Assembly (NCBI GenBank): GCA_916613615.1
Contig: OU744732.1
Coordinates: forward strand, 51,792,227 to 51,856,226
Length of the DNA: 64,000 nt
Source: Steromphala cineraria
Taxonomy: Eukaryota > Mollusca > Gastropoda > Trochida > Trochidae
Reading direction: 5' to 3'
This document shows, piece after piece, positions 1-64,000 of the stretch (position 1 is its first letter; each line of letters starts with the position of its first letter). Made by a program: the position numbers and the translations under genes. The notes below the pieces were generated by a model. That model saw only the letters and a program-made list of their open reading frames with translations, searched no databases and was not told where the DNA came from.

Positions 1-1632
1 TGAAGAGCAAAAGTAAATCTCATCTAGAAAAATGTGTCCATTTATATACACAAAGCATTTATGTTTAGAAAGAATGTATTACTACCTGTAAAATAATAAA
101 ACTATGTACTACAGGCCTGTGGCCTTTCAGTATGGAAATAAACTATCTGGAAAAAAAAAGTTAAGCTTGCCACGATTTTCCACCAGCAAAACTTGTCTGG
201 TATGAAAATAAACGATGTGTACCAAAAAATATCGTATGGCATGAACGAACCGTTTTAGCAGTTTAGTAAAGACAATTAAATTGGGATAACGTTTCGTATC
301 TTTGATATATTTGATTCATACAATTGTGAAATTTTAACAAGTTACATTAACCTGAGGAATGAAAGTTAATTTTGGTACTTGTCATGTGAGAAATTCCATT
401 CTTAAAATCCAACTGGTCACATTTAAGTATCAGTCACTATGACCCCTGAAAATGTATTAAAAACAACAGCACTTACACATGTTATAAGATGACAAATTAA
501 AAAATTAAAAAAATTAAAAAAAGAAAACAAGTTAAATTGCAAGTTATGGTAAGTCTTAACCATAAGGACCCCTTTTAAGGGAAGGAGAAGTGTTTTTAAT
601 GCATTAAATTCAAAATAATCCCAAATTGAATACAAAATCGTATCATGATAGCCTTTTCGGCAATAATTGAAAACGATCGTTGAAAACAGGGGTGTCATTT
701 TAACGACTTTTCAACAAGTTTTGCCAGATGAAGGATTGTTTAATGTTTCGAAGTCAGCTTGATAATACACATTATTTTTTGATATATGAAATCAAAGCCA
801 TATATTTGTTTTTGGTGAAAGGTCAGTACCATTACATCTTCACTTGTATTTATTCAAAATGAAAAAGGAATCATCTTTTATTTGCAGAAATTATTCACAT
901 TGTATCACTTTTAGCTTTTGAATTGGTGGGTTGCTTTCCATAGGTTTTAATATTCCACAATGCCATTGACCAGTGGAAAATGTAAGCGACTTGAGCAACC
1001 ACGAGTGGTTGGATATGCGCGCTATATAAATATCCATATAATAATAATTTTTCGTATTGTGGTGGTTTGAAATTTTGGATTTTGTAATATATGTCTGCCA
1101 AAATGAAATGATTCAAAATAAGTTAAAAAAAATTATTTTTAAAATCAAGAACATCTTATTAAATTTTTTTTATTAATGAATAAATGCGCTTTACAGGTGA
1201 CAAGTATCCTACATTCTGCAGTTATCTTATTGTTTAAAAAAGCGAGATGGGGAGATCGGGGCCGGTACATCCCCTTTGCCCTAAAATAAAGATAATGAGT
1301 TGCAATATACTAGTGTATGTTTGTACATATATTAACACATATTTTAACTTTATTGCAATAATTGTTGAAATTGTTTAAAGTAACTAGTTCGTCCATAAAT
1401 ATGCTTTTAAGACGACGAGTGGAAAACCCGAACATCGGGGCAGGTTCGGTTTCCCTCAGGGGCAAGTTTGGTCATGGTTGGGAACTATCAGATCATTTTT
1501 TTTTCATTTTTTATTTTTCCCCATTTTACAAGTTGTGTCTCCGGTACATATATGTAGCATGTCTATATATACAGTCAACAACAAAAACAACAACACAAAA
1601 AGACATATTTGGTCATAATCATGAAACATGAA
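1..1632. other. AT-rich intergenic DNA, no gene seen
   Basis: No open frame here shows codon structure, splice sites or a recognisable domain. Short frames are interrupted and low in complexity. The stretch includes the probable 3' flank of the minus-strand LINE that begins at 1633 and a SINE/LINE-like tail near 982-1048, listed separately. Confidence 0.5.
982..1048 (-). repeat. Possible 3' tail of a SINE or CR1-like LINE
   Basis: Ends with GCGCTATATAAATATCC followed by a run of ATA/ATT triplets. A tail of this type (a GCGCTATATAAAT core plus an ATT-rich microsatellite) is common at the 3' ends of invertebrate SINEs and their partner LINEs. Only the tail is recognisable. The orientation and family are recalled from general knowledge rather than from a match, so this is tentative. 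Confidence 0.3.
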
Positions 1633-3500
1633 TCAATCTTTAAACAAAACATGGCAAGTCGACCAGAATTTGTAGAAGCTGTCGATTTTTGAGCTTATTA
1701 TAGCAGAATATCTTGTTAAATTATAATATTTATTTAGCTCCTCTTGCAAAAATTGAAAGGTTGGCATTCTTGATGACGATTTATGGTAAAAAATTAAATT
1801 TTTAAATAGGATAAGTATCACGTTGATTGGATCGTTATTTTTATGACCAAAACCGAATAGAATTTTTTCTTTAGAAAAGCTTAGATTTACTTCCAAGTTT
1901 TCATTTAGCCAGTTTTCAAGTTTTTTCCAAATAGGAGTAACCTTGCTACAGTCATAAAATAGATGTGTGCTTGTCTCTAAAGAGCCAGAACAATAGCTGC
2001 ATAGATTAGTTTCAGTGTAGTCCATCTTATATAGTCTAGAGTTTGTAGGTAGGAAATGGTGAAGGAGCTTGTATTGAAACCATTGCAAATTTGTATCCTT
2101 TGAACAGCGAAATGGAATATGATTGTAACGTTGCCAGGAGCTGCGATCGATTTCATTTCCAAGTGTTGTATTCCATTTTACAGTGTGTTGGTTTTCAATT
2201 AGTTTTGTCTTAAGAAGAGATTTGTAGAAAGTTTGGCATCCAGTTTTATTTCTAGTGAGAAAATGTAACATGAATGATTGTAAAGGGTTTTCAGTTTTCG
2301 TGAATGTTTCTAATTTAAACCCTTTTTGCTTTAAGAAAGTTTTAATTGAGTTTATCAGTCCAGAATATTTTAGATAGTTAGCGTTTACCTTGTATTTTTG
2401 TTCAAAAGAATCGTAAGACATAAATTTGCCCGAGTCGTCCAAAAGATCATTTATGAAAACAACACCCTTCGCTTGCCAATTCCGGTAAAAAATAGTTTTT
2501 CTGTCGATTAAAATATTTTGGTTAAACCAGATTAGTTGCGATGGTATATTATTTGGTAAATCTGCTTCCCCTTTCCTTGATAGTAGGTCCCACCAAGCAT
2601 TAAGAAGATCACAGTAGAACTTGTTACGAACAAGTGGGATGATAATGTTTCTCAAGTTTGGACAATTGTATTCAAAAACAGTAAAAGGTCCAATTTGTGG
2701 TAAATTCTCTGAAAATAGTGTGCAACCTTTCGAGTAGCTATTATAAAAACGCCTTATGACCGAAACTTTTTGAGCTTGAATTATTTCTTTTATATTTGGT
2801 GCATTGAGACCACCATCTTTTACACTACACATCAATTGATCTCGTTTAACTTTATCAGGTTTGTTTCCCCATATGAATCGGAAACATTTGGCTTGAAGGT
2901 CATTAATCAATTTGTCAGGTGGGTTCGGAAGAGCTGCGAAAAGGTGGTTCAGTTTCGGAAGAATGAGAGATTTTAATATGGTAATTCTACCAAGGGGTGT
3001 TAGTTTTCGAATAGACCATATTGACATGAGGGTTTCACATTTCCTTAATTTATCTTTATAGTTCAATTCAATCATATTTTCTATGTCTACGTTAAACTTA
3101 ATTCCTAAAAGATCAAATTCACTCTGATCCCAGTTTAAATTCCATTTATGACAGAGTTTCATTTTCGAACGTTTCTTTGAGCCAATCCAAATGATTCTAG
3201 TTTTATCAATATTGACTCTCAGTCCTGAAAAGCGAGCAAAAAAGGTTAAAACCTGTAGCACTGCTTGCAAGCTTCGTTCTGATCCATCTAGGGTACATGA
3301 TGTATCATCCGCAAATTGGTTAAGAAGATATTCAACATTGCCTATTTGAATTCCTTTTATTTCATTATTATTGCGTATCAAAATTGCCAAAATTTCAACA
3401 CAAAGTATGAAAAGATAGGGCGATAGTGGATCACCTTGGCGACAACCCCTGTAAATATCAAAGTTTGGTGACCCGAAACCATTTACCAATACACTATCAG
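1633..3500 (-). pseudogene. 5'-truncated non-LTR (LINE) retrotransposon, RT C-terminal half
   Basis: An uninterrupted minus-strand frame of about 618 codons carries the C-terminal half of a LINE ORF2 protein. Near residues 14-36 is the RT block YRGCRQGDPLSPYLF. Residues 59-62 (FADD) include the two catalytic aspartates. The thumb and a long connector follow, and residues 497-514 form a CX2C-X8-H-X4-C zinc finger (CSYC...H...C) of the zf-RVT type. The endonuclease and the first RT blocks are missing: LINE similarity stops near 3500, where unrelated sequence begins. That fits 5' truncation during target-primed reverse transcription. The frame is otherwise open, so the insertion may be fairly young, but it cannot be autonomous. 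The style resembles the L1/Tx1 group; the clade is not settled. The first in-frame ATG is not a real start. Confidence 0.88.
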
Positions 3501-4812
3501 ATCATGTTCAGCCTACAACAATTAAAGAGAGATAACATGCTTTTCATGATATCCGATATTTGGGACAGAAAAAATACTACATTACTTTACAAAGATATAT
3601 TTTATAATGATGTGGACCCAGTTAACTTTCTATTACGACAAGGATTCTTTCTTTCACTAGAGGAGCCTACTCTCCCAGGTCCTTCAAGAGGGTCCTTTTG
3701 AGGAGGAGGACCTTAAGAAGAATGGTTTCGAGGGTGACTTTGATTTTTGTGACTCGTCCTCACGGCCGAATGTGCCCCGCCTGCATCGACCAAACGTACC
3801 CCACAAACCAAGTTTGCTCTTTTTTCTATGCTGCGAAAATACACAGCCCTCAAACTAAAATAACTTGTTCCGTTACATATACGTCTCGGCATGTTGCGTT
3901 ATGCTCACTTAAGAACATATTCCTTAACACAGTCAGCATTTGTCAAAAACTAAATGAACTGAAGTCGAATGAAGTACTCATCCAGATGAAAAGCGGGTTC
4001 TCTTCCACAGTTTGTAAATAACATGTTGGACCGTCGCCATTTTTAAGTCAGTCTGGGAGCAAAGTCATGTTGTCTCTTAGGAATTACCAATTTAGGGTAA
4101 AGTGTTCACAGCGAAACAGTTACAGAGAAAATACGAACATGCCGCGGGCCGAGCGAGCGAATCTAGCTTCTGAGCCTAAGGTACAGATTAGTGGAGTTAG
4201 CATAACGTCCATACCCTGAGACAGGATGTGTTCACACCTGCATCAGGGGGATGTGAAGTTAGTTCAAAATCTTTCCTTTAATAAGTATTTCTCTTCTATA
4301 CATCATTCAAAGATGTGAACACGGGGGTAGTTTTATGTTCCTAATTCTTGTCACGTTACAATTACTGACACTTTTATACTAATATTTATACTGAACACCT
4401 TTCGTCACTTGTGGAATCAACGAAAGCTTTAACAACGATGAACTAAACAATAATGTTAAGCCTTTATGTGAGCCATGATGTCATCTCAGATATAGCTAGG
4501 AATATTGAGCAGTCTTTAACCTCTGGGTATGGGCTCCTTTGGTGCACGATAATATACTAACATTCCGACATTTGACGATAGTCTAAGGTAATATATATCA
4601 TTCTGCATGCATGGACAGCTGTTCCTTTAGTTGGAGCTTGTCGAATATCCTAAAACCTTTCTGTATTGTCACATTTTATAACAACGGGCCTTACGTTTAC
4701 TTTGAAACTTCAAGGGCCAAACAATGTGATGGTTGGGTCTATTTCATTCCTTAAATCAAAAAATATTTCGTTTTAATATCTAGAGTGAAAAATAGAAATA
4801 CAGACATGGCTC
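3501..4812. other. Unassigned sequence upstream of LINE breakpoint
   Basis: The plus strand has an open stretch at about 3426-3701 encoding a segment with SDIWDRKNTTLLYKDIFYND, then an acidic-looking stretch in another frame near 3700-3800. No splice sites, start context or family can be tied to it. It could be a decayed gene or transposon fragment. The rest (4000-4800) shows nothing recognisable. Confidence 0.3.
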
Positions 4813-4874
4813 GTCGGTAGCCAAGCCCAGTGGTAAAGGCGCTGCTTGAACCGGGTTCGAATCCCATTTCCGAT
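4813..4874 (+). repeat. tRNA-like SINE head or tRNA fossil
   Basis: An intact RNA polymerase III B box, GGTTCGAATCC, lies at 4854-4864. An A-box-like TAGCCAAGCCCAGTGG starts at 4818. The short arms TCGG (4814-4817) and CCGA (4870-4873) could pair as a remnant acceptor stem. The space between the boxes is too short for a normal anticodon arm, so a working tRNA is unlikely. A tRNA-derived SINE head or a deleted tRNA pseudogene fits better. Confidence 0.45.
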
Positions 4875-5301
4875 AGTCATAACTGTTAACCTGCGAATCT
4901 GTGATCAAAATTTTACAAGTCCAATGTGTTTGCGTAATTGCGTTTTCATAATCGACCAAAGTGGTTATAAGATAATAAACCTACGCTGGTGGTCGGTACG
5001 GCATATAATCTTCATTTTTGTTTTGCAAGAGAAAATGCAATGAGGATACATATTCTATATAACACCCTTGGAAGCTTATTGCCTGTGTTTGTTTTGCTCC
5101 AGGAAACCTTTTGCAATAACTTCCAAAGGGATGTAAATAGAATATGTGCCCATATTGCAGTTTCTCTTGCAAACCACCTATGATACAAATAGCTATTGAA
5201 TAAAACAACAAAAAGATAACTTGAATGATAATTTTATTCAAAGACAAATAATAGTTTATGAGTGAAAATGAACAATGAGAAATTACCGTGATCAACATAT
5301 G
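4875..5301. other. Intergenic, nothing recognised
   Basis: AT-rich sequence with only short, shadow-like frames on both strands. No promoter, RNA gene or repeat boundary could be identified. Confidence 0.4.
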
Positions 5302-5640
5302 CAATACAGTGTCATAAACATGAAACCAACATCAGTATGTATTTGTTTTTATTTTTATATAGCATTATTATATTTGTCGTAGTACCTTGTTATTTTCTTT
5401 GGTAAAAGTAACGTCTTTACATATTGCAAATGCCCTGAAAGTTAATTGTTTTGTATTAAAGCGTTTAAAATACAATACAGTGTCATTAACATGAAACTGA
5501 CATCAATATCTATTTGTTTTTTATTTATTCAGTGTACATTTGTCGCCATACCCTGTTATTTTCTGAGCCCTCAAAAGTAACGTCTTTACATATTGCACAT
5601 GCCCTTAAAGTTAAGTGTTATATTTTAAAGCGTTAATATG
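5302..5640. repeat. Tandem duplication, two copies of about 170 bp
   Basis: The segment starting CAATACAGTGTCATAAACATG at 5302 is repeated from 5473 with small substitutions. Shared landmarks are AACATGAAAC, TAACGTCTTTACATATTGCA and TTAAAGCGTT. It is noncoding. The two copies differ at many positions, so the duplication is not recent. Confidence 0.75.
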
Positions 5641-5989
5641 CAAGGTATAGTATGATAAATAATAGTTTTCGATATCATTCAGCACTTCCTGATGACGATT
5701 TCGTTGTTTTACCGCTGATGAAAGATACATAAATTATATTCACTCATGGTTATCAATTGGATTCTCTTTCCCTTTCACTTCATATTGTCAAAAGCTTTAC
5801 AATGATAACCTCTTTCTCTCGTATAATAATAGCTGAATAGTAATCGTATGTCAAGGATAACCCTTTCTACAGTGCTAAAAATCTCAATCGATACTTGATT
5901 TTATCAGGTAATATGAAACATAACGTGAGCAAATTATATGAACTAAATTGATCCCCTGAAATGACACTGAGTAAGATCAACAACTCTAA

Positions 5990-6184
5990 ACTCTAGCATC
6001 ACGAGCAACCCTGAGCAAATGTAGCTAATATCAACATGAATAATTACTAAACGGGATCAGCTATAATGATAATGATTGTGATATTAACTGATATGATACT
6101 GAACATCAGGGATCAGCTAAATGATACTGAACAGGATCAGCTGATATGACACCAAACAGGATCAACTAATATCATACAGGGATT
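5990..6184. repeat. Degenerate short-period repeats (GATCAGCTAATATGA-like)
   Basis: Several imperfect repeats of a motif like ACAGGATCAGCTGATATGA with variable spacing (about 25-35 bp). This is minisatellite-like noncoding DNA downstream of the gene ending at 6531. Confidence 0.55.
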
Positions 6185-6556
6185 TTCAGCTAAAAAAACA
6201 TCAAGAGAGTTAGCTCATATGATACAAGAGATGATTAGCTAATATGAAAAATTGATTATGACCATGATCAATAAACATGAAACTTAACAGGAGCAACAAA
6301 CTACCTAACAGGAGAAAGTTCGACTCCTCGGTAAAGTGTCACCCCCTATTGGGCAGCATTGAAAGCTTGGATTTCCAGCTAAAATAACATCAAGAGGGTT
6401 AGCTCATATGATACAAGAGATGGTTAGCTAATATGAAAAATTGATTATGACCATGGTCAATAAACATGAAACTTAACAAGAGCAACAAATCACCTAGATA
6501 AAGTACGACTCCTCGGTAAAGTGATACCCCCTATTGGGCAGCATTGAATGCTTGGA
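6185..6556. repeat. Tandem duplication covering the 3' end of the Gly-rich gene
   Basis: Two copies of about 185-188 bp lie side by side. Both contain AACATCAAGAG, TTAGCTCATATGATACAAGAG, ATGAAAAATTGATTATGACC and CCCCCTATTGGGCAGCATTGAA. The distal copy (about 6185-6371) repeats the last nine codons and the stop of the gene that really ends at 6531, giving a decoy 3' end. The duplicated part includes the final coding residues QAFNAAQ and the stop. Confidence 0.8.
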
Positions 6557-7731
6557 TTATCTTCCTTATCTTCTCATTCTTCTTCTCCTGAGGTGTCATG
6601 TTTTCTCGTCGTTTCCTTTCCTCTTCCTCCTGTTTCTTATGGTTGTAGTAGATCACTTTGGCTATCGTGTTCGCTGTTTCCTTTTCCTGTGGGGTGAGGG
6701 GACGGGGAGTGGGGGCAGGGGTGGTGGTAGTTGGTGGGGGAGGGAGCATGGCACGGAATCCCCCTCCATATGGAAGTCCTCCTCTAGCGATCCCCCCTCG
6801 ACCGGCGAGGAGAGGGTTCCCCCCTCTGAAACGTGCTCCTCCGAACTGTCCCCCTCCACCTAGGGCTGCGAACGCTGGGTTCCCACCGAAGCCCATTCCG
6901 GGCAATCCGAACTGACCCGCGGTAACAGCGAGAACTGCCCCTGCCATAGGAAAAATACATTTCACAGAAAAGGGATATTTATGAAAAAATATATAGTTAA
7001 ATATGACTCGAATCCCATAGATTTATGATCGAGATTGTCATTCGTAACTTGCTGCGAACGAGGAATAAATGACATTCAGTCATATTTTAATGAGGTTTAT
7101 GAGATGCAGAATCTTCAACGAGTTATCTTTACATGCTGTATGCATTATTCTTATCTGAAAACACTTTCATGTTTCTTGCCACATCCTTTCATCTATAGAT
7201 CACCAGATCAAATTATATACACAAACCTGATACATTGTTTAAGGCAGGAAGACACACATAGAAAGTTATTATACTTGTATTCACATCAATGTGATACATT
7301 TTAACATACATTGAAACACAATTACATGCGAAATTGACATGCAATGACAAACGATGTTTATATAATGTCTGGATAAGAGCCTATCGAGAGGTTACTTGAT
7401 GTGGTTTATGATTATATCTAAATATTGTCTCAATCCAACAGCTTCAAATGGACTTTTTCGCAGAGCAATGTAATTATGCTTGCAAAATTTGGACGCAGAT
7501 TCCGAATTTTCATCTTAAAGGATACTTGAGATCGCATTGTCACGTTTGCAGTGCTCACAAATATCTTAATTGTAACAATTTATCTTCAATAAAAAAAATC
7601 AGATAAATTTACTTCTACCAATTTAAAAAAATATTCAATGGTGTTATAACAAGCAAAATATGTTCAAAATTATCATAACTAACAAACATACCTAATACAA
7701 TGGAGCGAAACACAAATGATATATCCGCCAT
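6531..7731 (-). CDS. Secreted Gly-rich / Pro-Thr protein with charged helical tail (gene A)
   Basis: Two-exon gene, 149 aa. Exon 1 is 7692-7731 (40 nt; donor G|GTATGT) and exon 2 is 6531-6940 (acceptor TTCCTATGGCAG). Splicing in phase 1 joins MADISFVFRSIVLG to AVLAVTAG, a good signal peptide ending near residue 21 or 22. The mature part has a Gly-rich, Phe-containing region (about 27-75), PPPPTTTTPAPTPRP (80-94) and a Lys/Glu-rich, probably helical tail (95-149) with TPQEK occurring twice. A TATAAA box lies on the same strand at 7783-7788, about 52 nt before the ATG. The unspliced frame has an ATG inside the intron, which I reject as a start because it lacks a signal peptide as good as the spliced one. 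It is a clear paralogue of the gene at 11450-12328: both have QFG at residues 23-25 followed by PGM, and the same domain order. No family is known to me. An extracellular structural or matrix role is inferred only from composition. Confidence 0.82.
6941..7691 (-). other. Intron of gene A
   Basis: A 751-nt intron with GT-AG ends on the minus strand. No other gene or repeat is seen inside it. Confidence 0.75.
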
Positions 7732-7782
7732 CTCTATAGTATAATGATGCTTTCTTCAATCAATATTCTACACTGGTCTATG

Positions 7783-7788
7783 TTTATA
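7783..7788 (-). promoter_or_regulatory. TATA box of gene A
   Basis: TATAAA on the minus strand, about 52 nt upstream of the spliced ATG at 7731. This implies a 5' UTR of only a few tens of nucleotides. Confidence 0.55.
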
Positions 7789-7799
7789 TGCTTACTTTA

Positions 7800-10464
7800 A
7801 GGAAACACACTGGGTATGTTATGTTCATGTTGTCACAAAAATGTCTTCAGAAAAATGTCACATGTTTGAAAGCATTAACAGATTATTTGCATTGTAGTGT
7901 TTGAGTAAACAGTATTAAACAGGAAATGTTTCAAATAGGCAAACATTTAATCCTTTTACCACCTCCCATTTGCGTTCATCACAAGCTGTATGTGGTGTCA
8001 ACAAAATACCAGCGAAATAGCTTAGATATTTTTACAGCTGGTTAAGGAAATAGGTTCAATTTGAGTTGATAAGTAATCTCAAAACGTAAATTATCCATTA
8101 CATGTACATGTATGTAACAGCTCTATCTTTATATTATTTATTTCTACTTCCTCATTAAATTTACAGCAAACGAATAAGTTCTTACTGAGAAGATGTGATA
8201 ATAAACAAATCTCTGAATGAAAGCACTTCAAAATGTTTTGAACAATACCAGTTTTCGCTTTAGAAACTCGATAGGTATCGAAAACGAAATTAACATACAA
8301 ATGTGGGGGGAAGTTTCAGCCCACGATCTTTAAAGATCTTGGCCGGAAGTTGGACCAATTTGGACCGATTGGCGCCGTGGAGGTACCAAAGTGTCTGAGC
8401 CTCTACCTCAATGAAATTTACATACAGTTATTTTGACACTTTCCTCATCTAAAGTCTCTATATATGTGTACATGTTACCCCAAAAGTTAACTTTTTACAT
8501 AAGGAAGTGCGTTGTACGACTTTTACGAAACGAGTTTTTGTATTATCAGAGCAAAAGTGTTACTAAGTAAAAGTGATATATTGTATGTGCACATGTGCTC
8601 AAATTGAAAATATGTCACTGTGCGTGTTTCATCCTGAGGCCAGGAATATAAGGAGTATGGCTGATATCGAGAAAACGCATTCAACATTACACAAGCTAAG
8701 CGAATATTGAAAATGTTTTCCGACGATATATCACAATTACGGTAATGTAAAATCTGCATAGACATTTGTTAAAAGAAACGGGTTGTACTCTGAAAAGTGG
8801 AAGTTATTAAATCAGTGACAAGTCTTAATATTAGACAAACAAAGAAACGAATAACAGTTTTACTTTGTACAAGTTGCCAGTCAGACTTGGCAGAGAAATT
8901 GACATGTGTCAAAAGGTCAAGTTCCCTTAGCAGTCAATATCTTGTACGAGCTAATTAAGGGGAATGTTTGCTTGGATTTGGCGTCCCTTAAATTAGATTA
9001 CTGTAACAATATATTGATCTCTCTGATATTCTTCCTCGAGCCCCATGGCCTATTACATTTGACAGACTGACGAATCCCAGTTGGGTGTGGTCATCTAAAG
9101 TCAAGATAAATGCTGTTTTGTGCTGCTGAAAACAATGCTTGTCTTTAATCGTCGCCTCCCAACTGTTTGATGGGTTTGTTCTGTTGAACTTCAGGTAGAC
9201 TATGGGATTAAAGTCACCACAATCCCTGGTTTTAATTGCAAATAATGCATATGTTTTTACTTAGTTCATGACGCCACTTACACCTCGTCTTGAAGGCCAT
9301 ATTACTCAATCCTTTGTGAGGCATAAAGACCATTGTTGTTTTCTTATTTTGGAATTTCTAATCATCACAAACTTTATATCAACATAAAAATGCAGAATTA
9401 ATGGAGATATTTCCTTCGATTATGACTGTGGGTTATTTTTGTCATTTTTCATTGGTTCTGGACGCTTTTATAATATAAGGTGTGTTGTTTTCACGTTTTT
9501 TATGATGCTTGAAGTGAAAAGGGTTATTTGGTATGAGCAGTTATTTCTTAAACTGACTGTCCAATTGTTAATCTGTCATTTAGACCCCAGAGCAAAACTA
9601 TTCAATTGACGACCAACCAAGTCTACAAAAGTAAAGCAATTGTAGGTCACTCAGCTCTTCTGGTCTCCTTTTTGTTATAGTACATGGATTGTTTAAAAAT
9701 ATTCTCAATATCGAAAAACATACTTATGAGACTAAATGTACATGTAAGTCGATGCACTAGTAATATGGTTACGAGATTCTCACTAAATGCAATTGAGGGT
9801 TTTATTACAAGTTACTAATTTAACATTTAGGCTTGTGATTTGAAGTTCATAATTCACTTCAATTTAAGCTAATTTTATAAGATGTTTTTTGTCAATTAGA
9901 AACTGTGTCTCATGTAAGTCTACCACAATGGCAGGACTGGTAGTACTTGACATTGAATATATCAGCTTCGAACTTTGAATTTGGTAAATTCTTGCATAGA
10001 GTTTACTCACTTGTGCTTTTAAACAACAATTGACTTCATGTAAGATTGTTCCAATAACTTGTCGACCATGTTCACATGACGTTGATATTATGTGTCCAAG
10101 GTCGACAAATCATTTGGTCAACCGAATCTGAAGTCTATAATTGTTTTATCATATGAAAACTGCTCTTGAATTTCATTTCTTCTGCGAGAATAAGATACAT
10201 TACTTTATGCTTGCAAATATAAGGACAGTAACTTTAATTCAGCACAGGCACAAAGCGATGCCTATTGCCTGATCTGCAGTGTTACATGAGATGTACGGAG
10301 TTCAAGACCGAAATTTCTATTTTGACCTACCAGAGGTGCTTGTATTGTTTGATCATTGGTTGACGTCAATGCTGTCATGTGACCAAGTGGGCCAACCAAA
10401 AAGACGGAAATAATCCGTTTATAATAGGTTCAAACATCTCCTCTGAGACGTCATTAAAACACCT
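7800..10464. other. Long AT-rich intergenic region
   Basis: About 2.7 kb without an open frame that has coding character on either strand. A short palindrome, GATCTTTAAAGATC, is at about 8327. I saw no promoters, RNA genes or repeat termini that I could define. Confidence 0.45.
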
Positions 10465-10829
10465 TTAAAGGGGCAGTAGCACGTTTTTTGATAATTTTAT
10501 ATTTCAAATATTTCACTGATAATTGTAAGTTAATGCTAAATGTACTATTTTGACAGTGTCAAAAATATCATTACACAAGCCAATCACCCATAGCCAGAGG
10601 ACAAAGTATGCAGATTCACATAAAATCTATTGGCGGCCATTTTTGTGTGAACACCTTTAATTCATTTTGTGTAAGAAAAAGGAATCGCATGGCTAAACTT
10701 TATGTTATATGTTTGAATTATTACTGCTCCATTTAGTTTAAATACATTGTCTTTCGATTGGAACCATTCATTTTCATTTTCCTTACATCAACTTATATTC
10801 CCTCTAAAAACGTGCTACTGTCCCTTTAA
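10465..10829. mobile_element. piggyBac-like MITE, copy 1 (TTAA target site)
   Basis: Element 10469-10825 (357 bp) is flanked on both sides by TTAA (10465-10468 and 10826-10829). The terminal inverted repeats begin AGGGGCAGTAGCACGTTTTT and end AAAAACGTGCTACTGTCCCT, with one mismatch near the tip (GGGGCAG against GGGACAG). There is no coding capacity. A second copy of the same family is at 13186-13552. TTAA duplication is the signature of piggyBac-type transposition, so this is probably a non-autonomous member. Confidence 0.85.
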
Positions 10830-10839
10830 AGAATGGATA

Positions 10840-11063
10840 GTATTCAGGCCCGTAGCACCAATGACTTGAACCATTGTTGTAGGTCGCATATCAGGGTTTT
10901 ATACGTGTTTTAGGTGCTCTTGAATTCCAAATTCGGGGGGCTGGATTTTTGATAGTCTGTAAATTTCTTTTACAAAATTGTTTTCCCTAGAATTAGTGGG
11001 GGGGGGGGGGGGGGGGGGGGGCCGTGCCCCCCAGGCCCCCCCGCTTGCTACGGGCCTGGTATT
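10840..11063. mobile_element. Small non-autonomous DNA transposon with 5-bp duplication
   Basis: Element 10845-11058 has the tips CAGGCCCGTAGC and GCTACGGGCCTG (12 bp, perfect inverted repeats) and is flanked by GTATT on both sides. It is noncoding and contains a 24-nt poly-G run (10998-11021) followed by C-rich sequence. Such CAGG... tips with a short duplication suggest a hAT-related element, but the superfamily is uncertain. Confidence 0.7.
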
Positions 11064-11268
11064 AGAGAAGTTGTTATGCTATTACTATGCTCATTTCACT
11101 TTGAAATTTTCCATTTGAGAAATCCTGCAAATAAATAAACGAATTGCTACAATGGTCACGCGGAAAGATATGAGTTGAACAACGTCATCTCGACGTTCCT
11201 TTTGGCAAAAAAACAGTTCATTTAAACAATGCTCAAGAAACAGAAAACTTAAGCAATGGTTTACACAT

Positions 11269-11274
11269 TTTATT
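11269..11274 (-). terminator. Polyadenylation signal of gene B
   Basis: AATAAA on the minus strand, about 180 nt beyond the stop codon at 11450. It is the nearest canonical signal. Confidence 0.5.
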
Positions 11275-11449
11275 GGTGACAATGACATCAATATCAGGTT
11301 TGTATGACAATGAAATATATTGGATACCACACATGTATTGTTGCCATTTAGGGAGATAAATCAATGGTGATGAGAGATTTTACAAGCGCTTCCAGTGGAA
11401 CTGAAATCGCATCAGTGACGACAGACTCTTATCTATATTAACATCTATG

Positions 11450-12328
11450 CTATTTCTGGTAGTTGCTCATCAGTATAGCATGTTTAATCTCGTTGACTCT
11501 TTTCATACTTTTCTCTTTTGCTGTTAGCGGCTTCTCCGTCGTGCTTGGACCATCTTCCGGTTTTTTGTCATGCTTTAAGTGGTACTCATAGTTAATGGCT
11601 ATGACGTCAGCTATCATTTTGGCAACCTTTTTCGGGTCCTGTGGGGGTTTTGAGGTGGTGGTAGGAGGGGGAGGGGTGAAGGCTGAGAGAGCCCCGAAAC
11701 CTCCCCCCAGAAATCCCCTCTGTTGCCCCCCGAATCCAGGTCTTCCCCCTCCTAACATCATTCCTGGAAACCCAAACTGGGCTAAGGCCATGGCAAGGGA
11801 CATGGCTGCAAAACATGGAGTATTATGGTAAGGACATTGCCAAAGGTGTTCACTTGAAATGAAGCTAAAAAGATATGATGCTACTTAGTTAAAATGTGTT
11901 TACTATCTAAAGGAAAGTAACATGCTTCGAGAATACTATTTTTTTTTTTTGACGAAACTATTTTAAATCATACTCCTGATAATTACCAGCAAAATGAAAT
12001 CTAGATTGTTCATGAATATAATATCTGTATTAAAGAAAAACAGTTCATAGCAAGATAACATCAATTGCATTTGCGATCAAAATAACTTAAACAAATAGAA
12101 TATCAACATACGCATTTACAAGAAATTATTGACAGCAACGAGGTCAATTTTGGGAATTATTTAGAAAATTCACAATAATAACAGTTCTAAATCACATTAT
12201 GATTATCAAGAAAAAGGAGCATAACCTACTTCTCATCAAAACATAGTAAATAACTAAGAAAATGTCAATGTGACCAACAATTATTTACCAAGGAGAAGAA
12301 GTTGTGTCAATAGAGAAGAAGACGCCAT
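11450..12328 (-). CDS. Secreted Gly-rich / Pro-Thr protein, paralogue of gene A (gene B)
   Basis: Two exons, 131 aa: exon 1 12289-12328 (40 nt, donor G|GTAAAT) and exon 2 11450-11805 (acceptor TGTTTTGCAG). Phase-1 splicing gives the signal peptide MASSSLLTQLLLLAMSLAMA. The mature protein starts near LAQFGFPGMM, followed by a short Gly-rich segment (to about residue 52), TPPPPTTTSKPP (about 57-68) and a charged helical tail containing KKVAKMIADVIAINYEYHLK. Gene A has the same order and matching positions (QFG at 23-25; IA-VI-N motif in the tail), but B is shorter in the Gly-rich part. A TATATAAG box lies at 12364-12371, 36 nt upstream of the ATG. Composition suggests an extracellular structural protein; the family is not recognised. 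Confidence 0.83.
11806..12288 (-). other. Intron of gene B
   Basis: A 483-nt GT-AG intron, AT-rich. No nested feature seen. Confidence 0.75.
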
Positions 12329-12363
12329 TTTCATCTGAATGTTAAACGGACAATCAAGAAGCG

Positions 12364-12371
12364 CTTATATA
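12364..12371 (-). promoter_or_regulatory. TATA box of gene B
   Basis: TATATAAG on the minus strand, 36 nt before the start codon. The 5' UTR must be very short if this box is used. Confidence 0.55.
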
Positions 12372-12536
12372 CAGCTTAAACACTTAGGTGGTACATTTTC
12401 TGCATTCACCGCCCATGCCGCGCCTAACAGAAACTAACAAACGTCGCATACCTAGATACTCAACATTTCATTGAGTTACCGGCATCAAGGGAGGTCACTC
12501 CTGCGGAATTTGATTTTATGTACAAATACAGGTTGG

Positions 12537-12819
12537 AGAAACTGCCAGTCTAAGTAAACCTAGCCTCACTATTATCCGTTACACTGCTATACTGAGTTTA
12601 GAAAGGCTTGGTTGAGAGTCGCGTCAGCCCACGTGACCAAGTTGACCAATCAGAACTGATCTTACCAAGCCACAATAATGTGCCTTCGCACGTATAACGT
12701 TGGAGGGTCATAGGTCGCAGAAAGGTCGGCTGACGCGACCCTCAACCAGACCTTTCTAGCTACGTATAGCAGTGTAACGGATAATAGTGAGGCTAGGTTT
12801 ACTTAGACTGGAGAAACTG
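12537..12819. mobile_element. hAT-like MITE with 48-bp perfect terminal inverted repeats
   Basis: Element 12545-12811 (267 bp) has arms beginning CCAGTCTAAGTAAACCTAGC and ending with the exact reverse complement over about 48 bp; similarity continues less perfectly inward. AGAAACTG is duplicated on both sides (12537-12544 and 12812-12819), an 8-bp target duplication typical of hAT elements. If the tip is placed two bases inward, the duplication could be read as up to 12 bp, so a Mutator-type origin is a weaker alternative. It is noncoding. Confidence 0.8.
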
Positions 12820-13181
12820 CCTGCAATAACTTCGTCTGTGTTGGTAAACTTTGATGCATGCTTTCGAAAATGTTCTTATAGGGACAGTTCTATCGAGGTA
12901 TTTATTGTGGAAACAATATTTAAGTGGATATTTCAGTTTATGCATATAATGCTGTTAGTACATGATTTAAACACACCCAAGTTAAAACATATTTGGGGTA
13001 ATATTTTGTTGACATAAAATTATATATTGGACAGCTTGATAAAGAACAACGCTAGCACACAAGCGATTTTGTTTCCACAAAAATACCCCGAAGATGTCCC
13101 CAGTAAACGCATATACAGACGCTGATTTTGTCATCATTTTGTAACAGAATAATTAACAAAATAACCCTTTTGGGTCATATG
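12820..13181. other. Intergenic, nothing recognised
   Basis: Short AT-rich gap between two transposons. One open frame of about 76 codons begins inside the upstream element and has no coding character. Confidence 0.4.
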
Positions 13182-13556
13182 TTAAAGGGGCAGTAGCACG
13201 TTTTTTGACAATTTTATATTTTGTATTTTTTACTCATTATTGTACGTCAATGCGTAATGTTTTATTTGGATAGTGTCAAAAAATTTATTACGCAAACCAA
13301 TCATCCACAGTCAGAGAACAAAATATAGAGATTCACATACAGTCCATTGGCGGCCATTTTTGTGTGAGCACATTTGAACACCTTTAATTCATTTTGTGTT
13401 AGAAAAGGAAATCGCATGGCTGAACGCTACATCATATATTAAATTTACTACTGGTTCATTTAGTTTAAATACCTTGTCTTTCAATTGGAACCATTTATTT
13501 TCATTTTCCTGACATCACCTTATATTCCCCCTAAAAACGTGCTACTGTCCCTTTAA
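13182..13556. mobile_element. piggyBac-like MITE, copy 2 (TTAA target site)
   Basis: Element 13186-13552 (367 bp) lies between TTAA (13182-13185) and TTAA (13553-13556). It has the same tips and the same interior landmarks as copy 1 (TTGGCGGCCATTTTTGTGTGA, GGAATCGCATGGCT-like block, TTCATTTTCCT). The copies differ by scattered substitutions and a few indels, so both are old. Confidence 0.85.
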
Positions 13557-14774
13557 GGATTCATATCTACACTTCATATGTCATGTACATATATATATAT
13601 ATGCCAGTGGTAATTCTTACATTACCTCAGAAGAGTAATGGGGGTCAAAATGATATATCTTAATTTTACATTTTCAGAAAACTTTAAAAAAAAAAAAATA
13701 AGATGAAACTTTTATCAATGGTATTTACCCATGTTAATTACGTTTTTATATTTTTCAATCGTTTTATATTTAAGTTTGGTAGGGGGATAGGAATTTTCCT
13801 CGCCATCTTCATAAATTTCGGCAAAAGCTGGATTTATAAGTCGAACTTAAGGTAAATCATTTGCACTTCATCTGCACTTGATATTAAAACTTACACTCGG
13901 CAACTGTAGAATGCCTCATAAGCTTTTGGTGTTGATAAGGATGCATACAATGAATTGTGATCTGTGATTATCATTGGTTTGTCACATCAAGTAGATTGAA
14001 ACAAATACAGAACTCCTCTGCCAGATGTATCAACAAAACCTCCGAGTCCAGCCATATCAGTCCAGTCCTCAAGTCTCTCCACTGTCCCCCTCTTACTGAA
14101 CTGGAGACCTTTAACCTTTAACCTTTAAGAAGAAAAAAAACCAAAAACCAACAAAACTTCATCCCCGCTATTCTTCAAACTGGAGTTTCCGCTAATCCAA
14201 TGAAGAACAGCGGCGTACAACAACAGTTGGAATACGCGAGGAATCAGAGGAAGAGTAATGATGTAGGGGGATATATATAAGTGTATAGTACAATACACTG
14301 TAACAACAACTTAATGAAAAGATTAGATATAGTTAAGTGAAAACATTTAAGTCCTCTGCTTGAGAACGACACAAAAATCTGTGTCGAAACGTCTCATACG
14401 ATGAACAAAGAAGTTGTCATCCGTATATCTTCCTCAGCATCATTATGCATTATTAATTTGATAATCAAGCTTGCTTGCATCCATCAACAGAGGTGTACTA
14501 TAACATGTTATGCTTACTAATGAAACCTGTGGAGCCTTCACGTCCAAGCCCAATGAAGTCACACTGTTACCGCTGATATCTCCCGGGGCGCACCTTGACA
14601 TGTACGTCCCTTGTGATATTGGATGAGTTTCGAGAACTCTTTCTTATCTAATTCTCACGTAATTATGATTAAATATGAACACGTGTTATTGGCCCGTGAC
14701 GTCAATATCATTAATAAATGTAATTGTCATGTTTTTATCTTGTATCAACTTTGACAGCTTCGGGGTGAAAGGTC
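13557..14774. other. Intergenic region upstream of gene C
   Basis: No open frame with coding character. There is a small CCTTTAA repeat (about 14107-14130) and an A-rich run at about 13686. The region must hold the promoter of the gene starting at 14775, but no clear TATA box stands out near that ATG. Confidence 0.4.
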
Positions 14775-16158
14775 ATGCATTGTTTGATCTTGTGTATCAT
14801 TCTACTATGTTTAGGTAAGTTATACTTTTCTTAAAAATAGTTTGATCAAACTTGTCTAATTCATTGAAAGAATTATAACCATTTATTCGTATCTAGCGTA
14901 ACATTTTCAACATTTGTCTCAAATGGAGAATTGGCCAACCAATGGGCTCGTAATAGTTTTCATATTTCATATCTACTTGTATTTCATTAAATATCCAAAA
15001 TGGACGTAGAATTGTCAAATAGTTATGTGTCCATCATCAACATTCACGTTTGGTTTAAATGAATTTATTTCGAGGGATTTTACATTAAGTTCCCCCTCTT
15101 AGCCTCAATCTAACGGCACAAATTTGTAACCAAATCCAGTTTTGGTCCTAAAGTAATTCATCACATTTTTCATGGCTTTCATAAACAGTTTTTTTCCTCT
15201 CTTGTCGTCAATCAATCGGCACAACTTTGTAATCAAATTCCAGATAACGGTATCTACTGAAAATCTGTACGCCTAATCGAAATCCATATTACATTATCTA
15301 GCGAACAGTTGTATTCGAAATCTATATCAAAGAATCTAGTGCAATTTGTATTCGAAAAACATATAACAGTATCTAGCACTAATTCTTAATCGAAATAAAT
15401 GCTTGGGTCATAAAATGATTCATTCCGTTTTCATGGTTTTCATTTTCAGCTCCCTCTTTTGGGTTCAACCCATGGGCGCTTATGTCACCTTGGCTACACG
15501 GAGGGGGCCACCAACAACAACAACAGAAGCCGCAACAACAAGGCAAGAAAAACTCGACGAGCACAAGCACTGATAACATCAACAAATGGTTGCCAAAATA
15601 TCTGAATTACATACAGAAGTAAGTTGTCACCAAGACCAATAATTAATAACTATTTAGAAACTACACGGTTTACTTTTTAATATTAAGTCTTTTGAAAACT
15701 GTTCTGTGCCAAATATATGCAGTGTTTGAAATAAGCATCCAAAAATCTGCTTGTTTAAAGGGACGCGCAGTTAGGAAAAACTGTGGGCTCAACTCAAAAA
15801 CTGTCGGCATTCATTATCAGTACTGGTTTGACTTATTAAAAAATAATGATATTCTTGGTATCAGTATGTTTTAAATACACAAGACTGTTATCAGTTTTGA
15901 GTGATAGTTATAAGGGTTTGGCAGGGGAATAAGTCTTACGGCAGGTATTGTTAGAAAGGAACAGCATAAAAAAAAATGACTGCGTCCAACAATAACCATT
16001 AATTTGTTGCTAGGTAGGGCAGCACTTACGCAGAGTAGCGTTGGTATTTGTCTATAGACATCTATCTATCATAAATACTAACTGTTTACAGGAACTTTGG
16101 CGGCGGTGGAGGAGGCGGCGGAGGCGGCGGAGGCGGAGGCGGAGGCGGTGGCAAATAG
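14775..16158 (+). CDS. Small secreted Gln/His-containing protein with poly-Gly tail (gene C)
   Basis: Three exons, 91 aa: 14775-14814 (40 nt), 15450-15618 and 16092-16158. All junctions are strong: TTAG|GTAAGT, CATTTTCAG|CT, AGAA|GTAAGT, TTTACAG|GA. The reading frame stays open across them. The signal peptide is MHCLILCIILLCLA. The mature part has FGFNPWALMSPWLHGGGH, then Gln-rich HQQQQQKPQQQGKK (34-47), STSTST (49-54), a short amphipathic NINKWLPKYLNYIQKNF (56-72), and 18 consecutive Gly (73-90) with a final Lys. AATAAA at 16278-16283 ends the transcript about 120 nt after the stop. It has no known family. Its 40-nt phase-1 first exon matches genes A and B and the array genes, which suggests shared secretory origin or exon shuffling. 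Poly-Gly and Gln/His tracts suggest a structural extracellular role. Confidence 0.8.
14815..15449 (+). other. Intron 1 of gene C, with decayed copies of the exon 2 edge
   Basis: A 635-nt GT-AG intron. It contains two related segments (about 15070-15140 and 15170-15245, sharing ATCGGCAC- and TTTGTAA-CAAATTCCAG-like words and a preceding CCTC or CATGG motif) that resemble the region around the real acceptor at 15430-15470 (TCATGGTTTTCATTTTCAGC). They look like old partial duplications of the exon 2 boundary. Confidence 0.45.
15619..16091 (+). other. Intron 2 of gene C
   Basis: A 473-nt GT-AG intron. Nothing else recognised in it. Confidence 0.7.
16099..16152 (+). repeat. GGC/GGA microsatellite encoding poly-Gly
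   Basis: Eighteen glycine codons (GGC, GGA, GGT) in a row form the tail of gene C. The purine-rich GGCGGA repetition makes length variation between alleles likely. Confidence 0.85.
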
Positions 16159-16277
16159 AAAATGCCCCATGTGATTTTTACACGTCGTTTACGAAACACG
16201 TTAAGGTTAAATCATCATTGCTAAACGAGGCAAGAGATTTTCGTTAATGATGATATTGTATTTTGATTTTTGTAGAA

Positions 16278-16283
16278 AATAAA
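16278..16283 (+). terminator. Polyadenylation signal of gene C
   Basis: AATAAA about 120 nt downstream of the stop at 16158. Confidence 0.65.
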
Positions 16284-17242
16284 GATTATGATTATTATAC
16301 AGAAATTGGATGTTTCCTCGCCGGTACACAGTGTGTCAGCTGAAGGTCTATGCGGAAGTATTGTACGTGCTAATGACTGAAATACCTATCTAATACATCA
16401 GATAATCAGAGCATGTAGACTTTGAGTTCCTTACAAGTCCAAGCACTTGAAGTGTAATTCTAACATGACACGAAAACTAGTTTGAAAATACTGCGTTCTG
16501 ATTGGTTACTCATAAACATTTTGGAGTAATTATTTCGCCGATAATCACCTCTAAATATTTACGACCGCTTCACATTCCTCCGCGCACTAGTATACAATCT
16601 GCACTCAGAGAGTTTCTGTTTACAATAGACATGTTGCTGACGACACTTTAAATTTCAATATCAGAAACTTCTCGACATTTTGAAACACCTACAAATTTTA
16701 ATCGAATAACCAGGTTTTTTGTTCCTGTTTGAAGTGTTTCTTACTGCTTCGTGATGTAAATTAATCACAGTCCACAGATCTAAAAACAAAATCAACGATC
16801 GCAACACCTCTCATACAGCGATTCGTCAAATGAACGGAAGCGACTTTATTCTTTAATCTCGCTAAATGCTGTCACTGCCCCTACCTCTAACTTACAAGTG
16901 ACCACTTTTCCTGTCACAGTCTCCCCAACCATGACACAAAATATAACTTTCTTGGCAGCTGCTTCCACTAGGTTTGAAACAGTTCACCGACACGTAGTGA
17001 ACAACTATTTTCAGAGTAACGTCCCTTGATTTGGTCAGTCCTTGTCGCTCTTGTAGGGGTGATGGGTCGACCCATGTATTTAGGTAATAATTCGTTACTT
17101 TGACGACATTGAAATCTGTTTTCTATTGATAATATGCTCAATAGATTACAGATGAGTCTAACCGGTTTGACCTAATCACATTGCTTTTGCGCAAGTCAAG
17201 ATAGTTCCACCTTTTTTTACTAATTAATCATGTTAGAATGGT
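16284..17242. other. Intergenic, nothing recognised
   Basis: About 960 bp with no coding frame or repeat boundary that I can support. Confidence 0.4.
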
Positions 17243-17390
17243 GATAAATCCATTCTGTTTTTTATTTTGGGGTTGTATGTCGTGCATTCTTTTCCCCTAA
17301 ATAAACATTTCAAACCTCGCAAGCTCGTATATTTAGGGGTAAAGAATGCACGACATACAACCCCAAAATAAAAATCAGAATGGATTTATC
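17243..17390. repeat. Long hairpin (about 61-bp arms, 26-bp loop)
   Basis: The left arm starts GATAAATCCATTCTG and the right arm ends CAGAATGGATTTATC. The arms pair almost perfectly over about 61 bp, including GGGGTTGTATGTCGTGCATT and its complement. The loop is about 26 nt. No target duplication is evident. It may be a folded-back transposon end pair or an inverted duplication; if transcribed it would form a long near-perfect duplex. Confidence 0.85.
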
Positions 17391-17453
17391 CCCTAAATAG
17401 TATGTATTCGCACAGAAAACGTTGGTCGGCTGAAGCTACTTTTCAGTTCACAT

Positions 17454-17754
17454 ACCTGATCCACTCTCTCCCCACAGAGGCAGATTAAGGCATGAAATGT
17501 TGATACAGAATGTTATATTATGCCGAAATCCGTGGGTTCACTGTTATCCTGGCGGAAATGATAACGCTCCTTGCATGCAAAGGGTGGTTCATATCACAAT
17601 GCCTTTGTCATTATTCAGTAGCCAAAATGATGATTTTAGAACAGCGTCGCTGATTGCACAACTAACTTTCTATTTTAAGTCGGCGTAATATAACAGAGGC
17701 TGTATCAACATTTCATGACTTGATCTTCCTCTGTGGGGAGAGAATGACCTGATC
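17454..17754. mobile_element. hAT-like MITE with 8-bp target duplication
   Basis: Element 17462-17746 (285 bp) is flanked by ACCTGATC on both sides (17454-17461 and 17747-17754). Terminal inverted repeats of about 60 bp begin CACTCTCTCCCCACAGAGG and end CCTCTGTGGGGAGAGAATG; they share GGCATGAAATGTTGATACAG-type sequence with a few mismatches. It is noncoding. Eight-base duplication plus CA tips is characteristic of hAT elements. Confidence 0.85.
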
Positions 17755-18137
17755 AGGCGCAAAAGAAATTTTTTTTTGCTTGTTGACGTGCTCAGAATTG
17801 GGTAGATTTAAGCTTATCTAAACCCTAATAGCATCTCCTTACATAAAGCCGTTTCAAATCAAATAATTCAGGAAACATTATCTTAAAGGTTATTGAAAAA
17901 CATGTGAACATTCATCCCTAGCTGACCGACGATGACATGACAATACAATTGACAATAACAGAACGGCCTTCTCAGCTCGTTCCTACGATGTAACAATATT
18001 TCAAATGGGTAATCAAGAAAAAGTAGAAATTCACGTAAGAGTAAATTCGTTTCACGTATTTTCTTAATTGAGTAAAACTAAACATGAAAAAAAGGAAACC
18101 TAGATACGATAAATTACTCCTCATATATATATGTTTT
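17755..18137. other. Intergenic, nothing recognised
   Basis: AT-rich sequence; no frame, repeat tip or regulatory motif that I can support. Confidence 0.4.
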
Positions 18138-18184
18138 ATTGGAACCATTTATTTTCATTTTCCTGACATCACCTTATATTACCC
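18138..18184. repeat. Fragment of the TTAA MITE family
   Basis: ATTGGAACCATTTATTTTCA and the bases after it match the distal part of the element at 13186-13552 almost exactly, ending just before the terminal inverted repeat. This is a truncated third copy. Confidence 0.7.
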
Positions 18185-18379
18185 TATATATACCAACCAG
18201 TTTAGCCATAAGCAATCTGATCACATCCACGTTTTTAAATAGCGTTGAGCGGCGATTATGTATAACGAATGGTACACTAGAGTTATCTGACCCTAGCATT
18301 ATATCAAAAGCTTTTGCCTCCCGCCTTATGATTGGTTAGATGAGCTTATCTCAGAAACATGCGACAGAGGTGGAGAGAG

Positions 18380-19135
18380 AGGATCTTCAGACTGGTTCGG
18401 ACACCGATAGAGACAATATTTTTGCAATTTTTATTGTGCAGTGCTGGGTGTTCGGTTCCGTTTTTATTTTGGTTGATAGATTTGATTGTCTTACTCTCAT
18501 CTGTAAAACATCAGCTTGGATTAAACAGAAGTTGAAATTATCATCATTGAGGAGATATTTAACCAGTGGTGCCCCATTTGGCATGCTTATTATAGACATA
18601 GTCAAGAAAGTGTTGCACCGACCCCCTATCACCCCAAATGTCCCAAGCATGTTCAAGTGGATTAAGATCCAGACTCATTGCAGGCAACGGGATGTTTGTC
18701 AGGGCATTGTTCTTGCTAGAACGATGTCTAGCACTATCGTCCATAATACAGAATACAGGTCTTGTAGCAAGTACTTGTTTGTTGAAATGGGGCATAAAAA
18801 CAGGTTCAAGCACGTGTCAAGTTTCAAAATCAAGTTTGCAGTGAAACGAGAATCACCATCCTTACAATCACAGATCCCCCGCCATTAGTTGCTGTTGGCA
18901 TGATGTTTCTTGGTGTATACGCCTGGACACTTCTAAATCCTAATCTTGTCATTCACAGAGTGCAGAAAGAACTTGCTTTCATCTAAAAAGTAAACCTTCT
19001 TCCATGATCTTAAACTCCACCAAAATGTTGTTCAAACCATGCCAGGCGAAACTGATTTTGTTTTTATTGCGTTTCGATGGCTTGATTACTCTTCTGGACT
19101 TCAATCCAGCGGCTTTGGGCCGATTTCTGACAGTT
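18380..19135 (-). pseudogene. Decayed Tc1/mariner transposase
   Basis: The minus strand carries pieces of a Tc1-type DDE transposase. Near 18680-18560 is LPAMSLDLNPLEHAWDIWG, the DLNPIEHxWD block that carries the last catalytic acidic residue region. Upstream near 18760 is IMDDSARHRSS, matching the DNARPH block. Further upstream, at about 18990-18900, are FSDESKFFLHS-like and RCPGVYTKK-like segments in other frames, and still further a diverged N-terminal part. Several frameshifts and stops separate the blocks, so the gene is dead. It ends immediately before the truncated first array copy at 19148. Confidence 0.8.
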
Positions 19136-19147
19136 TGATGATTGAAT

Positions 19148-19341
19148 AGACGGAGCGGAGGCCATCACGGACATAGGCATGGACACCATGGACATAGACA
19201 TGGCCACCATGGACACAGGCACGGGCATCGTCATGGTCATCACGGGCAAAGACACAGCCATCATGGACATCACGGCACAGACACGGCCATCATGGACATA
19301 GACATGACCACCATGGACACAGGCACTGGCATCGTCATGGT
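19148..19341 (+). pseudogene. Truncated, frameshifted copy 0 of the His-rich gene
   Basis: Begins within the His/Gly coding repeat (CATCACGGACATAGGCATGG) with no promoter, exon 1 or splice acceptor. The His-Gly frame runs until about 19270 and then shifts, so the normal stop is not used; the frame continues into ATAATAAATATTTATAAATC. The downstream spacer (from about 19365 to 20980) is a normal array spacer. Upstream is the Tc1 remnant, so the 5' end was lost at that junction. Confidence 0.85.
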
Positions 19342-20916
19342 CATCACGGTCATAATAAATATTTATAAATCTTCATGAAGTGGTCCTGGATTATATGCAA
19401 ACAAGTTGACAAAAAAACGCATTTAACATTTATGAACCCGCTTTTGAATTTTGTTGTAATATAAAACATTTACACATGTCAATTGAATGACAGCATGTCG
19501 GGTAAAATGACTGGTATAATAGGTAATTTTTCCCAAAGCAAGTAAAGTGTATCAATTTGGTTGATAAGGAAATTACATAAAGTTATTTATAGGCAAAAGT
19601 TGCTTGCCTAAAGAAAGGAATGCATGTAATTCCATTCCTTCAAATAAATTCGTTATAATCATTTTCAAAGGTTGCTACGGATTCACACGACACATTAAGA
19701 GCCCAGTGAAATTGCATATCTTCAACCACATTACAACGCATATATATGTGTGTTTCTCAGCCTTATAAGAAGGTAGCATCAGGTGAATGCAGCCATTGTT
19801 ATGTAATACATGGATATGCATCGAATGTTCAATTGTAAATATTATACATGAGGTATGTATTGAACTGTTCAAGTAAATGAGAATATGATCTAGATATTCA
19901 ATTAACAACCTTGAGCGACACACACACATAAGAAACTTCCATATCATAAAATGTGAAGATAAAACTATGAAATTACAATGCTAATGACTTCTGTTTCCAT
20001 CAATGCTTTATTTCCCCTCACATTCTCAGTAGAATTTGTCTTTGCATGTCAAACTCGTGTCACACTTTCGTAAACATATCCTTTTCAAATTTTAATCAAA
20101 CTTACATGAGCCAAACCTCAGATACAAAAACGCTTAAATGCATATATTCAAAAATTTATGTAAACAATAGTGACTAATTAAACCTTTTCTGAATTGCTAA
20201 GGCTGATAATCAAATTTACAATAAATGAATTCCTTCCAATTTTATCAAAAGGTCTGTTGCAAAAAAAACACCTTTCTGGCATCCAAAAGAAACAAATAAA
20301 TAACAAATAAATCACTATAGATCTACAAAGTCTTTAGCTTGCCAACTTGCAATTTTTCAAAAAAATCATGATGATATAATCACGATTCCAATAGTCGTGA
20401 TTGAAAATAAGGATTGGATAGACCGCCTAAGCACTTCATACACTTCAGATGAAACAAAACGCTCAGATGAAATGAAACTTTTTCTGCTTGTAGACATGCC
20501 ATTAACAACAGGTTACACTCCATACTCAATATAACACCGTTTCTGGTCAAATGCGAAACAGTTTTCAGTCCTCTATACGCATCACTCCTTATAGGTTATA
20601 TTAAGTATAACCTTTTGTCAACAGGGCAATGATCAGTGTAGACGTTTGACTTCGGACACATTAAAACAATTAATTAGTACAGTTCCAATAAAACTCTTTC
20701 CACAATCATGTGAATGCTGGTCGTACAATGCATGAAAGCTTTATTTCATGAGAGATTGTATGTTGCTGGACAGCCAATAAGATGTCACCTCTCAGTGAAT
20801 CCAGTGTAAACCGTGGGTAATCCTCTGACGTGTGATCAGATCAACATGCATGCTGGGATAAACTTGTAATTTCGGAAAGAATATATGAATCCATATACTA
20901 TATGCTGTGAGAAAAA

Positions 20917-20967
20917 GACGTCACAATGATGATTTAGTATTTTTCATTTAATATAACTGTATAAAAG
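20917..20967 (+). promoter_or_regulatory. Core promoter of array gene (copy 1; same offsets in all copies)
   Basis: TATAAAAG starts 48 nt upstream of the first ATG, and a CRE-like GACGTCAC starts 91 nt upstream. Both are retained at the same offset in the 19 intact copies. Further upstream a conserved block includes CTCTGACGTGTGATCAGATC and ATGCATGCTGGGATAAACTT. Copies 9, 10 and 12-14 differ by one base before the box (ATTACTGTATAAAAG instead of ATAACTGTATAAAAG). The distance predicts transcription starting about 20 nt upstream of the ATG. Confidence 0.75.
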
Positions 20968-21007
20968 ACAGCATCATTCTGCCAAATTATTCACTTTCCA
21001 AGAACCA

Positions 21008-21399
21008 ATGATGAATACTCTAACAATCGTTGCCCTTGTAGCTATGGGTAAGTAGCATGCTCTTTGTGGAATGTAGAGGAATTAAATTCATAAAGAAAAG
21101 CTTTAATGTCAATAGGTTTGAGTTCATTATAACTGCAATTTTTTCATACTGAGTGTTCACATTTGAGTTTACAAACAGCCTCTGCATTTCAATTTCATTT
21201 TTCAGTCTGCCTGGCCCTTTTCACCCAGACTGAGGCGCATGGTCATCACAGACACGGCCATCATGGTCATCACGGGCATCATGGACATAGACATGGACAC
21301 CATGGACATAGACATGGCCACCATGGACACAGGCACGGGCATCGTCATGGTCATCACGGTCATCATGGTCATGGACACCATGGCCATCATCATGGCTGA
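21008..21399 (+). CDS. Secreted His/Gly/Arg-only peptide, array copy 1
   Basis: Reference description for the family. Exon 1 is 21008-21047 (40 nt, encoding MMNTLTIVALVAM plus one base; donor GG|GTAAGT). The intron is 158 nt. Exon 2 starts at 21206 after TTTTTCAG and ends at the TGA at 21399. The product is 77 aa: signal peptide with LTIVALVAMVCLALF core, cleavage expected after TEA (residue 24), then a mature peptide of H, G and R only, organised as HGHHGHR-like heptads (21 nt in DNA). This copy lacks one four-residue block compared with the 57-residue consensus. No Cys, acidic or hydrophobic residue remains after cleavage. Such composition predicts binding of Zn, Cu or Ni, pH-dependent charge and possible condensation or antimicrobial action; none is shown by sequence alone. 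The first ATG is used here, though the adjacent second ATG is also in frame. The same DNA read in other frames gives Asp/Ile/Met-rich or Met/Ser-rich artefacts. Confidence 0.93.
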
Positions 21400-21461
21400 A
21401 AAAATGTCAACGATATGAATCTTCATGAAGTGGTCCTGGATTATATGCAAACAAGTTGACA

Positions 21462-21467
21462 AATAAA
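21462..21467 (+). terminator. Polyadenylation signal of array gene (copy 1)
   Basis: AATAAA 63 nt after the stop codon. It is present at this offset in copies 1-5, 9, 10 and 12-19, but changed to AATAAT in copies 6, 7, 8 and 11. Confidence 0.7.
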
Positions 21468-21630
21468 CACATTTTTTATTTATGAACCTGCTTTTGAATT
21501 TTTGTTGTAATAAAAAACATTTACACATGTCAATTTGATGACAGCATGTCGGGTTTAATAGGTTATTTATACCAAAGCAAGTTAAGTGTATCAATTGGGT
21601 TGATGAGGAAATTACATAAAGTTATTTATA

Positions 21631-21679
21631 GGCAAAAGTTGCTTGCCTAAAGAAAGGAATGCATGTAATTCCATTCCTT
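21631..21679. repeat. Paired small hairpins in the array spacer (copy 1)
   Basis: GGCAAAAGTTGCTTGCC (stem GGCAA/TTGCC) is followed at once by AAGGAATG...CATTCCTT (8-bp stem, 10-nt loop). The pair lies about 230 nt after the stop in the array copies. The right edge of the whole array falls inside the first of them in copy 19. The role is unknown; it could be a 3'-end or recombination-related structure. Confidence 0.6.
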
Positions 21680-21699
21680 CAAATAAATTCGTTATAATC

Positions 21700-22950
21700 A
21701 TTTTCAAAGGTTGCTATGGATTCACACAACACATTAAGAGCCCAGTGAAATTGCATATCTTCAACCATATTACAACGCATATATATGTGTGTTTCTCAGC
21801 CTTATAAGTAGGTAGCATCAGGTGAATGCAGCCATTGTTATGTAATACGTGGATATGTATCGAATGTTCAATTGTAAATGTTATACATGAAATATGTATT
21901 GAACTGTTGAAGTAAATGAGAATATGATCTAGATATTCAATTAACAACCTTGAGCGACACACACATATAAGAAACTTTCACATCATAAAATTTGAAGATA
22001 AAACTATGAAATTACAATGCTAATGACTTCTGTTTCCATCAATGCTTTATTTCCCCTCACATTCTTAGTAGAATTTGTCTTTGCATGTCAAAGTCGTGTC
22101 ACACTTTCGTAAACATATTCTTTTCAAATTTTAAACAAATTACATGAGCCAAACCTCAGATACAAAAACGCTTGAATGCATATATTCAAAAATTTATGTA
22201 ACAATAGTGACTAATTAAACATATTCTGAATTGCTAAGGCTGATAATCAAATTTACAATAAATGAATTCCTTCCAATTTTATCAAAAGGTCTGTTGCAAA
22301 ATAAATACCTTTCTGGCATCCACCAGAAACAAATAAATAACAAATAAATCACTATGGATCTACAAAGTCTTTCGCTTGCCAACTTCCAATTTTTCAAAAT
22401 AATCATGATGATATAATTACGATTCCAATAGTCGTGATTGAAAATAAGGATTGGGTAGACGGCCTAAGCACTTTATACACTTCAGATGAAACAAAACGCT
22501 CAGATGAAATGAAACTTTTTCTGCTTGTAGACATGCCATTAACAACAGGTTACACTCCATACTCAATATAACAATGTTTCTGGTCAAAAGCGAAACAGTT
22601 TTCAATCCTGTCTACGCATCACTCCTTATAAGTTATATTAAGTATAACCTTTTGTCAACAGGGCAATGATCAGTGTAGACGTTTGACTTCGGACAAATTA
22701 AAAAAATTAATTAGCACAATTCCAATAAAACTCTTTCCACAATCATGTGAATGCTGGTCGTACAATGCATGAAAGCTCTATTTCATGAGAGATTGTATGT
22801 TGCTGGACAGCCAATAAGATGTCACCTCTCAGTGAACACAGTGTAAACCGTTTGTAATCCTCTGACGTGTGATCAGATCAACATGCATGCTGGGATAAAC
22901 TTGTAATTTCGGAAAGAATATATGAATCCATATACTATATGCTATGAGAA
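21700..22950. other. Array spacer (typical of all spacers)
   Basis: AT-rich spacer of about 1.2 kb before the promoter block of the next gene. Minus-strand frames of 62-89 codons occur here in many copies, but they are broken by stops or indels in others and carry no codon signature, so I do not call genes. It holds the hairpins, a palindrome about 400 nt before each gene and a CA microsatellite (ACACACAC) whose length accounts for the 2-bp period change in copies 16-18. Confidence 0.6.
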
Positions 22951-23044
22951 AAAGACGTCACAATGATGATTTAGTATTTTTCATTTAATATAACTGTATA
23001 AAAGACAGCATCATTCTGCCAAATTATTCACTTTCCAAGAACCA

Positions 23045-23448
23045 ATGATGAATACTCTAACAATCGTTGCCCTTGTAGCTATGGGTAAGTAGCATGCTCT
23101 TTGTGGAATGTAGAGGAATTAAATTCATAAAGAAAAGCTTTAATGTCAATAGGTTTGAGTTCATTATAACTGCAATTTTTTCATACTGAGTGTTCACATT
23201 TGAGTTTACAAACAACCTCTGCATTTCAATTTCATTTTTCAGTCTGCCTGGCCGTTTTCACCCAGACTGAGGCGCATGGTCATCACAGACACGGCCATCA
23301 TGGTCATCACGGGCACAGACACGGCCATCATGGACATAGACATGGACACCATGGACATAGACATGGCCACCATAGACACAGGCACGGGCATCGTCATGGT
23401 CATCACGGTCATCATGGTCATGGACACCATGGCCATCATCATGGCTGA
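23045..23448 (+). CDS. His/Gly/Arg peptide gene, array copy 2
   Basis: Exons 23045-23084 and 23243-23448; 81 aa. Signal peptide variant with LAVFTQTEA. One Gly in the repeat is changed to Arg by a GGA-to-AGA change (HHRHRHG), giving seven Arg instead of six. AATAAA at 23511-23516. Confidence 0.92.
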
Positions 23449-25094
23449 AAAAATGTCAACGATATGAATCTTCATGAAGTGGTCCTGGATTATATGCAAA
23501 CAAGTTGACAAATAAACACATTTTATATTTATGAACCTGCTTTTGAATTTTTGTTGTAATATAAAATATTTACACATGTCAATTTGATGACAGCATGTCG
23601 GGTTTAATAGGTTATTTATACCAAAGCAAGTTAAGTGTATCAATTGGGTTGATGAGGAAATTACATAAAGTTATTTATAGGCAAAAGTTGCTTGCCTAAA
23701 GAAAGGAATGCATGTAATTCCATTCCTTCAAATAAATTCGTTATAATCATTTTCAAAGGTTGCTATGGATTCACACAACACATTAAGAGCCCAGTGAAAT
23801 TGCATATCTTCAACCATATTACAACGCATATATAAGTGTGTTTCTCAGCCTTATAAGTAGGTAGCATCAGGTGAATGCAGCCATTGTTATGTAATACGTG
23901 GATATGTATCGAATGTTCAATTGTAAATGTTATACATGAGATATGTATTGAACTGTTCAAGTAAATGAGAATATGATCTAGATATTCAATTAACAACCTT
24001 GAGCGACACACACATATAAGAACCTTTCACATCATAAAAGTTGAAGATAAAACTATGAAATAACAATGCTAATGACTTCTGTTTCCATCAATGCTTTATT
24101 TCCCCTCACATTCTTAGTAGAATTTGTCTTTGCATGTCAAAGTCGTGTCACACTTTCGTAAACATATTCTTTTCAAATTTTAAACAAATTACATGAGCCA
24201 AACCTCAGATACAAAAACGCTTGAATGCATATATTCAAAAATTTATGTAACAATAGTGACTAATTAAACATATTCTGAATTGCTAAGGCTGATAATCAAA
24301 TTTACAATAAATGAATTCCTTCCAATTTTATCAAAAGGTCTGTTGCAAAATAAATACCTTTCTGGCATCCACCAGAAACAAATAAATAACAAATAAATCA
24401 CTATGGATCTACAAAGTCTTTCGCTTGCCAACTTCCAATTTTTCAAAATAATCATGATGATATAATTATGATTCCAATAGTCGTGATTGAAAATAAGGAT
24501 TGGATAGACGGCCTAAGCACTTTATACACTTCAGATGAAACAAAACGCTCAGATGAAATGAAACTTTTTCTGCTTGTAGACATGCCATTAACAACAGGTT
24601 ACACTCCATACTCAATATAACACCGTTTCTGGTCAAAAGCGAAACAGTTTTCAATCCTGTCTACGCATCACTCCTTATAAGTTATATTAAGTATAACCTT
24701 TTGTCAACAGGGCAATGATCAGTGTAGACGTTTGACTTCGGACAAATTAAAAAAAATTAATTAGCACAATTCCAATAAAACTCTTTCCACAATCATGTGA
24801 ATGCTGGTCGTACAATGCATCAAAGCTCTATTTCATGAGAGATTGTATGTTGCTGGACAGCCAATAAGATGTCACCTCTCAGTGAACACAGTGTAAACCG
24901 TTGGTAATCCTCTGACGTGTGATCAGATCAACATGCATGCTGGGATAAACTTGTAATTTCGGAAAGAATATATGAATCCATATACTATATGCTGTGAAAA
25001 AAAGACGTCACAATGATGATTTAGTATTTTTCATTTAATATAACTGTATAAAAGACAACCTCATTCTGCCAAATTATTCACTTTCCAAGAACCA

Positions 25095-25498
25095 ATGATG
25101 AATACTCTAACAATCGTTGCCCTTGTAGCTATGGGTAAGTAGCATGCTCTTTGTGGAATGTAGAGGAATTAAATTCATAAAGAAAAGCTTTAATGTCAAT
25201 AGGTTTGAGTTCATTATAACTGCAATTTTTTCATACTGAGTGTTCACATTTGAGTTTACAAACAACCTCTGCATTTCAATTTCATTTTTCAGTCTGCCTG
25301 GCCCTTTTCACCCAGACTGAGGCGCATGGTCATCACAGACACGGCCATCATGGTCATCACGGGCACAGACACGGCCATCATGGACATAGACATGGACACC
25401 ATGGACATAGACATGGCCACCATGGACACAGGCACGGGCATCGTCATGGTCATCACGGTCATCATGGTCATGGACACCATGGCCATCATCATGGCTGA
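25095..25498 (+). CDS. His/Gly/Arg peptide gene, array copy 3
   Basis: Exons 25095-25134 and 25293-25498; 81 aa with the consensus 57-residue mature peptide (34 His, 17 Gly, 6 Arg) and a LALFTQTEA signal end. It is the near twin of copy 4: identical protein and almost identical spacer, so this pair is a recent duplication or conversion. Confidence 0.93.
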
Positions 25499-26728
25499 AA
25501 AAATGTCAACGATATGAATCTTCATGAAGTGGTCCTGGATTATATGCAAACAAGTTGACAAATAAACACATTTTATATTTATGAACCTGCTTTTGAATTT
25601 TTGTTGTAATATAAAATATTTACACATGTCAATTTGATGACAGCATGTCGGGTTAAATAGGTTATTTATACCAAAGCAAGTTAAGTGTATTAATTGGGTT
25701 GATGAGGAAATTACATAAAGTTATTTATAGGCAAAAGTTGCTTGCCTAAAGAAAGGAATGCATGTAATTCCATTCCTTCAAATAAATTCGTTATAATCAT
25801 TTTCAAAGGTTGCTATGGATTCACACAACACATTAAGAGCCCAGTGAAATTGCATATCTTCAACCATATTACAACGCATATATAAGTGTGTTTCTCAGCC
25901 TTATAAGTAGGTAGCATCAGGTGAATGCAGCCATTGTTATGTAATACGTGGATATGTATCGAATGTTCAATTGTAAATGTTATACATGAGATATGTATTG
26001 AACTGTTCAAGTAAATGAGAATATGATCTAGATATTTAATTAACAACCTTGAGCGACACACACATATAAGAAACTTTCACATCATAAAATTTGAAGATAA
26101 AACTATGAAATTACAATGCTAATGACTTCTGTTTCCATCAATGCTTTATTTCCCCTCACATTCTTAGTAGAATTTGTCTTTGCATGTCAAAGTCGTGTCA
26201 CACTTTCGTAAACATATTCTTTTCAAATTTTAAACAAAATACATGAGCCAAACCTCAGATACAAAAACGCTTGAATGCATATATTCAAAAATTTATGTAA
26301 CAATAGTGACTAATTAAAAATTTTCTGAATTGCTAAGGCTGATAATCAAATTTACAATAAATGAATTCCTTCCAATTTTATCAAAAGGTCTGTTGCAAAA
26401 TAAATACCTTTCTGGCATCCACCAGAAACAAATAAATAACAAATAAACCACTATGGATCTACAAAGTCTTTCGCTTGCCAACTTCCAATTTTTCAAAATA
26501 ATCATGATGATATAATTACGATTCCAATAGTCGTGATTGAAAATAAGGATTGGATAGACGGCCTAAGCACTTTATACACTTCAGATGAAACAAAACGCTC
26601 AGATGAAATGAAACTTTTTCTGCTTGTAGACATGCCATTAACAACAGGTTACACTCCATACTCAATATAACAATGTTTCTGGTCAAAAGCGAAACAGTTT
26701 TCAATCCTGTCTACGCATCACTCCTTAT

Positions 26729-26749
26729 AGGTTATATTAAGTATAACCT
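26729..26749. repeat. Spacer palindrome AGGTTATA-TTAAG-TATAACCT
   Basis: A perfect 8-bp inverted repeat around a 5-nt loop, about 400 nt upstream of copy 4. The same palindrome is found before most copies; one stem base is altered before copies 2 and 3 (TAAGTTATA). After copy 13 the loop is the insertion point of the DIRS-like element. Confidence 0.8.
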
Positions 26750-27144
26750 TTTGTCAACAGGGCAATGATCAGTGTAGACGTTTGACTTCGGACAAATTTA
26801 AAAAAATTAATTAGCACAATTCCAATAAAACTCTTTCCACAATCATGTGAATGCTGGTCGTACAATGCATCAAAGCTCTATTTCATGAGAGATTGTATGT
26901 TGCTGGACAGCCAATAAGATGTCACCTCTCAGTGAACACAGTGTAAACCGTTGGTAATCCTCTGACGTGTGATCAGATCAACATGCATGCTGGGATAAAC
27001 TTGTAATTTCGGAAAGAATATATGAATCCATATACTATATGCTGTGAAAAAAAGACGTCACAATGATGATTTAGTATTTTTCATTTAATATAACTGTATA
27101 AAAGACAACCTCATTCTGCCAAATTATTCACTTTCCAAGAACCA

Positions 27145-27548
27145 ATGATGAATACTCTAACAATCGTTGCCCTTGTAGCTATGGGTAAGTAGCATGCTCT
27201 TTGTGGAATGTAGAGGAATTAAATTCATAAAGAAAAGCTTTAATGTCAATAGGTTTGAGTTCATTATAACTGCAATTTTTTCATACTGAGTGTTCACATT
27301 TGAGTTTACAAACAACCTCTGCATTTCAATTTCATTTTTCAGTCTGCCTGGCCCTTTTCACCCAGACTGAGGCGCATGGTCATCACAGACACGGCCATCA
27401 TGGTCATCACGGGCACAGACACGGCCATCATGGACATAGACATGGACACCATGGACATAGACATGGCCACCATGGACACAGGCACGGGCATCGTCATGGT
27501 CATCACGGTCATCATGGTCATGGACACCATGGCCATCATCATGGCTGA
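27145..27548 (+). CDS. His/Gly/Arg peptide gene, array copy 4
   Basis: Exons 27145-27184 and 27343-27548; 81 aa, protein identical to copy 3. The spacer after this copy switches near 28760-28860 toward the type seen in copies 5 onward (CCTCTATACGCATC instead of CCTGTCTACGCATC), marking a subtype boundary. Confidence 0.93.
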
Positions 27549-29193
27549 AAAAATGTCAACGATATGAATCTTCATGAAGTGGTCCTGGATTATATGCAAA
27601 CAAGTTGACAAATAAACACATTTTATATTTATGAACCTGCTTTTGAATTTTTGTTGTAATATAAAATATTTACACATGTCAATTTGATGACAGCATGTCG
27701 GGTTAAATAGGTTATTTATACCAAAGCAAGTTAAGTGTATTAATTGGGTTGATGAGGAAATTACATAAAGTTATTTATAGGCAAAAGTTGCTTGCCTAAA
27801 GAAAGGAATGCATGTAATTCCATTCCTTCAAATAAATTCGTTATAATCATTTTCAAAGGTTGCTATGGATTCACACAACACATTAAGAGCCCAGTGAAAT
27901 TGCATATCTTCAACCATATTACAACGCATATATAAGTGTGTTTCTCAGCCTTATAAGTAGGTAGCATCAGGTGAATGCAGCCATTGTTATGTAATACGTG
28001 GATATGTATCGAATGTTCAATTGTAAATGTTATACATGAGATATGTATTGAACTGTTCAAGTAAATGAGAATATGATCTAGATATTTAATTAACAACCTT
28101 GAGCGACACACACATATAAGAAACTTTCACATCATAAAATTTGAAGATAAAACTATGAAATTACAATGCTAATGACTTCTGTTTCCATCAATGCTTTATT
28201 TCCCCTCACATTCTTAGTAGAATTTGTCTTTGCATGTCAAAGTCGTGTCACACTTTCGTAAACATATTCTTTTCAAATTTTAAACAAATTACATGAGCCA
28301 AACCTCAGATACAAAAACGCTTGAATGCATATATTCAAAAATTTATGTAACAATAGTGACTAATTAAAAATTTTCTGAATTGCTAAGGCTGATAATCAAA
28401 TTTACAATAAATGAATTCCTTCCAATTTTATCAAAAGGTCTGTTGCAAAATAAATACCTTTCTGGCATCCACCAGAAACAAATAAATAACAAATAAACCA
28501 CTATGGATCTACAAAGTCTTTCGCTTGCCAACTTCCAATTTTTCAAAATAATCATGATGATATAATTACGATTCCAATAGTCGTGATTGAAAATAAGGAT
28601 TGGATAGACGGCCTAAGCACTTTATACACTTCAGATGAAACAAAACGCTCAGATGAAATGAAACTTTTTCTGCTTGTAGACATGCCATTAACAACAGGTT
28701 ACACTCCATACTCAATATAACAATGTTTCTGGTCAAAAGCGAAACAGTTTTCAATCCTCTATACGCATCACTCCTTAAAGGTTATATTAAGTATAACCTT
28801 TTGTCAAGAGGGCAATGATCAGTGTAGACGTTTGACTTCGGACAAATTGAAAAAAAAAATTAGTACAGTTCCAATAAAACTCTTTCCACAATCATGTGAA
28901 TGCTGGTCGTACAATGCATGAAAGCTTTATTTCATGAGAGATTGTATGTTGCTGGACAGCCAATAAGATGTCACCTCTCAGTGAACACAGTGTAAACCGT
29001 TGGTAATCCTCTGACGTGTGATCAGATCAACATGCATGCTGGGATAAACTTGTAATTTCGGAAAGAATATGTGAATCCATGTACTATATGCTGTGAAAAA
29101 AAGACGTCACAATGATGATTTAGTATTTTTCATTTAATATAACTGTATAAAAGACAGCCTCATTCTGCCAAATTATTCACTTTCCAAGAACCA

Positions 29194-29591
29194 ATGATGA
29201 ATACTCTAACAATCGTTGCCCTTGTAGCTATGGGTAAGTAGCATGCTCTTTGAGGAATGTAGAGGAATTAAATTCATATACAAAAGCTTTAATTTCAATA
29301 GGTTTGAGTTCATTATAACTGTAATTTTTTCATACTGAGTGTTCACATTTGAGTTTAGTCACAGCCTCTGCATTTCAATTTCATTTTTCAGTCTGCCTGG
29401 CCGTTTTCATCCAGACTGAGGCGCATAGTCATCACAGACACGGCCATCATGGTCATCATGGGCACAGACACGGCCATCATGGACATAGACATGGACACCA
29501 TGGACATAGACATGGCCACCATGGACACAGGCACGGGCATCGTCATGGTCATCATGGTCATCATGGACACCATGGCCATCATCATGGCTGA
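29194..29591 (+). CDS. His/Gly/Arg peptide gene, array copy 5 (variant)
   Basis: Exons 29194-29233 and 29392-29591; 79 aa. First copy of the subtype with an LAVFIQTEA signal end and GTCACAGCCTC in the intron. The mature peptide starts HSHHRHG (Gly to Ser) and has lost one His-Gly pair near the C-terminus. This is one of only two copies with a residue other than H, G or R in the mature part. Confidence 0.92.
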
Positions 29592-31235
29592 AAAAATGTC
29601 AACGATATGAATCTTCATGAAGTGGTCCTGGATTATGAGCAAACAAGTTGACAAATAAACGCATTTTATATTTATCAACCTGCTTTTGAATTTTTGTTGT
29701 AATATAAAACATTTACACATGTCAATTTGATGACAGCATGTCGGGTTTAATAGGTTATTTATCCCAAAGCAAGTTAAGTGTACCAATTTGGTTGATGAGG
29801 AAATTACATAAAGTTATTTATAAGCAAAAGTTGCTTGCCTAAAGAAAGGAATGCATGCAATTCCATTCCTTCAAATAAATTCGTTATAATCATTTTCAAA
29901 GGTTGCTATGGATTCACAAGACACATTAAGAGCCCAGTGAAATTGCATATCTTCAACCATATTACAACGCATATATATGTGTTTCTCAGCCTTATAAGAA
30001 GGTAGCATCAGGTGAATGCAGCCATTGTTATGTAATACGTGGATATGTATCGAATGTTCAATTGTAAATTATATACATGAGATATGTATTGAACTGTTCA
30101 AGTAAATGAGAATATGATCTAGATATTCAATTAACAACCTTTAGCGACACACACACATAAGAAACTTCCACATCATAAAATTTGAAGATAAAACTATGAA
30201 ATTACAATGCTAATGACTTCTGTTTCCATCAATGCTTTATTTCCCCTCACATTCTTAGTAGAATTTGTCCTTGCATGTCAAAGTCGTGTCACACTTTCGT
30301 AAACATATTCTTTTCAAATTTTAAACAAACTTACATGAGCCAAACCTCAGATACAAAAACGCTTTAATGCATGTATTCAAAAATTTATGTAACAATAGTG
30401 ACTAATTAAACATTTTCTGAATTGCTAAGGCTGATAATCAAATTTACAATAAATGAAATCCTTCCAATTTTATCAAAAGGTCTGTTGCAAAATAAATACC
30501 TTTCTGGCATCCACCAGAAACAAACAAATAACAAAAAAATCACTATAGATCTACAAAGTCTTTAGCTTGCCAACTTCCAATTTTTCAAAAAAATCATGAT
30601 GATATAATTACGATTCCAATAGTCGTGATTGAAAATAAGGATTGGATAGACGGCCTAAGCACTTCATACACTTCAGATGAAACAAAACGCTCAGATGAAA
30701 TGAAACTTTTTCTGCTTGTAGACATGCCATTAACAACAGGTTACACTCCATACTCAATATAACACCGTTTCTTGTCAAAAGTGAAACAGTTTTCAATCCT
30801 CTATACACATCACTCCTTATAGGTTATATTAAGTATAACCTTTTGTCAACAGGGCAATGATCAGTGTAGACGTTTGACTTCGGACAAATTAAAACAATTA
30901 ATTAGTACAGTTCCAACAAAACTCTTTCCACAATCATGTGAATGCTGGTCGTACAATGCATGAAAGCTTTATTTCATGAGAGATTGTATGTTGCTGGACA
31001 GCCAATAAGTTGTCACCTCTCAGTGAACACAGTGTAAACCGTGGGTAATCCTCTGACGTGTGATCAGATCAACATGCATGCTGGGATAAACTTGTAATTT
31101 CGGAAAGAATATATGAATCCATATACTATATGCTGTGAAAAAAAGACGTCACAATGATGATTTAGTATTTTTCATTTAATATAACTGTATAAAAGACAGC
31201 CTCATTCTGCCAAATTATTCACTTTCCAAGAACCA

Positions 31236-31639
31236 ATGATGAATACTCTAACAATCGTTGCCCTTGTAGCTATGGGTAAGTAGCATGCTCTTTGAGGAAT
31301 GTAGAGGAATTAAATTCATATACAAAAGCTTTAATTTCAATAGGTTTGAGTTCATTATAACTGTAATTTTTTCATACTGAGTGTTCACATTTGAGTTTAG
31401 TCACAGCCTCTGCATTTCAATTTCATTTTTCAGTCTGCCTGGCCGTTTTCATCCAGACTGAGGCGCATGGTCATCACAGACACGGCCATCATGGTCATCA
31501 CGGGCACAGACACGGCCATCATGGACATAGACATGGACACCATGGACATAGACATGGCCACCATGGACACAGGCACGGGCATCGTCATGGTCATCACGGT
31601 CATCATGGTCATGGACACCATGGCCATCATCATGGCTGA
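31236..31639 (+). CDS. His/Gly/Arg peptide gene, array copy 6
   Basis: Exons 31236-31275 and 31434-31639; 81 aa, consensus mature peptide, LAVFIQTEA signal end. The usual polyadenylation hexamer is AATAAT (31702-31707). Nearly identical to copies 7 and 8. Confidence 0.93.
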
Positions 31640-31701
31640 GAAAATGTCAACGATATGAATCTTCATGAAGTGGTCCTGGATTATATGCAAACAAGTTGAC
31701 A

Positions 31702-31707
31702 AATAAT
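31702..31707 (+). terminator. Altered polyadenylation signal (AATAAT), copy 6
   Basis: The hexamer that is AATAAA in most copies has its last base changed to T. The same change is at 33752-33757, 35802-35807 and 41952-41957 (copies 7, 8 and 11). Use of a downstream ATTAAATAAAG-type signal (about 31851) is possible. Confidence 0.6.
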
Positions 31708-33285
31708 CGCATTTTATATTTATCAACCTGCTTTTGAATTTTTGTTGTAATATAAAACATTTACACATGTCAGTTTGATGACAGCATGTCGGGTTTAATA
31801 GGTTATTTATCCCAAAGCAAGTTAAGTGTACCAATTTGGTTGATGAGGAAATTAAATAAAGTTATTTATAGGCAAAAGTTGCTTGCCTAAAGAAAGGAAT
31901 GTATGCAATTCCATTCCTTCAAATAAATTCGTTATAGTCATTTTCAAAGGTTGCTATGGATTCACAAGACACATTAAGAGCCCAGTGAAATTGCATATCT
32001 TCAACCATATTACAACGCATATATATGTGTGTTTCTCAGCCTTATAAGAAGGTAGCATCAGGTGAATGCAGCCATTGTTATGTAATACGTGGATATGTAT
32101 CGAATGTTCAATTGTAAATTATATACATGAGATATGTATTGAACTGTTCAAGTAAATGAGAATATGATCTAGATATTCAATTAACAACCTTTAGCGACAC
32201 ACACACATAAGAAACTTCCACATCATAAAATTTGAAGATAAAACTATGAAATTACAATGCTAATGACTTCTGTTTCCATCAATGCTTTATTTCCCCTCAC
32301 ATTCTTAGTAGAATTTGTCTTTGCATGTCAAAGTCGTGTCACACTTTCGTAAACATATTCTTTTCAAATTTTAAACAAACTTACATGAGCCAAACCTCAG
32401 ATACAAAAATGCTTAAATGCATATATTCAAAAATTTATGTAACAATAGTGACTAATTAAACATTTTCTGAATTGCTAAGGCTGATAATCAAATTTACAAT
32501 AAATGAAATCCTTCCAATTTTATCAAAAGGTCTGTTGCAAAATAAATACCTTTCTGGCATCCACCAGAAACAAACAAATAACAAAAAAATCACTATGGAT
32601 CTACAAAGTCTTTAGCTTGCCAACTTCCAATTTTTCAAAAAAATCATGATGATATAATTACGATTCCAATAGTCGTGATTGAAAATAAGGATTGGATAGA
32701 CGGCCTAAGCACTTCATACACTTCAGATGAAACAAAACGCTCAGATGAAATGCAACTTTTTCTGCTTGTAGACATGCCATTAACAACAGGTTACACTCCA
32801 TACTCAATATAACACCGTTTCTTGTCAAAAGCGAAACAGTTTTCAATCCTCTATACGCATCACTCCTTATAGGTTATATTAAGTATAACCTTTTGTCAAC
32901 AGGGCAATGATCAGTGTAGACGTTTGACTTCGGACAAGTTAAAACAATTAATTAGTACAGTTCCAACAAAACTCTTTCCACAATCATGTGAATGCTGGTC
33001 GTACAATGCATGAAAGCTTTATTTCATGAGAGATTGTATGTTGCTGGACAGCCAATAAGTTGTCACCTCTCAGTGAACACAGTGTAAACCGTGGTTAACC
33101 CTCTGACGTGTGATCAGATCAACATGCATGCTGGGATAAACTTGTAATTTCGGAAAGAATATATGAATCCATATACTATATGCTGTGAAAAAAAGACGTC
33201 ACAATGATGATTTAGTATTTTTCATTTAATATAACTGTATAAAAGACAGCCTCATTCTACCAAATTATTCACTTTCCAAGAACCA

Positions 33286-33689
33286 ATGATGAATACTCTA
33301 ACAATCGTTGCCCTTGTAGCTATGGGTAAGTAGCATGCTCTTTGAGGAATGTAGAGGAATTAAATTCATATACAAAAGCTTTAATTTCAATAGGTTTGAG
33401 TTCATTATAACTGTAATTTTTTCATACTGAGTGTTCACATTTGAGTTTAGTCACAGCCTCTGCATTTCAATTTCATTTTTCAGTCTGCCTGGCCGTTTTC
33501 ATCCAGACTGAGGCGCATGGTCATCACAGACACGGCCATCATGGTCATCACGGGCACAGACACGGCCATCATGGACATAGACATGGACACCATGGACATA
33601 GACATGGCCACCATGGACACAGGCACGGGCATCGTCATGGTCATCACGGTCATCATGGTCATGGACACCATGGCCATCATCATGGCTGA
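33286..33689 (+). CDS. His/Gly/Arg peptide gene, array copy 7
   Basis: Exons 33286-33325 and 33484-33689; 81 aa, same protein as copy 6, AATAAT at 33752-33757. A single change in the leader region (CATTCTACCAAATT) distinguishes its 5' UTR from its neighbours. Confidence 0.93.
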
Positions 33690-35335
33690 GAAAATGTCAA
33701 CGATATGAATCTTCATGAAGTGGTCCTGGATTATATGCAAACAAGTTGACAAATAATCGCATTTTATATTTATCAACCTGCTTTTGAATTTTTGTTGTAA
33801 TATAAAACATTTACACATGTCAGTTTGATGACAGCATGTCGGGTTTAATAGGTTATTTATCCCAAAGCAAGTTAAGTGTACCAATTTGGTTGATGAGGAA
33901 ATTAAATAAAGTTATTTATAGGCAAAAGTTGCTTGCCTAAAGAAAGGAATGTATGCAATTCCATTCCTTCAAATAAATTCGTTATAGTCATTTTCAAAGG
34001 TTGCTATGGATTCACAAGACACATTAAGAGCCCAGTGAAATTGCATATCTTCAACCATATTACAACGCATATATATGTGTGTTTCTCAGCCTTATAAGAA
34101 GGTAGCATCAGGTGAATGCAGCCATTGTTATGTAATACGTGGATATGTATCGAATGTTCAATTGTAAATTATATACATGAGATATGTATTGAACTGTTCA
34201 AGTAAATGAGAATATGATCTAGATATTCAATTAACAACCTTTAGCGACACACACACATAAGAAACTTCCACATCATAAAATTTGAAGATAAAACTATGAA
34301 ATTACAAGGCTAATGACTTCTGTTTCCATCAATGCTTTATTTCCCCTCACATTCTTAGTAGAATTTGTCTTTGCATGTCAAAGTCGTGTCACACTTTCGT
34401 AAACATATTCTTTTCAAATTTTAAACAAACTTACATGAGCCAAACCTCAGATACAAAAACGCTTAAATGCATGTATTCAAAAATTTATGTAACAATAGTG
34501 ACTAATTAAACATTTTCTGAATTGCTAAGGCTGATAATCAAATTTACAATAAATGAAATCCTTCCAATTTTATCAAAAGGTCTGTTGCAAAATAAATACC
34601 TTTCTGGCATCCACCAGAAACAAACAAATAACAAAAAAATCACTATAGATCTACAAAGTCTTTAGCTTGCCAACTTCCAATTTTTCAAAAAAATCATGAT
34701 GATATAATTACGATTCCAATAGTCGTGATTGAAAATAAGGATTGGATAGACGGCCTAAGCACTTCATACACTTCAGATGAAACAAAACGCTCAGATGAAA
34801 TGCAACTTTTTCTGCTTGTAGACATGCCATTAACAACAGGTTACACTCCATACTCAATATAACACCGTTTCTTGTCAAAAGCGAAACAGTTTTCAATCCT
34901 CTATAAGCATCACTCCTTATAGGTTATATTAAGTATAACCTTTTGTCAACAGGGCAATGATCAGTGTAGACGTTTGACTTCGGACAAATTAAAACAATTA
35001 ATTAGTACAGTTCCAACAAAACTCTTTCCACAATCATGTGAATGCTGGTCGTACAATGCATGAAAGCTTTATTTCATGAGAGATTGTATGTTGCTTGACA
35101 GCCAATAAGTTATCACCTCTCAGTGAACACAGTGTAAACCGTGGGTAATCCTCTGACGTGTGATCAGATCAACATGCATGCTGGGATAAACTTGTAATTT
35201 CGGAAAGAATATATGAATCCATATACTATATGCTGTGAAAAAAAGACGTCACAATGATGATTTAGTATTTTTCATTTAATATAACTGTATAAAAGACAGC
35301 CTCATTCTGCCAAATTATTCACTTTCCAAGAACCA

Positions 35336-35739
35336 ATGATGAATACTCTAACAATCGTTGCCCTTGTAGCTATGGGTAAGTAGCATGCTCTTTGAGGAAT
35401 GTAGAGGAATTAAATTCATATACAAAAGCTTTAATTTCAATAGGTTTGAGTTCATTATAACTGTAATTTTTTCATACTGAGTGTTCACATTTGAGTTTAG
35501 TCACAGCCTCTGCATTTCAATTTCATTTTTCAGTCTGCCTGGCCGTTTTCATCCAGACTGAGGCGCATGGTCATCACAGACACGGCCATCATGGTCATCA
35601 CGGGCACAGACACGGCCATCATGGACATAGACATGGACACCATGGACATAGACATGGCCACCATGGACACAGGCACGGGCATCGTCATGGTCATCACGGT
35701 CATCATGGTCATGGACACCATGGCCATCATCATGGCTGA
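35336..35739 (+). CDS. His/Gly/Arg peptide gene, array copy 8
   Basis: Exons 35336-35375 and 35534-35739; 81 aa, same protein as copies 6 and 7, AATAAT at 35802-35807. This is the last of the block of four adjacent copies (5-8) of this subtype. Confidence 0.93.
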
Positions 35740-37385
35740 GAAAATGTCAACGATATGAATCTTCATGAAGTGGTCCTGGATTATATGCAAACAAGTTGAC
35801 AAATAATCGCATTTTATATTTATCAACCTGCTTTTGAATTTTTGTTGTAATATAAAACATTTACACATGTCAGTTTGATGACAGCATGTCGGGTTTAATA
35901 GGTTATTTATCCCAAAGCAAGTTAAGTGTACCAATTTGGTTGATGAGGAAATTAAATAAAGTTATTTATAGGCAAAAGTTGCTTGCCTAAAGAAAGGAAT
36001 GTATGCAATTCCATTCCTTCAAATAAATTCGTTATAGTCATTTTCAAAGGTTGCTATGGATTCACAAGACACATTAAGAGCCCAGTGAAATTGCATATCT
36101 TCAACCATATTACAACGCATATATATGTGTGTTTCTCAGCCTTATAAGAAGGTAGCATCAGGTGAATGCAGCCATTGTTATGTAATACGTGGATATGTAT
36201 CGAATGTTCAATTGTAAATTATATACATGAGATATGTATTGAACTGTTCAAGTAAATGAGAATATGATCTAGATATTCAATTAACAACCTTTAGCGACAC
36301 ACACACATAAGAAACTTCCACATCATAAAATTTGAAGATAAAACTATGAAATTACAATGCTAATGACTTCTGTTTCCATCAATGCTTTATTTCCCCTCAC
36401 ATTCTTAGTAGAATTTGTCTTTGCATGTCAAAGTCGTGTCACACTTTCGTAAACATATTCTTTTCAAATTTTAAACAAACTTACATGAGCCAAACCTCAG
36501 ATACAAAAACGCTTAAATGCATATATTTAAAAATTTATGTAACAATAGTGACTAATTAAACATTTTCTGAATTGCTAAGGCTGATAATCAAATTTACAAT
36601 AAATGAAATCCTTCCAATTTTATCAAAAGGTCTGTTGCAAAATAAATACCTTTCTGGCATCCACCAGAAACAAACAAATAACAAAAAAATCACTATGGAT
36701 CTACAAAGTCTTTAGCTTGCCAACTTCCAATTTTTCAAAAAAATCATGATGATATAATTACGATTCCAATAGTCGTGATTGAAAATAAGGATTGGATAGA
36801 CGGCCTAAGCACTTCATACACTTCAGATGAAACAAAACGCTCAGATGAAATGCAACTTTTTCTGCTTGTAGACATGCCATTAACAACAGGTTACACTCCA
36901 TACTCAATATAACACCGTTTCTTGTCAAAAGCGAAACAGTTTTCAATCCTCTATACGCATCACTCCTTATAGGTTATATTAAGTATAACCTTTTGTCAAC
37001 AGGGCAATGATCAGTGTAGACGTTTGACTTCGGACAAATTAAAACAATTAATTAGTACAGTTCCAACAAAACTCTTTCCACAATCATGTGAATGCTGGTC
37101 GTACAATGCATGAAAGCTTTATTTCATTAGATATTGTATGTTGCTGGACAGCCAATAAGTTGTCACCTCTCAGTGAACACAGTGTAAACCGTGGGTAATC
37201 CTCTGACGTGTGATCAGATCAACATGCATGCTGGGATAAACTTGTAATTTCGGAAAGAATATATGAATCCATATACTATATGCTGTGAAAAAAAGACGTC
37301 ACAATGATGATTTAGTATTTTTCATTTAATATTACTGTATAAAAGACAGCCTCATTCTGCCAAATTATTCACTTTCCAAGAACCA

Positions 37386-37789
37386 ATGATGAATACTCTA
37401 ACAATCGTTGCCCTTGTAGCTATGGGTAAGTAGCATGCTCTTAATGGAATGTAGAGGAATTAAATTCATAAACAAAAGCTTTAATGTCAATATGTTTGAG
37501 TTCATTATAACTGTAAATTTTTCATACTCAGTGTTTACATTTGAGTTTACAAACAGCCTCTGCATTTCAATTTCATTTTTCAGTCTGCCTGGCCGTTTTC
37601 ACCCAGACTGAGGCGCATGGTCATCACAGACACGGCCATCATGGTCATCACGGGCACAGACACGGACATCATGGACATAGACATGGACACCATGGACATA
37701 GACGTGGCCACCATGGACACAGGCACGGGCATCGTCATGGTCATCACGGTCATCATGGTCATGGACACCATGGCCATCATCATGGCTGA
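37386..37789 (+). CDS. His/Gly/Arg peptide gene, array copy 9
   Basis: Exons 37386-37425 and 37584-37789; 81 aa. First copy of the subtype with TTAATGGAATG in the intron start and ATTACTGTATAAAAG in the promoter. One His is replaced by Arg (HRRGHHG, CAT to CGT), and the signal end is LAVFTQTEA. Normal AATAAA. Twin of copy 10. Confidence 0.93.
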
Positions 37790-39435
37790 GAAAATGTCAA
37801 TGACATGAATCTTCATGAAGTGGTCCTGGATTATATGCAAACAAGTTGACAAATAAACGCATTTCATATTTATAAACCTGCTTTTGAATTGTTGTTGTAA
37901 TATAAAACATTTACACATGTCAATTTGATGACAGCATGTCAGGTTTAATAGGTTATTTATCCCAAAGCAAGTTAAGTGTATCAATTTGGTTGATGAGGAA
38001 ATTACATAAAGTTATTTATAGGCAAACGTTGCTTGCCTAAAGAAAGGAATGGATGTAATTCCATTCCTTCAAATAAATTCGTTATAATCATTTTCAAACG
38101 TTGTTACAGATTCACAAGACACATTAAGAGCCCAGTGAAATTGCATATCTTCAACCATATTTCAACGCATATATATGTGTGTTTCTCAGCCTTATAAGAA
38201 GGTAGCATCAGGTGAATGCAGCCATTGTTATGTAATACGTGGATATGTATCGAATGTTCAATTGTAAATGATATACATGAGATATGTATTGAACTGTTCA
38301 AGTAAATGAGAATATGATCTAGATTTTCAATTAACAACCTTTAGCGACACACACACATAAGAAACTTCCACATCATAAAATGTGAAGTTAAAACTATGAA
38401 ATTACAATGCTAATGACTTCTGTTTCCATCAATGCTTTATTTCCCCTCACATTCTTAGTAGAATTTGTCTTTGCATGTCAAAGTCGTGTCACACTTTCGT
38501 AAACATATTCTTTTCAAATTTTAAACAAACTTACATGAGCCAAACCTCAGATACAAAAACGCTTAAATGCATATATTCAAAAATTTATGTAACAATAGTG
38601 ACTAATTAAACATTTTCTGAATTGCTAAGGCTGATAATAAAATTTACAATAAATGAAATCCTTCCAATTTTATCAAAAGGTCTGTTGCAAAATAAATACC
38701 TTTCTGGCATCCACCAGAAACAAACAAATAACAAAAAAATCACTATAGATCTACAAAGTCTTTAGCTTGCCAACTTCCAATTTTTCAAAAAAATCATGAT
38801 GATATAATTACGATTCCAATAGTCGTGATTGAAAATAAGGATTGGATAGACGGCCTAAGCACTTCATACACTTCAGATGAAACAAAACGCTCAGATGAAA
38901 TGAAACTTTTTCTGCTTGTAGACATGCCATTAACAACAGGTTACACTCCATACTCAATATAACACCGTTTCTTGTCAAAAGCGAAACAGTTTTCAATCCT
39001 CTATACGCATCACTCCTTATAGGTTATATTAAGTATAACCTTTTGTCAACAGGGCAATGATCAGTGTAGACGTTTGACTTCGGACAAATTAAAACAATTA
39101 ATTAGTACAGTTCCAACAAAACTCTTTCCACAATCATGTGAATGCTGGTCGTACAATGCATGAAAGCTTTATTTCATTAGATATTGTATGTTGCTGGACA
39201 GCCAATAAGTTGTCACCTCTCTGTGAACACAGTGTAAACCGTGGGTAATCCTCTGACGTGTGATCAGATCAACATGCATGCTGGGATAAACTTGTAATTT
39301 CGGAAAGAATATATGAATCCATATACTATATGCTGTGAAAAAAAGACGTCACAATGATGATTTAGTATTTTTCATTTAATATTACTGTATAAAAGACAGC
39401 CTCATTCTGCCAAATTATTCACTTTCCAAGAACCA

Positions 39436-39839
39436 ATGATGAATACTCTAACAATCGTTGCCCTTGTAGCTATGGGTAAGTAGCATGCTCTTAATGGAAT
39501 GTAGAGGAATTAAATTCATAAACAAAAGCTTTAATGTCAATATGTTTGAGTTCATTATAACTGTAAATTTTTCATACTCAGTGTTTACATTTGAGTTTAC
39601 AAACAGCCTCTGCATTTCAATTTCATTTTTCAGTCTGCCTGGCCGTTTTCACCCAGACTGAGGCGCATGGTCATCACAGACACGGCCATCATGGTCATCA
39701 CGGGCACAGACACGGACATCATGGACATAGACATGGACACCATGGACATAGACGTGGCCACCATGGACACAGGCACGGGCATCGTCATGGTCATCACGGT
39801 CATCATGGTCATGGACACCATGGCCATCATCATGGCTGA
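39436..39839 (+). CDS. His/Gly/Arg peptide gene, array copy 10
   Basis: Exons 39436-39475 and 39634-39839; 81 aa, identical protein to copy 9 including HRRGHHG. I could find only a couple of single-base differences over the whole 2050-bp repeat, so this is a very recent tandem duplicate, or an assembly duplication. Confidence 0.93.
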
Positions 39840-41485
39840 GAAAATGTCAATGACATGAATCTTCATGAAGTGGTCCTGGATTATATGCAAACAAGTTGAC
39901 AAATAAACGCATTTCATATTTATAAACCTGCTTTTGAATTGTTGTTGTAATATAAAACATTTACACATGTCAATTTGATGACAGCATGTCAGGTTTAATA
40001 GGTTATTTATCCCAAAGCAAGTTAAGTGTATCAATTTGGTTGATGAGGAAATTACATAAAGTTATTTATAGGCAAACGTTGCTTGCCTAAAGAAAGGAAT
40101 GGATGTAATTCCATTCCTTCAAATAAATTCGTTATAATCATTTTCAAACGTTGTTACAGATTCACAAGACACATTAAGAGCCCAGTGAAATTGCATATCT
40201 TCAACCATATTTCAACGCATATATATGTGTGTTTCTCAGCCTTATAAGAAGGTAGCATCAGGTGAATGCAGCCATTGTTATGTAATACGTGGATATGTAT
40301 CGAATGTTCAATTGTAAATGATATACATGAGATATGTATTGAACTGTTCAAGTAAATGAGAATATGATCTAGATTTTCAATTAACAACCTTTAGCGACAC
40401 ACACACATAAGAAACTTCCACATCATAAAATGTGAAGTTAAAACTATGAAATTACAATGCTAATGACTTCTGTTTCCATCAATGCTTTATTTCCCCTCAC
40501 ATTCTTAGTAGAATTTGTCTTTGCATGTCAAAGTCGTGTCACACTTTCGTAAACATATTCTTTTCAAATTTTAAACAAACTTACATGAGCCAAACCTCAG
40601 ATACAAAAACGCTTAAATGCATATATTCAAAAATTTATGTAACAATAGTGACTAATTAAACATTTTCTGAATTGCTAAGGCTGATAATAAAATTTACAAT
40701 AAATGAAATCCTTCCAATTTTATCAAAAGGTCTGTTGCAAAATAAATACCTTTCTGGCATCCACCAGAAACAAGCAAATAACAAAAAAATCACTATAGAT
40801 CTACAAAGTCTTTAGCTTGCCAACTTCCAATTTTTCAAAAAAATCATGATGATATAATTACGATTCCAATAGTCGTGATTGAAAATAAGGATTGGATAGA
40901 CGGCCTAAGCACTTCATACACTTCAGATGAAACAAAACGCTCAGATGAAATGAAACTTTTTCTGCTTGTAGACATGCCATTAACAACAGGTTACACTCCA
41001 TACTCAATATAACACCGTTTCTTGTCAAAAGCGAAACAGTTTTCAATCCTCTATACGCATCACTCCTTATAGGTTATATTAAGTATAACCTTTTGTCAAC
41101 AGGGCAATGATCAGTGTAGACGTTTGACTTCGGACAAATTAAAACAATTAATTAGTACAGTTCCAACAAAACTCTTTCCACAATCATGTGAATGCTGGTC
41201 GTACAATGCATGAAAGCTTTATTTCATGAGAGATTGTATGTTGCTGGACAGCCAATAAGTTGTCACCTCTCAGTGAACACAGTGTAAACCGTGGGTAATC
41301 CTCTGACGTGTGATCAGATCAACATGCATGCTGGGATAAACTTGTAATTTCGGAAAGAATATATGAATCCATATACTATATGCTGTGAAAAAAAGACGTC
41401 ACAATGATGATTTAGTATTTTTCATTTAATATAACTGTATAAAAGACAGCCTCATTCTGCCAAATTATTCACTTTCCAAGAACCA

Positions 41486-41889
41486 ATGATGAATACTCTA
41501 ACAATCGTTGCCCTTGTAGCTATGGGTAAGTAGCATGCTCTTTGAGGAATGTAGAGGAATTAAATTCATATACAAAAGCTTTAATTTCAATAGGTTTGAG
41601 TTCATTATAACTGTAATTTTTTCATACTGAGTGTTCACATTTGAGTTTAGTCACAGCCTCTGCATTTCAATTTCATTTTTCAGTCTGCCTGGCCGTTTTC
41701 ATCCAGACTGAGGCGCATGGTCATCACCGACACGGCCATCATGGTCATCACGGGCACAGACACGGCCATCATGGACATAGACATGGACACCATGGACATA
41801 GACATGGCCACCATGGACACAGGCACGGGCATCGTCATGGTCATCATGGTCATCATGGTCATGGACACCATGGCCATCATCATGGCTGA
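41486..41889 (+). CDS. His/Gly/Arg peptide gene, array copy 11 (out-of-place subtype)
   Basis: Exons 41486-41525 and 41684-41889; 81 aa with the copy-6 protein (LAVFIQTEA). It has the copy-6 intron (GTCACAGCCTC) and the AATAAT hexamer (41952-41957), yet lies between copies 10 and 12 of the other subtype. Synonymous or silent changes (CACCGACAC; GGTCATCATGG) set it apart from copies 6-8. Confidence 0.93.
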
Positions 41890-43535
41890 GAAAATGTCAA
41901 CGATATGAATCTTCATGAAGTGGTCCTGGATTATATGCAAACAAGTTGACAAATAATCGCATTTTATATTTATCAACCTGCTTTTGAATTTTTGTTGTAA
42001 TATAAAACATTTACACATGTCAGTTTGATGACAGCATGTCGGGTTTAATAGGTTATTTATCCCAAAGCAAGTTAAGTGTACCAATTTGGTTGATGAGGAA
42101 ATTAAATAAAGTTATTTATAGGCAAAAGTTGCTTGCCTAAAGAAAGGAATGTATGCAATTCCATTCCTTCAAATAAATTCGTTATAGTCATTTTCAAAGG
42201 TTGCTATGGATTCACAAGACACATTAAGAGCCCAGTGAAATTGCATATCTTCAACCATATTACAACGCATATATATGTGTGTTTCTCAGCCTTATAAGAA
42301 GGTAGCATCAGGTGAATGCAGCCATTGTTATGTAATACGTGGATATGTATCGAATGTTCAATTGTAAATTATATACATGAGATATGTATTGAACTGTTCA
42401 AGTAAATGAGAATATGATCTAGATATTCAATTAACAACCTTTAGCGACACACACACATAAGAAACTTCCACATCATAAAATTTGAAGATAAAACTATGAA
42501 ATTACAATGCTAATGACTTCTGTTTCCATCAATGCTTTATTTCCCCTCACATTCTTAGTAGAATTTGTCTTTGCATGTCAAAGTCGTGTCACACTTTCGT
42601 AAACATATTCTTTTCAAATTTTAAACAAACTTACATGAGCCAAACCTCAGATACAAAAACGCTTAAATGCATATATTCAAAAATTTATGTAACAATAGTG
42701 ACTAATTAAACATTTTCTGAATTGCTAAGGCTGATAATCAAATTTACAATAAATGAAATCCTTCCAATTTTATCAAAAGGTCTGTTGCAAAATAAATACC
42801 TTTCTGGCATCCACCAGAAACAAACAAATAACAAAAAAATCACTATGGATCTACAAAGTCTTTAGCTTGCCAACTTCCAATTTTTCAAAAAAATCATGAT
42901 GATATAATTACGATTCCAATAGTCGTGATTGAAAATAAGGATTGGATAGACGGCCTAAGCACTTCATACACTTCAGATGAAACAAAACGCTCAGATGAAA
43001 TGCAACTTTTTCTGCTTGTAGACATGCCATTAACAACAGGTTACACTCCATACTTAATATAACACCGTTTCTTGTCAAAAGCGAAACAGTTTTCAATCCT
43101 CTATACGCATCACTCCTTATAGGTTATATTAAGTATAACCTTTTGTCAACAGGGCAATGATCAGTGTAGACGTTTGACTTCGGACAAATTAAAACAATTA
43201 ATTAGTACAGTTCCAATAAAACTCTTTCCACAATCATGTGAATGCTGGTCGTACAATGCATGAAAGCTTTATTTCATTAGATATTGTATGTTGCTGGACA
43301 GCCAATAAGTTGTCACCTCTCAGTGAACACAGTGTAAACCGTGGGTAATCCTCTGACGTGTGATCAGATCAACATGCATGCTGGGATAAACTTGTAATTT
43401 CGGAAAGAATATATGAATCCATATACTATATGCTGTGAAAAAAAGACGTCACAATGATGATTTAGTATTTTTCATTTAATATTACTGTATAAAAGACAGC
43501 CTCATTCTGCCAAATTATTCACTTTCCAAGAACCA

Positions 43536-43939
43536 ATGATGAATACTCTAACAATCGTTGCCCTTGTAGCTATGGGTAAGTAGCATGCTCTTAATGGAAT
43601 GTAGAGGAATTAAATTCATAAACAAAAGCTTTAATGTCAATATGATTGAGTTCATTATAACTGTAAATTTTTCATACTCAGTGTTTACATTTGAGTTTAC
43701 AAACAGCCTCTGCATTTCAATTTCATTTTTCAGTCTGCCTGGCCGTTTTCACCCAGACTGAGGCGCATGGTCATCACAGACACGGCCATCATGGTCATCA
43801 CGGGCACAGACACGGACATCATGGACATAGACATGGACACCATGGACATAGACGTGGCCACCATGGACACAGGCACGGGCATCGTCATGGTCATCACGGT
43901 CATCATGGTCATGGACACCATGGCCATCATCATGGCTGA
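43536..43939 (+). CDS. His/Gly/Arg peptide gene, array copy 12
   Basis: Exons 43536-43575 and 43734-43939; 81 aa, identical protein to copies 9 and 10 (HRRGHHG). The intron has TATGATTGAG instead of TATGTTTGAG. Normal AATAAA. Confidence 0.93.
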
Positions 43940-45585
43940 GAAAATGTCAATGACATGAATCTTCATGAAGTGGTCCTGGATTATATGCAAACAAGTTGAC
44001 AAATAAACGCATTTCATATTTATAAACCTGCTTTTGAATTGTTGTTGTAATATAAAACATTTACACATGTCAATTTGATGACAGCATGTCAGGTTTAATA
44101 GGTTATTTATCCCAAAGCAAGTTAAGTGTATCAATTTGGTTGATGAGGAAATTACATAAAGTTATTTATAGGCAAACGTTGCTTGCCTAAAGAAAGGAAT
44201 GGATGTAATTCCATTCCTTCAAATAAATTCGTTATAATCATTTTCAAACGTTGTTACAGATTCACAAGACACATTAAGAGCCCAGTGAAATTGCATATCT
44301 TCAACCATATTTCAACGCATATATATGTGTGTTTCTCAGCCTTATAAGAAGGTAGCATCAGGTGAATGCAGCCATTGTTATGTAATACGTGGATATGTAT
44401 CGAATGTTCAATTGTAAATGATATACATGAGATATGTATTGAACTGTTCAAGTAAATGAGAATATGATCTAGATTTTCAATTAACAACCTTTAGCGACAC
44501 ACACACATAAGAAACTTCCACATCATAAAATGTGAAGTTAAAACTATGAAATTACAATGCTAATGACTTCTGTTTCCATCAATGCTTTATTTCCCCTCAC
44601 ATTCTTAGTAGAATTTGTCTTTGCATGTCAAAGTCGTGTCACACTTTCGTAAACATATTCTTTTCAAATTTTAAACAAACTTACATGAGCCAAACCTCAG
44701 ATACAAAAACGCTTAAATGCATATATTCAAAAATTTATGTAACAATAGTGACTAATTAAACATTTTCTGAATTGCTAAGGCTGATAATCAAATTTACAAT
44801 AAATGAATTCCTTCCAATTTTATCAAAAGGTCTGTTGCAAAATAAATACCTTTCTGGCATCCACCAGAAACAAATAAATAACAAAAAAATCACTATGGAT
44901 CTACAAAGTCTTTAGCTTGCCAACTTCCAATTTTTCAAAAAAATCATGATGATATGATTACGATTCCAATAGTCGTGATTGAAAATAAGGATTGGATAGA
45001 CGGCCTAAGCACTTCATACACTTCAGATGAAACAAAACGCTCAGATGAAATGAAACTGTTTCTGTTTGTAGACATGCCATTAACAACAGGTTACACTCCA
45101 TACTCAATATAACACCGTTTCTTGTCAAAAGCGAAACAGTTTTCAATCTTCTATACGCATCACTCCTTATAGGTTATATTAAGTATAACCTTTTGTCAAC
45201 AGGGCAATGATCAGTGTAGACGTTTGACTTCGGACAAATTAAAACAATTAATTAGTACAGTTCCAATAAAACTCTTTCCACAATCATGTGAATGCTGGTC
45301 GTACAATGCATGAAAGCTTTATTTCATGAGAGATTGTATGTTGCTGGACAGCCAATAAGATGTCACCTCTCAGTGAACACAGTGTAAAACGTGGGTAATC
45401 CTCTGACGTGTGATCAGATCAACATGCATGCTGGGATAAACTTGTAATTTCGGAAAGAATATATGAATCCATATACTATATGCTGTGAAAAAAAGACGTC
45501 ACAATGATGATTTAGTATTTTTCATTTAATATTACTGTATAAAAGACAGCCTCATTCTGCCAAATTAATCACTTTCCAAGAACCA

Positions 45586-45980
45586 ATGATGAATACTCTA
45601 ACAATCGTTGCCCTTGTAGCTATGGGTAAGTAGCATGCTCTTAATGGAATGTAGAGGAATTAAATTCATAAACAAAAGCTTTAATGTCAATATGTTTGAG
45701 TTCATTATAACTGTAAATTTTTCATACTCAGTGTTTACATTTGAGTTTACAAACAGCCTCTGCATTTCAATTTCATTTTTCAGTCTGCCTGGCCGTTTTC
45801 ACCCAGACTGAGGCGCATGGTCATCACAGACACGGCCATCATGGTCATCACGGGCACAGACACGGACATCATGGACATAGACATGGACACCATGGACATA
45901 GACATGGCCACCATGGACACAGGCACGGGCATCGTCATGGTCATCATGGTCATGGACACCATGGCCATCATCATGGCTGA
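45586..45980 (+). CDS. His/Gly/Arg peptide gene, array copy 13
   Basis: Exons 45586-45625 and 45784-45980; 78 aa. The mature peptide is three residues short (one HHG block deleted near the C-terminus) and keeps His at the position that is Arg in copies 9, 10 and 12. AATAAA at 46043-46048. The DIRS-like element interrupts the spacer 1.25 kb downstream and does not touch the gene. Confidence 0.92.
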
Positions 45981-47229
45981 AAAAATGTCAACGATATGAA
46001 TCTTCATGAAGTGGTCCTGGATTATATGCAAACAAGTTGACAAATAAACGCATTTCATATTTATAAACCTGCTTTTGAATTCTTGTTGTAATAATTATAA
46101 AACATTTACACAAGTCAATTTGATGACAGCATGTCAGGTTTAATAGGTTAGTTATCCCAAAGCAAGTTAAGTGTATCAATTTGGTTGATGAGGAAATTAC
46201 ATAAAGTTATTTATAGGCAAACGTTGCTTGCCTAAAGAAAGGAATGGATGTAATTCCATTCCTTCAAATAAATTCGTTATAATCATTTTCAAACGTTGTT
46301 ACAGATTCACACGACACATTAAGAGCCCAGTGAAATTGCATATCTTCAACCATATAACAACGCATATATATGTGTGTTTCTCAGCCTTATAAGAAGGTAG
46401 CATCAGGTGAATGCAGCCATTGTTATGTAATACTTGGATATGTATCGAATGTTCAATTGTAAATGATATACATGAGATATGTATTGAACTGTTCAAGTAA
46501 ATGAGAATATGATCTAGATTTTCAATTAACAACCTTTAGCGACACACACACATAAGAAACTTCCACATCATAAAATGTGAAGATAAAACTATGAAATTAC
46601 AATCACAATGCTAATGACTTCTGTTTCCATCAATGCTTTATTTCCCCTCACATTCTTAGTAGAATTTGTCTTTGCATGTCAAAGTCGTGTCACACTTTCG
46701 TAAACATATTCTTTTCAAATTTTAAACAAACTTACATGAGCCAAACCTCAGATACAAAAACGCTTAAATGCATATATTCAAAAATTTATGTAACAATAGT
46801 GACTAATTAAACATTTCCTGAATTGCTAAGGCTGATAATAAAATTTACAATAAATGAATTCCTTCCAATTTTATCAAAAGGTCTGTTGCAAAATAAATAC
46901 CTTTCTGGCATCCACCAGAAACAAATAAATAACAAAAAAATCACTATGGATCTACAAAGTCTTTAGCTTGCCAACTTCCAATTTTTCAAAAAAATCATGA
47001 TGATATAATTACGATTCCAATAGTCGTGATTGAAATAAGGATTGGATAGACGGCCTAAGCACTTCATACACTTCAGATGAAACAAAACGCTCAGATGAAA
47101 TGAAACTGTTTCTGTTTGTAGACATGCCATTAACAACAGGTTACACTCCATACTCAATATAACACCGTTTCTTGTCAAAAGCGAAACAGTTTTAAATCTT
47201 CTATACGCATCACTCCTTATAGGTTATAT

Positions 47230-47383
47230 ATATATTTACGAATAAGTGGTTGTATTTGGGTTCGAGAGTATGCAGTGCAGGTGAACTGAGCCCGTGCAGA
47301 AAGTCACGTGTTCGGTTAGTATAAAGGGGCGGGATGCACGTGCAACAGGCACTTGAGATTCACGACTGACGGGGCAGGACTGC
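47230..47383 (+). repeat. Terminal repeat A1, with element promoter
   Basis: A 154-bp left end beginning ATATATTTACGAATAAGTGG. It contains GTATAAAGGGGCGGG, a likely TATA box plus GC box, about 80 nt before the gag ATG at 47409. It is repeated as A2 at 51386-51539; single differences include TTCGAGAG against TTCGCGAG and CACGTG against CACATG. Confidence 0.88.
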
Positions 47384-47408
47384 TGTTGCGCGTCTCGGCT
47401 GATACAAC

Positions 47409-49457
47409 ATGGATCATTATTCTGACGAGGACTTACAGGCCTCGCCGCCTCCTAAAACCTTGCCTCAACCTAAAGACCAAGATAAAGGTGATAACTTACA
47501 ATCTTTTCAACTGTTTCGTGACTATATGGATGCTAAACTTTCAATTTTGAAAAGAGAATTTGTCAGCGAATCTGAACAACTGTCTTTGTCAATCGCAAAG
47601 AAATTGAAACATGATTGCCACCCTAATTTTAAATACAAAGGAAATTCAGTACAGTATAAATTCAATTGTGATATCCTTGATGGCTTAGATGACATCAAGT
47701 CTGCCTTGTACAAAAAGGATTCTACTTCAGTTTGTGAGAAGATCGAGTCTATTTCTCTATCTGTTAAGAAAAGGAATAAACTGATACGTTTAGCCGACAG
47801 GTCTCCGGCAGGTTGGGGAGTTGTGTCAGAACTGGAGGGTACTGGAGTTGCTTCCGACTCTGAAGAAGAACGTCGATTTGAGAGGGCAGAGTCTAAGGCT
47901 CTGAGGAAACGCAGCCGAGGCCGCAGCAGCAGCTCAAGTCGTCCAAATGCCTACTCTTTCACTCAAGTCCCCCGCAACTTAGGGACTCAACAGGACATCC
48001 AAAACACGACTAACAACGCCATATCTACTTTTCGGAGCCAGAACCGGAGGGGCCAAGACCAAACCAACAGTGTTACTACTGCGGGGAGTATGGACACTGG
48101 AGACAGTCATGCCCTACAGCCAAGACTTTGTCTTCCCGCGACGTCCAGTATGCCGCAGGCGCCACAGCTGACCGGAAGTTATGGTGGGGCGGCGCCTCGG
48201 ACCGCGTCCACGGCCAGCAAGCTGACCGATTCAGGTGCTATCCCAGAGGGTCATGGTACAGTGGTCAATTCGGATTCTGACAGGATTAATCAGGCAGATA
48301 AGCATTTTCCTACGTCTGTGAAAGGACGCTTGAGATCTAAACTGGAATTTTGGGAGGAAATTGGAGCTCCAGACCTTGTGCTCCAAACTATCAGATCTGG
48401 ATATGTTATCCCTTTCGTTACAACCCCAGATAAAACTACCTCCAAAAACAATAAGTCGGCTAATTTACATTCAAGCTTTGTGGAAGTTGCTATTCTGGAA
48501 TTGCTAGATAATGGTTGCATCAGAGAAGTATTTTCACCCCCTCATGTCATTAGCCCTCTATCGGTTTCAGTTCAACAGTCTGGTAAAAAGCGTCTCATTT
48601 TAGACATGAGACTTATAAATTCACATGTCTGGAAGCAGCCAATAGTTTTTGAAAACCACGAGTCAGCTTTGCAATTAATATCCAAGCACGGTTACATGTT
48701 TAAGTTTGATCTTAAATCCGGCTATCATCATATTGATATTTGTAAAAATCAACAAACCTTCTTGGGGTTTGCATGGAAATTTGACAACAAATTGAGATAT
48801 TTTCAGTTTACTGTCTTACCCTTCGGTCTTACATCTGCCCCTTATATATTTACAAAAATGATTAGACCCCTGGTTAAATTTTGGAGAGGCAATGGTGTAA
48901 GTATAGTTGTATATCTCGACGATGGTTTCGGACATGGTCACAGTCGATCATCATGCCAGAAAGACTCGGATTTCGTAAAAGACACCTTAGCAAAAGCTGG
49001 GTTTTTGTATAACGTTGACAAATCTGTTTTGTTACCGACACAGTCCTTGGATTGGTTAGGATTTAATTGGAACACATTGCAAGATGTTGTGACAGTCCCT
49101 CAGGTAAAGCTGGATAATACCAAGCGTACAATTGTCAATTGCTTAGACGTTTTTCCCGTTTTCACGGCGAGAATGCTTGCTAAAGTCGCTGGCAAAATAG
49201 GTTCTTTATCATTTGTGTTCGGAAGTGTTTGTAGAATCATGACTAGACATTTATACAAACAGATTACTGAATGTAGAACATGGGATGCACAGTACTTCAG
49301 ACCAGCTGAGGGGTGCGTGGCGGAACTGATATTTTGGAAAGATAACTTGTCTACATTTAATTGCAAATTGTTTAAATTGGATCACTCGCCAAGCTGTGTA
49401 ATCTTCTCAGACGCTAGCAGTTTCGGGTGCGGGGCCCTTATTCAACACAGACAATAG
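47409..49457 (+). CDS. DIRS-like gag-RT-RNase H (N-terminal part), fused frame
   Basis: A 682-codon frame from ATG 47409. Residues about 1-210 are gag-like: KYKGNSVQYKFNCDILDGL, then KRNKLIRLADRSPAGW and an acidic/basic stretch with KALRKRSRGRSSSSS. The reverse transcriptase covers about residues 285-640, with RLILDMRLINSHVW, FKFDLKSGYHHIDI (first catalytic Asp), FTVLPFGLTSAPYIF and YLDD (48912-48923). RNase H begins at FSDASSFGCGALI (about residue 666), then the frame hits TAG at 49455. In this copy gag and RT share one frame only because of an upstream shift: the gag zinc knuckle is found in another frame at 48071-48112. The RT active-site residues look intact. Confidence 0.88.
   Translation: MDHYSDEDLQASPPPKTLPQPKDQDKGDNLQSFQLFRDYMDAKLSILKREFVSESEQLSLSIAKKLKHDCHPNFKYKGNSVQYKFNCDILDGLDDIKSALYKKDSTSVCEKIESISLSVKKRNKLIRLADRSPAGWGVVSELEGTGVASDSEEERRFERAESKALRKRSRGRSSSSSRPNAYSFTQVPRNLGTQQDIQNTTNNAISTFRSQNRRGQDQTNSVTTAGSMDTGDSHALQPRLCLPATSSMPQAPQLTGSYGGAAPRTASTASKLTDSGAIPEGHGTVVNSDSDRINQADKHFPTSVKGRLRSKLEFWEEIGAPDLVLQTIRSGYVIPFVTTPDKTTSKNNKSANLHSSFVEVAILELLDNGCIREVFSPPHVISPLSVSVQQSGKKRLILDMRLINSHVWKQPIVFENHESALQLISKHGYMFKFDLKSGYHHIDICKNQQTFLGFAWKFDNKLRYFQFTVLPFGLTSAPYIFTKMIRPLVKFWRGNGVSIVVYLDDGFGHGHSRSSCQKDSDFVKDTLAKAGFLYNVDKSVLLPTQSLDWLGFNWNTLQDVVTVPQVKLDNTKRTIVNCLDVFPVFTARMLAKVAGKIGSLSFVFGSVCRIMTRHLYKQITECRTWDAQYFRPAEGCVAELIFWKDNLSTFNCKLFKLDHSPSCVIFSDASSFGCGALIQHRQ
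48060..48280 (+). pseudogene. Out-of-frame gag C-terminus with zinc knuckle
   Basis: In the frame +2 relative to the 47409 start, 48071-48112 encodes CYYCGEYGHWRQSC, a perfect CX2C-X4-H-X4-C retroviral-type zinc knuckle, and this frame stays open to TGA at 48278-48280. Upstream it is closed by a stop near 48015. The gag frame has therefore been shifted between about 48015 and 48065. The original layout was probably gag ending at 48280, with pol starting in an overlapping frame. Confidence 0.8.
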
Positions 49458-50196
49458 CTTCTACATCGGCTGGAATGAGCAGGAGCTGCAGAGGAGCTCA
49501 ACATGGCGGGAACTTAAGGCAATAGAGCTGGCTTTGTGTAGTTTTGTTGATGCGGTTAAGGGAACCTCAGTCAAAATCTTCTCCGATAATCAAGCTGCTT
49601 GTAGCGTGGCCATGTACGGTAGTGCTATTTTGGAATTACAAACTTTAGCAGTTAACATTTTTCTGTTCAACAAACGTATTCATATTGATGTTGAATTCCA
49701 GTGGATTCCAAGGGAGGATAATGTTGAAGCGGACAGGTTAAGCAGAGTGGGAGATCAAGATGATTGGACTGTAGTCGACTCAGTGTTTGCAGATATCAGT
49801 GAATGGTGGGGACCTTTCACTGTTGACAGGTTCGCAGATCATACCAATAAGAAGTTAAAGCGGTTTAACTCAAGGTTCATGGTACCATGTACGGAAGCTG
49901 TAGATGCTTTCACGCAAGACTGGTCACGTGACAATAATTGGCTAGTGCCACCTTTTAGCATGATATGTAAAACCATAGACTATGTTTTATACAACGGGTT
50001 TAGGTCTACCTTAGTGATACCTCTGTGGAAATCTGCACTGTTTTGGCCACGGTTGTTCAACCGCGACGGTACTACCAAATCAGGTATATCAGGAGTGCGG
50101 GAGATCAAAAACAGGGTTATATTTGCTAAAGGTGCTGCCAAAACAATATTCGATAACAATTTCTCTGGATCAGCACTGGCTATTAGATTTTTCTAA
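49453..50196 (+). CDS. RNase H C-terminal part and methyltransferase-like region
   Basis: This frame continues pol one base out of register from the TAG-ended frame. It reads NSFYIGWNEQELQ, TWRELKAIELAL (catalytic Glu), KIFSDNQAA (Asp) and WIPREDNVEADRLSR (last Asp), completing RNase H. Residues from WWGPFTVDRFADHTNKK through EAVDAFTQDW to NWLVPPFSMI resemble the segment that follows RNase H in DIRS1/PAT elements and is usually called a DAM-like methyltransferase. The PPF is preceded by Val, not the Asp/Asn/Ser expected of an active (D/N/S)PP(Y/F/W) site. There is no ATG of its own; expression needs a frameshift, or the copy is simply mutated. Confidence 0.8.
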   Translation, partial: NSFYIGWNEQELQRSSTWRELKAIELALCSFVDAVKGTSVKIFSDNQAACSVAMYGSAILELQTLAVNIFLFNKRIHIDVEFQWIPREDNVEADRLSRVGDQDDWTVVDSVFADISEWWGPFTVDRFADHTNKKLKRFNSRFMVPCTEAVDAFTQDWSRDNNWLVPPFSMICKTIDYVLYNGFRSTLVIPLWKSALFWPRLFNRDGTTKSGISGVREIKNRVIFAKGAAKTIFDNNFSGSALAIRFF

Positions 50197-51208
50197 TTGT
50201 CTTTCAGGTGTGTTTTCACTGGGTGTGTGGAGGGAGAAACAGGAGCTGAAAGACCCTACTCTTATTAGTTTAGCTGAGAAGTTACCAGACTTCATTGTAG
50301 ACTCGAGAGCTAAGACTACTGTAAAAAACTACGAGAATAGATTTTCAAAGTTTAAGGCCTGGTGTAAGCAAGTTAGCATCCCTCATATACCAGCGTCAGA
50401 GTTTCATATAGCGTTGTATGTGTTATCTTTGAAACAGGACGGTAAGAGTCCTGCCACTATTCAGCAGACTATTTATGCCATAGGCTGGGCACATAACTTA
50501 GCAGGCTTACAAAATCCATGCCAGTCACAATTTGTTAAATCTGTGCTAGAGTCTTCACGACGAACTCTTGGTGTACAGATCAGGCGAAAAGAGCCTATTA
50601 CAGCCGAAATTCTTATAAAGTTAAAGAACAATTTTCCTGTTGACAGCTTGTTCAATCTCAGAAACTTAACATTTTGCCTAGTGTCTTTCGCTGGTTTCCT
50701 AAGGTTTTCGGAGTCATCAAATTTAAGGTATTCAGACATTGTTTTCAAGGAAGGTCACATGGTTATCTTTATAGAAAAAAGTAAAACTGACAAATATCGA
50801 GATGGTCATCACTTGGTGGTTGCCTCCACTCAAACAGAATTGTGTCCGGTTAATATCATGAAGTTATATTTAGAACAAGCATTCGAAGGTTACAGTGATG
50901 AATACCTCTTTAGGCCTCTCACTTTTTGCAGGAAGTTGAACACTTACAAGCTTAGAGGAAGCAAACCTGTCTCTTATACACGTATGAGGGAAATAATTCT
51001 AAATATGTTGGAATCTGTTGGTCTTAAGAAACAGGATTTTGGAGTACACAGCCTCAGGTCGGGAGGGGCAACAGAGGCAGCCAATGCTGGGGTGCCGGAC
51101 AGGCTGTTTGAGCGTCACGGTCGGTGGCGCTCAGAGACTGCAAAAGACTCGTATGTCAAAGATAGCCTTCTAGCTAGACTTAGCGTTTCCCAAAACTTGG
51201 GTATATAG
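50123..51208 (+). CDS. Tyrosine recombinase of the DIRS-like element
   Basis: An open frame of about 360 codons overlapping the previous one. The N-terminal SAM-like part contains DSRAKTTVKNYENRF and FHIALYVLSL. The catalytic domain has FLRFSE (Arg, about 50702), SKTDKYRDG (Lys), HSLRSGGAT (His 51047, Arg 51056), ERHGRWRSE (His/Trp) and KDSYVKDS (Tyr, 51152-51154): all catalytic positions are present. It replaces the DDE integrase of LTR elements. No in-frame ATG precedes the conserved part. CTAATTGTCTTTCAG at 50193-50207 is a good branch point plus acceptor, so the protein may be made from a spliced RNA. Termination is at TAG 51206-51208. Confidence 0.9.
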   Translation: MLKVLPKQYSITISLDQHWLLDFSNCLSGVFSLGVWREKQELKDPTLISLAEKLPDFIVDSRAKTTVKNYENRFSKFKAWCKQVSIPHIPASEFHIALYVLSLKQDGKSPATIQQTIYAIGWAHNLAGLQNPCQSQFVKSVLESSRRTLGVQIRRKEPITAEILIKLKNNFPVDSLFNLRNLTFCLVSFAGFLRFSESSNLRYSDIVFKEGHMVIFIEKSKTDKYRDGHHLVVASTQTELCPVNIMKLYLEQAFEGYSDEYLFRPLTFCRKLNTYKLRGSKPVSYTRMREIILNMLESVGLKKQDFGVHSLRSGGATEAANAGVPDRLFERHGRWRSETAKDSYVKDSLLARLSVSQNLGI

Positions 51209-51299
51209 TTGTCGTGTTTTTTTTGTGTCCAGTTGGTTTAATAAATGATTGATATGATTTAATCTTGTTATCATTGTTTGCCCGCTCTCTTAATTCTTG

Positions 51300-51385
51300 A
51301 GGCTGACGTGAACGTACCCAAATACAGAGTTGTGTTTTATTTGTAAATGTTTTATGTTCGGTTGAGTTCACGAATTAGAACATAA
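51300..51385 (+). repeat. Split direct repeat B1
   Basis: An 86-bp segment starting AGGCTGACGTGAACGTACCC and ending GAATTAGAACATAA. It is repeated as B2 at 52030-52115 and directly abuts A2. Confidence 0.9.
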
Positions 51386-51539
51386 ATATATTTACGAATA
51401 AGTGGTTGTATTTGGGTTCGCGAGTATGCAGTGCAGGTGAACTGAGCCCGTGCAGAAAGTCACATGTTCGGTTAGTATAAAGGGGCGGGATGCACGTGCA
51501 ACAGGCACTTGAGATTCACGACTGACGGGGCAGGACTGC
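51386..51539 (+). repeat. Split direct repeat A2
   Basis: Internal copy of the left terminus (A1) including the TATAAAGGGGCGGG motif. Similarity ends at ACTGC, where A1 continues to the gag leader and A2 continues to the minisatellite. Confidence 0.9.
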
Positions 51540-51574
51540 CCGCCCACCCTCCCCTAAGGTTTGTGTGTAGGTTC

Positions 51575-51722
51575 AAAGTCACTGGACTGCAACGTACTAG
51601 TCACTGGACTGCAACGACGGGTCACTGGACTGCAACGACGGGTCACTGGAACACAACGTACTAGTCACTGGACTGCAACGACGGGTCACTGGACCACAAC
51701 GTACTAGTCACTGGACTAGTAC
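51575..51722 (+). repeat. Minisatellite GTCACTGGACTGCAACGACGG
   Basis: Seven tandem units of about 21 bp, alternating between GTCACTGGACTGCAACGACGG-like and ...ACAACGTACTA-like forms. It lies in the 490-bp unique part between A2 and B2, inside the right end of the element. Confidence 0.85.
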
Positions 51723-52029
51723 TACCGAAAAGGTTTATATGTATACAATTACAACTGAAATTCGAAACTTAAGAGTTAACCAAAAGTGGAACAATTTTAA
51801 TCATATTGTGTTAACATGTGGTATCGTAGAAATGTTATTCAAGACAAGTGGTAAAGAACTATATACTGTATGTTAAAAAAGGTTTTCTAAGTGTTGCAGG
51901 TTTCCGGAACTATGGCCAGAATTTGAATACCAGAGGACGTATTCTACAATCCGGGAGATCGTTGAGGATACCAACTTTGATCGTACTCTGTACGCGTTGC
52001 TCTTGTCTCAATAAACTTGCAGCCCCGTC
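51723..52029. other. Unique part of the DIRS-like right end
   Basis: About 300 bp between the minisatellite and B2. It has short frames only and contains AATAAA near 52010, which could end the element transcript. Confidence 0.4.
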
Positions 52030-52115
52030 AGGCTGACGTGAACGTACCCAAATACAGAGTTGTGTTTTATTTGTAAATGTTTTATGTTCGGTTGAGTTCA
52101 CGAATTAGAACATAA
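52030..52115 (+). repeat. Split direct repeat B2 (right terminus)
   Basis: Right end of the element, matching B1. The next base (52116) resumes the array spacer with TAAGTATAACC. Confidence 0.9.
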
Positions 52116-52521
52116 TAAGTATAACCTTTTGTCAACAGGGCAATGATCAGTGTAGACGTTTGACTTCGGACAAATTAAAACAATTAATTAGTACAGTTCC
52201 AATAAAACTCTTTCCACAATCATGTGAATGCTGGTCGTACAATGCATGAAAGCTTTATTTCATGAGAGATTGTATGTTGCTGGACAGCCAATAAGTTGTC
52301 ACCTCTCAGTGAACACAGTGTAAACCGTTGGTAATCCTCTGACGTGTGATCAGATCAACATGCATGCTGGGATAAACTTGTAATTTCGGAAAGAATATAT
52401 GAATCCATATACTATATGCTGTGAAAAAAAGACGTCACAATGATGATTTAGTATTTTTCATTTAATATTACTGTATAAAAGACAGCCTCATTCTGCCAAA
52501 TTATTCACTTTCCAAGAACCA

Positions 52522-52925
52522 ATGATGAATACTCTAACAATCGTTGCCCTTGTAGCTATGGGTAAGTAGCATGCTCTTAATGGAATGTAGAGGAATTAAA
52601 TTCATAAACAAAAGCTTTAATGTCAATATGTTTGAGTTCATTATAACTGTAAATTTTTCATACTCAGTGTTTACATTTGAGTTTACAAACAGCCTCTGCA
52701 TTTCAATTTCATTTTTCAGTCTGCCTGGCCGTTTTCACCCAGACTGAGGCGCATGGTCATCACAGACACGGCTATCATGGTCATCACGGGCACAGACACG
52801 GACATCATGGACATAGACATGGACACCATGGACATAGACATGGCCACCATGGACACAGGCACGGGCATCGTCATGGTCATCACGGTCATCATGGTCATGG
52901 ACACCATGGCCATCATCATGGCTGA
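52522..52925 (+). CDS. His/Gly/Arg peptide gene, array copy 14
   Basis: Exons 52522-52561 and 52720-52925; 81 aa. First copy after the retrotransposon, same subtype as copy 13. One His near the start of the mature peptide is Tyr (HRHGYHGHHG), the only aromatic residue in any mature peptide of the array. Normal AATAAA. Confidence 0.93.
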
Positions 52926-54571
52926 GAAAATGTCAATGACATGAATCTTCATAAAGTGGTCCTGGATTATATGCAAACAAGTTGACAAATAAACGCATTT
53001 CATATTTATAAACCTGCTTTTGAATTGTTGTTGTAATATAAAACATTTACACATGTCAATTTGATGACAGCATGTCGGGTTTAATAGGTTATTTATCCCA
53101 AAGCACGTTAAGTGTATCAATTTGGTTGATGAGGAAATTACATAAAGTTATTTATAGGCAAAAGTTGCTTGCCTAAAGAAAGGAATGGATGTAATTCTAT
53201 TCCTTCAAATAAATTCGTTATAATCATTTTCAAACGTTGTTACAGATTCACAAGACACATTAAGAGCCCAGTGAAATTGCATATCTTCAACCATATTACA
53301 ACGCATATATATGTGTGTTTCTCAGCCTTATAAGAAGGTAGCATCAGGTGAATGCAGCCATTGTTATGTAATACGTGGATATGTATCGAATGTTCAATTG
53401 TAAAAGTTATACATGAGATATGTATTGAACTGTTCAAGTAAATGAGAATATGATCTAGATTTTCAATTAACAACCTTTAGCGACACACACACATAAGAAA
53501 CTTCCACATCATAAAATGTGAAGATAAAACTATGAAATTACAATGCTAATGACTTCTGTTTCCATCAATGCTTTATTTCCCCTCACATTCTTAGTAGAAT
53601 TTGTCTTTGCATGTCAAAGTCGTGTCACACTTTCGTAAACATATTCTTTTCAAATTTTAAACAAACTTACATGAGCCAAACCTCAGATACAAAAACGCTT
53701 AAATGCATATATTCAAAAATTTATGTAACAATAGTGACTAATTAAACATTTTCTGAATTGCTAAGGCTGATAATAAAATTTACAATAAATGAATTCCTTC
53801 CAATTTTATCAAAAGGTCTGTTGCAAAATAAATACCTTTCTGGCATCCACCAGAAACAAATAAATAAAAAAAAAATCACTATGGATCTACAAAGTCTTTA
53901 GCTTGCCAACTTCCAATTCTTCAAAAAAATCATGATAATATAATTACGATTCCAATAGTCGTGATTGAAAATAAGGATTGGATAGACGGCCTAAGCACTT
54001 CATACACTTCAGATGAAACAAAACGCTCAGATGAAATGAAACTGTTTCTGTTTATAGACATGCCATTAACAACAGGTTACAATCCATACTCAATATAACA
54101 CTGTTTCTTGTCAAAAGCGAAACAGTTTTCAATCCTCTATACGCATCACTCCTTATAGGTTATATTAAGTATAACCTTTTGTCAACAGGGCAATGATCAG
54201 TGTAGACGTTTGACTTCGGACAAATTAAAACAATTAATTAGTACAGTTCCAATAAAACTCTTTCCACAATCATGTGAATGCTGGTCGTACAATGCATGAA
54301 AGCTTTATTTCATGAGAGATTGTATGTTGCTGGACAGCCAATAAGTTGTCACCTCTCAGTGAACACAGTGTAAACCGTGGGTAATCCTCTGACGTGTGAT
54401 CAGATCAACATGCATGCTGGGATAAACTTGTAATTTCGGAAAGAATATATGAATCCATATACTATATGCTGTGAAAAAAAGACGTCACAATGATGATTTA
54501 GTATTTTTCATTTAATATAACTGTATAAAAGACAGCCTCATTCTGCCAAATTATTCACTTTCCAAGAACCA

Positions 54572-54975
54572 ATGATGAATACTCTAACAATCGTTGCCCT
54601 TGTAGCTATGGGTAAGTAGCATGCTCTTTGAGGAATGTAGAGGAATTAAATTCATATACAAAAGCTTTAATTTCAATAGGTTTGAGTTCATTATAACTGT
54701 AATTTTTTCATACTGAGTGTTCACATTTGAGTTTAGTCACAGCCTCTGCATTTCAATTTCATTTTTCAGTCTGCCTGGCCGTTTTCGTCCTGACTGAGGC
54801 GCATGGTCATCACAGACACGGCCATCATGGTCATCACGGGCACAGACACGGCCATCATGGACATAGACATGGACACCATGGACATAGACATGGCCACCAT
54901 GGACACAGGCACGGGCATCGTCATGGTCATCACGGTCATCATGGTCATGGACACCATGGCCATCATCATGGCTGA
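54572..54975 (+). CDS. His/Gly/Arg peptide gene, array copy 15
   Basis: Exons 54572-54611 and 54770-54975; 81 aa, consensus mature peptide. The signal end is LAVFVLTEA (Gln to Leu), unique in the array. Its intron and spacer belong to the copy-5 to copy-8 subtype but with AATAAA kept, so it is a second out-of-place member of that subtype. Confidence 0.93.
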
Positions 54976-56621
54976 AAAAATGTCAACGATATGAATCTTC
55001 ATGAAGTGGTCCTGGATTATATGCAAACAAGTTGACAAATAAACGCATTTTATATTTATCAACCTGCTTTTGAATTTTTGTTGTAACATAAAACATTTAC
55101 ACATGTCAATTTGATGACAGCATGTCGGGTTTAATAGGTTATTTATCCCAAAGCAAGTTAAGTGTACCAATTTGGTTGATGAGGAAATTAAATAAAGTTA
55201 TTTATAGGCAAAAGTTGCTTGCCTAAAGAAAGGAATGCATGCAATTCCATTCCTTCAAATAAATTCGTTATAGTTATTTTCAAAGGTTGCTATGGATTCA
55301 CAAGACACATTAAGAGCCCAGTGAAATTGCATATCTTCAACCATATTACAACGCATATATATGTGTGTTTCGCAGCCTTATAAGAAGGTAGCATCAGGTG
55401 AGTGCAGCCATTGTTATGTAATACGTGGATATGTATCGAATGTTCAATTGTAAATTATATACATGAGATATGTATTGAACTGTTCAAGTAAATGAGAATA
55501 TGATCTAGATATTCAATTAACAACCTTTAGCGACACACACACATAAGAAACTTCCACATCATAAAATTTGAAGATAAAACTATGAAATTACAATGCTAAT
55601 GACTTCTGTTTCCATCAATGCTTTATTTCCCCTCACATTCTTAGTAGAATTTGTCTTTGCATGTCAAAGTCGTGTCACACTTTCGTAAACATATTCTTTT
55701 CAAATTTTAAACAAACTTACATGAGCCAAACCTCAGATACAAAAACGCTTAAATGCATATATTCAAAAATTTATGTAACAATAGTGACTAATTAAACATT
55801 TTCTGAATTGCTAAGGCTGATAATCAAATTTACAATAAATGAAATCCTTCCAATTTTATCAAAAGGTCTGTTGCAAAATAAATACCTTTCTGGCATCCAA
55901 AAGAAACAAATAAATAACAAATAGATCACTATGGATCCAGAAAGTCTTTAGCTTGCCAACTTCCAATTTTTCAAAAAAATCATGATGATATAATTACGAT
56001 TCCAATAGTCGTGATTGAAAATAAGGATTGGATAGACGGCCTAAGCACTTCATACACTTCAGATGAAACAAAACGCTCAGATGAAATGAAACTTTTTCTG
56101 CTTGTAGACATGCCATTAACAACAGGTTACACTCCATACTCAATATAACACCGTTTCTTGTCAAAAGCGAAACAGTTTTCAATCCTCTATACGCATCACT
56201 CCTTATAGGTTATATTAAGTATAACCTTTTGTCAACAGGGCAATGATCAGTGTAGACGTTTGACTTCGGACAAATTAAAACAATTAATTAGTACAGTTCC
56301 AACAAAACTCTTTCAACAATCATGTGAATGCTGGTCGTACAATGCATGAAAGCTTTATTTCATGAGAGATTGTATGTTGCTGGACAGCCAATAAGTTGTC
56401 ACCTCTCAGTGAACACAGTGTAAACCGTGGGTAATCCTCTGACGTGTGATCAGATCAACATGCATGCTGGGATAAACTTGTAATTTCGGAAAGAATATAT
56501 GAATCCATATACTATATGCTGTGAAAAAAAGACGTCACAATGATGATTTAGTATTTTTCATTTAATATAACTGTATAAAAGACAGCCTCATTCTGCCAAA
56601 TTATTCACTTTCCAAGAACCA

Positions 56622-57025
56622 ATGATGAATACTCTAACAATCGTTGCCCTTGTAGCTATGGGTAAGTAGCAGGCTCTTTGTGGAATGTAGAGGAATTAAA
56701 TTCATAAACAAAAGCTTTAATGTCAATAGGTTTGAGTTCATTATAACTGTAAATTTTTCATACTGAGTGTTTACATTTGAGTTTACAAACAGCCTCTGCA
56801 TTTCAATTTCATTTTTCAGTCTGCCTGGCCGTTTTCACCCAGACTGAGGCGCATGGTCATCACAGACACGGCCATCATGGTCATCACGGGCACAGACACG
56901 GACATCATGGACATAGACATGGACACCATGGACATAGACATGGCCACCATGGACACAGGCACGGGCATCGTCATGGTCATCACGGTCATCATGGTCATGG
57001 ACACCATGGCCATCATCATGGCTGA
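56622..57025 (+). CDS. His/Gly/Arg peptide gene, array copy 16
   Basis: Exons 56622-56661 and 56820-57025; 81 aa, consensus mature peptide, LAVFTQTEA. First of the subtype whose intron begins GTAAGTAGCAGGCTCTTTG. After the stop it has GAGAAAATTTCAACG, shared with copies 17 and 18. Confidence 0.93.
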
Positions 57026-58673
57026 GAAAATTTCAACGATATGAATCTTCATGAAGTGGTCCTGGATTATATGCAAACAAGTTGACAAATAAACGCATTT
57101 AATATTTATAAACCTTCTTTTGAATTGTTGTTGTAATATAAAACATTTACACATGTCAATTTGATGACAGCATGTCAGGTTTAATAGGCTATTTATCCCA
57201 AAGCAAGTTAAGTGTATCAATTTGGTTGATGAGGACATTACATAAAGTTATTTATAGGCAAAAGTTGCTTGCCTAAAGAAAGGAATGGATGTAATTCCAT
57301 TCCTTCTAATAAATTCGTTGTAATCATTTTCAAACGTTGCTACGGATTCACACGACACATTAAGAGCCCAGTGAAATTACATATCTTCAACCACATTACA
57401 ACGCATATATATGTGTGTTTCTCAGCCTTATAAGAAGGTAGCATCAGGTGAATGCAGCCATTGTTATGTAATACGTGGATATGTATCGAATGTTCAATTG
57501 TAAATGTTATACATGAGATATGTATTGAACTGTTCAAGTAAATGAGAATATGATCTAGATATTCAATTAACAACCTTGAGCGACACACACACACATAAGA
57601 AACTTCCACATCATAAAATTTGAAGATAAATCTATGAAATTACAATGCTAATGACTTCTGTTTCCATCAATGCTTTATTTCCCCTCACATTCTCAGTAGA
57701 ATTTGTCTTTGCATGTCAAAGTCGTGTCACAATTTCGTAAACATATTCTTTTCAAATTTTAAACAAACTTACATGAGCCAAACCTCAGATACAAAAACGC
57801 TTAAATGCATATATTCAAAAGTTTATGTAACAATAGTGACTAATTAAACATTTTCTGAATTGCTAAGGCTGATAATCAAATTTACAATAAATGAATTCCT
57901 TCCAATTTTATCAAAAGGTCTGTTGCAAAATAAATACCTTTCTGGCATCCAAAAGAAACAAATAAATAACAAATAAATCACTATGGATCTACAAAGTCTT
58001 TAGCTTGCCAACTTCCAATTTTTCAAAAAAATCATGATGATATAATTACGATTCCAATAGTCGTGATTGAAAATAAGGATTGGATAGACGGCCAAAGCAC
58101 TTCATACACTTCAGATGAAACAAAACGCTCAGATGAAATGAAACTGTTTCTGCTTGTAGACATGCCATTATCAACAGGTTACACTCCATACTCAATATAA
58201 CACCGTTTCTTGTCAAAAGCGAAACAGTTTTCAATCCTCTATACGCATCACTCCTTAAAGGTTATATTAAGTATAACCTTTTGTCAACAGGGCAATGATC
58301 AGTGTAGACGTTTGACTTCGGACAAATTAAAACAATTAATTAGTACAGTTCCAACAAAACTCTTTCAACAATCATGTGAATGCTGGTCGTACAATGCATG
58401 AAAGCTTTATTTCATGAGAGATTGTATGTTGCTGGACAGCCAATAAGTTGTCACCTCTCAGTGAACACAGTGTAAACCGTGGGTAATCCTCTGACGTGTG
58501 ATCAGATCAACATGCATGCTGGGATAAACTTGTAATTTCGGAAAGAATATATGAATCCATATACTATATGCTGTGAAAAAAAGACGTCACAATGATGATT
58601 TAGTATTTTTCATTTAATATAACTGTATAAAAGACAGCCTCATTCTGCCAAATTATTCACTTTCCAAGAACCA

Positions 58674-59077
58674 ATGATGAATACTCTAACAATCGTTGCC
58701 CTTGTAGCTATGGGTAAGTAGCAGGCTCTTTGTGGAATGTAGAGGAATTAAATTCATAAACAAAAGCTTTAATGTCAATAGGTTTGAGTTCATTATAACT
58801 GTAAATTTTTCATACTGAGTGTTTACATTTGAGTTTACAAACAGCCTCTGCATTTCAATTTCATTTTTCAGTCTGCCTGGCCGTTTTCACCCAGACTGAG
58901 GCGCATGGTCATCACAGACACGGCCATCATGGTCATCACGGGCACAGACACGGACATCATGGACATAGACATGGACACCATGGACATAGACATGGCCACC
59001 ATGGACACAGGCACGGGCATCGTCATGGTCATCACGGTCATCATGGTCATGGACACCATGGCCATCATCATGGCTGA
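58674..59077 (+). CDS. His/Gly/Arg peptide gene, array copy 17
   Basis: Exons 58674-58713 and 58872-59077; 81 aa, same protein as copy 16. Practically identical to copy 18 over the 2052-bp repeat, including the lengthened CA run in the spacer. Confidence 0.93.
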
Positions 59078-60725
59078 GAAAATTTCAACGATATGAATCT
59101 TCATGAAGTGGTCCTGGATTATATGCAAACAAGTTGACAAATAAACGCATTTAATATTTATAAACCTTCTTTTGAATTGTTGTTGTAATATAAAACATTT
59201 ACACATGTCAATTTGATGACAGCATGTCAGGTTTAATAGGCTATTTATCCCAAAGCAAGTTAAGTGTATCAATTTGGTTGATGAGGACATTACATAAAGT
59301 TATTTATAGGCAAAAGTTGCTTGCCTAAAGAAAGGAATGGATGTAATTCCATTCCTTCAAATAAATTCGTTGTAATCATTTTCAAACGTTGCTACGGATT
59401 CACACGACACATTAAGAGCCCAGTGAAATTACATATCTTCAACCACATTACAACGCATATATATGTGTGTTTCTCAGCCTTATAAGAAGGTAGCATCAGG
59501 TGAATGCAGCCATTGTTATGTAATACGTGGATATGTATCGAATGTTCAATTGTAAATGTTATACATGAGATATGTATTGAACTGTTCAAGTAAATGAGAA
59601 TATGATCTAGATATTCAATTAACAACCTTGAGCGACACACACACACATAAGAAACTTCCACATCATAAAATTTGAAGATAAATCTATGAAATTACAATGC
59701 TAATGACTTCTGTTTCCATCAATGCTTTATTTCCCCTCACATTCTCAGTAGAATTTGTCTTTGCATGTCAAAGTCGTGTCACAATTTCGTAAACATATTC
59801 TTTTCAAATTTTAAACAAACTTACATGAGCCAAACCTCAGATACAAAAACGCTTAAATGCATATATTCAAAAGTTTATGTAACAATAGTGACTAATTAAA
59901 CATTTTCTGAATTGCTAAGGCTGATAATCAAATTTACAATAAATGAATTCCTTCCAATTTTATCAAAAGGTCTGTTGCAAAATAAATACCTTTCTGGCAT
60001 CCAAAAGAAACAAATAAATAACAAATAAATCACTATGGATCTACAAAGTCTTTAGCTTGCCAACTTCCAATTTTTCAAAAAAATCATGATGATATAATTA
60101 CGATTCCAATAGTCGTGATTGAAAATAAGGATTGGATAGACGGCCAAAGCACTTCATACACTTCAGATGAAACAAAACGCTCAGATGAAATGAAACTGTT
60201 TCTGCTTGTAGACATGCCATTATCAACAGGTTACACTCCATACTCAATATAACACCGTTTCTTGTCAAAAGCGAAACAGTTTTCAATCCTCTATACGCAT
60301 CACTCCTTAAAGGTTATATTAAGTATAACCTTTTGTCAACAGGGCAATGATCAGTGTAGACGTTTGACTTCGGACAAATTAAAACAATTAATTAGTACAG
60401 TTCCAACAAAACTCTTTCAACAATCATGTGAATGCTGGTCGTACAATGCATGAAAGCTTTATTTCATGAGAGATTGTATGTTGCTGGACAGCCAATAAGT
60501 TGTCACCTCTCAGTGAACACAGTGTAAACCGTGGGTAATCCTCTGACGTGTGATCAGATCAACATGCATGCTGGGATAAACTTGTAATTTCGGAAAGAAT
60601 ATATGAATCCATATACTATATGCTGTGAAAAAAAGACGTCACAATGATGATTTAGTATTTTTCATTTAATATAACTGTATAAAAGACAGCCTCATTCTGC
60701 CAAATTATTCACTTTCCAAGAACCA

Positions 60726-61129
60726 ATGATGAATACTCTAACAATCGTTGCCCTTGTAGCTATGGGTAAGTAGCAGGCTCTTTGTGGAATGTAGAGGAAT
60801 TAAATTCATAAACAAAAGCTTTAATGTCAATAGGTTTGAGTTCATTATAACTGTAAATTTTTCATACTGAGTGTTTACATTTGAGTTTACAAACAGCCTC
60901 TGCATTTCAATTTCATTTTTCAGTCTGCCTGGCCGTTTTCACCCAGACTGAGGCGCATGGTCATCACAGACACGGCCATCATGGTCATCACGGGCACAGA
61001 CACGGACATCATGGACATAGACATGGACACCATGGACATAGACATGGCCACCATGGACACAGGCACGGGCATCGTCATGGTCATCACGGTCATCATGGTC
61101 ATGGACACCATGGCCATCATCATGGCTGA
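60726..61129 (+). CDS. His/Gly/Arg peptide gene, array copy 18
   Basis: Exons 60726-60765 and 60924-61129; 81 aa, same protein as copies 16 and 17. Twin of copy 17; the pair is the youngest-looking duplication on the right side of the array. Confidence 0.93.
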
Positions 61130-62777
61130 GAAAATTTCAACGATATGAATCTTCATGAAGTGGTCCTGGATTATATGCAAACAAGTTGACAAATAAACGC
61201 ATTTAATATTTATAAACCTTCTTTTGAATTGTTGTTGTAATATAAAACATTTACACATGTCAATTTGATGACAGCATGTCAGGTTTAATAGGCTATTTAT
61301 CCCAAAGCAAGTTAAGTGTATCAATTTGGTTGATGAGGACATTACATAAAGTTATTTATAGGCAAAAGTTGCTTGCCTAAAGAAAGGAATGGATGTAATT
61401 CCATTCCTTCAAATAAATTCGTTGTAATCATTTTCAAACGTTGCTACGGATTCACACGACACATTAAGAGCCCAGTGAAATTACATATCTTCAACCACAT
61501 TACAACGCATATATATGTGTGTTTCTCAGCCTTATAAGAAGGTAGCATCAGGTGAATGCAGCCATTGTTATGTAATACGTGGATATGTATCGAATGTTCA
61601 ATTGTAAATGTTATACATGAGATATGTATTGAACTGTTCAAGTAAATGAGAATATGATCTAGATATTCAATTAACAACCTTGAGCGACACACACACACAT
61701 AAGAAACTTCCACATCATAAAATTTGAAGATAAATCTATGAAATTACAATGCTAATGACTTCTGTTTCCATCAATGCTTTATTTCCCCTCACATTCTCAG
61801 TAGAATTTGTCTTTGCATGTCAAAGTCGTGTCACAATTTCGTAAACATATTCTTTTCAAATTTTAAACAAACTTACATGAGCCAAACCTCAGATACAAAA
61901 ACGCTTAAATGCATATATTCAAAAGTTTATGTAACAATAGTGACTAATTAAACATTTTCTGAATTGCTAAGGCTGATAATCAAATTTACAATAAATGAAT
62001 TCCTTCCAATTTTATCAAAAGGTCTGTTGCAAAATAAATACCTTTCTGGCATCCAAAAGAAACAAATAAATAACAAATAAATCACTATGGATCTACAAAG
62101 TCTTTAGCTTGCCAACTTCCAATTTTTCAAAAAAATCATGATGATATAATTACGATTCCAATAGTCGTGATTGAAAATAAGGATTGGATAGACGGCCAAA
62201 GCACTTCATACACTTCAGATGAAACAAAACGCTCAGATGAAATGAAACTGTTTCTGCTTGTAGACATGCCATTATCAACAGGTTACACTCCATACTCAAT
62301 ATAACACCGTTTCTTGTCAAAAGCGAAACAGTTTTCAATCCTCTATACGCATCACTCCTTAAAGGTTATATTAAGTATAACCTTTTGTCAACAGGGCAAT
62401 GATCAGTGTAGACGTTTGACTTCGGACAAATTAAAACAATTAATTAGTACAGTTCCAATAAAACTCTTTCCACAATCCTGTGAATGCTGGTCGTACAATG
62501 CATGAAAGCTTTATTTCATGAGAGATTGTATGTTGCTGGACAGCCAATAAGTTGTCACCTCTCAGTGAACACAGTGTAAACCGTGGGTAATCCTCTGACG
62601 TGTGATCAGATCAACATGCATGCTGGGATAAACTTGTAATTTCGGAAAGAATATATGAATCCAAATACTATATGCTGTGAAAAAAAGACGTCACAATGAT
62701 GATTTAGTATTTTTCATTTAATATAACTGTATAAAAGACAGCCTCATTCTGCCAAATTATTCACTTTCCAAGTTCCA

Positions 62778-63181
62778 ATGATGAATACTCTAACAATCGT
62801 TGCCCTTGTAGCTATGGGTAAGTAGCATGCTCTTTGTGGAATGTAGAGGAATTAAATTCATAAACAAAAGCTTTAATGTCAATAGGTTTGAGTTTATTAT
62901 AACTGTAAATTTTTCATACTGAGTTTTTACATTTGAGTTTACAAACAGCCTCTGCATTTCAATTTCATTTTTCAGTCTGCCTGGCCGTTTTCACCCAGAC
63001 TGAGGCGCATGGTCATCACAGACACGGCCATCATGGTCATCACGGGCACAGACACGGACATCATGGACATAGACATGGACACCATGGACATAGACATGGC
63101 CACCATGGACACAGGCACGGGCATCGTCATGGTCATCACGGTCATCATGGTCATGGACACCATGGCCATCATCATGGCTGA
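62778..63181 (+). CDS. His/Gly/Arg peptide gene, array copy 19 (last)
   Basis: Exons 62778-62817 and 62976-63181; 81 aa, consensus mature peptide. The bases just before the ATG are AGTTCCA instead of AGAACCA, and the intron keeps GTAAGTAGCATGC as in copies 1-15. The repeat stops about 250 nt after the stop codon, inside the first spacer hairpin. Confidence 0.92.
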
Positions 63182-63430
63182 GAAAATGTCAACGATATGA
63201 ATCTTCATGAAGTGGTCCTGGATTATATGCAAACAAGTTGACAAATAAACGCATTTAATATTTATAAACCTTCTATTGAATTGTTGTTGTAATATAAAAC
63301 ATTTACACATGTCAATTTGATGACAGCATGTCAGGTTTAATAGGTTATTTATCCAAAAGCAAGTTAAGTGTATCAATTTGGTTGATGAGGAAATTACATA
63401 AAGTTATTTATAGGCAAAAGTTGCTTGCCT

Positions 63431-64000
63431 TAAAGGATTTTAAAACCCTATTCCGAAATATTTGAAGTTAAAACATATTGTTTTGATCAAACAACTCATC
63501 CTGCAACATCGCCCAGCTAACATTTTTTTCCCTTTCGTCAAACTTGCTGCATCACTTTTCCCGAGCGAGAACCGAAGAATCCCGAACTTTAATGAGCACA
63601 AGAACCAGTGACGTAATAGTAGCCTGACGAATCCAGAGGCGTGTAGTTGTTTACATACGAGCGAAGGGAAAGTTATTTGGCGTGAGTTTACAAAGACGTC
63701 GTTGGACCTAATAAACGATGATGATAAAAATATATCAACACAGACCTATTCACTAATAGGTAAGGGGCATATTCGATTGGAGATCATATTCTATTGGATA
63801 GGTTTTTATCATCTAAATCTAATATCTTAGCACTGTGTCAATGAGTGGCCGTGCCCAAAGAGCGAAATCGGAATTACTAGTAGACCTCAACGAACACACG
63901 GCAAGTGTTATCACTTATCAGCACTTACTATTTTTAAAGAACTTTTGATAATTGATTTTTGAGCTAATGTCAGGTGGCGAAGTTTCCAAATGACACATAA
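63431..64000. other. Unique sequence to the right of the array
   Basis: No array homology and no coding frame. A gene may begin further right, but nothing in these 570 bp shows it. Confidence 0.45.

Follow-up and report, generated by a model that had tools for sequence, protein, structure and literature searches.

A 64,000-nt stretch of DNA, referred to here as the window, contains a tandem array of 19 complete two-exon genes whose predicted products are short secreted peptides composed almost entirely of His, Gly and Arg. An earlier note read the array as a secreted-peptide gene amplified for dosage, and this reading is partly supported: the array has many near-identical open copies (19), each with its own unchanged TATA and CRE-like motifs, homogenised spacers and a constrained mature peptide. 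Of the roles that the note named for the peptide (metal storage or detoxification, antimicrobial secretion, a His-rich structural material), we lean to the last.

Organisation of the array

The array spans about 19,157-63,435 and comprises, apart from the 19 complete genes, a leftmost twentieth copy that is 5'-truncated, lacks exon 1 and the promoter and has a broken frame; both edges pass into other sequence (Table 1). The 19 intact head-to-tail genes at about 2,050 bp described earlier were recovered, all of them on the forward strand and open, with a unit length of 2,037-2,052 bp in the 17 units that have both ends inside the array. The reported limits of 20,917 and 63,430 hold on the right, where unit 19 is cut off at about 63,435, but not on the left, where the truncated copy extends the array outwards. 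Near-constant spacing likewise applies to these 17 units but not to the interval that separates gene 13 from gene 14, which is large because a retrotransposon interrupts unit 14. The whole unit of about 2,050 bp is repeated, spacers included. Units 17 and 18, identical across 2,052 bp, are the only identical pair, leaving 18 distinct sequences among the 19 units; several other pairs are about 0.1% apart, and the maximum pairwise difference is 3.9%. In a block-by-block comparison, in which the distance of unit 14 is overstated by the 39 retrotransposon bases included in its first block, the nearest partner of several units changes between blocks, a pattern that would fit crossing-over or conversion. 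No Rfam family at gathering score and no tRNA was found in the 64,000-nt window.

The insertion, 4.9 kb in size and present in unit 14 only, lies about 360 bp upstream of the TATA box of this unit. It carries a reverse transcriptase (PF00078, E 2.8e-18), a tyrosine recombinase (PF00589, E 1.5e-9) and split direct repeats of 158 bp at 98% and 86 bp at 100% identity, and we take it to be an Ngaro/DIRS element, with which it shares its gene and repeat make-up. Among the named matches (best 120 of 824), the reverse transcriptase matched sequences of Mytilus (4 species), Haliotis and a brittle star with 47-52% identity. Named molluscan proteins are thus represented in the database, and the matches are a hint, short of proof, that the host, apparently an animal, is a mollusc. 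The element is only a passenger and stands outside the peptide system.

Table 1. Features of the array and its surroundings (window positions; array genes from exon 1 to stop; splice models of the neighbours by eye).
Feature	Position	Strand	Remarks
Neighbour B	6531..7731	-	exon 1 7731-7692, exon 2 6940-6531
Neighbour A	11450..12334	-	exon 1 12334-12289, exon 2 11805-11450
Neighbour C	14775..16158	+	exons 14775-14814, 15450-15618, 16092-16158
Degenerate leftmost copy	19157..20562	+	H/G/R repeats, broken frame, then array-like 3' spacer 94.5% identical to unit
Gene 1	21008..21399	+	mature 53 aa
Gene 2	23045..23448	+	mature 57 aa, one G-to-R
Gene 3	25095..25498	+	exon 1 25095-25134, intron 25135-25292, exon 2 from 25293, standard mature peptide 25325-25495
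Gene 4	27145..27548	+	standard mature peptide
Gene 5	29194..29591	+	mature 55 aa, one Ser
Gene 6	31236..31639	+	standard mature peptide; no AATAAA
Gene 7	33286..33689	+	standard mature peptide; no AATAAA
Gene 8	35336..35739	+	standard mature peptide; no AATAAA
Gene 9	37386..37789	+	one H-to-R (RR)
Gene 10	39436..39839	+	one H-to-R (RR)
Gene 11	41486..41889	+	standard mature peptide; no AATAAA
Gene 12	43536..43939	+	one H-to-R (RR)
Gene 13	45586..45980	+	mature 54 aa
Ngaro/DIRS-like retrotransposon	47226..52115 (ends approximate)	+	RT ORF, tyrosine-recombinase ORF, split direct repeats
Gene 14	52522..52925	+	one H-to-Y
Gene 15	54572..54975	+	standard mature peptide; signal variant FVLTEA
Gene 16	56622..57025	+	standard mature peptide
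Gene 17	58674..59077	+	standard mature peptide
Gene 18	60726..61129	+	standard mature peptide; unit identical to unit 17 throughout
Gene 19	62778..63181	+	standard mature peptide; unit ends at about 63,435

Gene structure and predicted product

All 19 copies share an exon 1 with 40 nt of coding sequence, the donor GTAAGT, an intron of 158 nt, the acceptor TTTTTCAG, an open exon 2 and the stop codon TGA. Since none of the 19 copies, when read unspliced, offers an in-frame Met upstream of exon 2 before the preceding stop is reached, the two-exon model is required to start translation and an unspliced gene was rejected; antisense ORFs of about 143 aa were also rejected, being mirror images of the repeat. 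Splicing and expression of the genes are predicted from the sequence. In agreement with the earlier note, each gene has its own TATA box (TATAAAA at -48 from the ATG, 19/19) and CRE-like site (GACGTCA at -91, 19/19), and most have AATAAA, which is located 62 nt past the stop in 15/19 copies and replaced there by AATAAT in copies 6, 7, 8 and 11.

The predicted precursor of 77-81 aa consists of a signal peptide, judged by eye, and a repetitive Gly/His-rich mature sequence. The standard mature peptide has 57 residues, namely 34 His (60%), 17 Gly (30%) and 6 Arg (10%), with the heptad HGHHGHR at residues 9, 16, 23 and 30 and 23 HxH motifs; all 19 mature sequences open with H-x-H, the mature start being His-Gly-His. 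Eleven of the 19 copies encode this identical sequence, as had been reported, whereas a composition restricted to His, Gly and Arg, as described there, applies to 17 copies, the Ser of copy 5 and the Tyr of copy 14 being the exceptions. The mature peptides contain neither Cys (0/19 copies) nor Lys, and 18/19 lack Tyr. A charge model assuming an independent pKa of 6.3 gives a net charge of about +6 at pH 8.1, +8 at pH 7.4 and +38 at pH 5. AlphaFold, run on the single sequence, gave a pTM of 0.14 and a mean pLDDT of 68, and DSSP reported nothing. A chance origin of the H/G/R run can be excluded, because 57 such codons have a probability of about 5e-53 at this base composition and 20 mononucleotide shuffles of the window in full gave runs of at most 7 codons.

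A protein search with the precursor yielded 2,627 word-sharing candidates, none of them at E<=0.001. The negative result carries little weight: with 5.8 billion sequences in the database, H/G/R scores are lowered by the composition correction, so that the power for such a composition is low. The precursor matched none of 177,635 PDB sequences at E<=10 and no Pfam family at E<=1. In the literature searched, neither the strings HGHHGHRHG and HHGHRHGHH nor HGHHGH alongside histidine, glycine and arginine were found, a search that sequences printed in spaced blocks would escape, and a His-rich tandem array was not found as a topic in titles and abstract starts.

Variation among the copies

The mean pairwise difference, computed like all divergence figures without the 39 retrotransposon bases adjoining unit 14, is 0.0087 in the mature part, as opposed to 0.044 in the intron, 0.043 in the 3' region and 0.028 in the spacer. 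Exon 1 has no variable column among 40, compared with 19/158 in the intron (Fisher p 0.016). In the 16 full-length copies, which leave out copies 1, 5 and 13, 3/138 replacement sites of the mature part are variable against 160/1,807 noncoding columns (Fisher p 0.0036), and the synonymous sites (3/33) resemble noncoding DNA. Because exon 1 and the mature replacement sites are less variable than the noncoding DNA, the peptide has probably been maintained by selection during unit turnover. All p-values are nominal, since the copies are related to one another, and within the mature part alone the difference between synonymous and replacement sites (3/33 versus 3/138, p 0.087) is not significant. 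Coding indels are multiples of three in 3/3 cases, versus 1/7 noncoding indels (p 0.033), but in-frame indels also arise without selection when a repeat whose units are 3n bases long undergoes slippage. Constraint does not extend to the whole gene: it is absent from the signal-peptide portion encoded by exon 2 (4/32 variable columns, at the noncoding level), replacement diversity over the whole signal peptide (0.014) exceeds the synonymous value (0), and the TATA-to-ATG stretch (6/48 variable) is conserved no better than its surroundings and not clearly above the spacer.

Neighbouring genes

To the left of the array, no more than 13 kb from its edge, are three predicted genes for secreted proteins of low complexity. 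According to the models drawn by eye, their first coding exon has 40-46 nt and ends in phase 1, as in the array genes. The predicted secreted product of neighbour B is Gly-rich with a Pro/Thr linker and a charged tail, neighbour A shows a short N-terminal similarity to it, and the predicted secreted product of neighbour C has a Gln run and a tail of 18 Gly. The search with the neighbour A protein gave 19 candidates, none significant; Pfam gave no match for neighbour A and two insignificant ones for neighbour C, and the ORFs of A and B matched no family at E<=0.001. By eye, the predicted neighbours look like matrix proteins rather than immune genes.

Possible function

The reading we favour, quite possible though short of probable, is that of a disordered, secreted and dosage-amplified polyhistidine peptide that binds Zn or Cu and forms an extracellular material by cross-linking or condensation. 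Each copy would be transcribed from its own TATA promoter and spliced, and signal peptidase would cut the precursor after TEA to release a disordered peptide of 53-57 aa. With up to 34 imidazoles and its heptads, the peptide could bind Zn(II) or Cu(II). At near-neutral pH or upon metal contact, it could cross-link or condense with co-secreted Gly-rich proteins; the product might be a shell or periostracum layer, a byssus-like thread, mucus, or a hard part resembling a jaw or radula. The many copies would provide the bulk, unequal crossing-over or conversion would keep the copies alike, and selection would keep the peptide. We lean to this structural, metal-cross-linked reading because of the gene neighbourhood and the known His-Gly biomaterials. 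Two points count against a material role: the known covalent cross-links are unavailable to a peptide without Cys and Lys and, in nearly all copies, without Tyr, and the known His-Gly materials proteins are, in the available parts of the papers cited below, larger and less His-rich.

A metal-boosted antimicrobial, that is, a secreted polyhistidine cation that attacks microbes together with Zn or Cu and is charged weakly at seawater pH and strongly at acid pH, is a rather less likely role. It would suit the short signal-like leader, the linear cationic mature peptide with the model charges given above and the H-x-H start of every copy, which as His-Gly-His would be a copper/nickel ATCUN-type site. 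Shepherin I offers a parallel, forming fibrils and turning strongly antifungal on Zn(II) binding according to the available part of PMC10698721. On the other hand, the predicted neighbours appear by eye matrix-like rather than immune, and the 17/19 copies with only H, G and R therefore have no hydrophobic face. Many antimicrobial clusters diversify, whereas the mature peptide here is conserved.

It seems unlikely that the peptide carries, stores or detoxifies metal outside cells, buffering Zn, Cu, Ni or Cd in haemolymph or a gland. Metal tolerance is known to arise through gene amplification, and the high His content and numerous HxH motifs would serve such a role. Mytilus edulis has an abundant plasma histidine-rich glycoprotein that, compared by its description in the available part of PMC6530089, resembles the array peptide in His richness and is extracellular and metal-binding, but it is a glycoprotein of 63 kDa. 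The metal-response consensus TGCRCNC occurs in 0/19 copies within 450 bp upstream on either strand, which, together with the lack of Cys, differs from a metallothionein-like gene; the absent motif counts only weakly against such a role, as the copies are non-independent and such a gene need not use MREs.

We consider it improbable that the array is a recent, largely non-functional expansion of a satellite-like 2-kb unit with few or no expressed copies: the repetition of spacers, the identical units 17 and 18, the retrotransposon, the missing AATAAA in 4/19 copies, the broken left edge copy and the promoter stretch would agree with it, but all 19 complete copies are open with intact splice sites, and the mature peptide shows constraint and frame-preserving indels. 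An assembly artefact inflating the copy number, which the identical and nearly identical units might suggest, is very improbable because the 19 units comprise 18 distinct sequences, differences reach 3.9% and one unit has its own insertion, with both array ends reaching other sequence.

Returning to the metal-cross-linked material, a bolder and doubtful extension is that the array represents a family of animal peptides not described before. Its free, mobile member, a metal ligand close to a homopolymer with 60% His and produced in bulk from the homogenised array, would act as metal-gated cross-linker for neighbouring Gly-rich matrix proteins, so that hardener and scaffold would form a 'material locus'. 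If expressed, the genes would be unusual in amplifying for dosage a single low-complexity sequence that hardly varies, and their products would be, to our knowledge, among the most His-rich secreted animal peptides. Such a peptide would give Zn/Cu materials or metal-activated defence a natural ligand of compact size. The array is also a case in which composition and frame seem to be preserved by selection although standard homology tools can barely detect the sequence.

Comparison with known systems

A Gly- and His-rich jaw protein is known from Glycera. The His-rich jaw proteins of Nereis (Nvjp-1, Nai11527) are, like the predicted array peptide, secreted Gly/His-rich proteins of a marine invertebrate; they are Zn-associated and have several similar transcripts, and the available parts of both papers contain no mention of a tandem gene array (PMC13120676; PMC6477608). 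They differ in size and His content, as Nai11527, with a signal peptide and 29% Gly, has about 53 kDa (partial) and 16% His (PMC13120676), and the Gly-rich Nereis virens protein, which confers Zn-dependent stiffness, has 27 mol% His (PMC6477608). The His-rich domains of mussel preCols, which coordinate Zn, are secreted segments of 20-100 aa at the ends of collagens with about 20 mol% His in the available text (PMC6477608), whereas the array product would be a free-standing peptide.

In bivalves and gastropods, genes for shell matrix proteins frequently occur in tandem (PMC4759782). Those of molluscs, among them the shematrins, are described, in the parts available, as repetitive, basic, lineage-specific and tandemly duplicated, as is the array (PMC4759782; PMC9210306). 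However, shematrins are Gly-rich and not His-rich, a Gly-dominated composition that the array peptide does not share, and P. fucata has five shematrin genes on two scaffolds compared with 19 near-identical units here (PMC4759782).

Shepherin I from Capsella consists only of Gly, His and Tyr, and Zn binding drives its fibrils (PMC10698721, available part). It is, like the array peptide, short and made essentially of Gly, His and one other letter, which qualifies the remark in the earlier note that its author knew of no named family of this kind with a three-letter mature composition. The likeness is one of composition: shepherin I is a plant peptide of 28 aa with 68% Gly, 29% His and Gly-dominated GGH repeats, which are not found in the 57-aa, apparently animal peptide with its excess of His over Gly, its Arg and its HGHHGHR heptads. 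Given shepherin I, a three-letter peptide as predicted here is not unprecedented.

Organisation of the array and of the neighbouring genes

The array contains 19 intact head-to-tail genes, each a complete copy with exon 1, intron and exon 2, and the 17 units with both ends inside the array are 2,037-2,052 bp long. In every gene the coding part of exon 1 comprises 40 nt, the intron (GTAAGT...TTTTTCAG) 158 nt, and exon 2 is closed by a TGA stop. TATAAAA at -48, GACGTCA at -91, which agrees with the cAMP response element in seven of eight bases, and TGACGT at -182 were found in 19/19 genes. AATAAA lies 62 nt past the stop in 15 of the 19; in copies 6, 7, 8 and 11 it is replaced by AATAAT, and read-through or the use of another poly(A) site may occur there. 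The nineteen two-exon genes, the TATA box and CRE-like site of each and the AATAAA of most copies thus agree with the earlier note, which had placed the array at 20917..63430; a broken copy moves the left start outwards, and the right end lies at ~63,435.

Coordinates and main characteristics of the features in the window
Feature	Position	Strand	Characteristics
LINE-type reverse transcriptase ORF	1633-3501	-	RVT_1 and zf-RVT domains
Neighbour B	7,731-6,531	-	Predicted secreted Gly-rich gene, PPPPTTT linker, charged tail
Neighbour A	12,334-11,450	-	Predicted secreted Gly-rich gene, PPPPTTT linker, charged tail
Inverted repeat	~12560-12830		Upstream of neighbour A (by eye)
Neighbour C	14,775-16,158	+	Predicted secreted protein, Gln run
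Inverted repeat	~17240-17400		Long, MITE-like (by eye)
Array	~19,157 to ~63,435	+	From broken copy to clean break
Retrotransposon	~47,226-52,115		4.9 kb, between genes 13 and 14; RT ORF, tyrosine recombinase ORF, split direct repeats
21-bp tandem repeat array	51577-51717		Within the retrotransposon

The three predicted genes A, B and C lie 3 to 13 kb from the left edge of the array. In each, the first coding exon of 40-46 nt stops in phase 1, still within a signal-like peptide, and the array genes have a similar first exon (40 nt, phase 1). However, this shared architecture is only suggestive, since many secreted proteins possess signal exons of phase 1 and the splice models of A-C were picked by eye. 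Beyond the first exon, all three continue with low-complexity sequence that is Gly-rich, Gln-rich or Pro/Thr-rich, and the terminal exon of C codes for Asn-Phe, 18 glycines and one lysine. A and B show 42% N-terminal similarity over 38 columns; no relative of A was found in the protein search, and B gave no Pfam domain match. The surroundings of the array do resemble a group of genes for secreted, matrix-type proteins.

Predicted precursor and mature peptide

The precursors of 77-81 aa consist of a signal-like leader of 24 residues ending in TEA (signal peptide and cleavage site judged by eye) and a mature part of 53-57 residues. In line with the earlier count, the mature part is identical in 11 of the 19 copies (34 His, 17 Gly, 6 Arg); three further copies carry the same single H-to-R change, and the other five each have a sequence of their own: one with G-to-R, one with Ser and two residues shorter, one with H-to-Y and two length variants. 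A composition of strictly His, Gly and Arg, previously ascribed to the peptide in general, therefore applies to 17/19 copies and fails in the two with Ser or Tyr. After the predicted TEA cleavage the mature part begins with H-G-H (H-S-H in copy 5), a pattern known from amino termini of the ATCUN type, which bind copper or nickel. The standard 57-residue peptide contains 23 HxH motifs, and heptads HGHHGHR start at residues 9, 16, 23 and 30. Its modelled net charge is approximately +6 at pH 8.1 and +38 at pH 5, the latter being an upper guess because the pKa values are treated as independent. AlphaFold without an alignment gave a mean pLDDT of 68 and a pTM of 0.14, and DSSP reported no structure on this model.

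Chance does not account for the reading frame, as H/G/R codons make up only ~12% of codons at the base composition of the window, which gives p ~5e-53 for a run of 57, and the longest such run in 20 shuffles of the window was 7. An unspliced gene was likewise rejected: when the frame of exon 2 is followed upstream through the intron, 0/19 copies show an in-frame Met before a stop is reached, and exon 1 is therefore required for translation start.

Unit turnover and probable selection

The units differ pairwise by 2.5% on average and by 3.9% at most, units 17 and 18 being the sole identical pair. According to the similarity groups drawn by eye from the pairwise matrix (1-4; 5-8, 11 and 15; 9, 10 and 12-14; 16-19), related units are partly interspersed, a pattern that would be expected from unequal crossing-over or conversion. 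All four AATAAT copies fall in one group.

The retrotransposon, located ~360 bp upstream of the gene 14 TATA box, has ORFs for a reverse transcriptase (PF00078) and a tyrosine recombinase (PF00589) as well as split direct repeats (158 bp at 98%; 86 bp at 100%), the layout of an Ngaro-type DIRS retrotransposon. Named relatives of its reverse transcriptase among the best 120 of 824 matches come from Mytilus, Haliotis and Amphiura (47-52% identity), in keeping with a marine invertebrate as host, perhaps a mollusc, although transposons are unreliable indicators of their host. Since the element is present in one unit only, it was presumably inserted after the last duplication of unit 14.

The coding parts of exon 1 show no variable columns (0/40), and the mean pairwise difference of the mature region is 0.0087; the intron (0.044), the stretch immediately 3' (0.043) and the spacer (0.028) all differ more. 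With the identical set of 16 full-length copies on both sides, 3/138 mature replacement sites are variable versus 160/1,807 noncoding columns (p 0.0036, nominal, as are the p-values below, because the copies are related). Mature synonymous sites (3/33) vary similarly to noncoding DNA; synonymous versus replacement sites within the mature part alone give p 0.087. All three coding indels (12, 9 and 6 nt) are in frame, compared with one multiple of three among seven noncoding indels (p 0.033); in-frame coding indels would also be expected without selection, from slippage between repeats of 3n bases, and the counts appear to favour selection on the peptide slightly. The whole signal peptide shows a replacement diversity of 0.014 and no synonymous change, its exon-2 part varying in 4/32 columns, similar to noncoding DNA. 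Between TATA box and ATG, 6/48 columns are variable and constraint is no clearer than in the remaining upstream region (mean difference 0.017 vs 0.020). The simplest reading is nevertheless that selection maintains the composition of the mature part and the exon with the start codon during unit turnover.

Possible function and comparison with known systems

No homologue of the peptide was found in the protein search (of low power), Pfam or PDB, nor were its heptad strings in the literature searched. Secreted His-rich peptides and homogenised dosage arrays are both known in themselves; what sets this array apart is their combination, together with the extreme composition.

We tentatively favour a bulk-secreted metal-binding component of extracellular material. 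Its strongest rival, a metal-boosted antimicrobial peptide, seems less likely, and draws on shepherin I, which consists only of Gly, His and Tyr and forms antifungal fibrils upon Zn binding (PMC10698721). This peptide also qualifies the earlier remark that a three-letter mature composition is not known from any named family of this kind. A role as metal carrier, for which a mussel plasma protein offers an analogue (PMC6530089), appears less likely still, with the metal response consensus in 0/19 promoters as a weak negative.

The extracellular material component is preferred because of known His-metal materials, Gly-rich silk-like proteins and tandem shell matrix genes. The Nereis jaw protein, with 27 mol% His, forms His-metal bonds in which Zn is held by three His on average, and on removal of the metal stiffness and hardness fall by over 65%; in mussel byssal collagens, His-rich domains coordinate Zn (PMC6477608). 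Nai11527 contains 29% Gly and 16% His (PMC13120676), and such materials repeatedly contain silk-like Gly-rich proteins (PMC4944945). Shell matrix genes are often arranged in tandem in bivalves and gastropods (PMC4759782), and in the zebra mussel the shematrin-like transcripts rank with those most specific to the mantle (PMC9210306).
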